DNA of 64,000 nt from Anaerohalosphaeraceae bacterium (GTDB lineage Bacteria; Planctomycetota; Phycisphaerae; Sedimentisphaerales; UBA12454), in NCBI GenBank assembly GCA_021108375.1, contig JAIORA010000012.1:62001-126000 (forward strand), in the 5' to 3' direction. Below the pieces are notes generated by a model. It searched no databases. It had not been told where the DNA came from and saw only the letters and a list, made by a program, of their open reading frames with translations. The stretch's first letter is position 1; each line of letters opens with the position of its first letter. The position numbers and the translations under genes are program-made. This document shows positions 1-64,000 of the stretch, one piece after another.

Positions 1-657
1 GCCGCTGACAGCTCCGGTCGAATAACAATAACTGATATTTCCGTTATAGCTGTATCCTACCAAACCTCCGATTTTGCTGTCATCACCGATTATGCTTATC
101 TGGGCATAGCAGTTGTTGATATTGCCGTTATTGTTATTGCCGACCAATCCGCCGATACGGTCATCACCGGACAGACTGCCAGTCGCACAGCATTCTTCGA
201 TAGTGCCATAGTTAAAACCGGCCAAAGCGCCAATAAAATCAGAATCACATCTGCCGATTATATTGCAGTCAGCCACAGTGAGATTTTTGACCACACCGAC
301 AGAGTCAATATATCCGAACAGACCGAGATAATGGTTCAGCAAATGCCCAGTATTAATTGTAAGGTTGACTATTCCATAGCCATTGCCGTCGAAGTTGCCG
401 GAAAATTGGGACGATGCATCCGGTGAAACAGGTGCATTAGTGTATGTTATCCCCGCAAGGTTAACATCGGTTTCAAGGCGAGTATAATCATCCCAATAAT
501 TCGCATCAGCGACAAAATCGTTAAAATCAGACAACGACTGAATAAGATACGGGTCGCTTTCTGTACCGCTACCGGAAATGGCATAGACATTTATCGAAAG
601 AACAGTCAGAACCAGTAATACAAAAATTGTAAACGTAGATTTGTCAATCTTTTTCAT
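1..657 (-). CDS. Secreted GLUG-motif repeat protein, 3' partial (runs off the left edge)
   Basis: Own reverse-strand translation: MKKIDKSTFTIFVLLVLTVLSINVYAISGSGTESDPYLIQSLSDFNDF...IGGLVGNNNNGNINNCYA...IGGLVGYSYNGNISYCYSTGAVSG; signal peptide plus repeated GGLVG-N/Y units; AAAGGAG Shine-Dalgarno 6 nt before the ATG at 657. Absent from the ORF track because it has no stop in the window. Confidence 0.85.
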   Translation of the reverse strand, partial: MKKIDKSTFTIFVLLVLTVLSINVYAISGSGTESDPYLIQSLSDFNDFVADANYWDDYTRLETDVNLAGITYTNAPVSPDASSQFSGNFDGNGYGIVNLTINTGHLLNHYLGLFGYIDSVGVVKNLTVADCNIIGRCDSDFIGALAGFNYGTIEECCATGSLSGDDRIGGLVGNNNNGNINNCYAQISIIGDDSKIGGLVGYSYNGNISYCYSTGAVSG

Positions 658-1460
658 CTTCATCTCCTTTAAAAATTGTTAGGGACCCACCCCCAAGCTT
701 TAACCCGTCATTGTACCAGATTTGTCTTGAAAAGTCAAGTGTTTTTCGCTGTTAGCCCAACAGTTTTTCAGCCGGAATAACCGTCAAGATACCGATTTAT
801 TGGGATTTGTTTTTGCGAATGATTTACATCTTTCACTTCGCCATTTAGCCCTGGCAACTTGTTTGCCGGGGTTTTCTTTTGCGAATGATTTACATCTTTC
901 ACTTCGCCGTTTAGCCCTGCCATCACTATGGCAGGGTTGCCCTTTTTCGGCCACAGGTCGGATGTTTAGCCCCCAAGCCTGCTTGGGGGGGCTTTTGTTT
1001 TGAATTTTAATTTTTGGTTATTTGGTATTGTTTAGGATTTAGATATTAGAATTTAGGATTTATTTTCCCGCCCACACCGCCACTTAGCCGTCGTGGCCTG
1101 CCCGACGGTTCACGCTTGCGTATTTTCTATCCCATCCTCATCGCATAAAAGCCGAGCCGCGTGAGCGGCCGGAATACTTCTTGTCATTGCGAGCGCAGCG
1201 CGGCAATCTATCTTTTTACTTTTTTAAAATCTGTGTAATCTGTGAAATCAGTGTCTAAAAACTCTGTGCTCTCTGTGTCCTCTGTGGCTAAAATAATCCG
1301 TGGTTAATTTCTTTTGTCATTCCCGCGAAAGCGGGAATCCATTTTTCTGTATCTTGTTTTTTAATCAGTGCTCTCTGCGTAATCAGTGTTTAAATAATCC
1401 ATCCCGATTTATCGGGATTCCTCAACTCAAAACTCAAAACTACTCATCACCGTGGCAATC

Positions 1461-3161
1461 TCAAGTATGAGATTTTATTTCATACATCGAATCTGACTCT
1501 TTTTGTTTTGCCAGAACCTCTGCGGCAATTTTACGATTAACTATATGGTAGTCCAGCACGCCTGCATAACCGCCGTCGGCATTGCGAACGAGAAGAAAAT
1601 CCTGCTCCTGATTCTTAATTTGTTCAAAAGATTCTGCCAACGGCATTGCCCCATCGACAAACTCGCCCGTCGGACTCATAATATCCATCGCTATCAGCCA
1701 CTCGTTCATCTCCTGATTCGCCATCGCATTGCGAATATCGTTCAGCGTTATCGAGCCGATTGGTTTTTCATTACTATCCAAAACCGGATAACAAAAATTC
1801 GATGTCGAGCTGACCAGCCCAATCACCTCGCCCAGCGACATACCGGCAGTAATAACCGGAACCTTACCATCCATCACGTCCGCAACTTTATGCACCTTAA
1901 TCAAATCTTCCGCTGTAACGTTGAGTCCAATTTCTTTCGCCCAGCCAGCACCGATTTTAACGAATATTGGGCCAATAATTTGCAGCACAAGTGCCCCGCT
2001 GATAACGACCAGCAGCATCATTGAAGCCATCTTTTCCTCAAAGCGACTGCTGGCAATAATCAAAAGTGCTATCGCTATCCCGCCCTGCGGGTAGAGACAA
2101 AGCCCAAGATACTTGCGTACCGATGGAACCGATTTGCTGATTCGAGCACCGATATACGAACCAAACGTCTTGCCGACAATACTGCCGAGAACGTAAGCGA
2201 CTGCCAGCAGCGTTATCACTTTATCGATATGCGCCACATTCAGCCGCGCCCCTGCCAGCACAAAAAACAATACATATATCGGCCCGCTAAGCCTGTGCAT
2301 ATGCTCAAAGCATTTTTCACTTCGTCTGCCGTCAACATTTATCAGCGTAACACCCAGTGCCATAGATGCCAGAATAATATCGAGTCCCAGCGCCCGCGCC
2401 AGACCGATGATGAGCAGCGCAAAGCTCAATGTAAATATCAGCACCTGGTCAGCATCGTCTATCCACTTCAGTATTTTATTGAGTACCATCCCGCCAGCAA
2501 AGCCTATCACCAAGGAGCCTGCAATTTCGATGAACGACCCCGCCATAGCCGACAAAAATCCACCTTCGCCCTGATGGCCGGTAACAACGCCAGCCACACT
2601 TATCCCGATAGCGTAAAGCATCATCGCCAGCGCATCATCGAGGGCAACGATTGCCGTCAGCATCATTGTTAAAGGCCCTCTTGCTTTACACTCCCAAAGC
2701 ACGCTGACTGTTGATGCCGGGTCGGTCGCTGCGCATATCGCACCGAACACTACCGAAACCGCCACCGCCTCCTGCCAGTTAAAAAAGTATATCATCACCG
2801 CAAAGCTCAGCCCGCCGACCAGAACAAATGCCGTCATCCCTTCGAAGAACAGAATCGTAAAAACCTGTTTGCCGAGTTTTGTGAAAACGCTTTTTTTAAG
2901 CTCGCCGCCGATAAGAAAACCTATCACGCCCAACGCAAAAACGTTGAACACTTCCAGCTTTGCAATCGTTTGCTCGGATATGAAGCCCGTCATCGGGCCA
3001 AGAGCGATACCTATTATAAGGTATCCGACAATGCTCGGCAGATGCAGCCGCGCAAAGAGCTTAGCGCCGGTAGTCGCCAGAAAAATCGCCAGCCCGACCA
3101 GCAGTATGATATTCGTGTGATAAATATCAAAACTTTTCAAATGTTCTATAAATTCATACAT
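1461..3161 (-). CDS. Cation:proton antiporter (CPA family) with C-terminal CBS-domain region
   Basis: 566 aa, many TM segments, antiporter-like GYLIIGIALGP and GAICAATDPAS motifs; CBS-like tail (PVLDSNEKPIGSITLNDIRNA). Confidence 0.85.
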   Translation of the reverse strand: MYEFIEHLKSFDIYHTNIILLVGLAIFLATTGAKLFARLHLPSIVGYLIIGIALGPMTGFISEQTIAKLEVFNVFALGVIGFLIGGELKKSVFTKLGKQVFTILFFEGMTAFVLVGGLSFAVMIYFFNWQEAVAVSVVFGAICAATDPASTVSVLWECKARGPLTMMLTAIVALDDALAMMLYAIGISVAGVVTGHQGEGGFLSAMAGSFIEIAGSLVIGFAGGMVLNKILKWIDDADQVLIFTLSFALLIIGLARALGLDIILASMALGVTLINVDGRRSEKCFEHMHRLSGPIYVLFFVLAGARLNVAHIDKVITLLAVAYVLGSIVGKTFGSYIGARISKSVPSVRKYLGLCLYPQGGIAIALLIIASSRFEEKMASMMLLVVISGALVLQIIGPIFVKIGAGWAKEIGLNVTAEDLIKVHKVADVMDGKVPVITAGMSLGEVIGLVSSTSNFCYPVLDSNEKPIGSITLNDIRNAMANQEMNEWLIAMDIMSPTGEFVDGAMPLAESFEQIKNQEQDFLLVRNADGGYAGVLDYHIVNRKIAAEVLAKQKESDSMYEIKSHT

Positions 3162-3940
3162 TTTAGTTCTCTGAAAGTTCTCTAAAAACCTACGTAATCA
3201 GTGTTTAAATAATCCGTGTCTAAAAAATAAAATATCCATCCCGATTTATCGGGATTCCTCAACTCAAAACTAACAATCTCTGTGGCTAAATAATCTGCGT
3301 ACAATTTCCGCTTCCTGCCCACAAACCAAAAGAGGCGATTTTATCTGTTTTAACTTTCACGAGCAAGACAAAAAAACCACCTTTTTTCGCCAATCCCGCT
3401 CATATCGCCATTTAGCCCCGGCAACTTGTTTGCTGGGGTTTTCTTTTACGAATGGCAATTCCCTTATTTAGCCCCCTGATTCATCAGGGGTTTGTTTTTG
3501 CGAATAATTTGCATCTTCCCCATCGCCATTTAGCCGTCGTGGCCTGCCCGACGGTTCACGCTTCCGTATTTTCTATCCCATCCTCATCGCATAAAAGCCG
3601 AGCGACGTAAGTCGCCGGAATAGTTAGCCCTTTTCGGCCGCAGGCCGAATGTTTAGCCCCCAAATCTGCTTGGGGGGCTCTGTCATTGCGAGCGCAGCGA
3701 AGCAATCTCTTTTTTTTTAGCCCCTGGGTCTTGTCCCGGGGGTATCTGCATCCTGTTTATCACCCCTCCACACATCGCCATTTACACCCCAAAAATCGGC
3801 AAAAAACGTCTTTTGCGGTCTTTTTGATCTACCCCTTGACATTTCCTACTAATCTGGTTAGAATCAGGTGCTTTTTTGAGCGTGTTCTTCCGAAAAAGCC
3901 CAATCAACTATAATTTTATAGAAAGGAACAAGGGACAAAA

Positions 3941-5821
3941 ATGGGAATTCAAGACATTCAACAAATTTTAGAGAGCAATCTGGATAGCAAAAACCTTAGC
4001 AAGCTGACAGCACTGAACAACGAAAAGCTGCACAAGTTTATCGCCGACGCTATCGAGCTGGCAAAACCAAAATCGGTTTTCGTCTGCACCGACTCCGCAG
4101 AGGACATTGCCTATATCCGTAATCGTGCCATCGAGCTCGGCGAGGAAAACAAGCTCGCAATCGAAGGCCACACATATCACTTTGACGGCTACTTCGACCA
4201 GGGCAGAGACAAATCAGTTACGAAATATCTGCTCAAGCCCGGCCAGGACCTCGGCGAAAGAATCAACTCCACCGATGCCGCCAGCGGAACCGCTGAGATA
4301 AACAGCCTGATGAAAGGCATTATGGCCGGCAGAGAAATGCTCGTCTGCTTCTTCTGTCTCGGCCCGACAAATTCAGATTTCTCCATCAGCTGCGCACAGA
4401 TAACCGACTCGCCATACGTCGCACACAGCGAACACATCCTCTATCGCAGCGGCTACGAGCAATTCAAAACTCTCGGCAGCAGTCCCGAATTTTTCCGCTT
4501 TTTGCACAGCGAAGGCGAACTCGAAAACGGTGTCAGCAAAAACATCGAGGGCAAACGAATCTATATGGACCTCAACAACGAAATCGTTTACTCGGTCAAC
4601 ACCCAGTACGCCGGCAACACCGTTGGCCTCAAAAAGCTGGCACTTCGCCTCGCTATCAACCGGTCGTCTAAACAAGGCTGGCTCGCCGAACATATGTTCG
4701 TTATGGGTGCTCAAGGCCCCGGCGGCAGAGTTACATACTTCACCGGCGCATTCCCCTCAGCCTGCGGCAAAACATCGACCGCGATGCTTGACGGCCAAAC
4801 AATTATCGGCGATGACATCGCATACTTCCGTAACATCGATGGACAGGTACGCACCGTCAACGTTGAAAAAGGAATTTTCGGCATCATCCGTGATGTCAAC
4901 ACTGACGACGACCCTGTCATTTATGATGTACTCAACGAGCCTGGCGAAATCATTTTCGGCAATGTCCTCGTCAAAGACGGCAAGCCAGCCTGGCTCGGAA
5001 TGGGCGAAGAATTACCAACCGATGGCGTTAACTATTGCGGCCAGTGGAGTCCCGACCAAAAAGGCCCTGATGGCAAAGCAACTACCGCTTCGCACAAAAA
5101 CGCGAGATACACAATCGCAATTTCCAGCCTTGCAAATCGCGACCCGATGGCAGACGCTCCTGAGGGCGTTGTCGTTGGCGGCGTAATTTATGGCGGACGC
5201 GACAGCGACACCTGCGTACCGGTCGAGCAGGCCTTCAACTGGACCGAGGGCATTATTGCCAAAGGCGCATCGCTTGAATCGGAAACTACCGCCGCGACTC
5301 TTGGAGCGGAGGGCGTGCGTTCGTTTAATATAATGAGCAATCTGGATTTCCTTTCACTGCCGCTTGGCCGATACGTCCAGAACAATCTCGATTTCGGCAA
5401 CAGCGTGAAGAACCCGCCGCTGATTTTCTCGGTGAACTATTTCCTCAAGGGTGCTGATGGCGAGTATCTTAATGGAATGCGGGACAAGATGGTTTGGATT
5501 CTCTGGGCCGAGCTTTGCGTTAACGGCGACGTTGAGAAGATTAAAACTCCTACTGGCTACATTCCCAAATATGCGGACTTGAAGAAACTGTTTAAGGAAA
5601 AACTTGACAAGGATTACACTGAAGCCGAGTATGTGGAGCAGTTTTCGATTCGGACTCCGGCTTTGCTTGCTAAGATTGACAGAATTGAGAAGATTTACAA
5701 GGAGCAGGTTCCGGATACCCCTGCGTTGGTTTATGAGATTTTCACAAAGCACCGGGATGCTCTTAATGCCGCCGCTAAAAAGTATGGCGAATGCATTTCA
5801 CCATTGACATTAGATGCATAA
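3941..5821 (+). CDS. pckG: Phosphoenolpyruvate carboxykinase (GTP)
   Basis: 626 aa; FPSACGKTSTAML P-loop region, GGVIYGGRDSDTCVPVEQAF and FSVNYFLKG motifs of PEPCK-GTP. Confidence 0.95.
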   Translation: MGIQDIQQILESNLDSKNLSKLTALNNEKLHKFIADAIELAKPKSVFVCTDSAEDIAYIRNRAIELGEENKLAIEGHTYHFDGYFDQGRDKSVTKYLLKPGQDLGERINSTDAASGTAEINSLMKGIMAGREMLVCFFCLGPTNSDFSISCAQITDSPYVAHSEHILYRSGYEQFKTLGSSPEFFRFLHSEGELENGVSKNIEGKRIYMDLNNEIVYSVNTQYAGNTVGLKKLALRLAINRSSKQGWLAEHMFVMGAQGPGGRVTYFTGAFPSACGKTSTAMLDGQTIIGDDIAYFRNIDGQVRTVNVEKGIFGIIRDVNTDDDPVIYDVLNEPGEIIFGNVLVKDGKPAWLGMGEELPTDGVNYCGQWSPDQKGPDGKATTASHKNARYTIAISSLANRDPMADAPEGVVVGGVIYGGRDSDTCVPVEQAFNWTEGIIAKGASLESETTAATLGAEGVRSFNIMSNLDFLSLPLGRYVQNNLDFGNSVKNPPLIFSVNYFLKGADGEYLNGMRDKMVWILWAELCVNGDVEKIKTPTGYIPKYADLKKLFKEKLDKDYTEAEYVEQFSIRTPALLAKIDRIEKIYKEQVPDTPALVYEIFTKHRDALNAAAKKYGECISPLTLDA

Positions 5822-5857
5822 AAATTTTGAATTTAAAAGTTAGAGATTAAAAGTTAG

Positions 5858-5890
5858 CCCCCGAATTACAATTCGGGGGTTTTCTTTTTT
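5858..5890 (+). terminator. Hairpin CCCCCGAATTACAATTCGGGGG followed by a T-rich tract, likely terminator of pckG (also a member of the TTAGCCCC hairpin family)
   Basis: Perfect inverted repeat 5858-5879 then ttttctttttt, 37 nt after the pckG stop. Confidence 0.65.
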
Positions 5891-6126
5891 GTTTAGTCTC
5901 GGCAACTTGTTTGCCGGGTTTTATTTTTGCGAATGGCAATTCCCTTATTTAGCCCCCTGATTCATCAGGGGGTTTTGTTTTACGAATGGTTTGTCGCATC
6001 AACACCGACTTTGTCATTTAGCCCCCAAGCCTGCTTGGGGGTTCGTGCTTGCATATGTCCTATCCCTTTCCCACCGCATAGTAGCCGAGCCGCGGAAGCG
6101 GCCGGACAAAAATCCCGTAGGGATTT

Positions 6127-6233
6127 AATAATAATAGCCCCGTGTGAGCGAAGCGAAACTCGGGGAAAAAGGAATCGTCCCCACCCCGACCCCGTAGGGG
6201 TCGAATAACCTTTTGCCCTTTGTCATTGCGAGG
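6127..6233 (+). repeat. 107-bp direct repeat, copy 1
   Basis: Aligns without gaps to 7153-7259 with about 3 mismatches (read by eye). Confidence 0.9.
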
Positions 6234-6288
6234 CGATTTTCCGCCGTGGCAATCTCAATTTTTGAGACACAGATTTACACGGTTTTTT

Positions 6289-6735
6289 TTATGATGGCTT
6301 TTTAATGGAAAACACTTGTTTTGGATAATCGATAATAAGTTTATAATCTTTCAAAAAATCATCTACCCCTAAGATTAAAGTGTTGATATTTTCGCAAACA
6401 GCAAATTGATGTTTTTTAATTTCTATTACAGGATTAGTTGTTACTGAGTTGCTTTTGTCATAAGACAGCAACTGCATTGTAAAGGTATGCATATAAAAAC
6501 GGACATCTCCGCCAACACCGGAACCAAAGTCGCACTCCACTTCTGCTCCTTTGAGATTGTGATATACTTCTTTTGCAATATATCCCGGAACAATAGTTCG
6601 ATCTGCGCCTGTATCGATAAGTCCCCATGTTGGAAACTCAAATCCATTTTCCGGATTAGTCAAAATTACCGGCACAAGCGGCGAGGGGGTACGTGATATT
6701 TGGTCTTTTCTAAATGGATAATTTGATATGGGCAT
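6289..6735 (-). CDS. Retropepsin-like aspartic protease domain protein
   Basis: 148 aa with GLIDTGADRTIVP (DTGA active-site signature) and ILGVDDFLKDYKLIIDYPKQVFSI C-terminal half. Confidence 0.75.
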   Translation of the reverse strand: MPISNYPFRKDQISRTPSPLVPVILTNPENGFEFPTWGLIDTGADRTIVPGYIAKEVYHNLKGAEVECDFGSGVGGDVRFYMHTFTMQLLSYDKSNSVTTNPVIEIKKHQFAVCENINTLILGVDDFLKDYKLIIDYPKQVFSIKKPS

Positions 6736-6930
6736 TTAAAAGACATGTATCATATTTTTGGTTGGGATAAAAAAAACAACAGGCGTATTAAACCCTTTTT
6801 TGATGGCACGTTTTCTAACAATGCACGGGTCCGTTCCGAAAGCAACAACGGTTTTGGTATTGAATGACTCGGTGGCTACAAATTTCCCTGCATACTTTGC
6901 GCTACCATTTACTATTGTCCTCGTGTGCAT
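6736..6930 (-). CDS. Small protein, DUF5678-like
   Basis: 64 aa: YAGKFVATESFNTKTVVAFGTDPCIVRKRAIKKGFNTPVVFFIP; its stop codon abuts the ATG of the downstream protease gene. Confidence 0.6.
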   Translation of the reverse strand: MHTRTIVNGSAKYAGKFVATESFNTKTVVAFGTDPCIVRKRAIKKGFNTPVVFFIPTKNMIHVF

Positions 6931-7152
6931 CGCTTATCCCTAAATTTTGCTCTGACTCTACTTGCACATTATACCAAATAATACGCAAAGGTCAAGAGCA
7001 ACTGCTGATTTATCGACTGTAACGACTTATTACCATTAAATTTAGGTCTTTTAGACCGTCCACAATCAAACTCGCCCATTTTACGGCCCTAAGGCCGGTT
7101 GTCAAATCTTTTTGTCATTACGAGGCGTTGTTTTTAAACCCCGAAGGGGTTA

Positions 7153-7259
7153 AATAATAATAGCCCCGTGTGAGCGAAGCGAAACTCGGGGAAAAAGGAA
7201 TCGCCCCCACCCCGACTCCGTAGGGGTCGAATAACCTTTTGCCTTTTGTCATTGCGAGG
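7153..7259 (+). repeat. 107-bp direct repeat, copy 2
   Basis: See copy 1 at 6127-6233; constant offset 1026. Confidence 0.9.
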
Positions 7260-7387
7260 CCGTAGGCCGTGGCAATCTATTTTTGTCCTTGCAATGTCGA
7301 CAAATCAGGCTATAATTTATACAGATTCAGGCCAAAAAAAGGAGAGTAAAAACCGCATCACTAATTAAAGCAGCTAATAACACACAA

Positions 7388-8005
7388 TTACATTTCCATG
7401 ATAATTTTCTTAAATGGTTTTAATACGTGGTGGTCTGGTGACCAAACTTTTGCCTTAAACGCAAGACCAATCGGCTGACCAGCATAATCATTTTTTCCTG
7501 CCAAAAAACAATGGAGTTTATTTTTGTGAATATGAGAGAGTTGCTCGCCTTTGGCTTTTGCGCATTTTAGATAATCATCCACACATTTCATAAGTGGGTC
7601 ATCTTTAACCGTCAAAAGACATAAATCTTCAAGCGTTCCTTTGGGCTTTTCAGGGCCGGGAAATATTATAAACGCTGTTTTCATCTTAGAATTTTGTGCG
7701 TATTCAAACGGTTTCTCTGGCACAGGCATATTTGTTTGCCCCATAGAGTGCCGAATGCTTCTTGTGGCAGCCTCAGCATCGGTTTCGGCATCACGAGCTA
7801 TAACTATCGTATCCACTTCTTCAAATCCGTCCATGTTGATTAAATTTGAGAGATAACTGGATAATTTGTCGTTTCCTTTAAAATCCATCACTTGAACATT
7901 TTCATCGTTTCGGTAAAAATCACACGCATGGCAAAAGAAATGGTAATCATCCTTACCTTCAGCGAGAAGTAGTTTTTTGCGCGTTATCGATTCTGGCTTG
8001 GACAA
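7388..8005 (-). CDS. TOPRIM-like (DUF3226-like) protein, probable partner of the upstream ATPase
   Basis: 205 aa, TTG start; KLLLAEGKDDYHFFCHA and TIVIARDAETDAEAATRSI resemble the TOPRIM Glu and acidic motifs. Start lies 1 nt after the ATPase stop, with GGAGG upstream. Confidence 0.7.
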   Translation of the reverse strand: MSKPESITRKKLLLAEGKDDYHFFCHACDFYRNDENVQVMDFKGNDKLSSYLSNLINMDGFEEVDTIVIARDAETDAEAATRSIRHSMGQTNMPVPEKPFEYAQNSKMKTAFIIFPGPEKPKGTLEDLCLLTVKDDPLMKCVDDYLKCAKAKGEQLSHIHKNKLHCFLAGKNDYAGQPIGLAFKAKVWSPDHHVLKPFKKIIMEM

Positions 8006-8006
8006 A

Positions 8007-9083
8007 TTATCTTACCTCCAGATTAGTTTTTATTGCGGTGCCTATCATTTCATAGTTTGAAAGTTTTGCAGATATTTCATCGTCTTTTCGATGCAAACGG
8101 ATATATCTAAAATCCTCTGGCATATCTGCAAGACCATCATGCGCCGCCTTGAGACATTCATAGCTATGAGTGGTCGCTATAAGCTGACAGTCATATTTAC
8201 GAGCCGCTTTACAAGTCGCCTCCCAAACTTTTGACAAGACAGAATAGTGGATGCCGTTTTCTATTTCATCAAGAAAAACGACATGGCCTCTCGAATGTAC
8301 GATAGAAACTATAAGAGACAAAAGTTTTTCCATCCCCTCACCCATAAGATTGACCGGAATAGTTTTCGGAACACCATTAAGTTTGCCATGAACAAACGAA
8401 TTTGGGCCTTCTGTAATGATTTTGAGGGTTTCAAGACGAGGTTCAATTATCCTGAGAAATTCTACAGCTTCGTTCTCACGGTCCTGTTTTGCTAATTCAC
8501 TAAACCTATCTGCAATTTCCTTCGACTGAATATGTTCTTTGCTCGGCAAAAAAGTACCTCCAGGAAGCAATATATTTGCAGGCGTTGTTTTAGATTGCAG
8601 AGAAAGTCGGTTTTGATTATTAGAGTCGCAAAAATAGTGCAAAACAAATTTTTTCCCCGATCCAATTGTATATTCAGCATCTATGGCCGGAGTAGCAAAT
8701 TCTTCGTTTGTAGATACTTGCTGTTTCTCCGATTTGATTTCCGGTGAAGGTAAAGGTGCAAAGTTTTTATTAAATTGATAAGTTACTTGTTCTGAATTGT
8801 CGTTTATTTTTAGCGAAATAAGAATTTTCGAATTCGTATCATAATTACGGAACATAGGTCCCCATATTGCCTCTGTTGCGGAAAGAACATGCCTGATTCC
8901 GCGCCGACTGTATTGATTCAGAACCATACCGGGATTGCGCTGATCCAGAAAAAGGAAAATGGCTTCAAGCAAGGCTGTTTTGCCTACATTGTTTTTACCA
9001 GAAATCAGCGTTATCCGGCCAAGTTCAGGAATAATTAGGTTCTTGAAACATTTGAAATTTTTAATTTGAATATCTGTTATCAT
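8007..9083 (-). CDS. AAA family ATPase (AAA_15/AAA_21, OLD-like)
   Basis: 358 aa; ITDIQIKNFKCFKNL N-terminus, Walker A GKNNVGKTALLEA, Walker B VVFLDEIENGIH, QLIATTHSYECL. Confidence 0.9.
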   Translation of the reverse strand: MITDIQIKNFKCFKNLIIPELGRITLISGKNNVGKTALLEAIFLFLDQRNPGMVLNQYSRRGIRHVLSATEAIWGPMFRNYDTNSKILISLKINDNSEQVTYQFNKNFAPLPSPEIKSEKQQVSTNEEFATPAIDAEYTIGSGKKFVLHYFCDSNNQNRLSLQSKTTPANILLPGGTFLPSKEHIQSKEIADRFSELAKQDRENEAVEFLRIIEPRLETLKIITEGPNSFVHGKLNGVPKTIPVNLMGEGMEKLLSLIVSIVHSRGHVVFLDEIENGIHYSVLSKVWEATCKAARKYDCQLIATTHSYECLKAAHDGLADMPEDFRYIRLHRKDDEISAKLSNYEMIGTAIKTNLEVR

Positions 9084-9397
9084 TTTAATACATCCCTGAA
9101 ATTAAGGTATTACCGATGTTTTACTGAAAAAAAGCAAAATGGATTCTGCGTGATTTTGGCAAATTTGTCAACTCCTTTTCCAACAACAATTTGGTGGGGA
9201 AAATTAAAGGTGTTCGGTATGCCCTGTAGAAAAGCTTGAAATCATCCCCATAGAAGACTTGCGACCTCGCTAATTTTGGGTACACAATCTAAGGATGAGC
9301 AAAGTAGCCAACCTACCAAACAAAACCCGCAGGCTAAATTAAAAAATCCGCATCTAAAAAACTTCGTGTCTTCGTAGCTAAAAAAAAACTGTGGCAC

Positions 9398-9427
9398 AAA
9401 AAAAACCCGCCGAAAATCGGCGGGCTT
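9398..9427 (-). terminator. Intrinsic terminator of the 9522-10229 gene
   Basis: Perfect stem CCCGCCGA/TCGGCGGG (9406-9424), with a T-run on the minus-strand transcript. Confidence 0.8.
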
Positions 9428-9521
9428 TGCCACGAATAAGTAACGCAAAAAAGAAAGTATGGTTTTTTTATATTTCAACAGCCGACTCTTACAAACTACT
9501 ATCTACTTTATCTACCAGTAG

Positions 9522-10229
9522 TTACGAAGCCTGCGACTGTTTCCTTTTTCTCTTGTTTATAGTCCTGACAGGTGCCTGCTCTTGGCTGATGCCGTTTGAG
9601 GCAAACTCGACGGCTTCGGTAGCGGTCTCAGCGAACATATCGGCCCCGATTTCTTCCCAAAGCCCTTCCGCCCTTGCGAACACTCCGCCCGAAAGCATTA
9701 TCTTCATATCCGGCCAGGCGTTAACTTCGCGAACTCTGTCAATCATCGCACGAATATCCGGTGCCTGCGATGCCGTTGAGCCGTAGATAACCAGGAAGTC
9801 CGGCCCAAATTCGTTAACAAACGCCAGAATTTCGTCATTTGTCATCCCGCCACCGAGAAATCTCACATTCCAGCCGGCACTCTCGAACATATCGGATATT
9901 ATCTGGCCGCCCAGCTCGCCAGATTCGGCACTGGCAGTACATATAGCAACCTTTTTCTCGCTTTCGGCCTGGCGGGGCAGCTTGTTCTGGAGCTGGTCAA
10001 CTATGGAACGGTTGATTCTGCTGGCCATATGCTCCTGAGCCGATGTAATAGTGTCGCTCTTGTAAAGCCTTTCAACTTCAAGCATTATCGGCCAGATAAC
10101 CTCCGAGTACAGCCCTACTATGGACGCACGGTTGTTGTGCAAAATATCCTCGATAACACCCCTGCACTGCCTGCGGTCGCCCGTCAGCAGGGCCTGAAGG
10201 TAGTTGTTTAGGTAGTTTTCGCTTATCAT
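9522..10229 (-). CDS. Cobalamin (B12)-binding-fold protein, corrinoid/MerR-associated type
   Basis: Likely start MISENYLNNYLQALL at 10229 (GGAG upstream); helical cap region plus Rossmann-like domain KVAICTASAESGELGGQII...FLGGGMTNDEILAFV...LSGGVF. Confidence 0.8.
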   Translation of the reverse strand: MISENYLNNYLQALLTGDRRQCRGVIEDILHNNRASIVGLYSEVIWPIMLEVERLYKSDTITSAQEHMASRINRSIVDQLQNKLPRQAESEKKVAICTASAESGELGGQIISDMFESAGWNVRFLGGGMTNDEILAFVNEFGPDFLVIYGSTASQAPDIRAMIDRVREVNAWPDMKIMLSGGVFARAEGLWEEIGADMFAETATEAVEFASNGISQEQAPVRTINKRKRKQSQAS

Positions 10230-10489
10230 AATCGAATCTCCAAAAATCTTAAAATTCCGCTTTTTTAACTTTACCAAGTTAGCCGTATTAACATTTCGCC
10301 ATTTTGTCTTTGTTAAAATAGGCAACTTCTACAATATCTATCGGAGTGGCTGCTGAAAAAACTTTAGTTAAAATAGGCAATTTAGGGACGTTTAGGTAAA
10401 TTGCTCGACAAGACGGAGTTTTGGGGCCAAAACGCGCGATTTTTAGCGAAATTAAGTACGAATCTGCCAAAGATGAGTTAATTAACGCA

Positions 10490-11160
10490 AATTTTTAAAC
10501 GCTGATTTCGCTGATTACACAGATTTTTTTGTTTTTCATAGAAGCCGAGCCGGGTAACCGGCCGGATAGAACACAGAGTTCACAGAGTTTTTTTAGACAC
10601 GAATTTCACAGGCTTGTCCTGAGCGCAGCCGAAAGATTGCATTGATTAAAAAACAAGATAAAAAAATGGATACCCGCTTGCGCGGGTATGACAAAAACAT
10701 TATCCGGCCGGTTACCCGGCTCGGCTTCTATGCGATGGGAAAGGTTAATTTAAAAAGGGATTGCCGCGGCGATTAAAAATCGCCTCGCAATGACAAAAAA
10801 ACCTGCGGTCAGGACCGCAGGCTAAACATCGGCCTAACGGCCGAATAGGGGAAACCCCGCCATAGTAATGGCAGGGCTAAACGGCAGTGTGAGCGGGATA
10901 AGAAAATTTGCAGATACCCCCAAGGCAAGACTTGGGGGCTAATGACAATGGGAATGGGGTAAACAATACGGATGCACGAACCCCCGAATGGTGATTCGGG
11001 GGCTAAACGGCGATGTGGATGGGATAATCAATTCGTAAAATAGATTTCTCCACGTTGGTCGAAATGACAAAGTCCTGTGCGAGCGGGATAAACAGTATGC
11101 AGATACCCACGGGGCAAGACCCAGGGGCTAATGACGATGTGGACAAACTGTTGATAAGTG
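10490..11160. repeat. Intergenic hairpin-repeat island
   Basis: Several TTAGCC-type hairpins in minus orientation (about 10802-10820, 10856-10876, 10917-10938, 10981-11002, 11106-11128), two GCCGAG-GNRA elements (10543-10566 plus, 10701-10729 minus) and other short repeats. Confidence 0.85.
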
Positions 11161-11512
11161 TAAAGCTGTGTTAAAATAAGGGGTTTACGCAAAGGCGAAA
11201 ACGGCCTAATTGCACGCTTTCATAATAAACAATATGCAACGAAACGGCCTCTAACTATCAATATCCGGCAACTATATTGCCTATTAAAGGTTAAAAAACG
11301 AGATAAGACCTGTTTGCCCGCATATACCGGTCAGCTTACAAGTTTCACGACAAACTAATCAAGGTCTCGATTGTCCCGTAATAGCGTGTTTGGTGGGCTG
11401 TGAGGTGGATAACTTTCAGGGGGCGGATTATTTTCATAGCTTTATAGGGGGAAATAACTTAGCTGAGCCGAGAGAGCTAATTAAGCAGTATTTTTATCGG
11501 CTTGAAGCGGGG

Positions 11513-12550
11513 CTAAAGTAAAAGTTTTTTTAGCTCGGCGCAGGCTTTTTCGGGAGTGGCTGAGTCGCAAAGACAGGATGAAACAGCGATAGTTTTTACG
11601 CCGACTGCGACAAGCTCATTAACGTTGTTAAGATTGATTCCGCCAATCGCAACCTGCTGGATTGAATTTTCGTCGAGGATTTTTTTTGCCTGTGCCGTAT
11701 ATTCGATGCCCGAAACTTCGACCGCTGCTTTTGTTGTCGTTGGGAATACTGAGCCGGTAGCGATGTAAGTGGGGGCCTCTTTGATAGCGGAATTAAGTTC
11801 GGAAATTGAATGTGTGCTCTTGCCGATTATCAATGGGGCGGTCTGGAATTTTCTGCATTGGGCGATGGGCAAATCGTCCTGGCCGAGATGCACGCCGTCA
11901 GCACCACTGGCGCAGGCGATGTCGATGCGGTCGTTTATGATGCTTAAAACGCCATTTTCTTTGCAGGCCTCAACAAAAGCGAGCGCGGTAAGCAAAAAAC
12001 TTTCGTCGGAAATGTTTTTTGCGCGGAGCTGGAGGCAGTCGGCACCAGAGGAAGCAAGCGATTTGGCAAGGGCAATTGGTGATTTGTCGGGCGAGGCATC
12101 AATGAGGCAGTAGAGCCTGACACGGCGGAATTTTTCGGACGGGATGGCAAGAATCGTAATTTCCTTTTGGAGGGTATAGGAGGCGTACCTTATTTGTTCG
12201 ATTGCTGCCGCCTGCGTTGGGTAGTCTGGGGCGATAAGCTCGGAGATTACGCGAAGGGCTTCGGTTATACGGGCAAAGGCGGCGGCTAAGCTATCTTGCA
12301 GGCCTGTACGCTTGAGCTGGGCGGGGACTTGCAGGCCGCAACCGATGTCGCCAGCGGTATCGCGGGAGGCGATTAACTTTTCGGGGTCGAGTCGGCCAGC
12401 AGTTTCGCTGAGTTGGTGGCGGAGGGTTTTGCATTTGGCGGTGAGGGGCCGGGAGTCCAGCGAGAATCGGCAGAATTCCTCTATTAGCCGAAAGCCCTCG
12501 CGACTGCGGTTGAAATTTGCGTCGATAATTCGGTAAGTACTTTTTTCCAT
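11513..12550 (-). CDS. thiE: Thiamine phosphate synthase with N-terminal extension domain
   Basis: 345 aa; C-terminal half RVRLYCLIDASPDKSPIALAKSLASSGADCLQLRAKN...GVHLGQDDLPIAQCR...IGKSTHS...VAIGGINLNNV. Confidence 0.88.
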   Translation of the reverse strand: MEKSTYRIIDANFNRSREGFRLIEEFCRFSLDSRPLTAKCKTLRHQLSETAGRLDPEKLIASRDTAGDIGCGLQVPAQLKRTGLQDSLAAAFARITEALRVISELIAPDYPTQAAAIEQIRYASYTLQKEITILAIPSEKFRRVRLYCLIDASPDKSPIALAKSLASSGADCLQLRAKNISDESFLLTALAFVEACKENGVLSIINDRIDIACASGADGVHLGQDDLPIAQCRKFQTAPLIIGKSTHSISELNSAIKEAPTYIATGSVFPTTTKAAVEVSGIEYTAQAKKILDENSIQQVAIGGINLNNVNELVAVGVKTIAVSSCLCDSATPEKACAELKKLLL

Positions 12551-12589
12551 ATACCCATTATAAGGGAAACGAGCGATTTTGGAATATCG

Positions 12590-13225
12590 AATTTTTAGAC
12601 ACGGATTTACACAGATTTTTACGAATTATTTAACCGCAGATTACACGGATTTAAAAACAAGATACAGAAAAATGGATACCCGCTTTCGCGGGTATGACAA
12701 AAAAAATTAGCCACAGATGGACACTGATAAACACAGATTTTAAAAAAGTAAAGTAAACTGCAACCCCACATTTGTAAATGTGGGGCTAACTTTTGAAAAT
12801 AAACAGATTTCTCCACGCTGGTCGAAATGACAGAGTCGGTGGGAAAAGGTAGTTTTGAGTTTTGAGTCCTTAGTTTTGAGTTAAGGAATCCCGATAAACC
12901 GGGATGGATTATTTAATAAAAAACACGGCCTCGCAATGACAAAAAGAACCGTGTCAAAAAAATATTCCGGCCGCTTATGCGACTCGGCTTCTAAAGCGAT
13001 GAGAAAATGATAAACAATTTGCAGGTACCCCTGGGACAAGACCCAGGGGCTAAATAAATTTCTCCACGTTGGTCGAAATGACAATATCGGTGTTAATGCG
13101 ACAAATCATTCGAAAGCACGAACCCCGGCAAACAAATTGCCGGGGCCAACTATTCCGGCCACTTACGTGGCTCGGCTTCTATGTGGTGAGAATGACAAAA
13201 TCATTGTCAAAACGTAGATTGACAC
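12590..13225. repeat. Intergenic hairpin-repeat island
   Basis: Hairpins at 12764-12785, 13028-13049, 13123-13145; GCCGAG elements 12963-12991 and 13152-13180 (minus). Confidence 0.85.
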
Positions 13226-13272
13226 GGTTGGTGTTTTTAGTTAGTATTCACCATTTCATAAGGATTTTAGAG

Positions 13273-14682
13273 ATGAGCAACAAAACAAAATGCGAAAAGG
13301 CGCTTGAGGTTTTGAAAAAACACTCCCAGGAACATTTGCTGAGATTCCGGGACGAACTCAACGAAAGCCAACAAGAAAATTTGCTCGCGCAGATTGAGAA
13401 AATCGATTTCGCTCAACTCGAAAATAATATCGAAAAATATGTCATAAACAATACCCCGCTAAAACTGCCGACAAAGCTCAGCCCGGCATCAGCGTATCCG
13501 GCAATAGCAAACAACGATAAACTAAAAGAAAAATATGCACAAGCGCAGACGCTCGGCGAGGAACTTATCGCAGCGGGAAAAGTTGCGGCGTTTGTTGTGG
13601 CCGGCGGTCAGGGGACAAGGCTCGGATACGATGGGCCAAAAGGTGATTATCCGATAAGCCCGATAGAAAACAAAACGCTGTTTCGGCTTTTTGCGGAGTA
13701 TCTAATTGCTGCGGGTAAAAAATACGGCTGCGACCTGCGGTGGTATATTATGACAAGCGAACTTAACTACGGCCAGACGATGGAGAGCTTTGAAAGGAAC
13801 AACTATTTCGGCCTTGACCCCAAAAACGTTTTTGTGTTTCAGCAAGGCACTGAAATTAACTTCGGGGCTGATGGCAAAATTCTGTTAGCGGACAAAGGTA
13901 AAATCGCATGTTCGCCAGACGGACACGGCGGAAGTTTGAAAGCATTGTACCAAAGCGGCGCAATCGCTGATATGAAAAAAAATGGTGTCGAATATATCAG
14001 CTACTTTCAGGTTGATAACCCGTTGATAAAAATTGTCGACCCGCTGTTCATCGGTTTGCACGCGATGGATAACGCGCAGATGTCGTCGAAAACGCTTGTT
14101 AAGTGCGAGCCTAAAGAGAAAGTTGGCAATTTTTGCCTCGTCGATGGGCGGGTTACGGTTATCGAATACAGCGATTTACCCGATGAGTATGCTGAAAAGA
14201 GGAATGCCGACGGAGTGCTGGTGTTTACGCTGGGCAGTATTGCGATTCATCTTATCAATACCGATTTTGTGGAAAAGCTAAACGCAAAGGGTTTTGTGCT
14301 ACCATTACATCGGGCGGTTAAAAAAATTACGTATGTCGATTCGGCGGGTAACAAAATTGAGCCGACAAAGCCTAACGGGATTAAGCTGGAAACGTTTGTT
14401 TTTGATGCGCTGCCGCTGGCGGAGAAGTCCATTATTTTTGAGACGCTGCGCGATGAAGAATTTGCGCCCGTCAAAAATGCGACTGGAGTTGACAGCGCAG
14501 AAGTTGCCCGGCAAATGATGAGCGAACGAGCTAAAAAATGGCTGCGAGCTGGTGGGATGGAAATCAGCGATGAGTGCGTAATCGAAATGGCTTCGTCGTT
14601 TGCAATATGCGCTGAAGATGCTGTGGAAAAAGCAAAAGGTCTTGCCGAAATAAAATCGGGTGAAAAGACTTATTTAGATTAG
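13273..14682 (+). CDS. UDP-N-acetylglucosamine/UDP-sugar pyrophosphorylase (UAP1-like)
   Basis: FVVAGGQGTRLGYDGPKGDYPIS motif; ORF is open from 13069 but the upstream part is repeat-derived, so ATG 13273 (MSNKTKCEKALEVLKK) is the likely start. Confidence 0.88.
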   Translation: MSNKTKCEKALEVLKKHSQEHLLRFRDELNESQQENLLAQIEKIDFAQLENNIEKYVINNTPLKLPTKLSPASAYPAIANNDKLKEKYAQAQTLGEELIAAGKVAAFVVAGGQGTRLGYDGPKGDYPISPIENKTLFRLFAEYLIAAGKKYGCDLRWYIMTSELNYGQTMESFERNNYFGLDPKNVFVFQQGTEINFGADGKILLADKGKIACSPDGHGGSLKALYQSGAIADMKKNGVEYISYFQVDNPLIKIVDPLFIGLHAMDNAQMSSKTLVKCEPKEKVGNFCLVDGRVTVIEYSDLPDEYAEKRNADGVLVFTLGSIAIHLINTDFVEKLNAKGFVLPLHRAVKKITYVDSAGNKIEPTKPNGIKLETFVFDALPLAEKSIIFETLRDEEFAPVKNATGVDSAEVARQMMSERAKKWLRAGGMEISDECVIEMASSFAICAEDAVEKAKGLAEIKSGEKTYLD

Positions 14683-14689
14683 GTTTTTA

Positions 14690-15180
14690 GCCACAGAGAT
14701 TGTTAGTTTTGAGTTAAGGAATCCCGATAAATCGGGATGGATATTTTATTTTTTAGACACTGATTTCACAGGCTTGTCCTGAGCGCAGCCGAAGGATTGC
14801 ACTGATTAAAAAACAAATAGCCACAGAGAACACAGAGATTCACAGAGTTTTTATTTTTCATAAAAGCTGAGCCGGGAAAACAGCCGGAACGGATACATTC
14901 GTAAAACGATTTTATTCCGGCGACTTACGCGACTCGGCTTCTAAAGCGATGGGAAAATGATAAACAATTTGCAGGTACCCCTGGGACAAGACCCAGGGGC
15001 TAAATAGATTTCTCCGCGCTGGTCGAAATGACAGAGTCTTGTGCGAACGGTTAATTTAAAAAGAGATTGCCACGTTGCACTCGGAATGACAAAGTCGGTG
15101 TTAACGCGAAAAACCATTCGCAAACACGAGCCCCCTCATAGTGATGAGGGGGCTAACTTGCGGTGCGGGTGGGTTAAAGA
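14690..15180. repeat. Intergenic hairpin-repeat island
   Basis: Hairpins 14978-14999, 15131-15152; GCCGAG element 14914-14942; GTCCTGAGCGCAGCCGAAG insertion 14771-14794. Confidence 0.85.
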
Positions 15181-15190
15181 AATGTGGCGC

Positions 15191-15661
15191 TTAAGGCAAC
15201 TGCTGTTTTTTGAGGTCCTTTTGCAGCAAGTCCATCTCTATTTTCTGCTGCTGGCTCCGCAAAATCGGCTCAAACTCCTCTGCGGCGAGCCATTGTGTTT
15301 TCCCATTTAGCCAAAGAACTACGTAGCCAGGCTGTAAGGGCCATTCGTAACTCTTTTTGGCGTAAGCAAGGACAGTTCGGTCAGGGTCCGAGCCATATTC
15401 AATCCAAATCGCACGATAACTCATATTGCCAACCCGAACGGCCTGTATTCTATCGAGAAATTTTTTAATATGAGACTCGGAGGGAAGAGAGCCGTAATTT
15501 TTTCGATATGTTAAGGCTTCACGCCCGAGCAGGTCCATTGCCCTGACTGCCTCGGACCTGTTTATGTAATTTCTCAGAGTTGTCAAGCCAAGAACCATTA
15601 TGATGGTAAAAACTGAGACCACCATAATTTTTTTTAGAAGTCTCTTTTGTTTTGATTCCAT
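15191..15661 (-). CDS. Hypothetical protein with N-terminal TM segment
   Basis: 156 aa; KKIMVVSVFTIIMVLGLTTL hydrophobic segment; follows the 15678-16751 gene on the same strand. Confidence 0.65.
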   Translation of the reverse strand: MESKQKRLLKKIMVVSVFTIIMVLGLTTLRNYINRSEAVRAMDLLGREALTYRKNYGSLPSESHIKKFLDRIQAVRVGNMSYRAIWIEYGSDPDRTVLAYAKKSYEWPLQPGYVVLWLNGKTQWLAAEEFEPILRSQQQKIEMDLLQKDLKKQQLP

Positions 15662-15677
15662 ACCTCTGCCCTAGCTT

Positions 15678-16751
15678 CTAAGAAATTTTTGTTACCTTGC
15701 CTTTAATCGTAATCCTGCCCTGAGCGAAAAGCTTTATTGCCTTGGGGTAGGCAGCGCACTCGGTCTGAAAGACCCTCTCTGCCAAATCTTCGGGACTGTC
15801 GCCAGCCTCGACCGGACAGGTTTTTTGAATAATTATTGGTCCATCGTCATATTCGTTTGTACAAAAATGGACCGTACAGCCGCTGACTTTGCAGCCTGCG
15901 TCAATAACTGCCTGATGGACGTGATGTCCCCACATTCCCTTGCCGCCAAAAGAGGGCAGCAGGGCTGGGTGAATGTTCATAACCCGGCCTTTAAATTCCT
16001 TTGGAATTTTCCACAAACACAACCAGCCGCCCTGTATTACAAGGTCAGCCCCAGAGGCGAGCAATTCTTTTTTTATCTGCTCGCTAAACGAGGCGATGTC
16101 AGGGAAATCTTTCTTCCTGATTATTTTAACATTTAGCCCGGCCTTTTTTGCTTTTTCCACGCCGCCGGCTTTTGATCGTGATGAAATTACAAGCTTGATT
16201 TCAGCGTTGAGACTGCCGGCCTTTATGTACTTGAGAATGTTGAGCATTGTCGTGCCGGAACCACTGATTAAAACTGCCAGCTTGATTGGGGCCTGCTGTT
16301 TTGAATCGGTGTCAGCAGATGTTTTTGTGCTGAGGTACTCAACATCGCCTTTTTTGTCGAGAGCCTTGTTTACAAGCTCATCGGCTTGGGCGTTTTTGTT
16401 TCTAAGGAGGTGCTCAATCGACCAATCATCAAATTCGTTGAGGATTTTTATACATTTACTGTGAATGGTTTTGAGTGTTTCGTTTTTGACTTTGTACCGG
16501 CCGGTAATCTGACGAACCATCAGTTCACTATCGCTGAAAACTTTTACATCAACTGCGCCTAACTCTCTGGCCTTTTCAACAGCTAACAGCAGCGCTGTGT
16601 ATTCGGCAACATTGTTTGTCGCCTCGCCAAGGAATTGTCCCTTTGCGTAAATGTCTTTTCCTGATTTGTCCTGAATTACAAACCCGGCAGCGGCTGGTCC
16701 GGGGTTGCCCCTGCTGCCGCCATCAGTGTAGATAATAACAACCTCAGCCAA
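15678..16751 (-). CDS. Fusion: ribonuclease HI-like domain + phosphoribosylglycinamide formyltransferase (PurN)
   Basis: N-term VVIIYTDGGSRGNPGPAAAGFV...GEATNNVAEYTALLLAVE (RNase HI); C-term IKLAVLISGSGTTMLNILKYI...VMNIHPALLPSFGGKGMWGHHVHQAVIDAG (PurN), one uninterrupted 357-aa ORF. Confidence 0.92.
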   Translation of the reverse strand: MAEVVIIYTDGGSRGNPGPAAAGFVIQDKSGKDIYAKGQFLGEATNNVAEYTALLLAVEKARELGAVDVKVFSDSELMVRQITGRYKVKNETLKTIHSKCIKILNEFDDWSIEHLLRNKNAQADELVNKALDKKGDVEYLSTKTSADTDSKQQAPIKLAVLISGSGTTMLNILKYIKAGSLNAEIKLVISSRSKAGGVEKAKKAGLNVKIIRKKDFPDIASFSEQIKKELLASGADLVIQGGWLCLWKIPKEFKGRVMNIHPALLPSFGGKGMWGHHVHQAVIDAGCKVSGCTVHFCTNEYDDGPIIIQKTCPVEAGDSPEDLAERVFQTECAAYPKAIKLFAQGRITIKGKVTKIS

Positions 16752-16754
16752 AGA

Positions 16755-17486
16755 TTACGCCTCCATCTGCTTCATAACCAAAATGCGGGCACAGTTGGGA
16801 CACCTGATGATTTCGTCTTTCGTCATCAGCATATTTGCGGTTTCGTTTGTCAGGCCCATAAAACAGCCGCCACAAGTATAACTGCCGCTACCATCGTGGT
16901 TCTCGACGTCAGCAATCGCTTCGCCGTCATAAGTCTCGGCGACCTTGCCGAAAAGCTCAAGTACCTTTTCGGGTACATCGGCAGAGGCGTGGGTCCACTC
17001 TTGCTTTATTCCTTCAATTTCGGCTTCAAACTTTTTGGCTCGCTCTTCAGTGTCAATACGGACCTGAGCGAGTTCATCTTTCTGCTGGGCAATCTGAGCC
17101 TTTATCTCTTCGCACTGAGCATTGTCAGCGTCAATGTTCTTCATAAGCTCCAGGCTCTGGCTTTCTATCTTGCTGTTGTCTGCCTGGTTGGTGTTTAGCT
17201 CGGTCAGAATCGCGGCGTATTCCTTGTTGCTCTTGGCGGTGTTCAGCGCTGCACGGTACTTTGCGAGCGTTTCGTCCCTGCTTTTAAGCTCAAGTTCGAG
17301 TCTATCAACCTGAATCTGAGTTAGCTGGATTTCCTCTTTTTTGGCTTCAAGTGAATTCTGAAGTGCTCTTAGCTGATTTTCCTTGAGGATAACTGCTCGG
17401 CGGCAGCGGGTGAGTTTGGCCTTGGCCGCCCTTAAGGTGTTCTCTACAGTCTGAAGTTTTATCAGAGCGTTTAATACTGGTCCCAT
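16755..17486 (-). CDS. C4-type zinc-ribbon, coiled-coil protein (zf-RING_7/DUF164-like)
   Basis: Long coiled coil then SYTCGGCFMGLTNETANMLMTKDEIIRCPNCARIL; likely start MGPVLNALIKLQ at 17486. Confidence 0.85.
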   Translation of the reverse strand: MGPVLNALIKLQTVENTLRAAKAKLTRCRRAVILKENQLRALQNSLEAKKEEIQLTQIQVDRLELELKSRDETLAKYRAALNTAKSNKEYAAILTELNTNQADNSKIESQSLELMKNIDADNAQCEEIKAQIAQQKDELAQVRIDTEERAKKFEAEIEGIKQEWTHASADVPEKVLELFGKVAETYDGEAIADVENHDGSGSYTCGGCFMGLTNETANMLMTKDEIIRCPNCARILVMKQMEA

Positions 17487-17675
17487 TAACGTTCCCTTTC
17501 TGTCCTGCAAAAATTCTGAACTATGTATTATGGTCTTAAGAGGAAAATCCGCAACAAAAAATTTTAAACTTCTGTCAAAAACACCTGTATTCTGCGATGA
17601 AAATTTATTTTTATGCTGTTTTATACAAGTTCTGAGTTTATTTTGCCTTTTAATCCTGATAATGTTTATTTCAGT

Positions 17676-18905
17676 ATGAAAACAAAGAAAATAACAATTC
17701 CTGAGTTGCTGGCGCCGGCGGGCAATATGGAAAAGCTGATTTTTGCTGTCAGCTACGATGCGGATGCGGTCTATTTCGGCACGGAATTCGGCTCGCTAAG
17801 AGCGTATGCAGGCAATTTCACGCTCGATGAGGCCGGCAAGGCGATTGGGTATCTGCACGAGAATGGCAAAAAGGGCTATGCGGCACTCAATATCTATCCC
17901 TTCAGCGATGAGTACGACAGGTTAGTCGAAACTGCGGGAGCACTTGCTGAGGCTGGGGCGGATGCCTTGATAATCGCTGACATTGGGCTGATGCGTGAAA
18001 TTCGCAAAGCGGGGATAAAAACGCCCATCCACGTCAGTACGCAGGCAAATACCACATCGGCACAAACTGTTTTGGCTTATGCGGAACTGGGCGCGGCCAG
18101 GGTTAATCTCGCACGTGAGCTTAGCTGTGAGCAAATAACGCAGATTCAGCAGCAGATTGCGGGAAACGGTATAGAAACCGAGGTTTTTATTCACGGAGCG
18201 GTGTGCTTTTCGTATTCGGGCAGGTGCGCGATAAGCGATTATATGACCGGCAGAGGCGCAAATCGGGGCGAATGTACGCACCCGTGCAGGTGGGCCTATT
18301 ATCTGGTCGAGGAACAGCGGCCGGGCGAGTATCTGCCGGTGTTTGAGGACGAACGCGGGCAATATATGTTCAATAACAAAGATTTGGCGTTGTTCGATTT
18401 TGTGCCAGCACTGACGGAGGCGGGCGTGAACTCGTTCAAAATCGAAGGCAGAATGAAATCGATTCATTATGTGGCATCGGTGGTTTCGCTTTATCGGCAG
18501 ATAATCGACGGAGCAACGATTAGCCAGGAACGGGCGTTTGAACTTTTGAGCAGAGTGAAAAACAGAGGGTACTCTACCGGCTTTATGAAAGGCGATATAA
18601 CGCCGAATGATTATTCTGGCCAGCGGAATGATTCAGAATCGAAGGCGGTGTTTGTTGGAAATATCACCGAGGGAAAAGACGAGAAATCGGATAGCGGTTT
18701 TTGTGTGTGCGAAATTCGTAATAAAATTTTGGCAGGCGACGAGCTGGAAGTTTTGAAACCTAACGGAAGTTTATCGACAGTGATAATTGATTTGCCTATA
18801 ATGACGATTAAGGGCCAGCCGAAAGAGTTTGTGAATAATTCTCAGTTTATTCGCATCAAAGACGACTTGCCGAAATTCTCGATACTGCGAAGGGTTGAAA
18901 AATAA
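17676..18905 (+). CDS. Peptidase U32 family protein
   Basis: MKTKKITIPELLAPAGNMEKLIFAVSYDADAVYFG; FIHGAVCFSYSGRCAISDYMTGRGANRGECTHPCRW signature. Confidence 0.93.
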   Translation: MKTKKITIPELLAPAGNMEKLIFAVSYDADAVYFGTEFGSLRAYAGNFTLDEAGKAIGYLHENGKKGYAALNIYPFSDEYDRLVETAGALAEAGADALIIADIGLMREIRKAGIKTPIHVSTQANTTSAQTVLAYAELGAARVNLARELSCEQITQIQQQIAGNGIETEVFIHGAVCFSYSGRCAISDYMTGRGANRGECTHPCRWAYYLVEEQRPGEYLPVFEDERGQYMFNNKDLALFDFVPALTEAGVNSFKIEGRMKSIHYVASVVSLYRQIIDGATISQERAFELLSRVKNRGYSTGFMKGDITPNDYSGQRNDSESKAVFVGNITEGKDEKSDSGFCVCEIRNKILAGDELEVLKPNGSLSTVIIDLPIMTIKGQPKEFVNNSQFIRIKDDLPKFSILRRVEK

Positions 18906-19330
18906 TAAAATTTAGACACTGATTACACAGATTGCACTGATTTAAAAAAATGCAAAAAAGTGGATTCCCGTTTTCACGGGAATGACAAGGTCGGTGGGAA
19001 AGGTTAGTGTTTACGAAAGCACGAACCCCCAAGCAGGCTTGGGGGCTAAATGAACCACAACCTGCGGTCGCAATGACAAAAAGTATTCCGGCCGCTCCCG
19101 CGGCTCGGCTACTATACGGTTGAAAAATGATAAAATTTAGACACTGATTAAAAAATAAGATACAGAAAATGGATACCCGCTTTCGCGGGTATGACAAAAG
19201 AAATTAACCACGGATTTCGCGGATTGCACTGATTAAAAAATAAATAGTCACAGAGGAAAAAAATAAAAGTAAAAAGATAAAGTAAACTGCAACCCCACAT
19301 TTGTAAATGTGGGGCTAACTAAATAGGGTT
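18905..19330. repeat. Intergenic hairpin-repeat island
   Basis: Hairpins 19026-19045 and 19293-19314; GCCGAG-GGGA element 19085-19112 (minus). Confidence 0.8.
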
Positions 19331-19348
19331 TTACTTTTTTTAGGAGAT

Positions 19349-19609
19349 GTGAAAATGGAAACGATTATGACTGTTTCAAATCTTCGGATGTTTTTTATGT
19401 GGTGCTCGATAATTAATATAGCTCTAATGATGGCAAGCTGGCTGATGTTCGTGGTCGCACAGGATGGGATTTACAAAATACACTCGAAATGGTTCAAGAT
19501 ACCACAAGAAAAATTCAATGTAATTTGGTATCAGTTTCTGGCGTTTTATAAAATCGGAACCATTATTTTCTGTGTTGTGCCATTTATTGCTTTGTGCATT
19601 ATGGCCTGA
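19349..19609 (+). CDS. Small membrane protein (DUF6868-like)
   Basis: 86 aa, two TM segments; TTTAGGAG upstream of GTG 19349 / ATG 19355. Confidence 0.6.
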   Translation: MKMETIMTVSNLRMFFMWCSIINIALMMASWLMFVVAQDGIYKIHSKWFKIPQEKFNVIWYQFLAFYKIGTIIFCVVPFIALCIMA

Positions 19610-19704
19610 AACAAATAAAGCTGTGTTATGATTTTGGCTGTTCACTTGGTCCGTTTTTGGGTACAATGCTGAATCACTACCAATTGTTAAATTGAGGAAG
19701 CAAA

Positions 19705-21099
19705 ATGAAATTTACTTTCAACGGAGCTGCCGGCGAAGTTACCGGCTCATCGCACATAATAACCATCAACGGGAAAAATATCCTGCTGGACTGCGGACTC
19801 TTTCAGGGTAAGCGAAAAGAATCGTTCGAGAAGAACCGCAATTTCCTTTTCAAGCCTGAAAAAATTAACGCAATGCTGCTTTCGCACGCTCATATGGACC
19901 ATAGCGGCAACGTCCCCACGCTGATAAAGAAAGGCTATCAGGGAGACATTTACTGCACCGACGCAACGGCAGATTTGTGCGAAATAATGTTCCGCGATTG
20001 TGCTTATATTCAGACCAAAGACGTTGAGTATGTCAACAAAAGACGTGGGCGACAGGGCAAAACGCTTTTCGAGCCTTTATACAGTATTGAAGAAGCCGAG
20101 GTTGCCTGTACAAAATTGCGGTCGGTGCCATACGAAAAAACCTTCAAACTTTTTGACGATATCGAAGTAACGTTTCACGATGCCGGGCATATTTTAGGGT
20201 CTGCGATAGTGGAAATAGTTTTTGTCGAAAACGGCCAGAAGAAAAAACTGCTCTTCACCGGCGATATCGGCAGAACGGATATTCCGATTTTGAAAGACCC
20301 TGTCATAGTCAAAGATGTTAACTACCTCATCACCGAAAGCACTTACGGCGACCGTAAGCATCCGCCGGCCTCTGATGTCAAAGGTAAACTCGAAGAGCTT
20401 GTTAACGAAATCTGCGAAAGCGGCGGCAAGCTCATCATTCCCGCTTTTAGTATCGGAAGAACGCAATTGCTGGTGCTGCTGCTGAACCAACTGCACGATG
20501 AGGGCAAAATTCGTAAGCTGCCTATATATGTCGATTCGCCGCTATCGAGCAAGGCGACAAAAGTTTACAGCAAGCACAGAGAATGCTGGGATAAGGCGAC
20601 AGTTGATTTTGTAATTGGCGGCGAGAGGCCATTTGATTTTGAAGGACTCCATTACACCGAAGACGTTAATGAATCGATGGCTCTTAATAATGCGAGCGGG
20701 CCAATGATAATAATTTCCGCCTCAGGTATGTGCGAGGCCGGGCGGATATTGCATCATCTGAAAAATAATATCGCTGACCCGAAAAATACTGTTCTTATCG
20801 CTGGGTATATGGCGATGAATACGACCGGCCGGAAAATTGCGGAACATCAGCCGGAAATAAAAATCTTCGGCGAAATATATCCGCTTGCCGCAAAGGTTGA
20901 CGAAATCTCCGCGCTGAGTGCACACGCAGACAAGTACGAAATGCTCGATTATTTCAAGCGATGCGGAACGGCCAGTATTGAACACGCCTTTTGTGTTCAC
21001 GGCGAGCAAAATGCGCTCGAGCATTTTTCGGGTGCCCTGCTTGAGGCGGGAGTAAGCAATGTGCATATTCCATCGCCGGACGAAGTGTTTGAGCTTTAA
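19705..21099 (+). CDS. MBL-fold beta-CASP RNA-processing exonuclease-like protein
   Basis: SHAHMDHSGNVP, TGDIGRTD, ISASGMCEAGRILHHL, SALSAHADKYEML motifs. Confidence 0.92.
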   Translation: MKFTFNGAAGEVTGSSHIITINGKNILLDCGLFQGKRKESFEKNRNFLFKPEKINAMLLSHAHMDHSGNVPTLIKKGYQGDIYCTDATADLCEIMFRDCAYIQTKDVEYVNKRRGRQGKTLFEPLYSIEEAEVACTKLRSVPYEKTFKLFDDIEVTFHDAGHILGSAIVEIVFVENGQKKKLLFTGDIGRTDIPILKDPVIVKDVNYLITESTYGDRKHPPASDVKGKLEELVNEICESGGKLIIPAFSIGRTQLLVLLLNQLHDEGKIRKLPIYVDSPLSSKATKVYSKHRECWDKATVDFVIGGERPFDFEGLHYTEDVNESMALNNASGPMIIISASGMCEAGRILHHLKNNIADPKNTVLIAGYMAMNTTGRKIAEHQPEIKIFGEIYPLAAKVDEISALSAHADKYEMLDYFKRCGTASIEHAFCVHGEQNALEHFSGALLEAGVSNVHIPSPDEVFEL

Positions 21100-21227
21100 G
21101 GGGTTTTCAGCAATATAGTGCAAAAAAAAGGCATCGCAAGTATATAAAGCTGTGCCGGGCGGAGATACCATATCTATGAGTGAACTTGCGAGCGTTACAG
21201 GGATAAAATTGGCTGTATAATTCTGGA

Positions 21228-23675
21228 GTGAATATGCTAAAAAAAAGATTTCGCGAAAGTCTGGAGCGAGGTAAAAAATTTGTTATCATCGCAGAGCTAA
21301 CCGGCGGGCCGAATTTCAGCTTTGAACCCATCAGAAAATTCCTGACAGCGCACAAAGAAAGCGGAGGGAAAAAAATTCCGTCCTGTTTCGACTTTGTCGG
21401 CGTAAGCAATCCGCAAAGTCCCGGCGGGGTCGCGAATATCGAGCCAGCAGACGTTCATCGATTTATTAGAGAAGAACAGTTGCTCGGCGAACTTGATTTT
21501 GTTCCGCACGTTAGCTGCAAAGACAGTAACAGCGATGGGATTGTCTCACTGCTAAATGCACACAAAGCCAGCGGGGTCGAAAGTATTTTGGCACTTACCG
21601 GCGACAAACCAGTAACGGCTCAGAAAGTTTTCGAGTTAGAATCGGTCGGACTGATTAGCCTGATGGTGAAAATGAATAACAATTCGATAATGAAGGCGAA
21701 AAACCTGGACAAGGTTAAAAATTTCTTTATCGGTGCAGCGGTGTCGCAGTACAAATACAGCGAAGCTTCGCAGGTGCAGCAGTATTACAAAATGCTCAAG
21801 AAAATTGCCTGCGGAGCGGACTTCCTGATTACGCAAGTTGGGTGGGACTGGAAGAAATGCGTTGAGCTGATGCGTTTTATGAAAGACGAGGCGAACGATA
21901 CGCCTGTTATCGGCAATGTTTATATGCTTAGCACCATTACGCCAGCACCACGATTGATGCACGATATTAAGCTGCCGGGCTGCTTTGTGAGCGATGAACT
22001 GTTAAAAAAAATCTATTCGGAATCGGTTGACGACCATATCGAGCGGACGGCTCAGCAAATTGCGATGTATAAATCGATAGGCACCGTCGGGGTTGACCTT
22101 GGCGGAGTGCGCGATTACGATATGTTTATTAAAATTCTCAGCCGAGCAGCGGAAATCGGCGACGGATGGGAAGAGTTTAAAGATAATCTCTGCTGGCCTA
22201 AAGAAAACGGGTTTTATCTTTATGATGACAGCGGTAAACAAAATCCGCCATCAAAATTCAGAAAGACTTTTAGCCATCACTTTTTCAATTTTATGCATTT
22301 TGCGATACTCGACTCCAACCATTTCGGGTTTGGCGTTTTTAAGAACATTATGAAATTCCTCGGAACAGAAAAGCAAAAGGGATTTTTCTATAAAGGCTTT
22401 AATGCTACTGAAAAGGCGTTCAAATACTGTGCGTTCGACTGCCAGGAGTGCGGCGATTGCTATCTGCCGGAAAATTTCGGGCTTTGCACTATTGGCGGCT
22501 GTGAAAAAGGGATGGATAACGCACCGTGCGGCGATTCTACCGCCGACGGACGATGCGGAAATAATCTCGACAGGATATGTATTGGCGAGTATATTTATAA
22601 AGTAGCCGCGGCAGAAAAAGGCGGACTGGCGAAACTTAAAACAATAATCAATAAGCCGAGAATGCCGGAACTGATGCATACGGCTTCGGTTTTGAACCAT
22701 TTATTCGGAAAGGACCATACATTGAAAAGTCCGCTTATCGGAATAGCAGAATTAGTACACGCCTCGATTCCGAAAACCGGTGCGGTTATGACCGAGCTTC
22801 ATTCGCTTGGCGAGACGGCTTTTACCAAAACCAGCGGGCCGCTTGATTACATAAAAGCACTAATCGAATCGCAGGCGGCAGAGGGTGCGGCGTATATCGC
22901 GGTTAATGTCGATGAATTTGGCGAGTCAGACCCAGCTTGGGCCGTTAGCCTAATGAGAGAATATGTGAAGCTCGTAAGGAAATGGGGACAGGGTGTGCCG
23001 GTCTGTATCGACAGCAGCGATGATAATGTTCTCGTTGCCGGGCTGGAGGAATGGTACGATTGTTCCGAAAAAATTGAAGCACCGCTGCTCAATTCCATAA
23101 AAGTACACACCATCGACAAGATAATGCCGTTGAAAAAATCCTTTGACTTCAAATTTATCGGTATGCTGATTGGCGAAGGTACTGAAACTCAGGCAGAATC
23201 AGTCGAAGACCTTTATGGACTGGCAAAAACAATCTGCTTAGCTGCAACCGAGAAGTACGGCTTTAAGGCGGAGGAAATTTTCTTCGATTCGACAGTATTT
23301 CCGCTGGCGATAGATATGCCTATGCAACCCGGTGCGAAAAGCTATACCTATCGCACGTTTAACACTATTAAAAAAATCAAAACCGATGACCTGCTGAAGA
23401 ACTGTCATTTCTCGCTGGGCGTTACTAACAGTGTTCGCGATCTGCCGGGCAGAAAGATTGGCGTAGCGCGAGCCTATGTTGAAGTTGCGATGCGCTACGG
23501 ACTGGATGCGGGAATTGTAAATGTTTCGCACCAGTTCGGCGTAAAACCAGCTGCCCCGGAACTGGTCAAACTTGTCGAGGCTTTTGCTGATATGGACGGG
23601 TCAGACGAAAAAATGAACGAGGCGATGGTGCTAATGGGACAGTTCTGCTCGACCAACCGCAAGCCTGCGAAATAA
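21228..23675 (+). CDS. Multidomain folate C1 protein: MetF-like + Cys-rich MTHFR-C/MetV-like + pterin-binding (DHPS/MeTr-like) domains
   Basis: 815 aa; N-term methylene-THF reductase-like barrel (ALTGDKPVTAQ...), centre CAFDCQECGDCYLPENFGLCTIGGCEKGMDNAPCGDSTADGRCG, C-term pterin-binding-like barrel (VCIDSSDDNVL...FDSTVFPLAIDMPMQPGAKSYTYRTFNTIKKIK...FSLGVTNSVRDLPGR). Confidence 0.8.
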   Translation: MNMLKKRFRESLERGKKFVIIAELTGGPNFSFEPIRKFLTAHKESGGKKIPSCFDFVGVSNPQSPGGVANIEPADVHRFIREEQLLGELDFVPHVSCKDSNSDGIVSLLNAHKASGVESILALTGDKPVTAQKVFELESVGLISLMVKMNNNSIMKAKNLDKVKNFFIGAAVSQYKYSEASQVQQYYKMLKKIACGADFLITQVGWDWKKCVELMRFMKDEANDTPVIGNVYMLSTITPAPRLMHDIKLPGCFVSDELLKKIYSESVDDHIERTAQQIAMYKSIGTVGVDLGGVRDYDMFIKILSRAAEIGDGWEEFKDNLCWPKENGFYLYDDSGKQNPPSKFRKTFSHHFFNFMHFAILDSNHFGFGVFKNIMKFLGTEKQKGFFYKGFNATEKAFKYCAFDCQECGDCYLPENFGLCTIGGCEKGMDNAPCGDSTADGRCGNNLDRICIGEYIYKVAAAEKGGLAKLKTIINKPRMPELMHTASVLNHLFGKDHTLKSPLIGIAELVHASIPKTGAVMTELHSLGETAFTKTSGPLDYIKALIESQAAEGAAYIAVNVDEFGESDPAWAVSLMREYVKLVRKWGQGVPVCIDSSDDNVLVAGLEEWYDCSEKIEAPLLNSIKVHTIDKIMPLKKSFDFKFIGMLIGEGTETQAESVEDLYGLAKTICLAATEKYGFKAEEIFFDSTVFPLAIDMPMQPGAKSYTYRTFNTIKKIKTDDLLKNCHFSLGVTNSVRDLPGRKIGVARAYVEVAMRYGLDAGIVNVSHQFGVKPAAPELVKLVEAFADMDGSDEKMNEAMVLMGQFCSTNRKPAK

Positions 23676-23723
23676 TATATTTGCAGCCGGGCTGGAAATA
23701 CGCTAAACTGCCCTGTTGATTAT

Positions 23724-23795
23724 GCCAACGTAGCTCAACGGTAGAGCACTGGTTTTGTAAACCAGCGGTTGTCGGTTCGATTCCGACCGTTGGCT
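23724..23795 (+). tRNA. tRNA-Thr (anticodon TGT)
   Basis: GCCAACG..CGTTGGC acceptor stem, GCTC..GAGC D stem, CTGGT-TTTGTAA-ACCAG anticodon arm, GTCGG-TTCGATT-CCGAC T arm; CCA not encoded; T-run follows. Confidence 0.96.
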
Positions 23796-23821
23796 TTTTT
23801 TCAAAAAGAGTTGAAATCCCA

Positions 23822-24037
23822 TTAGTTGTCTGCTGCACGCCTTTTGTATTTGGTCAGCATTGCGGCAAAAAGGATGTGTCTTAGCTGGTCAAGTTTCAAA
23901 GCCTCAAGGTAATCATCTGAAAAATCAAGTTTGAACGAACCGTGGAAATCTCTGATTTTTTGCCTGACCTCGGCCGATGCCAGCGAAGCAATGGATGTAA
24001 TCAGATGTTCGTAATCAGCGGTTTCAGCCATTTGCAA
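23822..24037 (-). CDS. Hypothetical small protein
   Basis: 71-aa ORF in an otherwise empty interval; coding likelihood judged only from composition. Confidence 0.4.
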   Translation of the reverse strand: MQMAETADYEHLITSIASLASAEVRQKIRDFHGSFKLDFSDDYLEALKLDQLRHILFAAMLTKYKRRAADN

Positions 24038-24167
24038 TATCCTTAATCCTTTTTGTTTGTCCCCACCCTTAAACTATCGGCCAAAATTCGGAGCGACTTT
24101 TTGTCAAATCTATAACTTAAATAAAAAATGTTTCGGCTTTCTACAAAACGTCTTATAATACTCCGCA

Positions 24168-25217
24168 ATGAGAACCGAAGAACTTAATTACGACCTGCCG
24201 AGCGAGCTGATAGCACAAAAGCCAGCGAGCGAAAGAACCGAATCCAGGCTACTGGTTCTAAGCAGAGCCGACGGCTCGCTGAAAGATAAAATTTTCAGCG
24301 ATATTACCAGCTTTCTAAAGCCAGGCGATTGCCTTGTACTCAACGACACCAAAGTCCTGCCGGCAAAATTTTTCGCAAGGCGCCAAAGCGGAGCGAAACT
24401 GGAAGGGCTGTTCATCGAACAAACTCCAAACGGACTGTGGCTGATTATGCTCAAAAACGCAAACAGGGTCAAGCCCGGCGAAAAAATTAATCTGCTCGAC
24501 AAAGACGCAAATAAATATACCTCGGCAACAGTCTGCGAAAAACTCGGTAAGGGCAAGTGGCTTTTGAATCCTGATTCTGTCGCTGAGGCTGAGGATGTGC
24601 TGGAAAAAATCGGCTTCTCTCCCCTGCCGCCATACATAAAACGGGCTGACCCGAAATCAACACACGAAATGGACAAGGACCGATATCAAACCGTTTATGC
24701 GGCACAGACAGGAGCGGTGGCAGCACCGACAGCGGGAATGCATTTCAGCGATGAGCTTCTTGATATGCTCGGCAACAATGGAATAAAAATCGCCCGGCTT
24801 ACTCTGCACGTTGGTATCGGAACATTTAAGCCGGTCGAAACTAACTCGCTCGACAAGCACGAAATCCATTCTGAAAAATACTGCCTTGACGAAACAAACG
24901 CGGCAATAATCAATGAAGCTGTCGCTGCCAGCGGGCGAATTATCGCAGTGGGAACGACCAGCGTAAGGACGCTTGAGACAATTGCCGCAGAACGAAAAGT
25001 GGTTGCGGCAAGCGGAGATACACGGCTTTTTATCACGCCCGGATATAAATTCAAAATCGTTGATTGTATGATAACCAACTTCCATCTGCCGAAATCCACT
25101 CTGATAGCTCTTGTCGGAGCGTTTGCAGGACTGGATAAAATAATGGCTGCCTACACCTACGCAATCGAAAAAAAGTACCGCTTTTACTCGTATGGCGACG
25201 CGATGCTGATTATTTAG
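24168..25217 (+). CDS. queA: tRNA preQ1(34) S-adenosylmethionine ribosyltransferase-isomerase
   Basis: ELNYDLPSELIAQKPASERTESRLLVL; GAVAAPTAGMHFSDELL; DCMITNFHLPKSTL. Confidence 0.96.
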   Translation: MRTEELNYDLPSELIAQKPASERTESRLLVLSRADGSLKDKIFSDITSFLKPGDCLVLNDTKVLPAKFFARRQSGAKLEGLFIEQTPNGLWLIMLKNANRVKPGEKINLLDKDANKYTSATVCEKLGKGKWLLNPDSVAEAEDVLEKIGFSPLPPYIKRADPKSTHEMDKDRYQTVYAAQTGAVAAPTAGMHFSDELLDMLGNNGIKIARLTLHVGIGTFKPVETNSLDKHEIHSEKYCLDETNAAIINEAVAASGRIIAVGTTSVRTLETIAAERKVVAASGDTRLFITPGYKFKIVDCMITNFHLPKSTLIALVGAFAGLDKIMAAYTYAIEKKYRFYSYGDAMLII

Positions 25218-25394
25218 CGATTCCACATAACCGCTTTTCAAACAAGCTGTTATGCAATATCCTGCCCCGGAAATCTGCCTTGGGATAAACTCCGGAGGTA
25301 AATAGGGTAATTATTGTTGCTGTCATCGAAATACGGTGCTATAATCAGGGGCTTGTGTATAAATGAAAAAATGTATCTATTATGGCAGTAAAAA

Positions 25395-25853
25395 ATGGTA
25401 TTGACTCAAATTCTTGACCCCGAATGTGTTAAGGTGCCGCTTGAGAGCACTGATAAAGAAGAAGTGATTGCAGCCCTGGTTGATTTGCTCGCAGAAGGCG
25501 GGCTTCTTGAAGACCGGGACAACGTACTCGATGCGGTGATTATGAGGGAAAAGACCCGCAGCACGGGAATCGGTTCGGGAATCGCGATACCACACGGCAA
25601 ATGCAAAGGTGTCAAAAAACTCGTTATGGCTATCGGGATAAGCCCGAAAGGAATCGACTTCAACAGCATCGACGATAAGAAAGTTCATATCGTGGTTCTG
25701 CTGGCTTCGCCGAGCGATAGTACCGGCCCACATATCCAGGCGCTGGCAAGGATAAGCAGACTGATGCTCGATGAGGAATTTAAGAATAAACTGGCAAATT
25801 CTTCTTCGGCTGACGAGCTTTATACGCTTATCAACGAAAAAGAATCTGAGTAA
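25395..25853 (+). CDS. PTS sugar transporter EIIA (fructose/nitrogen type)
   Basis: 152 aa; VIMREKTRSTGIGSGIAIPHGKCKGVKKLVMAIG active-site His region. Confidence 0.9.
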   Translation: MVLTQILDPECVKVPLESTDKEEVIAALVDLLAEGGLLEDRDNVLDAVIMREKTRSTGIGSGIAIPHGKCKGVKKLVMAIGISPKGIDFNSIDDKKVHIVVLLASPSDSTGPHIQALARISRLMLDEEFKNKLANSSSADELYTLINEKESE

Positions 25854-25865
25854 TACCAATTCCGA

Positions 25866-28490
25866 TTAATAAATGCCCTGTCTTGATTCAGCTGATGATT
25901 CCCAGGTTATCAAGCCCGGCTCGTATGAATCGCCCAGCTCACCACCATTTGGCATAACTCTCAACGCGAAACCACATTTGCCGCTCTTGCTGCATTTAAT
26001 CTGCCCCTGAAAAGAATAGCAGTTTGACTGAGCTTGTTCCTTCTGCGACATCCGCGTTACAGAGCTGTTGTGTATATTGCCCCAAGAGTCAACGGTGCCA
26101 TAACAAATTTCAATAGATACATCTTCCGGCCTGATGTCGCCAAGCTGGACATTGGCATTGATTTGCAGTGTGTTTCCAACCTGAAGATAATCGCTGTTGC
26201 CATTTAGAGGCTCAACTTTGCTGCCGCTGCTAACCTGAATATCGACATCTTCAAAACTGATATTGCCCCAACTGCTGCGCAGTCTCATCTTTTGCTCGGC
26301 AAGCTCTTTTGCCTTTTGAAGGTCAGAGCAGGTAAGCTCGTTCCATCTTTTTGCAGAAGGCACGTAGTACTTATTCGTATAATCGCCAACCATTCTATGG
26401 GTATTGAACCGCGGAGCGTTCCATTTCAGTGTGTTTTTCATTCTGTTTATCCAGGCACGCGGCAGGTTGTCCGTCGAACGAGTGTAAAACAGCGGAACGA
26501 TTTCGTTCTCGAAAAGATTGAAAGTCGCTTCGGATTCGACCTTGTCCTGATACTCGTAATCGTCATAAGTTTCGCCAGCGCCGATTACCCAACCGCCATT
26601 AAGGGTGTAGCCTTCACACCACCAGCCGTCCAGAGTACTAACGTTTAACGCGCCGTTGATGGCAGCCTTCATTCCACTGGTTCCGCTTGCTTCCATCGGT
26701 ACTCGCGGAGTGTTTAGCCAGATGTCAACGCCTTGCACCATATATCTTGCGATGTCGATGTTGTAATCTTCCAGAAAGACGAGTCTTCTTCGTACATCGT
26801 GCCTTGAAGCAAAATGGATGAGCTGGCGAATTATTTCCTTGCCCTGCACATCGTTAGGATGGGCTTTGCCAGCATAAATTATCTGTACGGGTTTATCGAC
26901 GTTGCTGAGAAGTTTAATAAATCTCTCAACGTCTTTCAAAAGCAGATTGCCGCGTTTATAAGTTGCGAATCTTCGAGCGAAACCGACCGTCAGCGCTTCG
27001 GGGTCGAGTACTTCTTCTGCCCAGCCAAGCTCAGTGTGATAAGCTCCGCGTCTCTGCATCTGTTTTTTAATTTGCTTGCGAACAAAGCTTACAAGGCTCT
27101 CTTTGTTGCGCTGATGTATTCTCCACAATTCCTCATCGGGAATCTGGTCAACATTTTTCCAAATGTTTTCGTCCGCGATTTCCTCGTCCCAATTAAAGCC
27201 CATATACCTTTCGTAGAGCAGGCTTAGTTCCGGCGAGACGAAAGTTTTAGCGTGAATACCGTTTGTTATCGAGCCGATTGGCACCTCTTCGACAGGTACA
27301 TCCGGCCAAATATCAGCCCACATCGACCTTGATACCTCGCCGTGCAGTTTGCTTACGCCGTTTCTGCTGGCGCTTAGACGCATAGCCAGTACCGGCATTT
27401 TGAAACTTTCGCTCTGTTTTCCCTGATTTATTCTGCCCAAACCGAGGAACTGGTCCATATTGATTCCGAGCTTGGGGAAGTATCCGCCGAAATATTTGTT
27501 CATAAGCTCAGGGCTGAACTCGTCGTTGCCGGCTTTGACCGGAGTGTGTACGGTGAAGATATTGCTTGCCTTGGTTGCTTCCAGTGCCTGAGCGAAATTT
27601 ATCTTTTTAGTATTTGAAAGGTGCCTTATTCTCTCCAGAGCCATAAACGCCGCGTGGCCCTCATTCATATGGCAGACGCTCGGCTCAATTCCCATCGCCA
27701 AAAGCGCCTTGTAACCGCCGATGCCCAGTAATACTTCCTGCTGAATCCGCATTTCAGAATCGCCGGTATAAAGGGCTGATGTGATGAGTCTGTCCTGTTG
27801 TGAATTTGCGGGGATGTTCGTATCGAGCAAATTAAGTTTTACCCTGCCAACCTGAATCTGCCATATCTGGGCGATTACCTGCCTTTGCGGGTAAGCTATT
27901 TTTATCGTTAGTGGCTTGCTGCTGTTGTGTTTCTTCAGCAGGCGAATCGGCATATTGTAAATATCATTTTCTTCGTAACGCTCCTGCTGCCAGCCGTCAG
28001 CATTGAGGTACTGGCGGAAATATCCTTTCTGGTACAAAAGTCCGATGCCTGTTAATGGCAGGCCGAGATCGGAGGCACTTTTGAGGTGGTCGCCTGCTAA
28101 AATTCCCAGGCCGCCTGAATAAATCGGAACCGATTCGTGCAGGCCAAACTCAAAACTGAAATATGCTATCAATGGCTTTTGTCCTTGGGTCCATACCTTG
28201 TCGAACCAAACGGGACTATCCATATAAAGCTGTAACTTTTCCTGAGCTTGTTTGAGCTGATAGAGATAGCCGGGATTTGCGGCCAGGTCGTTTAGCCTTG
28301 TCTGGCTTACACTGCCAAGAAGCTTTACCGGATTATGGCCAAACTGCTCCCACATTTCCGGGTCGATTTGCCTGAAAAGCTCAACAATTTCCGGGTTCCA
28401 CGCCCAAAAGAGATTGCAGGAAAGTTCCTCAAGCGGCTCCAATGGTTCCGGCAACGACGGCAGTACTGTAAAATTTCTTATTTTATGCAT
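25866..28490 (-). CDS. glgP: Alpha-glucan (glycogen/starch) phosphorylase family
   Basis: YFSFEFGLHESVPIYSGGLGILAGDHLKSASDLGLP; EASGTSGMKAAINGALNVSTLDGWW; likely start MHKIRNFTVLPSLPEPL at 28490. Confidence 0.94.
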   Translation of the reverse strand: MHKIRNFTVLPSLPEPLEPLEELSCNLFWAWNPEIVELFRQIDPEMWEQFGHNPVKLLGSVSQTRLNDLAANPGYLYQLKQAQEKLQLYMDSPVWFDKVWTQGQKPLIAYFSFEFGLHESVPIYSGGLGILAGDHLKSASDLGLPLTGIGLLYQKGYFRQYLNADGWQQERYEENDIYNMPIRLLKKHNSSKPLTIKIAYPQRQVIAQIWQIQVGRVKLNLLDTNIPANSQQDRLITSALYTGDSEMRIQQEVLLGIGGYKALLAMGIEPSVCHMNEGHAAFMALERIRHLSNTKKINFAQALEATKASNIFTVHTPVKAGNDEFSPELMNKYFGGYFPKLGINMDQFLGLGRINQGKQSESFKMPVLAMRLSASRNGVSKLHGEVSRSMWADIWPDVPVEEVPIGSITNGIHAKTFVSPELSLLYERYMGFNWDEEIADENIWKNVDQIPDEELWRIHQRNKESLVSFVRKQIKKQMQRRGAYHTELGWAEEVLDPEALTVGFARRFATYKRGNLLLKDVERFIKLLSNVDKPVQIIYAGKAHPNDVQGKEIIRQLIHFASRHDVRRRLVFLEDYNIDIARYMVQGVDIWLNTPRVPMEASGTSGMKAAINGALNVSTLDGWWCEGYTLNGGWVIGAGETYDDYEYQDKVESEATFNLFENEIVPLFYTRSTDNLPRAWINRMKNTLKWNAPRFNTHRMVGDYTNKYYVPSAKRWNELTCSDLQKAKELAEQKMRLRSSWGNISFEDVDIQVSSGSKVEPLNGNSDYLQVGNTLQINANVQLGDIRPEDVSIEICYGTVDSWGNIHNSSVTRMSQKEQAQSNCYSFQGQIKCSKSGKCGFALRVMPNGGELGDSYEPGLITWESSAESRQGIY

Positions 28491-29026
28491 AGTAACCCTA
28501 GTTCTAATAAAATCCTTTTTCAACTTTTCGACTTTTTTTCGACTTCAAAGCTCACCGAAGCACAAACTTCTGACAAAATAATGGCTGAGCCATCAAATAC
28601 CTAATCGACATATTTGCCGGACAGCTTAATACTACCAGCGCGATTTATTACAAAATCACGCTGAAATCCTAAATACTAAACCCTAAATACTAAACAATAT
28701 CGAATTACCAAAATACTAATTTTCAAAACAAAAACGGGCTTTTCCGTTCATCAGGTGTTTTGAATTTTTGTCATTGTAATTCTGAATTTGTTTGTTATGG
28801 GACGTTGCGGTCGGGATATTGTCATATCCCGGAGTTCTGATTTTCAGCAAAATTCATTTTAACAACATTTTATCGCCTCAAAGTGTATAACGTGTCTTTA
28901 AAAAAGAAGTTAGGTTTTTTGTGTTTTTATTGACAATTCGACATTTTTAGCTTAAATGTTTGCTTTTCTGTTCATCTTATAGTACAATTAGAAGATTGGT
29001 GTTCTTTGCTTGGATTATCAGAAAAT

Positions 29027-29917
29027 ATGAGCAATGTTGCTTTAAATTCTGGATGTCTTAAATGTTTGTGTCTGCTTATGGTTTTTGTAGTCATTTGTCA
29101 GGCTGATATTTATAACGGGGGCTTTGAAATTGCAGACCCCTGCCAGACACAAGATTTCACCACCCCCGATGGCTGGGGATGTGAGAATTACGCGGCCAAG
29201 GTCGGACATTTTTTACCTCAACCACAAGCAGGGGCAGGCAGGAATAATCCTTTTGATTGGAAAATAGACTACACCATAGGTCTGTTTCCATTTGAAGGCC
29301 ATTCTTATCTGCTGGTCAGCACCGGCCCGGACCCTAACGAAACTATCCCCGACCCGGGGATGAATGTTAGAACCGAAGCCGTGCAGGAAATAACCGTCTC
29401 AGAAGGTGAAATGATTCAGGGGATGTATTTTTTTGGCACCTGCGATTATTACGGTTGGAACGACACTGCCGAGATAATGCTGTGGCCAACACGCGATTTG
29501 ACCCTTACAGATATTGAGTTGGTAAGAATTTCTGTGCTTGACGTAGGTGATAACAGTTCCACGCTTGGCTGGCAGAGATTTGAATATGTCTTCGACGCGA
29601 ATCAGGCAGGTGCATACGATTTGGCCATCGCTGTTTGGGATGTTGATGATGGCTCTCTTCACACCTATTTTGCTGTGGATGCCCTTAGTCTCTGTAATGT
29701 GCCGGTTACAAACAGCGATATCAATCTTGATTGTGAAGTTAATTTTCTCGACTTTACTATTTTAGCTGACGATTGGCTTGAGGATTGCAGCGTCGCAAAT
29801 TATGCCTGCGACCCAAACAACAACGGCTGTTTCATCGGAACCAATTTGGCTGACAGCAATTTTGTCAATGCCAACGATTTAGGGGTATTTGTGCAGGACT
29901 GGCTTGAGGGATTTTAG
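29027..29917 (+). CDS. Secreted protein with C-terminal dockerin-like repeats
   Basis: Hydrophobic N-terminus; C-term SDINLDCEVNFLDFTILADDWLEDC...NLADSNFVNANDLGVFVQDWLEGF duplicated calcium-binding-like loops. Confidence 0.75.
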   Translation: MSNVALNSGCLKCLCLLMVFVVICQADIYNGGFEIADPCQTQDFTTPDGWGCENYAAKVGHFLPQPQAGAGRNNPFDWKIDYTIGLFPFEGHSYLLVSTGPDPNETIPDPGMNVRTEAVQEITVSEGEMIQGMYFFGTCDYYGWNDTAEIMLWPTRDLTLTDIELVRISVLDVGDNSSTLGWQRFEYVFDANQAGAYDLAIAVWDVDDGSLHTYFAVDALSLCNVPVTNSDINLDCEVNFLDFTILADDWLEDCSVANYACDPNNNGCFIGTNLADSNFVNANDLGVFVQDWLEGF

Positions 29918-30084
29918 ATTCTCCAAAACTTTACAGCTGATTTTGACGCGAAAAACCCTTTTTACACACCCCCAAATTTCACTCTGGCACAAATGCCCAT
30001 TTTTTGGTATATATACCACTCTCATAAGCTCTACAATAGCAGCTAAAACCAGTTATGGTATTACCTTAAAATGGATTATAATAG

Positions 30085-30861
30085 ATGTTTGCGATAATAA
30101 GCGATATACATTCAAACCTTGAAGCACTGATAACAGTGCTGACAGATATCGAAAAAAAGGGCGTAAAAACGATATATTGTCTGGGCGATATAGTCGGCTA
30201 CGGACCAAATCCGAAAGAGTGTCTCGATTTGGTTATCGAAAAAGTACAAGCCTGCGTTATGGGCAATCACGATTACGCGGTGCTTTACGAGCCGACAAAT
30301 TTTAATCTCGGCGCAGAACGCGCCAGCTTCTGGACTCGCGGCCAGCTCGAAGCTGAGACAGATTCCAAAAGCCGGCAGAAAAGATGGAAGTATCTCGGCG
30401 ACCAACAGATGCGCTGGACATTAGAACCGCAAGAAGGCCTTTGTGATTTTACGCTGGACTTTGTACACGCTTCGCCGAGAAAACCAATAAACGAGTACAT
30501 TTTCCCAGACGATGTTTACACAACACCGGGCAAAATTACCGCACAATTTGAACGGTTTAAACATATCTGTTTTATAGGCCATACGCATTTGCCGGGCGTT
30601 TTTCTCGACGACCCCGATTTTTATGCGCCCGATGAGCTTGATTACGTCTATCCAATCATAGCTGAAGAAAGAGCTGTTATAAACGTTGGCTCGGTGGGAC
30701 AGCCCAGGGATAAGGACAACCGTGCGAGCTATGTGTTTGTTGAAGATAATAAAGTAAACTTCGTCCGACTGGAATACGATTACGAAATAACAGCAAAAAA
30801 AATATACGCTATCGATGAACTGGACAATTTTGAAGCGGACAGGCTCAATGAAGGCAGATAG
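30085..30861 (+). CDS. Metallophosphoesterase family protein
   Basis: FAIISDIHSNLEAL...CLGDIVGYGPNPKECLDL...VMGNHDYA...CFIGHTHLPGVF. Confidence 0.93.
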   Translation: MFAIISDIHSNLEALITVLTDIEKKGVKTIYCLGDIVGYGPNPKECLDLVIEKVQACVMGNHDYAVLYEPTNFNLGAERASFWTRGQLEAETDSKSRQKRWKYLGDQQMRWTLEPQEGLCDFTLDFVHASPRKPINEYIFPDDVYTTPGKITAQFERFKHICFIGHTHLPGVFLDDPDFYAPDELDYVYPIIAEERAVINVGSVGQPRDKDNRASYVFVEDNKVNFVRLEYDYEITAKKIYAIDELDNFEADRLNEGR

Positions 30862-30882
30862 AAAGGAAAGTGCATTACCTTT

Positions 30883-32865
30883 ATGAATACGAAAAAGATA
30901 TTAGTGGTATTGTTGTCGGTATATGTAGTTGCCTGTTCGGTACTCATTTATAAGTCCGGCGTATTTAAAACATCGAACGCAAAGGATATAAATGCTCAAA
31001 GCGGTATTTTCTCGCTCGCAGCAGAAGCAGACATCCCCGCCACCAAGCCACAGGAAACCCTTCAAGCACCGGCCTCTGCTGTCTCCTCTGCCAAGACAGA
31101 CTTTTCCATAATAAGTGCCGAGCCAAAACAAGTTGTTCTCGGTTCGATTGCATCTAAGGCTCAAGGCAATGATTTTCTGCTTGAACTCAAACTTACCTCC
31201 AAAGGCGCCGCAATTACAACAGCAAGCCTTAGAGATTATGATAACAGAGACGCAAAAAATCCTGAGCCGATGAAAATTATTTATCCCGCACCCAACGCGG
31301 CATATTCAATGGCCAGCGGAAGATTACTGCTTTACGATTACGGCCAGGCGATACCACTTAACAAGCTCAACTGGCAACTCGTTAACGAAGACAAACAGCC
31401 GGATGGTTCGCAAACGGCGGTTTTTCAAGCTGCTGTTACGAAGAACTCGCAAGATGCCCTGCTGCTGAGGAAAACTTACACGCTTGCCCCTGACAGCTAT
31501 ATGCTTACTTGCGATATAAGTATAGACAATCTCACCGATGGGGCTGTCAGTAGCGGTATGGAAATTTACGGCCCGGTAGGAATCGCAAGAGAAGGCTCAC
31601 GAGCCGATATGCGAAAAGTAACGACAGCATTTCTTGATTCTCAAAACAAAGTAACCACAACAAAATTGGATATGCGGAAACTCACAAAAGAGCCGAAGCC
31701 ACAGGCAGAGCTTTTGCCAAAAAAAGGGCAGGCAGGTGAATTTATGTGGGCAGCTATCGCAAGTAAGTATTTTGTCGCGATAGCTCGGCCTGTTCCGCAA
31801 AACGAAAGCGATTTGGCGTGTAAATGGATTGCCGGCAAATCGAGCATTTATTATCCCGGAGCCGCAGAAGATAATTCTGAATCGAATATCGGAGTATTTT
31901 TCAAAACTTCCTCTGCGATAATCCCGCCGCAACAAAGCAAAAAATACAGCTTTCAAATTTATCTTGGACCCAAAGATAAAAAACTGTTCGATAACAACAA
32001 ACTTTACAACAAGCTCGGCTTTGTCGAGGCCATCGATTTTCAGGCCTGTTTCGGCAATATATTTCGCCCGCTGTCATTTTTCATTCTGGAAGTTATGGGG
32101 TGGATGCAGGACAACCTCTGGCCGCACAATTACGGTATCGTAATTATAATTTTCGTTCTCATCGTTCGCATCCTGCTGCACCCGATTACCAAAAAAAGCC
32201 AGGTATCGATGATGAAGATGTCCAAGCTCGGACCAAAGGCTGAAGAGATTAAGAAAAAATACGCCAACAACAAAGGCGAACAACAAAAGCAAATGATGGC
32301 ACTTTACAAAGAACACGGCGCATCGCCTGTGTTGGGGTGTTTGCCGATGCTGCTGCAGATGCCTATCTGGATTGCTCTTTACAGTGCGATTTACGCCAGC
32401 ATAGACCTCAGAGGCGCAGCGTTTTTGCCTTTCTGGATTACAGACCTTTCGGCACCGGACTCTTTATTTGCTCTGCCGGCAGCTGTCGAAAACCTGCCCT
32501 TTATCGGCAATTTCCTCGGGACAAGTTTTAATCTTCTGCCGATACTATTGGGGGCATCAATGTTTGCACAACAAAAACTTATGCCCTCCTCGGCCTCGGC
32601 GGCAAATTCGCAGGCAGCTCAGCAACAGAAAATGATGATGTGGATGATGCCGATAATGATGCTGGTGTTCCTTTACAGAGCACCATCGGGATTGAACCTT
32701 TACATTATGTCCAGTACCATCGGCGGAGTTTTTGAACAATACGTTATACGCAAACACATCAGGGAAAAAGAGCAGGCCGAGGCGTTTGGCAAAGTTCCGG
32801 TAACGGCAAAAACAGGCGGAAAACTAAAGAAAAAAAAACCGAAACCGCCTTTCAAATTTTCATAA
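30883..32865 (+). CDS. yidC: Membrane protein insertase YidC
   Basis: 660 aa; YGIVIIIFVLIVRILLHPITKKSQVSMMKMSKLGPKAEEIKKKY; periplasmic beta domain. Confidence 0.95.
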   Translation: MNTKKILVVLLSVYVVACSVLIYKSGVFKTSNAKDINAQSGIFSLAAEADIPATKPQETLQAPASAVSSAKTDFSIISAEPKQVVLGSIASKAQGNDFLLELKLTSKGAAITTASLRDYDNRDAKNPEPMKIIYPAPNAAYSMASGRLLLYDYGQAIPLNKLNWQLVNEDKQPDGSQTAVFQAAVTKNSQDALLLRKTYTLAPDSYMLTCDISIDNLTDGAVSSGMEIYGPVGIAREGSRADMRKVTTAFLDSQNKVTTTKLDMRKLTKEPKPQAELLPKKGQAGEFMWAAIASKYFVAIARPVPQNESDLACKWIAGKSSIYYPGAAEDNSESNIGVFFKTSSAIIPPQQSKKYSFQIYLGPKDKKLFDNNKLYNKLGFVEAIDFQACFGNIFRPLSFFILEVMGWMQDNLWPHNYGIVIIIFVLIVRILLHPITKKSQVSMMKMSKLGPKAEEIKKKYANNKGEQQKQMMALYKEHGASPVLGCLPMLLQMPIWIALYSAIYASIDLRGAAFLPFWITDLSAPDSLFALPAAVENLPFIGNFLGTSFNLLPILLGASMFAQQKLMPSSASAANSQAAQQQKMMMWMMPIMMLVFLYRAPSGLNLYIMSSTIGGVFEQYVIRKHIREKEQAEAFGKVPVTAKTGGKLKKKKPKPPFKFS

Positions 32866-32878
32866 TCTAAAAAAGATT

Positions 32879-34255
32879 ATGCATAATCTTACTGATACAA
32901 TCATAGCGGTATCCAGCAGCGCAGGGGCAAGAACCATAATCCGTGTTGCCGGGAGTGATGCTTTCAACACGGTTTCCAGACTGTTAGGCGGAATAGATTT
33001 AAGCAAAAAACGAGCGGCGCAAAATGTCTCGATTCAAATCGAAGATGATTTTTGCGTTAGGGCAATTCTTTATACATTTCCCGCACCTGCCTCCTATACC
33101 GGCGACAATATCTGCGAACTTCATTGTCTCTGCTGCAATGAAGCGGTTGAACGAATCTACCAGAAGCTAATCGACTTGCAATGCGTCCCGGCTGACGGCG
33201 GAGAATTTACATATCGAGCGTACGTTAATGGCAAGATGGACATTTCGCAGGCTGAGGCGGTGGCGGCAATCGTTTCAGGCTCGAATCAGTATCAAATTGC
33301 CGCAGCGCAACGAGTGCTAAGCGGAGCTATCGAGCAAACAGTTGGGCGGATAAGCGAGAAAATTCTCACACTTCTCAGCCTTGTCGAAGCTGGTCTGGAT
33401 TTCAGCGAGGAAGACATCGAATTCGTTTCGCAGGTGCAGGCGGTAAATGAAACAGAGCAAATTCTTGCTGAAATTGAAAAACTGCTGGCAGGTTCGATAA
33501 GTTTTGAGCAGGTTGCAGAGGCAGATTCGGTCGCCGTTACTGGTACGCCCAGTTGTGGGAAAAGCAGTCTGGTCAATGCGAGTCTTGGCTTTGAAAGAAG
33601 TATTGTTTCACAAACAGATGGAACAACAAGGGACGTTCTTGGCCACTGGCTGAAACTCAAAAAATGTGATTGCGTGCTTTTCGATTGTGCAGGTATCGGA
33701 CAAGAACCGCAGGGATTACTTGAACAGTATGCACAGACCGCAACCATCGAGGCAGCCAAAAATGCCTGCTTTGTGGTTTTTTGTGTCGATGTGTCAAAAA
33801 CCGATTACAAAAACGACATCGAAATACTCAATTTTATGGGCATAACCCCTGCGATATTTGTCGCTACCAAGTGCGACTTGCTCAGGCCGGACGAACTTAA
33901 AAATAAACTCGCCGAGCTAAATTCGCTTTTCAAAAAAGAATTTTTAACGACCAGCGCAAAAACCGGCAATAGCATTGAAAATCTCAAACAAAGAATCGAA
34001 CAGTTGATTATATCACAAAGAACTGTCTCACCTGAATCAGCTGAAAAAATCGCTATAACAAAAAGACATCAGCAATCAGCGGCCACCGCCGCTGATAATG
34101 CTCGTCTTGCGAAAGGAGAACTGCAAAGACAAAGCGGTGAAACAGCGGCAATGTATTTACGAAGTGCAGCCCAGGAGCTTTCGGTGTTGAGCTCAGAACA
34201 TATCGACGAAGCAATTTTAGGTAAAATCTTTTCGAGTTTCTGCGTGGGCAAATAA
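32879..34255 (+). CDS. mnmE: tRNA uridine-5-carboxymethylaminomethyl modification GTPase
   Basis: TDTIIAVSSSAGARTIIRVAGSDA; GTPSCGKSSLVNA; TTRDVLGHWL; C-terminal SSFCVGK. Confidence 0.95.
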   Translation: MHNLTDTIIAVSSSAGARTIIRVAGSDAFNTVSRLLGGIDLSKKRAAQNVSIQIEDDFCVRAILYTFPAPASYTGDNICELHCLCCNEAVERIYQKLIDLQCVPADGGEFTYRAYVNGKMDISQAEAVAAIVSGSNQYQIAAAQRVLSGAIEQTVGRISEKILTLLSLVEAGLDFSEEDIEFVSQVQAVNETEQILAEIEKLLAGSISFEQVAEADSVAVTGTPSCGKSSLVNASLGFERSIVSQTDGTTRDVLGHWLKLKKCDCVLFDCAGIGQEPQGLLEQYAQTATIEAAKNACFVVFCVDVSKTDYKNDIEILNFMGITPAIFVATKCDLLRPDELKNKLAELNSLFKKEFLTTSAKTGNSIENLKQRIEQLIISQRTVSPESAEKIAITKRHQQSAATAADNARLAKGELQRQSGETAAMYLRSAAQELSVLSSEHIDEAILGKIFSSFCVGK

Positions 34256-34256
34256 A

Positions 34257-34283
34257 AAGACCCCCGGCTTAGCCGAGGGTCTT
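34257..34283. terminator. Bidirectional intrinsic terminator between convergent mnmE and dnaK
   Basis: AAGACCCCCGGCTTAGCCGAGGGTCTT inverted repeat immediately after the mnmE stop. Confidence 0.8.
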
Positions 34284-34315
34284 AAAAATCAAACCGTTAT
34301 AGAAATTCAAACTTT

Positions 34316-36238
34316 TTATTTGTCTTTGGCTTCAAACTCCGCATCGATTACATCATCGCCTTTAGGTTTGTTATCGTTTTCCGGCGGAGCTTGCTCACCA
34401 TCTTGCTGAGGAGCTTCGGCGGCTTGCTTTTTAGCAGCTTCTTCATAAAGAATCTTGCCAAGCTCTTGTGCAGAGCTGTTGAGGTTTTCCATTGCCTTCT
34501 TGATAGCCTCACCGTCTTCGCCCTTAGCAGCTTCTTTGAGATTGTTCACTGCCGACTCGATATTCCCGCGAGTCTCCGCGGAAACTTTCTCGCCGTGCTC
34601 CTTGAGAGTTTTCTCGGTAGAATAAACAAGCTGGTCGGCCTGGTTTTTCAAATCAATGACCTCTCTTCTTTTTTTGTCCTCTTCAGCGTGCAGTTCAGCA
34701 TCACTTGTCATCTTGGCAATTTCTTCTTCGCTAAGGCCGCTGCTCGATTTGATTTCGATAGACTGCTGTTTGCCCGTGCCGAGATCTTTTGCCGAGACAT
34801 TCAAAATGCCGTTAGCGTCAATATCAAAGGCAACCTCAATTTGCGGAACGCCTCGTGGCGATGGCGGAATGTCAGAAAGCTGAAATCTGCCGAGAGTTCT
34901 ATTATCGCGTGCAAATTCCCTTTCGCCCTGCAGAACGTGTATGTCAACACTGGTCTGGCTGTCAGCAGCGGTCGAAAACACTTCCTTCTTGCTGGTTGGA
35001 ATCGTGGTATTGCTTTCGATAAGCTTTGTCATCACCCCGCCGAGAGTTTCAACGCCCAGCGAAAGCGGAGTAACATCGAGAAGCAAAATGTCTTTTACGC
35101 CGGCATCCCCGGCCAGAACCGCACCCTGTATAGCTGCACCAAGAGCAACTACTTCGTCCGGGTTAATACTCTTGTTAGGCTCTTTCTCGAAAATATCTTT
35201 TACGATTTTATGCACTACCGGAATTCTCGTCGAGCCACCAACCAGGAGAATTTCTGCTATTTCGGACGGCTTAATTTTTGCATCTTCCAGCGCCTTTCGG
35301 CACGGAGCTTTAAGCCTTTCGAGAGTTACCTCAGCCAGAGATTCAAACTTGCTCCTGGTAACTGTTATCTGTAAATGTTTCGGGCCGGAAGCGTCTGCGG
35401 TTATAAACGGCAGATTCACGGTTGATTCTACCTGCGTACTCAACTCACATTTTGATTTTTCAGCAGCTTCTTTAAGTCTCTGATGAGCCATCGGGTCTGT
35501 GCGAAGGTCTATGCCCTCTGTCTTTTTGAATTCGTCTGCAAGATAGTTCATCAATAGTTCGTCAAGGTCATCACCGCCGAGATGGCCGTCTCCATTGGTG
35601 CTAAGCACCTCAAAGACATTGTCGCCAATATCGAGAATCGATACATCAAACGTACCACCACCAAAATCGAAGACAGCGATTTTTTCAGCTTTCTTCTTTT
35701 CCAAACCATAAGCCAATGCCGCAGCAGTCGGTTCGTTTATAATCCGTTCGACTTTAAGCCCGGCAATCTTGCCGGCATCTTTTGTTGCCTGGCGTTGTGA
35801 ATCGTTAAAATATGCGGGTACTGTTATTACCGCCTGCTCAACTTTTTCGCCAAGATAGTCTTCAGCGGTCTTTTTCAAATCCTGAAGAATCATCGCTGAA
35901 ACTTCCGGCGGGGTATATTCCTTGCCCATAACTCCGACCTTCACCAACTCGGCAGAGGCGCCGGTAATCTTATATGGAACCAGCTTCTCTTCGGAAGCAA
36001 CTTCATTGTGTCTTCGCCCCATAAACCTTTTTATTGAAAAAACGGTATTCTCCGGGTTGGTTACCTGCTGATGTTTGGCAATCTGGCCAATGAGCCTTTC
36101 GCTTTTATCTGTAAAGCCAACCACAGAAGGTGTAAGCCGGTTGCCTGAAGAGTTCACAAGAACCTTAGGCGTTGAGCCTTCCATTACTGCCACAACCGAA
36201 TTTGTGGTTCCAAGGTCTATTCCAATTATTTTTCCCAT
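34316..36238 (-). CDS. dnaK: Chaperone DnaK (Hsp70)
   Basis: [21 protein letters not shown]; full-length Hsp70 with acidic C-terminus. Confidence 0.98.
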
Positions 36239-36597
36239 AATCTATTGCTCCTTACAATTGTTAGCAAATACTGTATATCAACAGTGCAAAGAGCGTGCCA
36301 GCAATACCTGCAAATCATAACTCCCTGCAAAATAAGAAGTTGAAACAATACGCCTTTTCAGCAAGTGCCATTTTGGCAGAACATTGGCCGATAAGGGTAA
36401 AAAAGGATTGCCAAACTAAAATTTCCAAGACTTTAGGGAACCTCTAAAAATTCATTTTGGCGAACAAGCGAACCTTTTTATCGCCGGACTGCGTCAGACA
36501 AAAGCCGCTTTATCTACGGATAAAGCTGATTTGTCTTTCTTGCAGGACAACAAAAATTTTCTACTTGTCGTTCAAAAGCAATTATTAGAGCTACCCT

Positions 36598-37638
36598 TTA
36601 CGGAATTGGGACTGCAACAGCAGCAGGCTCATCGTCAGAAACGAGCTTGAAAGTTGCTTCAGCAGTTTCACCTCTCAGCCGGATTTTGTCCTCACAAACA
36701 TATTTAGCCGGGAAATTGTAGATAACACTGCGGGTGATTTCTTCTGCGTTTATGTCATCGTCGTTGATTTCCAGCAGTACCTCAAAAGTTTTGTCCCCAT
36801 AGGCAGTCTTGGCCTCGGCGGTAGCAATAATCGGAATACTGCCGATGTCGGGACGCTTGATGAACTCCACGCGGTAACCGCCGCCAGCGAGATTATCGCT
36901 GAGTATGTAGCCGAGCGTTCCGCGTATCGCATAAGGTTTCATATCACTCTGTGTTACCGGTAGCTCCACACGAACGAAGCTCTCTGCCTGCCTTATTATT
37001 CCCGACGACAATTCTATATAAGGCGTTTTCTCAACGGGGGCCTTGCGAGCCTGATTCTTTTCCGCAAGGTTCAATTTGACCTTTGCCGAATTTATCTGCT
37101 CAGGGGCAAGAATCGTAACAATGTCTGGCGTCATTTGCGCACCGGGAATTTCAACATCCGCCTCGTCGAAACATTTAACAGGCAACTGCCTTTCCCTGAG
37201 CTGGACAACTTTAACTTTGAGTTTGTCAGGGCGGGTCTTGGCTGTAACAGACAAGCCATAACTGCGAATTTTACTGCTGCCAGTAACAAATTTTCTGACA
37301 TCAGCAATTTCATAATCGCCGGTTTTTGCCATATTCTCTTTTTCAGCATCGAAAACTATTTCAAGTTTATCTTTGCCCGAAGCCAACTTATCTTTCAATT
37401 CACTGGTTTTGCTCTTGGGGCCGGTTAAATCAGCCTTAATCTGAACATCAGGGCCGCCCTCAATGGTAACCCACAAGCGAGGATTCTCTCTGCTGGCTGA
37501 AATAGTTATGGTCTGGCTTAAAAGGTCTTCGTCCAGTGACAAATCCGCCCAAACCCATATCAAGCAGGTAATAAAAATTACCAGTATTGCTTTACGCATC
37601 GTGGCAAAAAACACTTTTTTATCTTTTATGCTGAGCAA
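36598..37638 (-). CDS. YbbR-like domain protein (CdaR type)
   Basis: N-terminal TM then repeated beta-rich domains; directly downstream of cdaA. Confidence 0.8.
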   Translation of the reverse strand: MLSIKDKKVFFATMRKAILVIFITCLIWVWADLSLDEDLLSQTITISASRENPRLWVTIEGGPDVQIKADLTGPKSKTSELKDKLASGKDKLEIVFDAEKENMAKTGDYEIADVRKFVTGSSKIRSYGLSVTAKTRPDKLKVKVVQLRERQLPVKCFDEADVEIPGAQMTPDIVTILAPEQINSAKVKLNLAEKNQARKAPVEKTPYIELSSGIIRQAESFVRVELPVTQSDMKPYAIRGTLGYILSDNLAGGGYRVEFIKRPDIGSIPIIATAEAKTAYGDKTFEVLLEINDDDINAEEITRSVIYNFPAKYVCEDKIRLRGETAEATFKLVSDDEPAAVAVPIP

Positions 37639-37650
37639 CTATACAAATTC

Positions 37651-38493
37651 CTATTCTTTACTTTCTTTACGGGGTGTCCGCCAAAAATGTTTGGGCAGGG
37701 TTTTCGTATCGACAATAACATCCGTAAGTCTTTGCCGCAGTTCGTCTTTATCAATATTCCTATCGAGCTGACCTTCTTCGGCAATACTGATTATTCCAGT
37801 TTCTTCACTAACAACAACTGCCACTGCGTCAGAGCCTCTGGTGATACCGATTGCTGCGCGGTGTCGTGAGCCGAGCGCATCGCCAACGGTGCCCAACTCC
37901 GCCAGCGGCAGCTGAACACGAGCGGCTATGATTTTGTCGCTACGAATAATTATCGCTAAATCGTGCAGACTCGTTCCCGGATAAAAAATCGTCTCCAACA
38001 GCGCCGCCTTGATATTGCTATCTATCTTTACGCCCGTATCGATAAACTCACCAAGGGCTACCTGCCTTTCGAGTACGATTATCGCTCCGATACTCTTTGC
38101 TGAAAGTGCCGTTACTGCGTCGATAATTTCTTCAACGCTGCGTGAAAGCTGATGATGGGATGAACTTGCAAAACTGCCCGCCTGACCTATACGAATAAGC
38201 ATTCGGCGAAGTTCCGGCTGAAATGCCGCAACGGCAATTATTAAAACCCCAATAAGAGCACGATTGTAGATATAGAAAAGACGCTCAAAATCAAACTGAA
38301 CAATGACCAACTTAAGAATCATTGCACCAGCAAGTAGCAAGATAAGAACCCCGCGAAAAAGCCTTTCTCCGCGAGTACCCTCAAGAAACGTAACCGCCCA
38401 ATAGACAATCAGGCCTATAAATAATAAATCAATAGCAACAATAAAAGGATTGTACGAAGCGACGCGACCGAGATATTCAAAAACCGCATTCAA
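37651..38493 (-). CDS. cdaA: Diadenylate cyclase
   Basis: Three N-terminal TM segments; DAC domain SLHDLAIIIRSDKIIAARVQLPLA...LGSRHRAAIGITRGSDAVAVVVSEETG. Confidence 0.95.
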   Translation of the reverse strand: MNAVFEYLGRVASYNPFIVAIDLLFIGLIVYWAVTFLEGTRGERLFRGVLILLLAGAMILKLVIVQFDFERLFYIYNRALIGVLIIAVAAFQPELRRMLIRIGQAGSFASSSHHQLSRSVEEIIDAVTALSAKSIGAIIVLERQVALGEFIDTGVKIDSNIKAALLETIFYPGTSLHDLAIIIRSDKIIAARVQLPLAELGTVGDALGSRHRAAIGITRGSDAVAVVVSEETGIISIAEEGQLDRNIDKDELRQRLTDVIVDTKTLPKHFWRTPRKESKE

Positions 38494-38528
38494 CTATCTG
38501 CCTTAAATCCTTTTAAAATTAATCCATT

Positions 38529-38744
38529 TTACCTAACTGTATATTCGGTCAGCCTGGTCGTTCTGTCTTTGTAAAATATCGCATCAATATCATCGACCAG
38601 CATCTGATTCCTCAGATTGTTCTGCCTCGAATGGTCAAGACTACGCTCATCGGATGTCTCGCCAAGCCCGTGGCAACCAATAGCTGTCAAAGCAACAAAA
38701 ACAAACAACGATACTAAGACTATGTTAACAAATGTTTTTTTCAT
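38529..38744 (-). CDS. Small lipoprotein-like hypothetical
   Basis: MKKTFVNIVLVSLFVFVALTAIGCHG: lipobox-like signal; likely start at 38744. Confidence 0.6.
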   Translation of the reverse strand: MKKTFVNIVLVSLFVFVALTAIGCHGLGETSDERSLDHSRQNNLRNQMLVDDIDAIFYKDRTTRLTEYTVR

Positions 38745-39016
38745 AAAAATTTCCCCGCTAATGTAAAAAGGGTACCAACACAACATTACCGCTGTAGCAG
38801 TTCCCTCTGAATACAGCTCCCGACCACCTTATTCTATCATATCCAGGAAGTTATGTCAATTTGGAGATTCAAAGTTAAGCAGTGTAATTCAAAATTTTTC
38901 TTTTAAGCCTCCAAAGCCCTGATTATGGCTTTTGAAGTCCATTGTTACCGGACTGCCAAAAAAACAATGTAGAAATAGTTGAATATTTCTGCCAATTCTG
39001 ATACCATTTGGCTTCA

Positions 39017-39442
39017 ATGAATATGAAATTCCCCGAAAAAACAACTATTCAAAGCTGCACAATCCCGATTGTACCCCGCTATGCCGAGACCGACCAGGCC
39101 GGCGTTGTCCACCACAGCGTCTATGCGGTCTACTTTGAAATGGGCAGAACTGAACTATTGCGTGCGAATGGATTAGCATATAAAGACCTCGAAGCCAGCG
39201 ACTGCAAAATGGTTGTCGCTGAATTGAATATCAAATTCCGAAGGCCTGCGTTTTACGATGAACAGCTCGACTTAATCACCGAGTGTACTCGCGTAACAAC
39301 TGCCAGGATTGAACACACCTATAAGCTCATCAGGCCGGGAACGGGCGTACTTTTAGCTGAGGGTACGAGCATATTAGCCTGCGTCAATGATGCCAGCAAA
39401 CCCCGCCGTGTGCCATCATTTCTATATCCCGAAGATGCCTAA
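39017..39442 (+). CDS. Acyl-CoA thioesterase, YbgC/4HBT family
   Basis: PRYAETDQAGVVHHSVYAVYFEMGRTELLRANGLAYKDLE hotdog signature. Confidence 0.93.
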   Translation: MNMKFPEKTTIQSCTIPIVPRYAETDQAGVVHHSVYAVYFEMGRTELLRANGLAYKDLEASDCKMVVAELNIKFRRPAFYDEQLDLITECTRVTTARIEHTYKLIRPGTGVLLAEGTSILACVNDASKPRRVPSFLYPEDA

Positions 39443-39664
39443 TACCAATTCCGATTATTAAGTGCGCCATTGTCATTTCGACCGGAACGAGCGAAGCGAA
39501 TGGAGCGGAGAAATCCGGCGAAGCCGTCCTGAGCAACGCCGAAGGATCTCATAGATTCCTCGACTACCCTCGGAATGACGTGTGTGCGCATTTACTATTC
39601 GTACGTGGTATAATACAATCATTGCGATCGCAACGTAACAATCTTTTTGTTTTGAATTTAGATA

Positions 39665-40549
39665 TTAAGATTTCCCAGCCTTAGCTGGGGCAACATCTGC
39701 CGCTGCACCTTTGCCTCGCTCGACAATTACTTTTGTCGGGCATTTATCCATAGCGGCTTTTAACGCTTCGCCAGAATCGCTCTGACCGGCAATTTTTTCA
39801 TAGTCGCACTTCGCATAATTACCCACCATTTCAAAAGCATCGCTCTGCTTTGTACACATCTTACAACCAATGCATCCGACTTTGCACATTTTGCGAGTAT
39901 CTTTACCGCTTTCAGCACTTTTGCAAGCAACCGTTATTATAACATCGCTTGCAAACGGAACCATTTCAATAAGACCACGAGGACACGCACTCGCACAAGC
40001 CGTACAACCTGTACATTTATCGTAATCAATGACCGCCAGACCGTCAACAATCTTGATAGCGCCAAATTTGCACGCGGCCAAACAATCGCCAAAACCGAGA
40101 CATCCAAATTTACACGCCTGCGCACAAGCAAAAGCATTTGCAGCCGTACAACTTTTTATGCCGGTATATTTTGCGTTTTGAGTTCTGTCTGAATCATGCG
40201 CTCTGCAATGAACGACAGGCCTTAGCGGCGCCCCGCCACCACTTACCTGAAAGTTGAGTACGACAGCTATTTGTTCACTTACGTCTGCTCCGCCCGGCGC
40301 ACATTTTCCGATAAGTTCAGGATTGGCAACAACAGCTTTGGCATAAGAGCCGCAACCTGCAAAACCGCACGCGCCGCAATCGATGCCCGGCAGCGTAGCA
40401 GATACCTCTTCTATTTTGGGGTCAATCTCGACCTTGAGTTTTTCTTTTGCGATGAGCAAAATCAAAGCGAACCCAGCCCCTAAGACCAGCAGTGTAACAC
40501 CCGCCAGCCAGGAATCATTCCACAGCGAAATTATATCAGCTAAAATCAT
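39665..40549 (-). CDS. rnfB: RnfB electron transport subunit
   Basis: LPGIDCGACGFAGCGSYAKAV plus ferredoxin clusters. Confidence 0.95.
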   Translation of the reverse strand: MILADIISLWNDSWLAGVTLLVLGAGFALILLIAKEKLKVEIDPKIEEVSATLPGIDCGACGFAGCGSYAKAVVANPELIGKCAPGGADVSEQIAVVLNFQVSGGGAPLRPVVHCRAHDSDRTQNAKYTGIKSCTAANAFACAQACKFGCLGFGDCLAACKFGAIKIVDGLAVIDYDKCTGCTACASACPRGLIEMVPFASDVIITVACKSAESGKDTRKMCKVGCIGCKMCTKQSDAFEMVGNYAKCDYEKIAGQSDSGEALKAAMDKCPTKVIVERGKGAAADVAPAKAGKS

Positions 40550-40568
40550 AGTTCCTTCTTCTATATTT

Positions 40569-40649
40569 TATAATTCATCCCAAAAACCATAATAAACACC
40601 CCCCGTGGCATTGCCAGTGCCAAAAATAAGGGTTTTGGGATAGCTTCTA
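40569..40649. repeat. About 80-bp hairpin repeat, copy 1 (between rnfB and rnfA)
   Basis: tataattcatcccaaaaaccataataaacacc...cgtggcattgcc...aagggttttggga.agcttcta; same element at 46771-46845; CCCAAAAACC/GGTTTTGGG ends pair. Confidence 0.85.
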
Positions 40650-41237
40650 CTTAATCATCCCGGCAAAACCCATAAAACCCAGCGTCAGCAATCCAGCGGT
40701 AATCAGCGTAATAGGGGCACCTTTGAGACTTTCGGGAACGTCAGCGGTTTTAAGATTTTCACGAATGCCCGCCATAATACATATCGCAAGAGTGAAACCG
40801 ATGCCGGCACCAAAACTCAAAACAACAGCCTCTAAAAAATTATCGATACTCCAGAGATTTATAAACAGGCAAAGCCCAAGTATCGCACAGTTAGTCGTAA
40901 TCAACGGCAGGAAAATACCAAAGCTTTCATACAAAGGCGGAAAAATTTTCCGCAGATACATCTCGACAAGCTGCACAGCGCCGGCAATAACGAGAATGAA
41001 GCAGATATATCGCGTAACGTCCAGCCCGTAGGGAATCAGCACGAAATGATCTATCAGCCAGGTAAACGTCCCTGCCAGCGTAACGACAAACGTAACAGCC
41101 AGCCCCATACCAAAAGCCATATCGATTCTGCCAGATACGCCAAGGTATGGACAGATGCCCAAAAATTTCGTGAAAACCAGATTATTGACGATGACTATCG
41201 AAGCAAAAGCCATCATTAGCATATACACCCTATCCAT
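40647..41237 (-). CDS. rnfA: RnfA
   Basis: MDRVYMLMMAFASIVIVNNLVFTKFLGICPYLGVS; ORF open to 41282, ATG 41237 likely. Confidence 0.94.
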   Translation of the reverse strand: MDRVYMLMMAFASIVIVNNLVFTKFLGICPYLGVSGRIDMAFGMGLAVTFVVTLAGTFTWLIDHFVLIPYGLDVTRYICFILVIAGAVQLVEMYLRKIFPPLYESFGIFLPLITTNCAILGLCLFINLWSIDNFLEAVVLSFGAGIGFTLAICIMAGIRENLKTADVPESLKGAPITLITAGLLTLGFMGFAGMIK

Positions 41238-41331
41238 TACAAAATCCCCCTCAAATTTTCTCTCAGGCAACAAAATGTGCAAGACCGACTACTAAAAAGC
41301 ATATATACCTTGTCCATTATAAAATTTCCTT

Positions 41332-41940
41332 TTAAGCTTTTTTGCCGGTAATAAGGTTAACAATGCCCAGCATCAAGCCGAGCGTTACAAAAGCACCGAC
41401 AGGCATTCTCATCGCCTGCCACGGCACAAAATTTTCCCACATAACCGGAATCTCAAATATCGCCCCCGTCGCCAGTAATTCACGAATCCCGCCCAGCACG
41501 CAAAGCACAAGCGTAAAGCCAATACCCATACCAAACGCATCGATGATACTAACGAAAAGACCATTCTTACTGGCACAGGCCTCTGCCCGGCAAATAATCA
41601 AACAGTTAACGATAATCAGCGGAAGATAAGGGCCAAGCTCGGCACTCATTATCGGCATAAATGCTTTGAGAAACAAATCCGCTATCGTAACAAAAGTCGC
41701 TATCGAAAGCGTAAACATCAGAATCCGCAGATGGGGCTTGAGAAGATTCCGCATCAGGCTAACCACTACATTACTGCAAACCAGAACGAAGATAACGCTA
41801 AGGCCCATCGTAAGCGAAGGCTTTACCGCGGTGGTTACCGCCAGCGTAGGACACATTCCCAGCAGCAACCTGAAAACGGGATTTTCGTCCCAGATTCCCG
41901 CCATAAAAGTTTTGCCGATTGATATCGTTTTATTTGCCAT
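41332..41940 (-). CDS. rnfE: RnfE
   Basis: GIWDENPVFRLLLGMCPTLAVT; LPLIIVNCLIICRAEACASKNG. Confidence 0.94.
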   Translation of the reverse strand: MANKTISIGKTFMAGIWDENPVFRLLLGMCPTLAVTTAVKPSLTMGLSVIFVLVCSNVVVSLMRNLLKPHLRILMFTLSIATFVTIADLFLKAFMPIMSAELGPYLPLIIVNCLIICRAEACASKNGLFVSIIDAFGMGIGFTLVLCVLGGIRELLATGAIFEIPVMWENFVPWQAMRMPVGAFVTLGLMLGIVNLITGKKA

Positions 41941-42550
41941 CTGATAACAACCCTTCTTCCTGTGTTTTGGCTTTTACCTGCTCTACGAAACTGTTAAAAA
42001 TACTGACGACCGCATCGCTGCTCACCGTTGCTCCACTGATTGCTATTATTTCGCTATTGATAATTTTTGAATCGCCCGACTTATTCAAGACGAGTTGCCC
42101 AACCGGTGCACCGCTAAACTGGCTGCAAAAATAATAATCATCTATCTGGTCACCGAAACCCGGAGTTTCATTACTGCTTAAAACATTGTAGCCCAGAACC
42201 TTTTCAAATTTTGCATCAACAGCAATAACCAACTCGATTTTGTCGGCAAAGCCCGCGCCAGATGCGTTAAAGCAAAAGCCTTTGCTTCTGCCGCTTTTAT
42301 CGGCAGCTTTATAAACGTTGACTTTTACAAATTTACCCTTGGCGCAATCGATTTGGATGTCCGAAATCGCTGGAGCAAATTCAGCATCAGCAATCAATCC
42401 ACTCATTAGATTATCGAGCTTATCATTTTTATTCTGTTCGATTCTACCTGACCATATCGAATTTGTAACCGCCAGCAAAAGCCCAAACACAAACGCTGAA
42501 ACCACCAGCAACCAGCTTTGTTTAATGTAATATCTTACAAGCCTAAACAT
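41930..42550 (-). CDS. rnfG: RnfG
   Basis: Start MFRLVRYYIKQSW at 42550 overlaps the rnfD stop; SNETPGFGDQIDD and SGATVSSDAVVSIFNS (flavinylation motif). The track ORF is over-extended to 42955. Confidence 0.92.
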   Translation of the reverse strand: MFRLVRYYIKQSWLLVVSAFVFGLLLAVTNSIWSGRIEQNKNDKLDNLMSGLIADAEFAPAISDIQIDCAKGKFVKVNVYKAADKSGRSKGFCFNASGAGFADKIELVIAVDAKFEKVLGYNVLSSNETPGFGDQIDDYYFCSQFSGAPVGQLVLNKSGDSKIINSEIIAISGATVSSDAVVSIFNSFVEQVKAKTQEEGLLSDGK

Positions 42551-43551
42551 TATTTCACCCCTCCAACCGGCACCCGTTTTGTGAATCGGTCTATTAAAGG
42601 CGTTGCCGAATTCATCAACAGCACCGCAAACATCACGCCTTCGGGATATTCGCCAACCATCCTGATAAGCATTGTTAATCCGCCGATACCGAGACCGAAA
42701 ATCCACATACCCCTTTTTGTCAGCGGAGCTGTAACCGGGTCGGTAGCGATAAAGAACGCGCCTATTAACAATCCGCCACCTGTCAGATGTATCCAAGGCT
42801 GGATATAGACATCGGGATTGATAAGCCAGCCCAGTGATGCGAATACAAACGCACCCAGCAAAACCGCTACCGGTATTATCCAGCTTATAGTCCGCCGAAT
42901 AAGCATATAGGCTCCGCCGAGCAGCAGTGCCAGCGAACTCGTCTCGCCGAGACATCCGCCAACTGAGCCGATGAACATATTTTTGAAAAGTTTATTTACC
43001 AAGGCCGCATTTTTTTCTTCTGTTCCTTTTGCTTTGATTGCTTCTTTGCTCATTGCCAGCGGAGTCGCTTGCGTTTTAGCGGCAATAATCTGCACATCGC
43101 CGAGACGCACGTCCGCCGGAACGGTCCACGTCGCCATAAGCATTCCAAAGCACGCCACCAGAAAACATCTACCCACCATTGCGGGGTTGAAAATGTTAGC
43201 GCCGAGTCCACCGAAAACCATTTTACCGATAATTATCGCAAAGGCAGAGCCGATAACACAGGCCCACCAAGGCAGAAGAGGCGGCACGGAAAAGGCAAGT
43301 ATAATACCGGTAACAACCGCGCTGAAATCGCCGAGCGAATTAGGCTTCTTTCTAATAACGTTGCACAGCCATTCCGAAACTACGCAGCTCAATACGCAAA
43401 CACCTATAACTATCGCCGCTCGTGCGCGAAAGAATAATCCTGCCGCTATTATCGCCGGCAAAAGGCCTATTATCACGTCCAGCATAACAGAAGCCGTCGA
43501 ATGACGTTTACTGATATGCGGCGAAGGAGATATTTCAAGATTTTGATTCAT
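42550..43551 (-). CDS. rnfD: RnfD
   Basis: SPSPHISKRHSTASVMLDVIIGLLPA; FIGSVGGCLGETSSLALLLGGAYML. Confidence 0.95.
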   Translation of the reverse strand: MNQNLEISPSPHISKRHSTASVMLDVIIGLLPAIIAAGLFFRARAAIVIGVCVLSCVVSEWLCNVIRKKPNSLGDFSAVVTGIILAFSVPPLLPWWACVIGSAFAIIIGKMVFGGLGANIFNPAMVGRCFLVACFGMLMATWTVPADVRLGDVQIIAAKTQATPLAMSKEAIKAKGTEEKNAALVNKLFKNMFIGSVGGCLGETSSLALLLGGAYMLIRRTISWIIPVAVLLGAFVFASLGWLINPDVYIQPWIHLTGGGLLIGAFFIATDPVTAPLTKRGMWIFGLGIGGLTMLIRMVGEYPEGVMFAVLLMNSATPLIDRFTKRVPVGGVK

Positions 43552-43611
43552 CTAATTCTATCCTTATAATTCTGTCATTCCCGCGAAAGCGCAGAATCCA
43601 GTTTAAAATTA

Positions 43612-44973
43612 TCACGGCATACGTTTTTTCTGCCTTGCGACCATTATCTTTCCGGTTTTTATATGGCCGGAAATTTCGATATTGGCCGGGCAGACATAAC
43701 TACAACAGCCGCACTCTATGCAGGCCGTCATATGATAACTTTCTGCTACGTCGAACATCTGATGCTCAGCGGCGTGGGCGATTCGCGTTGGGTTCAAATT
43801 TATCGGGCAAACATCAAGACACCTTCCGCATCGAATGCACGGGGTCTGGCGGCCGGTCGATTTTGCATTGCCGATTTCCTTTTCTGTCAGAACTGTTATC
43901 GCTCCGCAGGTCTTGGTAATCGGAACTGATAAATCGCCTATCGCAAATCCCATCATCGGCCCGCCGAGCAGAACCTTTTGGGCATCGGACTTTAGCCCGC
44001 CGCAAAAATCTATCAACTCCTGTACCGGCGTACCTATCGGCACATAAAAATTGCCGCACTTTTCAATCCCGCCGCCGGCAACTGTAACCACGCGATAAAT
44101 CAGCGGCGCATTAAGCACTACCGCATCAGCAATCGCCGCCGTCGTCGCGACATTGGCCACAAGCACACCAACCATCGGAGGAATCCCGCCGACAGGAACA
44201 TCGATACCCGTTACCGCCTGAATAAGCTGCCGTTCGCCACCCTGCGGATACTTGGTTTCTGCGAGCGCGACTTTTGTCCCTGCCGCTGCGGGCGTTTTCT
44301 CAATCGCCAGGCGAAAAGCCTCTGCTGCTGCGGGTTTGTTATCTTCAATAGCGATATAGATATTCCCGCAATCAAGTGCCCGCCCGGCAAGAAGTGCCCC
44401 TGCCATAATCTGCTGAGTCCATTCGAGCATCATACGATAATCGCAAGTGATAAAAGGCTCACATTCGCAACCATTTATTATTATAGTCTCGATTGGCGAA
44501 TCAGGATTAGCCTTTAGCTTGACCGATGTCGGAAAGCCCGCCCCACCCATACCAACAATTCCTGCCTTGCGAATTGCCTGACATATCTGCTCAGCAGAAT
44601 ACTGCTGAGGATTAAAATCGTTACCGTATTTATCCGCCGTTACTACTTGAGGCTTGTCTTCGGAATCAACGGCTATAATAATCGCCGCAGCTCTGCCGAA
44701 AACCGGATGGGACTGCAAAGCGATATCCTTAACAATGCCGTTCACCGGCGAGTGAACCGGAGCCGAAACAAAGCCCTGCGCCGAACCGATTTCCTGACCG
44801 ACTGAGACAGAATCTTTTTTGGCAACGATTGGCTCAGCCGGGGCACCTATGTGCTGGCTCAAAAATATCGCAACCTGACTCGGTACCGGCCCGGCAACTA
44901 TCGCACAATCCTTGCTGAACTCTTTATGGTCAGCCGGGTGAAGGCCGCCTTTGAATGTAAGTTTACTTTTGAT
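43612..44973 (-). CDS. rnfC: RnfC, probable non-canonical (ATC) start
   Basis: RnfC motifs (MGGAGFPTSVKL, NGCECEPFITCDYR, CIRCGRCLDVCP, CIECGCCSYVCP). Conserved N-terminus KSKLTFKGGLHPADHKEFSKDC is encoded upstream of the track ATG at 44862, in frame, with no ATG/GTG/TTG before the TGA at 44994-44992. Confidence 0.85.
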   Translation of the reverse strand: MKSKLTFKGGLHPADHKEFSKDCAIVAGPVPSQVAIFLSQHIGAPAEPIVAKKDSVSVGQEIGSAQGFVSAPVHSPVNGIVKDIALQSHPVFGRAAAIIIAVDSEDKPQVVTADKYGNDFNPQQYSAEQICQAIRKAGIVGMGGAGFPTSVKLKANPDSPIETIIINGCECEPFITCDYRMMLEWTQQIMAGALLAGRALDCGNIYIAIEDNKPAAAEAFRLAIEKTPAAAGTKVALAETKYPQGGERQLIQAVTGIDVPVGGIPPMVGVLVANVATTAAIADAVVLNAPLIYRVVTVAGGGIEKCGNFYVPIGTPVQELIDFCGGLKSDAQKVLLGGPMMGFAIGDLSVPITKTCGAITVLTEKEIGNAKSTGRQTPCIRCGRCLDVCPINLNPTRIAHAAEHQMFDVAESYHMTACIECGCCSYVCPANIEISGHIKTGKIMVARQKKRMP

Positions 44974-45244
44974 TTTTGTATCTCCACATTTTCAATAACG
45001 TGATATACACACTCAATATCACAACAGCAGCCGCAACCATTATCAATACACGCAACAGTTCGCTGGCGAAAGCAACAGGCAAAAAACTCTCCGCCAAAAC
45101 GATTGTCCCAACAAACAAAACCAGCGGAACCAAAAAAACCTCGACCACACCACGTAATACAGAGGGACTCTCCGTATTACAGAGTCGGCTGTAAATTTCC
45201 TCACAGTCATTCTGGTGGTTACAGCTTTTACAGTGTTGTTCCAA
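44963..45244 (-). CDS. Small Cys-rich two-TM membrane protein upstream of rnfC (RseC/SoxR-reducing-like?)
   Basis: MEQHCKSCNHQNDCEEIYSRLC then two hydrophobic segments; overlaps the rnfC 5' end. Confidence 0.65.
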   Translation of the reverse strand: MEQHCKSCNHQNDCEEIYSRLCNTESPSVLRGVVEVFLVPLVLFVGTIVLAESFLPVAFASELLRVLIMVAAAVVILSVYITLLKMWRYKNQK

Positions 45245-45737
45245 TAGAGAGATTCCTGCTTTGAAATAAAAGTTTCCTTATATGCGAAATTGCCCTGATA
45301 CGCAAGCCAATTCAAAAATCAAATAACACTTATTATTTCCACTTATAGCTGTTAATTTAGAGACTATTTAGTGAAAATATTATAAAAATTCCCCCACAAA
45401 TCTAAAAAATCGTCTTGAATTAACAAAACCAATAGGAGCTTGTAACACAATTAATAACTCCTTTATAAATAAACACTTAGCCTAAAACAGCTATTGCCGT
45501 CCTATAAAATCGCTACTTGGTAAATAAAAATTTCACACCTACCTTTCCCAAACCCCCGCTTTTGCCTTGCTTTACACTGCAGAAAATTGTAGAATGGCGG
45601 CGTCTATGGTTAGAGGTGGCGTTGGAGGAGAAACAAAACTACCTGTCGCTTCAGGCGGGAGCTCCCCCGACAAGATAAGTGTACCGAACAGTGATAAAAT
45701 TCTGTACGCTATCAAGTAGCCTCTGTGGAGATTGCGT

Positions 45738-46775
45738 ATGGATGGAGAGAACATTAGCCGTTCCGGAAGTTGGGGCACTAACAGCAAGGCTGGCTTGGGC
45801 AAGCCTGAGCCGGTACGCGTCCGCAATGATTTTTACATCGGCTCATCCGATTCTTTCAACTCTGTTATCCAAACCATAGATACCGTCGCCCGCCGACAGT
45901 GTTCAATGATAATCTACGGCGAAACCGGCGCAGGTAAAGAAATGGTCGCCCGGCAGATTCACACCGCCAGTCAGCGAACCAACAAAGTATTCGTCCCGGT
46001 TGACTGCACAACACTGACCGGCCAACTATTTGAAAGCCAGTTGTTCGGCCACGCAAAGGGAGCGTTTACCGGCGCTGTCAGTGATACGCTCGGTTTTTTC
46101 CGCGCTGCTGACGGCGGAACGATTTTCCTCGATGAAATCAGCGAAATACCGCTCGATTTGCAGGCGAAACTCCTGCGAGTACTTCAGGAATCAATGGTTA
46201 CCCCGGTCGGCTCGGTAAAATCGTACCCCATAAACATCAGAATCCTCTGCGCTACCAACCGGAACTTAAGGCGGATGGTTGAAGACAATAAATTCAGAGC
46301 CGACTTATATTACCGGCTGAATGTTGTTACTGTTGAGGTTCCGCCGTTGCGGAATCGCAAAGATGACATTCTCGGCCTAGCACAATACTTCCTTGCCCAG
46401 CAGTCGCTTCTCTACGGCGAAACGGAAAAAACATTAGACCCACAGGCCGCCCAGCTTTTAATCGATTACGCCTGGCCCGGCAACGTCCGCGAATTGGCTA
46501 ACGCTATGGAGCGGGCCTATGTACTTACACCTACCGACATTATTACTCCCGCATCGCTGCCAACAGAAATACTTATTGCTCCACAATCGCAAAATTGTGA
46601 AAACGAATTTCGCCTGCCGACGCTTGATGAGGCTCAAAGAAAAGTAATCGTCCACGCTTTAAATGCAACAGGCGGCAAAAAACTTGCGGCGGCAAAAATT
46701 CTTGACCTTGATAGAAGGAAGTTAAACAGGCTTATCGACAAACTCGATATATCTTTGCCGGACCAAACATTATAA
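45738..46775 (+). CDS. Sigma-54 interaction domain transcriptional regulator (AAA + Fis-type HTH, no receiver domain)
   Basis: GETGAGKEMVARQIH, GHAKGAFTGAVSDTLGFFRAADGGTIFLDEI; C-term Fis-like HTH. Confidence 0.94.
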   Translation: MDGENISRSGSWGTNSKAGLGKPEPVRVRNDFYIGSSDSFNSVIQTIDTVARRQCSMIIYGETGAGKEMVARQIHTASQRTNKVFVPVDCTTLTGQLFESQLFGHAKGAFTGAVSDTLGFFRAADGGTIFLDEISEIPLDLQAKLLRVLQESMVTPVGSVKSYPINIRILCATNRNLRRMVEDNKFRADLYYRLNVVTVEVPPLRNRKDDILGLAQYFLAQQSLLYGETEKTLDPQAAQLLIDYAWPGNVRELANAMERAYVLTPTDIITPASLPTEILIAPQSQNCENEFRLPTLDEAQRKVIVHALNATGGKKLAAAKILDLDRRKLNRLIDKLDISLPDQTL

Positions 46776-46845
46776 TTCATCCCAAAAACCATAATAAACA
46801 CCGCTCGTGGCATTGCCAAGAACAAGGGTTTTGGGACAGCTTCTA
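46771..46845. repeat. About 80-bp hairpin repeat, copy 2
   Basis: Copy of 40569-40649; overlaps the regulator stop codon. Confidence 0.85.
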
Positions 46846-46895
46846 TAAAACACAACCCTTTCACAGCAATCACAGCAACACCTTTGAAAGGATTT

Positions 46896-47603
46896 CTACT
46901 TTTTGCTTTTGTCTTTTTTTTCCAGAATTTTTTCCAGGCTCTTAGTGTCGGTTTTCCTCTTGCGTGGCGACTGCACCTGAACTCCAAGCCTGCCTAATTC
47001 GCCGGCAATTTCCGGCTGTCTTGGATTTATCTCGAAAGACCGACGCAAATAACGCTCGGCATTTCTCTTGTCTTTTTTGAGCAAATAATAATAACCGATT
47101 TGCTTATTGATTACCGACGAATTCGGTGCCAGCTTAACCGCCTGCCGATAACAGCCCAAAGCATAATCGTCAAGCATTCTCTCTTGAAAAGCCCGCCCTA
47201 AAAGCAATGAATGCTTCGCACTCACCGAGGCCTGACTGATATACATATCAGCAATTATTTCGCTACGTGTTTCAGATTTGCGGTCTATCAGCAACTTTAC
47301 CATAGCAGCCTGAGCATCGTGATGAACAGGGTCGAAAGCCAGAGCTTTGTTATATTCCCACTCGGCTTTGTCCCAGAGTCCTTCGGAATGATATATCTTG
47401 CCAAGCTCGTAATGGGCCTGGGGGTTCTCAAACTTTTTGTCTAATTGTTTCAGAAGTCCCAGCTTATCAGAGTCTGTCTCTTTGCTGAGCTGCTTATCTG
47501 AAATCTTTTCGCCGTGAACTGTCTTTTGCTGCTCCTGACAGCCGGCAAACAAGCAAACTGCCACAGCAACGGCAATGAACAATATAATTGTCATATTTTT
47601 CAT
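46896..47603 (-). CDS. TPR-repeat lipoprotein
   Basis: MTIILFIAVAVAVCLFAGCQEQ lipobox; TPR-like repeats (AHYELGKIYHSEGLWDKAEWEYNKALAFDP). Confidence 0.8.
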   Translation of the reverse strand: MKNMTIILFIAVAVAVCLFAGCQEQQKTVHGEKISDKQLSKETDSDKLGLLKQLDKKFENPQAHYELGKIYHSEGLWDKAEWEYNKALAFDPVHHDAQAAMVKLLIDRKSETRSEIIADMYISQASVSAKHSLLLGRAFQERMLDDYALGCYRQAVKLAPNSSVINKQIGYYYLLKKDKRNAERYLRRSFEINPRQPEIAGELGRLGVQVQSPRKRKTDTKSLEKILEKKDKSKK

Positions 47604-47685
47604 TTCAGCATCCTTTCATTATGTTAACCAAACGCTCGCGCCACAGTATGCTGTTAAACACCTGATTTTTCAAGTTAAAATCTGT

Positions 47686-50118
<2,433 letters not shown>

Positions 50119-50460
50119 TTATCTCTTCGGGAGCAATTTAATTTCTCTTATTGCCGCACGAGGACATTGTTTTTTTATTTCCTCCAGCAACGCAGAAGAA
50201 ATGCTTTGCATCTGGAACATATATACGCCGGGCAGAACCCTGACCTGCATTACTCCACGACTAACCGATTCAACCCTGCAACCCGCCGCCAGAGGCTCCG
50301 GCAGTAATTCGTTAAAAACTGCCGCCGCTGATGCCCCCCGAATCCCAGTCTTTATACTCTGAACATACTCCCGGCAGGGGCCGCCTATCTTCCCCGGCAT
50401 CCGCCGCCTGCGGCCTTTGATTCTGCCGCTGATACCAACAAACTGGCCTTCCCTGTCCAT
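50119..50460 (-). CDS. DUF721/DciA-family protein
   Basis: 113 aa, C-terminal VLPGVYMFQMQSISSALLEEIKKQCPRAAIREIKLLP; located between dnaN and gyrB. Confidence 0.75.
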   Translation of the reverse strand: MDREGQFVGISGRIKGRRRRMPGKIGGPCREYVQSIKTGIRGASAAAVFNELLPEPLAAGCRVESVSRGVMQVRVLPGVYMFQMQSISSALLEEIKKQCPRAAIREIKLLPKR

Positions 50461-50521
50461 AAATCCTCTGCGAAAAATCCCGGCGTTATTATGACGATGT
50501 TCGTTTCGCGGGGCTGCCTTA

Positions 50522-51631
50522 TTAACTCAAACTTACCGGCATAACAATATAGACGAAATTAGGGCCGCTCTTTATCATTCCCGGCCTGTCCGACTGGCTC
50601 AGATGAAACTCGAACGCCTCTTCTTTGATAACACGTAGCACATCGACTAAAAATTGTGGATTGAAGCCAATTTCTACCGGCTCGCCGTCATACTCAGCCG
50701 CCATCGAAACTTCCGCGTCGCCGGTTTCCGGAACTCTGCTCGAAAAGACCACCGCGTTTTTGCTCACCGACATTTTAACGCCCTTGGAATCTTCGTTGGT
50801 CAATAACGCCGCTCGGCGAACTGCACTCAACGTCGCGGCGGTATTAAGCAGGAGCTTATTTTTATAATCGGTTGGTATTATATCTTCGTATTTCGGGAAA
50901 TTACCTTCGACAAGATTAGAGCTGATAACCACATCGCCGCAGGCCAGAATAATTCTATTGCCAGCCAGTTGAACCTTAACTGCCTCGCCATCGCCGCCCA
51001 CCCTGTCAAGAATCGCCATCGCTTTAGCTGGCACGATAATCTTTTCTTCAGCGACTTTTTTATCAATTTCGCCGCAAAGATTAATCTTAAATTTCGCTAA
51101 CCGCCTGCCATCGGTGCCAACCATTGTTAATTTCTTGCCTGCCGGTTCCCACAAAATACCGCTAAGCGCATAGCGGGTATTCTCTTTAGCTGTCGCGAAA
51201 AGGCAGTGGTCAATCGCTTCCTGCATTTTGTCCAGTTCCGCCTCAATCTGCCCCGCCCCATCAAAGCCCACAACTGCTGGATACTGGCTCGGTTCGTGTC
51301 CGTATATTGTGAAATGGCTGTCGTTACCACGTATCTGGCATACCGCCTCGGACGCTTCGATTTCGATAACTTCATCGATGCTTTCCCGCACGATTGCCGT
51401 GAAACGGTCTGCTGGAATTACAATAACGCCTTCGGTTTCGACCTGAGCCTGCGTAATTTTGCTGGTTATGCTGATTTCCAAATCGGTAGCACAAATTGAA
51501 ACGCCCTCGGAATCAGCCTGAATTTTAAGGCATTGTAATATAGGCTTGGCTGACCTGCTGGGGACTACCGTTGTTACCAAAGCCAAAACCTCTGCCATCG
51601 CGGCCCGATTGAATTTAACTTTCATTGTCAT
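50522..51631 (-). CDS. dnaN: DNA polymerase III beta sliding clamp
   Basis: MKVKFNRAAMAEVLALVTTVVPSRSAKPILQCLKI; C-terminal NFVYIVMPVSLS. Confidence 0.96.
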   Translation of the reverse strand: MTMKVKFNRAAMAEVLALVTTVVPSRSAKPILQCLKIQADSEGVSICATDLEISITSKITQAQVETEGVIVIPADRFTAIVRESIDEVIEIEASEAVCQIRGNDSHFTIYGHEPSQYPAVVGFDGAGQIEAELDKMQEAIDHCLFATAKENTRYALSGILWEPAGKKLTMVGTDGRRLAKFKINLCGEIDKKVAEEKIIVPAKAMAILDRVGGDGEAVKVQLAGNRIILACGDVVISSNLVEGNFPKYEDIIPTDYKNKLLLNTAATLSAVRRAALLTNEDSKGVKMSVSKNAVVFSSRVPETGDAEVSMAAEYDGEPVEIGFNPQFLVDVLRVIKEEAFEFHLSQSDRPGMIKSGPNFVYIVMPVSLS

Positions 51632-52236
51632 TCCCGTACTTTAAGATTATGGACAATATAAAACTATTATTAAAACATTTTTAATGTAATACACTAATCT
51701 ACTATAAAAATACCTGTTTAGCAATGCCTTTTATCAATACTAAGAAAACAGATTTTTTATTAACAGTTTGTCCCTGTTGTTATCTTTTCTTTTATATTAT
51801 ATTAAATTTAATAGTCTTAGTCTTATGTCCTGTGAGGTTGTGAGCTTTCTAAGCTCTTTATGTGTTAATCTCTTGTGGAGAAATGGGTTACAGCAAAACC
51901 CGCCCTCTTTTCTTGGTGGACAACCTGTGAGTTTCTTTGTTAGGTTCTCGCCCGCAATTCACAACGCGCCTCTGCCAGCCGGAAAGATGGGAAACTTGGC
52001 CCCCCAAAGTCAAAATCGGCCATAGAAAAGCTAACAGGTTCTCCACAGAGAAAATCACAAAAAATAATGAATATCTGTACTAAAAAACGCATTCCTAGCC
52101 AAGCCTGCGCCAAGCCCTATTATACCAGGCGTAAGCTACCCGGTTATAGTGGTTGACGCTGACAATCACTATATGGTATATTGCACCGCTTTGGCAGTTG
52201 GCCCCTGCAAGGGTTCTTGCGGGCGCAACACTATAG
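51632..52236. other. Candidate oriC region (AT-rich, non-coding, upstream of dnaN)
   Basis: AT-rich tract 51655-51830; DnaA-box-like TTCTCCACA on minus at 51874-51882 and plus at 52039-52047, weaker TTGTCCACC (51915-51923, minus) and TTGTCCATA (51648-51656, minus). Confidence 0.45.
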
Positions 52237-52248
52237 GTGGAAAAATAT

Positions 52249-53802
52249 ATGAAACCGGCAATTTTACTTTACAACCCCCCGGCGACGGCCGACGAAAAAA
52301 AGTGGGTTCGCCCATTACCACTGAATTTACTAAGTATTTGTTCAATAGTAAACCAGGAAGAATTTGATATTTCCATCGTCCAGGAAATGCCAAACAAAGC
52401 CTACGAAAATTTTAAACCAAATTTGGACAATGCGATTTGTCTGGGGATTTCCTGTATGACAGGGACCCAAATACGCAATGCCCTTATGCTCGCGAAAAAG
52501 ATAAAAAAAACAAATCCAGGCATTACGATTATATGGGGAGGATACCACCCAACCGCAACTCCGGAACAAACTCTGCAAAACGAAATGGTGGACATTATTG
52601 TTAGGGGGTACGGAGAAATAGCGTTTTCTGAACTTATCGAACGATTAGCAAACAAACAAAACTACGAAGATATTCAGGGGATTTCTTACAAAAAAAACGG
52701 GACAACAATAAACAATCCTTGCGGCCCAATTCCAAATTTAAACGATTTGCCACCATTGCCATATAATCTTATTGATGTGGAACAATTTTTTGCAGAGTGC
52801 GGCGACAGAACCCTGCATTATATATCAAGTCGTGGCTGTCCGCATAAGTGCGGATTCTGTGCTGATTATGTAATATACAAAAGAAAATGGAATGCTTTGT
52901 CCGCAGAGAGAGTTCTTGCAGACCTCGAAGAGCTGAAAAAGAAATATAATTACGACTCAGTTAGATTTTACGATTCAAATTTATTCGTAAATGAAAAAAG
53001 AATTAACGAGATTTGTAAAGGAGTTATTGAAAAAAAATTAAATTTTAAATGGCTTAAATGTAATGGTGATGCGTTCGGTCTGGCTCGATATAGCCCAGAT
53101 ACTTTGCAATTGATGAACAGAGCCGGCGTAACCAATATATTATTAGGGGTAGAATCTGGACACCAGCCGGCATTGGACTGTATCCAAAAAACCGCTAAAA
53201 TCAAAGACAACTTTGAAACCGCACGCCTCCTGCATAAAAACAACATTAGCATTGGCTTTTCCTTTATGTTTGGATTTCCGTATAATTTGTCAGGCAAAGA
53301 CTTAGAGAAAGAGCACAAAAAAGAAATCACTTCGACTATGAAAACAATCGCTATGTTCAGCGAGGATTATTTGAGCGGCGATTATTATTTATTTTTTTTG
53401 TTTACGCCATATCCGGGCGTTCGATTGTTCCAGCGTTATAAAGAGTTGGGTTATATCCCCTCGGATTCTTTAGAAGGATGGAGTCATGTGAATCTTAACG
53501 AATCTGATTCGTGTCCCTGGGTTGCAAAAGATTTATTAAAACGTTATCATCAATGTTTGAAAATTAACTGGTTTTTTATGCACAAACTCGAGAGAAATAT
53601 CTTTTGGAAAAGAAACAATCCGTTATTGAGAAGGTATGCCAGGTATTGTTGTGAACGTTCTCGTAAAATTTTAAGAAAAAGGATTAATCGGGAACAGTTG
53701 TCTCTGCCGTTCCTTTTTAAGGTAATTAATTTTTACCTTAGAGCAAAAAGCCTTTTTTTGACGCAGGGGTACAGGGGCTTTGTAAGAAAAGTTTTTAAAT
53801 AG
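52249..53802 (+). CDS. B12-binding-domain radical SAM protein
   Basis: N-term ILLYNPPATADEKKWVRPLPLNLLSI...IWGGYHPTATPEQTL; radical SAM SSRGCPHKCGFCADYVIYKRKW. Confidence 0.9.
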   Translation: MKPAILLYNPPATADEKKWVRPLPLNLLSICSIVNQEEFDISIVQEMPNKAYENFKPNLDNAICLGISCMTGTQIRNALMLAKKIKKTNPGITIIWGGYHPTATPEQTLQNEMVDIIVRGYGEIAFSELIERLANKQNYEDIQGISYKKNGTTINNPCGPIPNLNDLPPLPYNLIDVEQFFAECGDRTLHYISSRGCPHKCGFCADYVIYKRKWNALSAERVLADLEELKKKYNYDSVRFYDSNLFVNEKRINEICKGVIEKKLNFKWLKCNGDAFGLARYSPDTLQLMNRAGVTNILLGVESGHQPALDCIQKTAKIKDNFETARLLHKNNISIGFSFMFGFPYNLSGKDLEKEHKKEITSTMKTIAMFSEDYLSGDYYLFFLFTPYPGVRLFQRYKELGYIPSDSLEGWSHVNLNESDSCPWVAKDLLKRYHQCLKINWFFMHKLERNIFWKRNNPLLRRYARYCCERSRKILRKRINREQLSLPFLFKVINFYLRAKSLFLTQGYRGFVRKVFK

Positions 53803-53833
53803 TGCAATTCACAGCCAATTTTTTTTCGTTGCT

Positions 53834-54805
53834 TCAGGATTTCCGGTGAATTTCGACCATTCGGTTTGCCCGTTCTACAACTTTCGTTCGCAGTGCCGCT
53901 GGCGATAAAATCTCTACCTGGTCGCCATAACCGAGTATCCACCACGCAATTTCCCCTATCCCATCTACCCTAAACCGCAAATCAACTGAGCCATCTTCAT
54001 TCCAGTCTGCCTGTTGTGTGCTGTGCCATTGCACCTCTGCCACATTTTGAGCAACCATCGGATAAAAACGCAGATGGATGTTATAGATTCTCCCCTCCGG
54101 TATTATTGACCACGCCTTGCCGAGATATTCGTAAACATCAAAGTCGTCGCCATCAGTAAAACACTTTCCCGAAGGCTTGATTTTTCGCAATCGTCCTAAA
54201 TTAAATGTTCTTGTGGATTTGTGCATTGCTGAGAAGCCGATAACATACCACGCGCGATTTTTATAAAGCAGATGATAAGGGTGAATGGCGGTTTCAATTT
54301 CTTTTTTCTCAAACAGCGACCCATAGCCGATTTGCAGAACCTGTTTTTTCTGTATCGCTTTTTGAATTGCGGCAAACTTTTGGTCTAACAGATTCATTGT
54401 CGCGTGTTTGTCCGCGGCGATTGTGGTTTGCTTTAATGCGGTTTGGCAGAACGCTCGCAAATGCGCAGGCAAATTATTTTCAACTTTAAGCCCGGCAAGC
54501 AGAGCTGAATTTTTAAAAGGCAAAGGCAGATGATTCCGCATTTTGTGTATTAACATTAAAAGGCTGAGAGCCTCTTGCAGATTCAAATCTAATGGCGGCA
54601 GAAAAAACGCGGGGTCAACACTATACCCTCCGTCCTTTGTGTCATATTTGTAAGGCACGCCAATTATTGCCAGTTCTTTAAGGTCGCGAAAAATTGTTCG
54701 CCGGCTCACCCCAAGAATTTTCTCAAGATCGCTCGGCGCATATTTCTGCCCGGACTGAAGTGTTGTAAGAATTTTGACAACCCTGCTGACTCTACTCTGT
54801 TTCAT
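53834..54805 (-). CDS. WYL-domain HTH transcriptional regulator (YafY-like)
   Basis: HTH_11 N-term (YAPSDLEKILGVSRRTIFRDLKEL), WYL domain LLYKNRAWYVIGFS. Confidence 0.93.
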   Translation of the reverse strand: MKQSRVSRVVKILTTLQSGQKYAPSDLEKILGVSRRTIFRDLKELAIIGVPYKYDTKDGGYSVDPAFFLPPLDLNLQEALSLLMLIHKMRNHLPLPFKNSALLAGLKVENNLPAHLRAFCQTALKQTTIAADKHATMNLLDQKFAAIQKAIQKKQVLQIGYGSLFEKKEIETAIHPYHLLYKNRAWYVIGFSAMHKSTRTFNLGRLRKIKPSGKCFTDGDDFDVYEYLGKAWSIIPEGRIYNIHLRFYPMVAQNVAEVQWHSTQQADWNEDGSVDLRFRVDGIGEIAWWILGYGDQVEILSPAALRTKVVERANRMVEIHRKS

Positions 54806-55036
54806 TGATAGCCTTGTGATTAAATCTCCATAGATTGGCAGTGTTTTCTCCGGAGAGAATTATACCACAAAACGAAGATTTGTCAAATCAAGAGTGAGTT
54901 TGTTTTAAATAATTTTGATTAGCCCGCAGGGCAGGCTTTGCGGGTCGCTGCATATTTTTCTATTTCGGTTGCATCGCTGATTAGCCCCGGCATCTTGTAT
55001 GCCGGGGTTGTTGTCATTGCGAGGCCGTTAGGCCGC

Positions 55037-55157
55037 GGCAATCTCGTTTTAGATTAACCGTTCGCACACGACTTTGTTTGTCCCGCGCCAAATAGGCAAC
55101 TGCCGCAATTTGGTGCGCGGGTCATTTCGACTGAAGCGCAGCGCAACGGAGAAATCT
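55037..55157 (+). repeat. 121-bp intergenic repeat, copy 1
   Basis: Gapless match to 61259-61379, about 5 mismatches; contains hairpin CCCGCGCCAAAT...ATTTGGTGCGCGGG. Confidence 0.9.
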
Positions 55158-55219
55158 ACGTTAGTCCCACATTTACAAATGTGGGGTTGTCGTCTTGTCC
55201 CGGCAGCAAAAAGTTTCCA

Positions 55220-55990
55220 TTAATCGAATTCTATTACAAGGCTTAGCCCAAACAAATCTAAAGCAGAGGTATGCTGCCACTCAACGTTTAAGGCAGTGCT
55301 TGCGTTGATATCGAGGGAAGTGCCAATAAATCCACCGAAGAGTTCGCCGCTGTCAATGTCGTAGGATATTTTATTGGCAACATTTTTGCGTCTTGCAAAG
55401 AACTCACCGTCAACATAATTAACGAATGCACCACCATACAGCGATATATTCTCCCTGAATTGATAATGAGGCCCCACCGCCAACTGAACTTCTACCATAC
55501 TGGTATTAGTGTCCCATCTGTTGCCGTTGATTTTGCCTTCGCTTTCGACCTCAGTCCAAAGCATCTGAAAGATACCGCCGAGTTTAAGGTTTTCGCGAGG
55601 CTGACAAAAAGTCCACTTTGTTCCGAAGCCCAAAGCATAGCCTTTATCAGGGTCGTGTATATGTACTGACGTGCCAGCGACATTATTGGTGTTCCTTGTA
55701 CTTCCGGCCCCAAGCCGTATAAAGGCTTCCCATTTATCATTGAAGCCGCGCGAAATATCAACAAATACTCCGTGTGATTTGATGCCGTCCAAAGTGAAAG
55801 CCGGCCCGCCGCCTGGTGATGAACCGTTGTCGAAGTCCAGGCTCATCTTGCTGTAGGTATAACTAATTCCGACGCTGGTTTTGCCCTTGCCCAAATTTGC
55901 TGCTGGTGGACCAAAGGGAGCGATTGCGATTGCCGGGGTGCAAAACGATACAAGTAAAATAAGTGTGAGGATTGGTAATTTACGACTCAT
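55220..55990 (-). CDS. Outer-membrane beta-barrel-like protein
   Basis: Signal peptide, alternating amphipathic strands, C-terminal aromatic/FD end (LFGLSLVIEFD). Confidence 0.7.
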   Translation of the reverse strand: MSRKLPILTLILLVSFCTPAIAIAPFGPPAANLGKGKTSVGISYTYSKMSLDFDNGSSPGGGPAFTLDGIKSHGVFVDISRGFNDKWEAFIRLGAGSTRNTNNVAGTSVHIHDPDKGYALGFGTKWTFCQPRENLKLGGIFQMLWTEVESEGKINGNRWDTNTSMVEVQLAVGPHYQFRENISLYGGAFVNYVDGEFFARRKNVANKISYDIDSGELFGGFIGTSLDINASTALNVEWQHTSALDLFGLSLVIEFD

Positions 55991-56431
55991 AAATTGTCTC
56001 CTTTCAAAATTAATACTTCGTCACATAAAACAACTTACAACCAACGATATATTAAAACTCAAAGGCAACTCAATAGTCTCTGTGTCTATGGCGGATATTG
56101 ATGTATTTTATTTCAGATGTCAAGCAATTATTTTAGAGTATTTTAAGATTTTATGTACTGGTTTAGGCCGTTATGAGGACAAGGCTGACAAAGAAGATTG
56201 CGCAGCGATATTGAAATCTCGCGAGCAAATTTGATGCCGTCAGCCGAAGCCGCAGTAGGCATAAACGGTACACTAAAAATTAAACTGCTCTTGTCTTGTC
56301 AGCATTTTTTTAATCGCACTATTTACCCATCTAAGGACGTTTAGGGGGTTTTGGGTAGTATAATCGGGATAATCGCTGTTACCCCAATTGCCCGGCAGAA
56401 GCGTCGAAATTAAAGACAGTTTATTACCGCA

Positions 56432-57631
56432 TTATTTGTTTGTCTCAGATATGGCGGATATAGCCATATCCGCGACAGCCTCTGCCGCGTTGGTATTATT
56501 GAAAGGCTGTAACAATGTGTTGAGTTCAGTGCTGAGTTTTTTCATTGCTTCAGTATCATTGAGCAGTTTTTCACACGCTTCGACAATTGGCGAAACAGAG
56601 GTGAAATATGGCATAAATTCCGGCACAAGCCCTTTGCCCGCCAGAATATTCACTAAGGAAAGGTGCGGAATTTTCACTAATCGCTTACCGATAGTTTCCC
56701 ATAGGAATTTATTTGATTGATAAACTATCGCCATTGGACACGCCGCCGCCGCTACCTGCAGCGTTGCTGACCCGCTCGCCACCAGTGCCAGGTCAACCTT
56801 TTTAGCGGTATCGAAAACCGCGTCAGTTGCGTAATTGCACCGAAGGATTTTAAGCTCGGTTTTTTTTAATGTTTTTAGAACATTTTCATCCGCTGCAACA
56901 GCGGTAAATTTTATACCTGGATGCCTGGCCTTTAATCTGCGTGCCATCTGCTGCATTGCAGGCCACAAAGTTTTTATTTCTGCCGGCCGGGAACCCGGCA
57001 TAAGAGCGATATGCGCCGACGCAATCGAGAACCCACGATAATCTTTAGGCTTGATTTTTGATGTTTCAATTTCTTCTAAAAGTGGATTGCCGACAAACCT
57101 GCAATCAACTCCCCGACTGCCGAACCATTCCGGCTCGAAAGGCAGCAGTGCCGCCAGTGGTGCGGTACACAGGCGTTTAAGTTTTCTAATTCGCCACGGT
57201 GCCCACGCCCACAATTGCGGAGCGACATAAAACATTGTCTTTACATTACTTTTAGCTGCCGCTTTTGCGATATGAAAATTAAATGCCGGCGAATCGCACA
57301 CGATTACGAGGTCAACTTTGTTGTTCTCGAAATATCGCCTCGCTTTTTTGAAGACTTTTAGGAAGAAGAAAATTTTCAGAAGGGCCTTATAGTGCATCGC
57401 GGCCTTTTGGGTAGTGTTGACGATAATTTCACAACCAGCTCGTGCCATATTCTCGCCACCGAGTCCGACAAATTCGATGTCGGGGTTTTTCTGTTTCAGC
57501 ACTGAGATAAGTTTTGCGCAGAGCCTGTCTCCGCTGGTCTCAGCGGCACTTAGAAACACGCGACACTTTTTGCTGTTATTCTCATCAGAAATCATAAGCT
57601 CTTTACTAACCGAAAGTTCCAAAAATCTCAA
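56432..57631 (-). CDS. lpxB: Lipid-A-disaccharide synthase
   Basis: VFLSAAETSGDRLCAKLISVLKQ; YVAPQLWAWAPWRIRKLKR; LMPGSRPAEIKTLWP; ASGSATLQVAA. Confidence 0.95.
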   Translation of the reverse strand: MRFLELSVSKELMISDENNSKKCRVFLSAAETSGDRLCAKLISVLKQKNPDIEFVGLGGENMARAGCEIIVNTTQKAAMHYKALLKIFFFLKVFKKARRYFENNKVDLVIVCDSPAFNFHIAKAAAKSNVKTMFYVAPQLWAWAPWRIRKLKRLCTAPLAALLPFEPEWFGSRGVDCRFVGNPLLEEIETSKIKPKDYRGFSIASAHIALMPGSRPAEIKTLWPAMQQMARRLKARHPGIKFTAVAADENVLKTLKKTELKILRCNYATDAVFDTAKKVDLALVASGSATLQVAAAACPMAIVYQSNKFLWETIGKRLVKIPHLSLVNILAGKGLVPEFMPYFTSVSPIVEACEKLLNDTEAMKKLSTELNTLLQPFNNTNAAEAVADMAISAISETNK

Positions 57632-57853
57632 GTAAAATCACATTGCATCGCCGTTTAAGACACACCTGCCTGTATGACAGGCCAGCCCGGACAAACTGCT
57701 GTTTTGCCATAGTCGCCGACAAAATCGCCTTTAGCATTAACTCCTTATTTAAAAAGACGTTATGCTTTTATGTTTCACTTGTCCCTCCAATGGCACATAA
57801 TTTGCAACAATGTATGTATTCTGATTTTGAAATAAAACAGCAGAGCTATAAAT

Positions 57854-58249
57854 ATGGTTTTAAACGGCGTTAACGTACTTATAAACAATACTTCCAGCGA
57901 TTGGCTCAAGACTTTAAAGGATATATTGCGGACTCGCTCGGTCGAGCTTGTCCCTGCCAATCGCCCGTGCGATGCGCTCGAAATTATTGAAAGCCAACCA
58001 ATCCACACCGCGATTTTGGATACCGATAGCCGTTTTAGTAACGGCTTGAGCATTATAAAGGTGATAAGAACAAAAGCACCGACTTTGCCTTGCATATTGC
58101 TTAGCAGTCAAAGCGAACAGGCAATGCTGACAGATGCTCTTTCGCTGAACGTTTTCAGCGTGGTTTCTCGGCCGATAGACCCGGTCGTCTTACAGAACCA
58201 ACTGCACCGTATATTTGTTAAGAGGTATAACTGCGAAATTTTCGCTTAA
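57854..58249 (+). CDS. Single-domain response-regulator-like receiver protein
   Basis: 131 aa; HTAILDTDSRFSNGLSIIKVIR..LPCILLSSQ...VVSRPIDPVVL resembles a REC domain. Confidence 0.75.
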   Translation: MVLNGVNVLINNTSSDWLKTLKDILRTRSVELVPANRPCDALEIIESQPIHTAILDTDSRFSNGLSIIKVIRTKAPTLPCILLSSQSEQAMLTDALSLNVFSVVSRPIDPVVLQNQLHRIFVKRYNCEIFA

Positions 58250-58266
58250 AAAAATGGTTAATAGTA

Positions 58267-58290
58267 GCCGAGCAGCGGAAGCTGCCGAAT
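58267..58290 (+). repeat. GCCGAG-GNRA hairpin element upstream of groES
   Basis: gccgagCAGCGGAAGCTGccgaat: 4-bp stem + GGAA loop. Confidence 0.75.
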
Positions 58291-58409
58291 AAATTTTTGT
58301 CATTCCCGCGAAAGCGGGAATCCAGTTGTTTACATCTGGTTAAAATATTAGAAAAACTAAAAAAATTATTAACAATAGTAGAAATTTCTCGAAAGGAGAG
58401 AAAGTAAAA

Positions 58410-58697
58410 ATGAAAATCAAACCATTAGCCGACAAAGTACTCGTTGAACGCACTCAGGCAGAGGCAGTAACCACAGGCGGTATCGTCTTGCCGGAATCAG
58501 CCAAGGAAAAACCGCAAAGAGGCACTATCATTAGTGTTGGCCCGGGCAAACTGCTCGATGATGGCTCACGAAGCAAATTACAGGTCAAAAAAGGCGACCA
58601 GGTTCTCTTCACAAGCTATGCCGGCACAGATGTCAAAATCGATGCCAACGAGTATATGATTATGGACGAGTCCGACATTATGGCCGTAATCGAATAA
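58410..58697 (+). CDS. groES: Co-chaperonin GroES
   Basis: [40 protein letters not shown]. Confidence 0.97.
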
Positions 58698-58716
58698 AGC
58701 TCAAATGGCAAACAAT

Positions 58717-58742
58717 AACCGAGCAGCGGAAGCTGCCGGATA
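58717..58742 (+). repeat. GCCGAG-GNRA hairpin element in the groES-groEL intercistronic gap
   Basis: aaccgagCAGCGGAAGCTGccggata. Confidence 0.75.
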
Positions 58743-58777
58743 AAAATTTAGAATAAACATTTTGACAGGAGTTTGAA

Positions 58778-60403
58778 ATGGTAGCAAAAAAAATAGCCTT
58801 TAACACCGAAGCACGCAACACGATTCGCCTCGGTGTCGAAAAACTGGCAAAAGCGGTTAAGGTAACGCTTGGCCCGTGTGGCAGAAACGTAATTCTTGAA
58901 AAATCGTTCGGCTCACCAACTGTTACAAAAGATGGCGTTTCCGTCGCTAAAGAAATCGAGTTGGAAGATGCCTATGAGAATATGGGCGCACAGATGGTTA
59001 AAGAAGTCGCAAGCAAAACAAGCTCAGTCGCCGGCGATGGAACAACCACAGCTACGATATTGGCCGAGGCAATTTTCTGCGAAGGTCTCAAAAATATCAC
59101 TGCTGGCGCAAACCCGATGCAGGTAAAACGCGGCATTGATAAAGCCGTTATGAAAATTACTGAAGAGCTTGAAAAAATGAGCATTGCGGTTGATTCCAGC
59201 AAGCAGATTCAGCAGGTCGCAACTTGTTCAGCAAATCAGGATGCTGAAATAGGCAAAACAATGGCCGCCGCAATGGACAAAGTCGGCAAAGACGGCGTAA
59301 TTACCGTCGAAGAAGGCCAAAGCCTTGAAACAACAGTCGATTTGGTCGAAGGTATGCAATTCGACAAAGGTTATCTTAGCCCACATTTTGTCAATCACCT
59401 CGACGATATGACAGTCGTTCTTGAGAAGCCTTATATTCTTGTACACGAAAAGAAAATCAGCTCAATCAAATCGCTCATCCCGATTTTGGAAAAAGTTTCC
59501 AAACAGGGCAGGCCTTTGTTGATTATTGCAGAGGACGTTGAAGGCGAAGCACTTGCCACTCTTGTAGTCAACAAGCTGCGAGGCGTACTGCAAATTGCCG
59601 CCGTCAAAGCTCCCGGTTTTGGTGACAGACGCAAGGCAATGCTCGGCGATATTGGCGTTCTCGTAAATGCCGAACCTGTTTTTGAGGACCTCGGTATGGA
59701 CATCGAAAATATTGAGCTTGCTCAGCTCGGACAGGCAAAGAGGGTTACCATCGACAAGGACAACACAACAATCGTCGAAGGCGCAGGCTCAACCGCTGAC
59801 ATCAAAGGAAGAATTGAGCAGATTAAAAATGAAATCAACGCGACCACCAGCGACTATGATATTGAAAAATTGCAGGAGCGTTTAGCTAAACTCTCAGGCG
59901 GCGTTGCTCAGATTAACGTTGGTGCTGCAACCGAAGCTGAAATGAAAGAGAAAAAAGCACGCGTTGAAGACGCTCTCCACGCTTGTCGCGCAGCTGTTGA
60001 AGAAGGCATCCTTCCTGGCGGCGGAATCGCGGTACTGCGAACTCTCAAGGCTCTTGACAAAGTTAAAGTTGCCGGCGATGAAAAAATTGGTGTTGATATT
60101 GTTAAAAGAGCTGTCTTTGCTCCAATCAAACAGATTGCTCAAAACGCCGGCCTTGATGGCTCCATCGTTGCTCAGAAAGTTATTGAAACAAACGAAGCCA
60201 ATTTTGGCTACGATGCTATGGCAAAATGTTATGGCAATATGATTGATTTTGGCGTTATCGTTCCGACAAAGGTCGAAAGAATCGCTCTGCAAAACGGTGC
60301 TTCAATTGCCTCGTTCTTGCTTACAACCGATGCGGTAGTAAGCGAGATACCGGAAAAGAAAGCCCCCGCCCCCGCAATGCCGCAAGGTGGCGGAATGTAT
60401 TAA
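58778..60403 (+). CDS. groEL: Chaperonin GroEL
   Basis: [37 protein letters not shown]-term [13 protein letters not shown]. Confidence 0.98.
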
Positions 60404-60451
60404 AAAGTTTTAGAAGTCGTCCCGATTCATCGGGAGAGAAATTTAAGTTAG

Positions 60452-60471
60452 CCCCCTGATTTATCAGGGGG
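60452..60471 (+). terminator. Hairpin CCCCCTGATTTATCAGGGGG after groEL (TTAGCCCC-family member, possible terminator)
   Basis: Perfect inverted repeat, 49 nt after the groEL stop; weak T tract (ctttctgtt). Confidence 0.5.
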
Positions 60472-60742
60472 CTTTCTGTTACTGCTGTTTCCATCGCCAT
60501 AAAAGCCGAGCAACGTAAGTCGCCGGAATAATTAGCCCCCGAATTACAATTCGGGGGTTGTTTCACGAATTGATTATCCCGTATTTACCGTAGGGGCGAT
60601 TCGCGAATCGCCCCCTTGTCATACCCGCGAAAGCGGGTATCCATATTCTATCTACTGCATTCTATCTTTTTAAAAAAAATCTGCGTAATCAGCGTTTAAA
60701 TAATTTGATTCTATTTGCTGTTTAAGGTACTCTGTAACAGAT

Positions 60743-61033
60743 ATGTTTTTCAAATACTATAACAATTCGTTGAACCAGATGTCTCGCGGTTTTGCCAAGG
60801 GTCTTTTCGTAATTGGCTTGCTGCTGGCGGGTTTCGGCGTGCTGGTATATATATTGAAAGAAGTGCTGGCAGTTATTGCCGCTGCGATATTTATGGTGGT
60901 AGGTTTCTTTTGCTGTGTAAATGCCATTCGGATATACATACTGAGCCGAAAACTCAACAACGCTTCCGACCCGAACGACGACCACAGGGAAAACGTCCGT
61001 GTCCGTATCGATACCGATGCCGACGTTTTTTAG
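60743..61033 (+). CDS. Small two-TM membrane protein
   Basis: 96 aa, GLFVIGLLLAGFGVLVYILKEVLAVIAAAIFMVVGFFCCV. Confidence 0.65.
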   Translation: MFFKYYNNSLNQMSRGFAKGLFVIGLLLAGFGVLVYILKEVLAVIAAAIFMVVGFFCCVNAIRIYILSRKLNNASDPNDDHRENVRVRIDTDADVF

Positions 61034-61070
61034 ATTCACATTACCATTTCACGTTTGCATATTTTTCTAT

Positions 61071-61097
61071 CCCGCCCCCGCCCCCGCCCCCGCCCCC
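61071..61097 (+). repeat. (GCCCCC)n hexanucleotide tract
   Basis: cccgcccccgcccccgcccccgccccc. Confidence 0.95.
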
Positions 61098-61258
61098 ATC
61101 GCCATTTAGCCCCCTGATTCATCAGGGGGTTGTTGTTTAGTTAGCCCCCGATTTGTAAATCGGGGGTTCTTTTACGTATTGTTTATCCTTTTCCCATCGT
61201 ATAGAAGCCGAGCCGCGGAAGCGGCCGGATAGGGTTGTTGTCATTGCGAGCGTAGCGT

Positions 61259-61379
61259 GGCAATCTCGTTTTAGATTAACCGTTCGCACACGACTTTGCT
61301 TGTCCCGCACCAAATAGGCAACTGCCGTAATTTGGTGCGCGGGTCATTTCGACTGAAGCGCAGCGTAATGGAGAAATCT
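61259..61379 (+). repeat. 121-bp intergenic repeat, copy 2
   Basis: See 55037-55157. Confidence 0.9.
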
Positions 61380-61407
61380 CAACCACTCCACTTAATAACT
61401 AAAACAA

Positions 61408-61437
61408 AAAAAGGCCGGCTATTAACCGACCTTTTTA
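61408..61437 (-). terminator. Intrinsic terminator downstream of the 61460 gene
   Basis: aaaaaaaggccggctattaaccgacctttttat imperfect inverted repeat with flanking A/T runs. Confidence 0.6.
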
Positions 61438-61459
61438 TTTATACCTAAACTTTTAAAAC

Positions 61460-62083
61460 TTATCGTTTTTTCCTGAGAAGCAATCCGCCAAGACCAAGCA
61501 AACAAAGTGTTGCCGGCTCAGGAACGCACTTGGTGTCGATGACAACCTGGTCAACATAAGCTGGGTATTGGGAGAACTTCAAACCAATCTCCTCCCATTC
61601 TGGATTCGGGTAAATAATAATGTCGAACGCATCGGTAACCCAGCCGTCCTCGTGTGCATAGCTTTCGACTGGTGTTATATCATAACGTGTGTCGGGCGTT
61701 CCGTCGGTCGTTATGTCAACCGCTATCGGGAAGCCATATAGCGCATCATCAAAATATGTAATCTGGATGCGTATCCACTTTTCGGGGTTGTTATTGTTGT
61801 AATTGTCCAGCCAGAACGAAAGTTCATCGTCTAGCCCGACCTCCACTACATCGTCTCGTCCCTGAAATTCCTCCAACAACATTCCGTAACTCGCAATAGG
61901 CTCAGTAAGCGTAGCTGGGTTGCACACCCACCAATCTGGCTTACCGCTCATACCATAATCCCAGGTATCCCATTCTGCCGTTAAGGTATTCTCTGTACTT
62001 CGCCAGATGGGCGAAAGAACATCATCTGCCATCACCGCTCCTGTTACCATCAAAACTGCTAACAACACTACTAACTTTTTCAT
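61460..62083 (-). CDS. PEP-CTERM sorting domain protein
   Basis: Signal peptide; C-term CVPEPATLCLLGLGGLLLRKKR. Confidence 0.9.
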   Translation of the reverse strand: MKKLVVLLAVLMVTGAVMADDVLSPIWRSTENTLTAEWDTWDYGMSGKPDWWVCNPATLTEPIASYGMLLEEFQGRDDVVEVGLDDELSFWLDNYNNNNPEKWIRIQITYFDDALYGFPIAVDITTDGTPDTRYDITPVESYAHEDGWVTDAFDIIIYPNPEWEEIGLKFSQYPAYVDQVVIDTKCVPEPATLCLLGLGGLLLRKKR

Positions 62084-62159
62084 TTTACTACCTCCTTCAA
62101 TAAACTGTGGAGTTTAAAAAGCCTCCTGAACAGACAGGGGGCATTGTTACTGTAACTGA

Positions 62160-62852
62160 TTACACTTTCCTTTTCCTCCTAACCAGCAATTCGCCAAGCC
62201 CAAGCAGACAAATCGTCATCGGCTCCGGCACACAGGTAACTGCGATGTCGGCTGTCATCCAGCCGTCAATAATTCCGTCGCCTCCGCCGGATGCGTTATC
62301 TTCACACGTAAGATAAGTATTGAGCACATATATATCAGCCGGGTAAGCCGGGTCGGCGGATAAACTAAAATTGGCATGCGCATTAGGGCCAAAGTTGCCG
62401 CTCGGATAGTCGCCATCAACATCGACATCATAGCTCGCTAAAAAATGCAAAACGTAAATGTCATATGTTACGGTTATCGGAATATCGTTTGTCGGCCCCC
62501 ACGACGTTGATGGTCCCGGCGATGGAAAGTTGCCGAGATACTCGTTATCCAAAGTTTCGGTACTATCCCAGATGCCGTCTTTGTCAAAATCGAGGGATAC
62601 TGTACCGCTGGCATACACATCCCACGAACCGCCCGCAGGAGGAATGTCTAAATCGTATGTACCCGTTACGTTGTCAATCGTCAAGTAATCAGGCCCACCA
62701 GTTGCTACTCCCGGATTGCCACCCGTGGAAAAACCGGTAAGACTGAAATCTGCCTGGCCAATGTTGAAAACAGAAACATAGCTTGCCTCTGCCGCACTGC
62801 TAATTGCCAACACCACTCCAACTACTGCGCAAATTGTAATCAACTTTCTCAT
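62160..62852 (-). CDS. PEP-CTERM sorting domain protein
   Basis: Signal peptide; C-term CVPEPMTICLLGLGELLVRRKRKV. Confidence 0.9.
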   Translation of the reverse strand: MRKLITICAVVGVVLAISSAAEASYVSVFNIGQADFSLTGFSTGGNPGVATGGPDYLTIDNVTGTYDLDIPPAGGSWDVYASGTVSLDFDKDGIWDSTETLDNEYLGNFPSPGPSTSWGPTNDIPITVTYDIYVLHFLASYDVDVDGDYPSGNFGPNAHANFSLSADPAYPADIYVLNTYLTCEDNASGGGDGIIDGWMTADIAVTCVPEPMTICLLGLGELLVRRKRKV

Positions 62853-63291
62853 TTTGCTCTCCTTGTCCCAAAAAATAAAAGTTATTTTCTCGAATCAATC
62901 TAATCTGCGCAGCAAACCACCGCACAGGACTTCAAGGAAATTTTTGTAAACAAAACTGAAAGACAAAAAGGAATGAACGCGCAGACACGATTTTGGAACA
63001 GCAAGCACCCTCCTTGGATAAGACTCACAAAAGCTTTTGCGCATCGTTTCCTCTCTCCTGGGCCTATACATCACATAAAAGACTTCGGACGAGTATTATA
63101 ACACTAATTGTTATCGGGCGAAACAAAAAAAGGCAAAAAAGTAGTCTTATACAGATTTTCAGGGCATTACCCCATTTTTACGCCAAAATTCTCTCTGTTT
63201 TAGGAGCCGAAGACGGGCGTAATTTCGTACTTTTCTTGACATTCACCGTTTTTAAAGATAAAACAGACTTCCATTAAGGCGGAGAATACAA

Positions 63292-64000
63292 ATGTCTGAC
63301 AACAGAAAAAGATCGATGCTCGAGCAGTTTGGTGGTTCGGTCATTACTGGCATAAACCATTGTGGCGAGTTTTCACGATTCCACGCAAACGCGATTATCA
63401 CATCGTTGCAGGCTTTCTTCATACCCAAAACCTATCCGCTTATCTGGACGCAAATGTTAGCCATTGGTGTCCGCAGCGTTCCAGTCGTTTGCATTACCGG
63501 CTGTTTTGTCGGGATGGTGCTGGCCGTGCAGGCCTACGACCAGCTTGCGGGCCTGGGACTGGAAGAACATCTCGGCGTGCTGATAAATATATCCGTAGTC
63601 AAAGAACTCGGCCCAGTACTGACCGCGGTAATGCTTGCCGGCCGAGTCGGCGGAGCCTTGACGGCCGAACTCGGCACGATGAATGTTACCGAGCAAATTT
63701 CCGCTGTAAGAAGTATGGGCACCGACCCGATTCGATACTTAGTATCGCCGCGAATTTTAGCCTGCCTGTTGCTGACGCCGTTCCTCATTATCTACGCGGA
63801 TTTTATGGGCATTATCGGCGGCTACGTAATAAGCGTTCTGCACTTTGGAATAAACAATAAAGCCTACTGGGATTTCAGCGCATCCGGCATCGAAATGTGG
63901 GACATATCAATTGGCATTATAAAAGGATTCTTCTTCGGTGCCGCCATCGCCGGGGTCAGTTGTTACAAAGGTTTCAATTGTAAAGAAGGCGCTGCTGGCG
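63292..64000 (+). CDS. MlaE-family ABC transporter permease, 3' end beyond window
   Basis: Own translation: MSDNRKRSMLEQFGGSVITGINHCGEF...VRSVPVVCITGCFVGMVLAVQAYDQL...VVKELGPVLTAVMLAGRVGGALTAELGTMNVTEQISAVRSMGTDPIRYLVSPR. Not in the ORF track (no stop in window). Confidence 0.93.
   Translation, partial: MSDNRKRSMLEQFGGSVITGINHCGEFSRFHANAIITSLQAFFIPKTYPLIWTQMLAIGVRSVPVVCITGCFVGMVLAVQAYDQLAGLGLEEHLGVLINISVVKELGPVLTAVMLAGRVGGALTAELGTMNVTEQISAVRSMGTDPIRYLVSPRILACLLLTPFLIIYADFMGIIGGYVISVLHFGINNKAYWDFSASGIEMWDISIGIIKGFFFGAAIAGVSCYKGFNCKEGAAG

Follow-up and report, generated by a model that had tools for sequence, protein, structure and literature searches.

The window, which is the whole 64-kb stretch of DNA analysed here, belongs to the 2.36-Mb genome of a Phycisphaerae planctomycete and holds 14 copies of a short hairpin element. 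These copies are intergenic and lie among housekeeping genes, including those for PEP carboxykinase, ThiE/ThiD2, LpxB and Cpn60. An earlier note on this DNA had named the sites, and all 14 copies were found there with the strand, stem and loop that it gave; the exceptions that it had singled out (12963−, 14865, 14914− and 60504) are real and represent degenerate copies.

1146..1176, plus strand: element copy, stem CCGC/GCGG, loop GTGA, tag TAAAAG
3592..3622, plus strand: element copy, stem CGAC/GTCG, loop GTAA, tag TAAAAG; between divergent genes
6079..6109, plus strand: element copy, stem CCGC/GCGG, loop GGAA, tag TAGTAG
10539..10569, plus strand: element copy, stem CCGG/CCGG, loop GTAA, tag TAGAAG; inverted relative to the copy at 10700
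10700..10730, minus strand: element copy, stem CCGG/CCGG, loop GTAA, tag TAGAAG
12963..12993, minus strand: element copy, stem TCGC/GCGG (T-G wobble), loop ATAA; between divergent genes
13151..13181, minus strand: element copy, stem CCAC/GTGG, loop GTAA, tag TAGAAG
14861..14891, plus strand: degenerate copy, AGCTGAG, mismatched stem, loop GAAA
14913..14943, minus strand: element copy, stem TCGC/GTCG (mismatched), loop GTAA
19084..19114, minus strand: element copy, stem CCGC/GCGG, loop GGGA, tag TAGTAG
58262..58292, plus strand: element copy, stem CAGC/GCTG, loop GGAA, tag TAGTAG
58713..58743, plus strand: element copy, stem CAGC/GCTG, loop GGAA, tag CAATAA
60500..60530, plus strand: element copy, stem CAAC/GTCG (one mismatch), loop GTAA; TTAGCCC hairpin 4 nt after
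61202..61232, plus strand: element copy, stem CCGC/GCGG, loop GGAA, tag TAGAAG

The window also contains a second hairpin family, in which TTAGCC is followed by a perfect, highly variable stem of 7–9 bp and a short loop. It numbers 28 hairpins in the window vs. 3 in the control, and 150 strict matches in the genome vs. 0.

845..1120, plus strand: four TTAGCC hairpins (845, 911, 966, 1084), on the same strand as the element at 1146
3412..3750, plus strand: TTAGCC hairpins (3412, 3468, 3530, 3653, 3717) surrounding the element at 3592
10797..11006, minus strand: TTAGCC hairpins (10825, 10880, 10942, 11006) upstream of the element at 10700
All stretches of the TTAGCC family in the window: 845-3750, 5854-6041, 10797-11006, 12758-15156, 19022-19318, 54919-55010, 60448-61170

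Between two rich stretches, the 35 kb from 19400 to 54900 carry neither hairpin family. Repeats of the form TGTCATTGCGAG...GGCAATCT and CCCGCG-AAAG-CGGG hairpins often directly follow the element (in the window, e.g., at 1180-1210, 19060-19090 and 61232-61270). A terminator family was considered and set aside: the terminator-like matches in the window are mostly TTAGCC hairpins or hairpins of other kinds, and element copies qualify in just a few cases, solely on the complementary strand.

Each unit consists of a TAGNAG tag, an imperfect hairpin of the form CCG-(A)-GCNNC-GNRA-GNNGC-CGG, and a short A/T-rich tail (ATA, TAA or CAA). The element is longer than first described, in that its CCG and CGG flanks pair together. 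The stem comprises 8 bp (3 + 5 bp), with the A of CCGAG bulged and a GNRA tetraloop on top; constancy between copies is limited to tag, bulge and loop. When folded as DNA, both main types are predicted to form exactly this 3 + 5 bp bulged hairpin, with energies of −9.7 and −8.4 kcal/mol and z-scores of −3.6 and −4.4.

The stems had been described as compensated and the loops as GNRA in nearly all copies, and both observations extend to the full collection. To avoid circularity, copies were gathered by a scan that required the two flanks and did not require pairing. The insert was 12 bases long in 103 of 106 such matches; among these 103, the loop was GNRA in 100 and all four inner pairs were Watson–Crick in 91. 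The 16 distinct stems were 83% paired, vs. 60% when their 3′ halves were shuffled (shuffle maximum 77%). In a set of 84 distinct copies from several genomes, which was gathered with a loose pairing filter that the flank-only scan did not use, both sides had changed at seven of the eight stem pairs, and 97.5% of cells were paired, vs. 86.7% when shuffled and at most 49% when slid; copies inside one genome are not independent of each other. In G016, a genome from another family of the same order, the stems are mostly CAGC/GCTG, TCGC/GCGA and TTGC/GCAA and the loops are GGAA or GGGA. Thus, compensated changes are not limited to one genome. The compensated drift of the stems implies past or present selection on the fold itself. 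A covarying hairpin with a fixed polarity and a high copy number is established for this element, and the covariation and loop constraint of the full collection support the proposal that it was selected or generated as a folded single-stranded nucleic acid of fixed polarity. A covarying stem is not by itself new, as REPs (repetitive extragenic palindromes) have been described before whose palindromes are maintained by complementary changes in the stem (PMC2817692, PMC3733652).

Genome-wide, the strict pattern AGCCGAG-N4-24-CCGGAAT has 74 matches vs. 1 in the reversed control. A covariance-model collection, which the earlier note had suggested, recovered at least 150 copies in the host genome, as each of the 150 scored candidates passed with E ≤ 2.4e-7, and both covariation and loop constraint hold across it. 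In a class-level survey with a threshold of E ≤ 1e-6, 5 of 198 genomes had matches, and many copies were present only in G000 and G016; the per-genome counts of this survey (up to 36 each) are lower bounds, and G016 holds at least 63 copies. Of 115 sites, 12 lie within automatically called ORFs, though some of these, at least, are questionable ORFs or start sites. Relative to neighboring ORFs, copies are antisense more often than sense (121 vs. 69 relations; p = 2e-4, uncorrected for shared neighbors), and both neighbors are opposed to the copy in 41 cases and of the same sense in 15. GC skew is associated with element orientation (p = 0.001), but skew tracks the coding strand (r = 0.71). Because of this tie, and because the adjoining mosaic repeats are themselves skewed, we make no claim regarding replication. 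A 71-bp tandem array of 3.7 copies with the element inside ends contig C4 (L084:5052-5311), and further contigs also start or stop at element copies, so the assembly was probably broken by these repeats.

Two subfamilies can be distinguished by foot and loop. Across 114 distinct copies, the loop is GGAA in 47, GTAA in 35, GGGA in 20, GTGA in 4 and another sequence in 8, with GNRA accounting for 109. The foot is GAAG in 40 copies, GTAG in 35–36, AAAG in 15 and GCAG in 10, plus others; most copies lack the canonical GT[AG]G foot of REPs. The base before the foot AG is coupled to the second loop base: T or C occurs with G in 49 copies and with T in 5, while A occurs with G in 19 and with T in 37 (Fisher p = 3.5e-10, for distinct copies that are not independent). 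Subfamily 1 combines a (T/C)AG tag with a GGRA loop, and subfamily 2 combines an AAG tag with a GTRA loop. Part of this coupling may stem from the recent amplification of a few sources. All four copies at an intact Y1-HUH gene belong to subfamily 1, both copies at a broken one belong to subfamily 2, and it appears that the foot and the loop changed in step with the protein.

These genes also bear on the parallel with REP/BIME elements that had been drawn from the window, and on the accompanying suggestion of a REP-type transposase. The host genome has four Y1_Tnp matches, two of which are Y1-HUH genes with inverted element copies alongside.

L012:1393-1878 on contig C4, minus strand: intact Y1-HUH gene, 161 aa

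The L012 protein has the residues N89-H90-V-H92 and the tyrosine Y146, and the motifs SNHVH, RVWT and YIINQQ. Element copies flank its ORF in inverted orientation (1362+ and 1922−), with more nearby (2025+ and 2203−). The broken gene (L011/L048), which is 57% identical to the L012 protein, has an in-frame TGA near codon 11. Two inverted GTAA copies lie directly downstream of it, one with its outer stem altered on both sides to CCC/GGG. The broken gene and its two hairpins sit beside 5S and 23S rRNA genes (L048:1501-2308). The remaining two Y1 genes, L009 and L010, lie far from these two in the tree. It is most likely that the Y1-HUH genes beside inverted copies spread the element.

An alignment query of genome contigs found relatives of these proteins at 80 loci, whereas a single-protein query found none. 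Most of the relatives belong to Planctomycetota; others come from Acidobacteriota, and a few from further phyla. The HUH histidines, the W of the W-T motif, and the Y and the Q four residues on (Y....Q) are invariant among the relatives. A sequence search of the PDB returned no relative of the protein. The AlphaFold model of one relative, L111 (pLDDT 91.8), best matched 4ER8, a structure of the REP transposase from E. coli in complex with a REP hairpin, followed by the IS608 and ISDra2 TnpA proteins. In a maximum-likelihood tree, the two host proteins pair as sisters (99/91), and a branch with support of 100/97 unites them with three other Phycisphaerae proteins; the L012 protein groups with Solibacter, Bryobacterales and planctomycete relatives. 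Of the three nearest relatives, those in G036 and G027 have inverted GNRA hairpins of their own on either side, with different stems, a 1-nt 5′ bulge, a YAG foot and GCGA or GCAA loops. These hairpins are repeated genome-wide with covarying stems, in 22 and 5 copies respectively and 0 in reversed controls. In a survey that admitted 2 × 2 internal loops, 49 relatives had a clear inverted repeat, and in 24 of them this repeat contained a GNNA tetraloop hairpin, vs. 9 of 980 shuffles. Its usual forms are AG + CCGC-GA-CC-GTNA-GG-GA-GCGG and AG + CCG-GAA-GC-GTNA-GC-GA-CGG, and some further relatives show a GNNA hairpin on the opposite strand. The tetraloop thus looks like a trait of the whole clade, with stems that differ.

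Several further hairpins accompany Y1 genes. Class-3-like genes (L111-L190, e.g., L138, L147 and L165, with neighbors L151 and L160) have GA/GA or GAA/GA internal loops with a GTNA tetraloop, an end-hairpin pattern that spans Planctomycetota and Acidobacteriota. A third type, AGCGTG-GA-GC-GCAA-GC-GA-CACGAT, has 29 strict copies in G016 (L222, L229, L239), where it often lies directly ahead of the element, and it also occurs beside the class-3 gene of G055 (L022). In other Phycisphaerae, the TTAGCC family flanks a different Y1 clade: in a separate Y1-HUH group with the motif WTKGFDKRFCF, the gene is bordered on each side by TTAGCCC hairpins.

Loci of the WTKGFDKRFCF clade: L031, L035, L036, L037, L042, L043, L044, L049, L050, L172, L173, L181, L184

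This clade and its hairpins look like an undescribed REP/transposase pair. A gene of the clade was looked for in the genome of the window and not found, and a search of open-licence papers returned no description of the TTAGCCC family.

It is useful to compare the element with known systems. With GTAG REPs and REPtrons (Nunvar 2010, PMC2817692; Di Nocera 2013, PMC3733652) it shares a length of 20–40 bp, a foot with an imperfect GC-rich palindrome, more than 100 copies, an intergenic location, inverted pairs, complementary stem changes, and copies that flank a Y1-HUH gene. Unlike them, it has a foot that is mostly GAAG, AAAG or GCAG, with GTAG in about one third of copies, and a constant GNRA tetraloop, whereas their loops are mostly 2–3 nt long and many are TY or CMA. 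Its protein also departs from the REPtron/RAYT type, as L012 scores 19.2 bits on NCBIfam NF047646 REP_Tyr_transpos, for which the cut-off is 80. On Pfam Y1_Tnp it scores 20.5, below the cut-off of 23 that its relatives exceed. Judged by sequence, L012-type proteins fit the "class 3" TnpAY1 (Quentin 2018, PMC6006769), with which they share Planctomycetota and Acidobacteriota hosts, a size of ∼160 aa, and the signature motifs NHVH, W[TA] and Y....Q. "Atypical secondary structures" and high-copy hairpins near the gene were already described for that class (PMC6006769). In contrast, the foot described there is CnGA, which many other relatives in our tree carry before GCC, while the foot here is TAGNAG. 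We found no mention in that paper of the GNRA loop, the compensated stem drift or the two gene-tied subfamilies. To the class 3 description the element adds a GNRA tetraloop, stem drift under pairing, a coupling of foot and loop with two genes, and an interlocking with a second hairpin family. The E. coli TnpA-REP/REP system (4ER8; PMC8266576) offers the best fold match (to the L111 model) and likewise involves a 5′ foot and a bulge recognized in a folded single strand, but protein identity is ∼10%, the E. coli REP loop is not sequence-selected, and the Y motif class is different. Elements of the IS200/IS605 family (IS608, ISDra2) have a Y1-HUH fold and subterminal hairpins with a 5′ guide, whereas no IS boundaries were seen here and hairpins that lack the gene are scattered in many copies. 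Given the departures from the GT[AG]G and CnGA feet and from the NCBIfam cut-off, the element is REP-like in its working but no member of a named REP family. Our search of open-licence papers found none that joins GNRA loops with REPs or RAYTs.

We consider it probable that the element is a repeat of the REP type and forms one of the end hairpins in a single-strand DNA transposition system, handled by a Y1-HUH nuclease of the class 3 kind. The tag-bearing strand would fold into CCG-A-GCNNC-GNRA-GNNGC-CGG, and the small L012 nuclease would bind this strand by way of three features: the TAGNAG foot, the bulged A and the GNRA tetraloop. It would then cut single-stranded DNA next to the hairpin and rejoin it elsewhere, so that hairpins would multiply in intergenic DNA. 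Because the protein would recognize the shape and a small number of unpaired bases rather than the stem sequence, the stems would be free to drift if both sides change together. Binding, cutting and mobilization are what we infer, as is the identity of the bases that the protein would read. In E. coli, TnpA-REP reads GTAG and an unpaired bulge, and other groups read loop bases too; across the E. coli, Stenotrophomonas and Marinomonas systems, the foot, unpaired stem bases and loop bases are determinants in differing mixtures (PMC8266576). Several observations run counter to this mechanism. The GT[AG]G foot is missing from most copies, the foot known for class 3 is CnGA, and the intact protein stays under the Pfam Y1_Tnp cut-off. 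The antisense bias is not simply predicted by insertion into the lagging-strand template, and a class-3 gene was not detected in G016 despite its wealth of copies.

The close association with the TTAGCC family suggests another reading, in which the hairpins are passive passengers, copied by recombination or replication slippage within a larger intergenic mosaic of 45-nt linkers, TTAGCCC hairpins and TGTCATTGCGAG repeats, while the Y1 proteins no longer act on them. TTAGCC hairpins lie on the strand of neighboring elements and are joined by a common ∼45-nt linker ending CCCATCGC; linker-like sequence (by a loose pattern) lies upstream of 74 of 114 copies, and of the 22 elements closely followed by a TTAGCC hairpin, 20 are separated from it by a constant 4 nt, or by 3 nt where the copy is shorter by one base. 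That the 71-bp tandem array includes the element and that one of the two transposase genes is broken also fit such copying. However, the linker is missing from 40 of the 114 copies, including those around the intact gene, and G016 copies lack it altogether. Together with the compensated drift, which implies that the fold is or was selected, this makes passive copying unlikely.

Less probable still is that the GNRA hairpin acts in transcripts, as an mRNA 3′-end stabilizer, a terminator or a small RNA. GNRA loops are indeed typical of structured RNA, some copies lie between convergent genes, and in other bacteria REPs can have effects on mRNA (cited as background in PMC6006769). Against this role, no Rfam family matches the copies, the T-run after the hairpin is not constant, and the copies at 3592 and 12963 lie between divergent genes. 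Moreover, the excess of copies opposed to both neighbors means that the transcripts of those neighbors carry the complement, which has no GNRA loop. Thus, the presence of a transposase, the lack of an Rfam family and the antisense bias argue for single-stranded DNA rather than RNA. Integron-like attC sites are likewise folded single strands with extrahelical bases, and the fixed polarity, the bulged base and the variable stems in same-strand runs recall them. This identity is very hard to credit: no integron integrase in the genome scored above the TIGR02249 cut-off, and the neighbors in the window are ordinary housekeeping genes, not cassettes. The core motifs of attC sites are GTTRRRY/RYYYAAC, and these occur in none of the inspected copies.

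Taking the element as a REP-type repeat of a single-strand DNA transposition system, it may belong to a clade-wide structural code, a broader proposal that we hold tentatively and place just short of probable. This code would consist of a (T/C/A)AG foot, a bulge or G·A internal loop, and a GNRA/GNNA tetraloop on a nearly free stem, with foot and loop co-selected and two proteins, one of them dead, each running its own subfamily. If so, a tetraloop familiar chiefly from RNA would serve in DNA recognition across Planctomycetota and Acidobacteriota. Earlier work placed the class 3 TnpAY1 as possibly intermediate, lying between insertion sequences and REP systems, and noted "further experimental analyses required" (PMC6006769). 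With its intact gene, dead paralogue, two foot/loop subfamilies and hundreds of natural variants, which reveal which bases may drift, this genome offers a clean test system. Two questions become testable here: how a single-strand DNA nuclease distinguishes its own hairpins from the other hairpins present in its cell, and how mosaics arise from two REP families.
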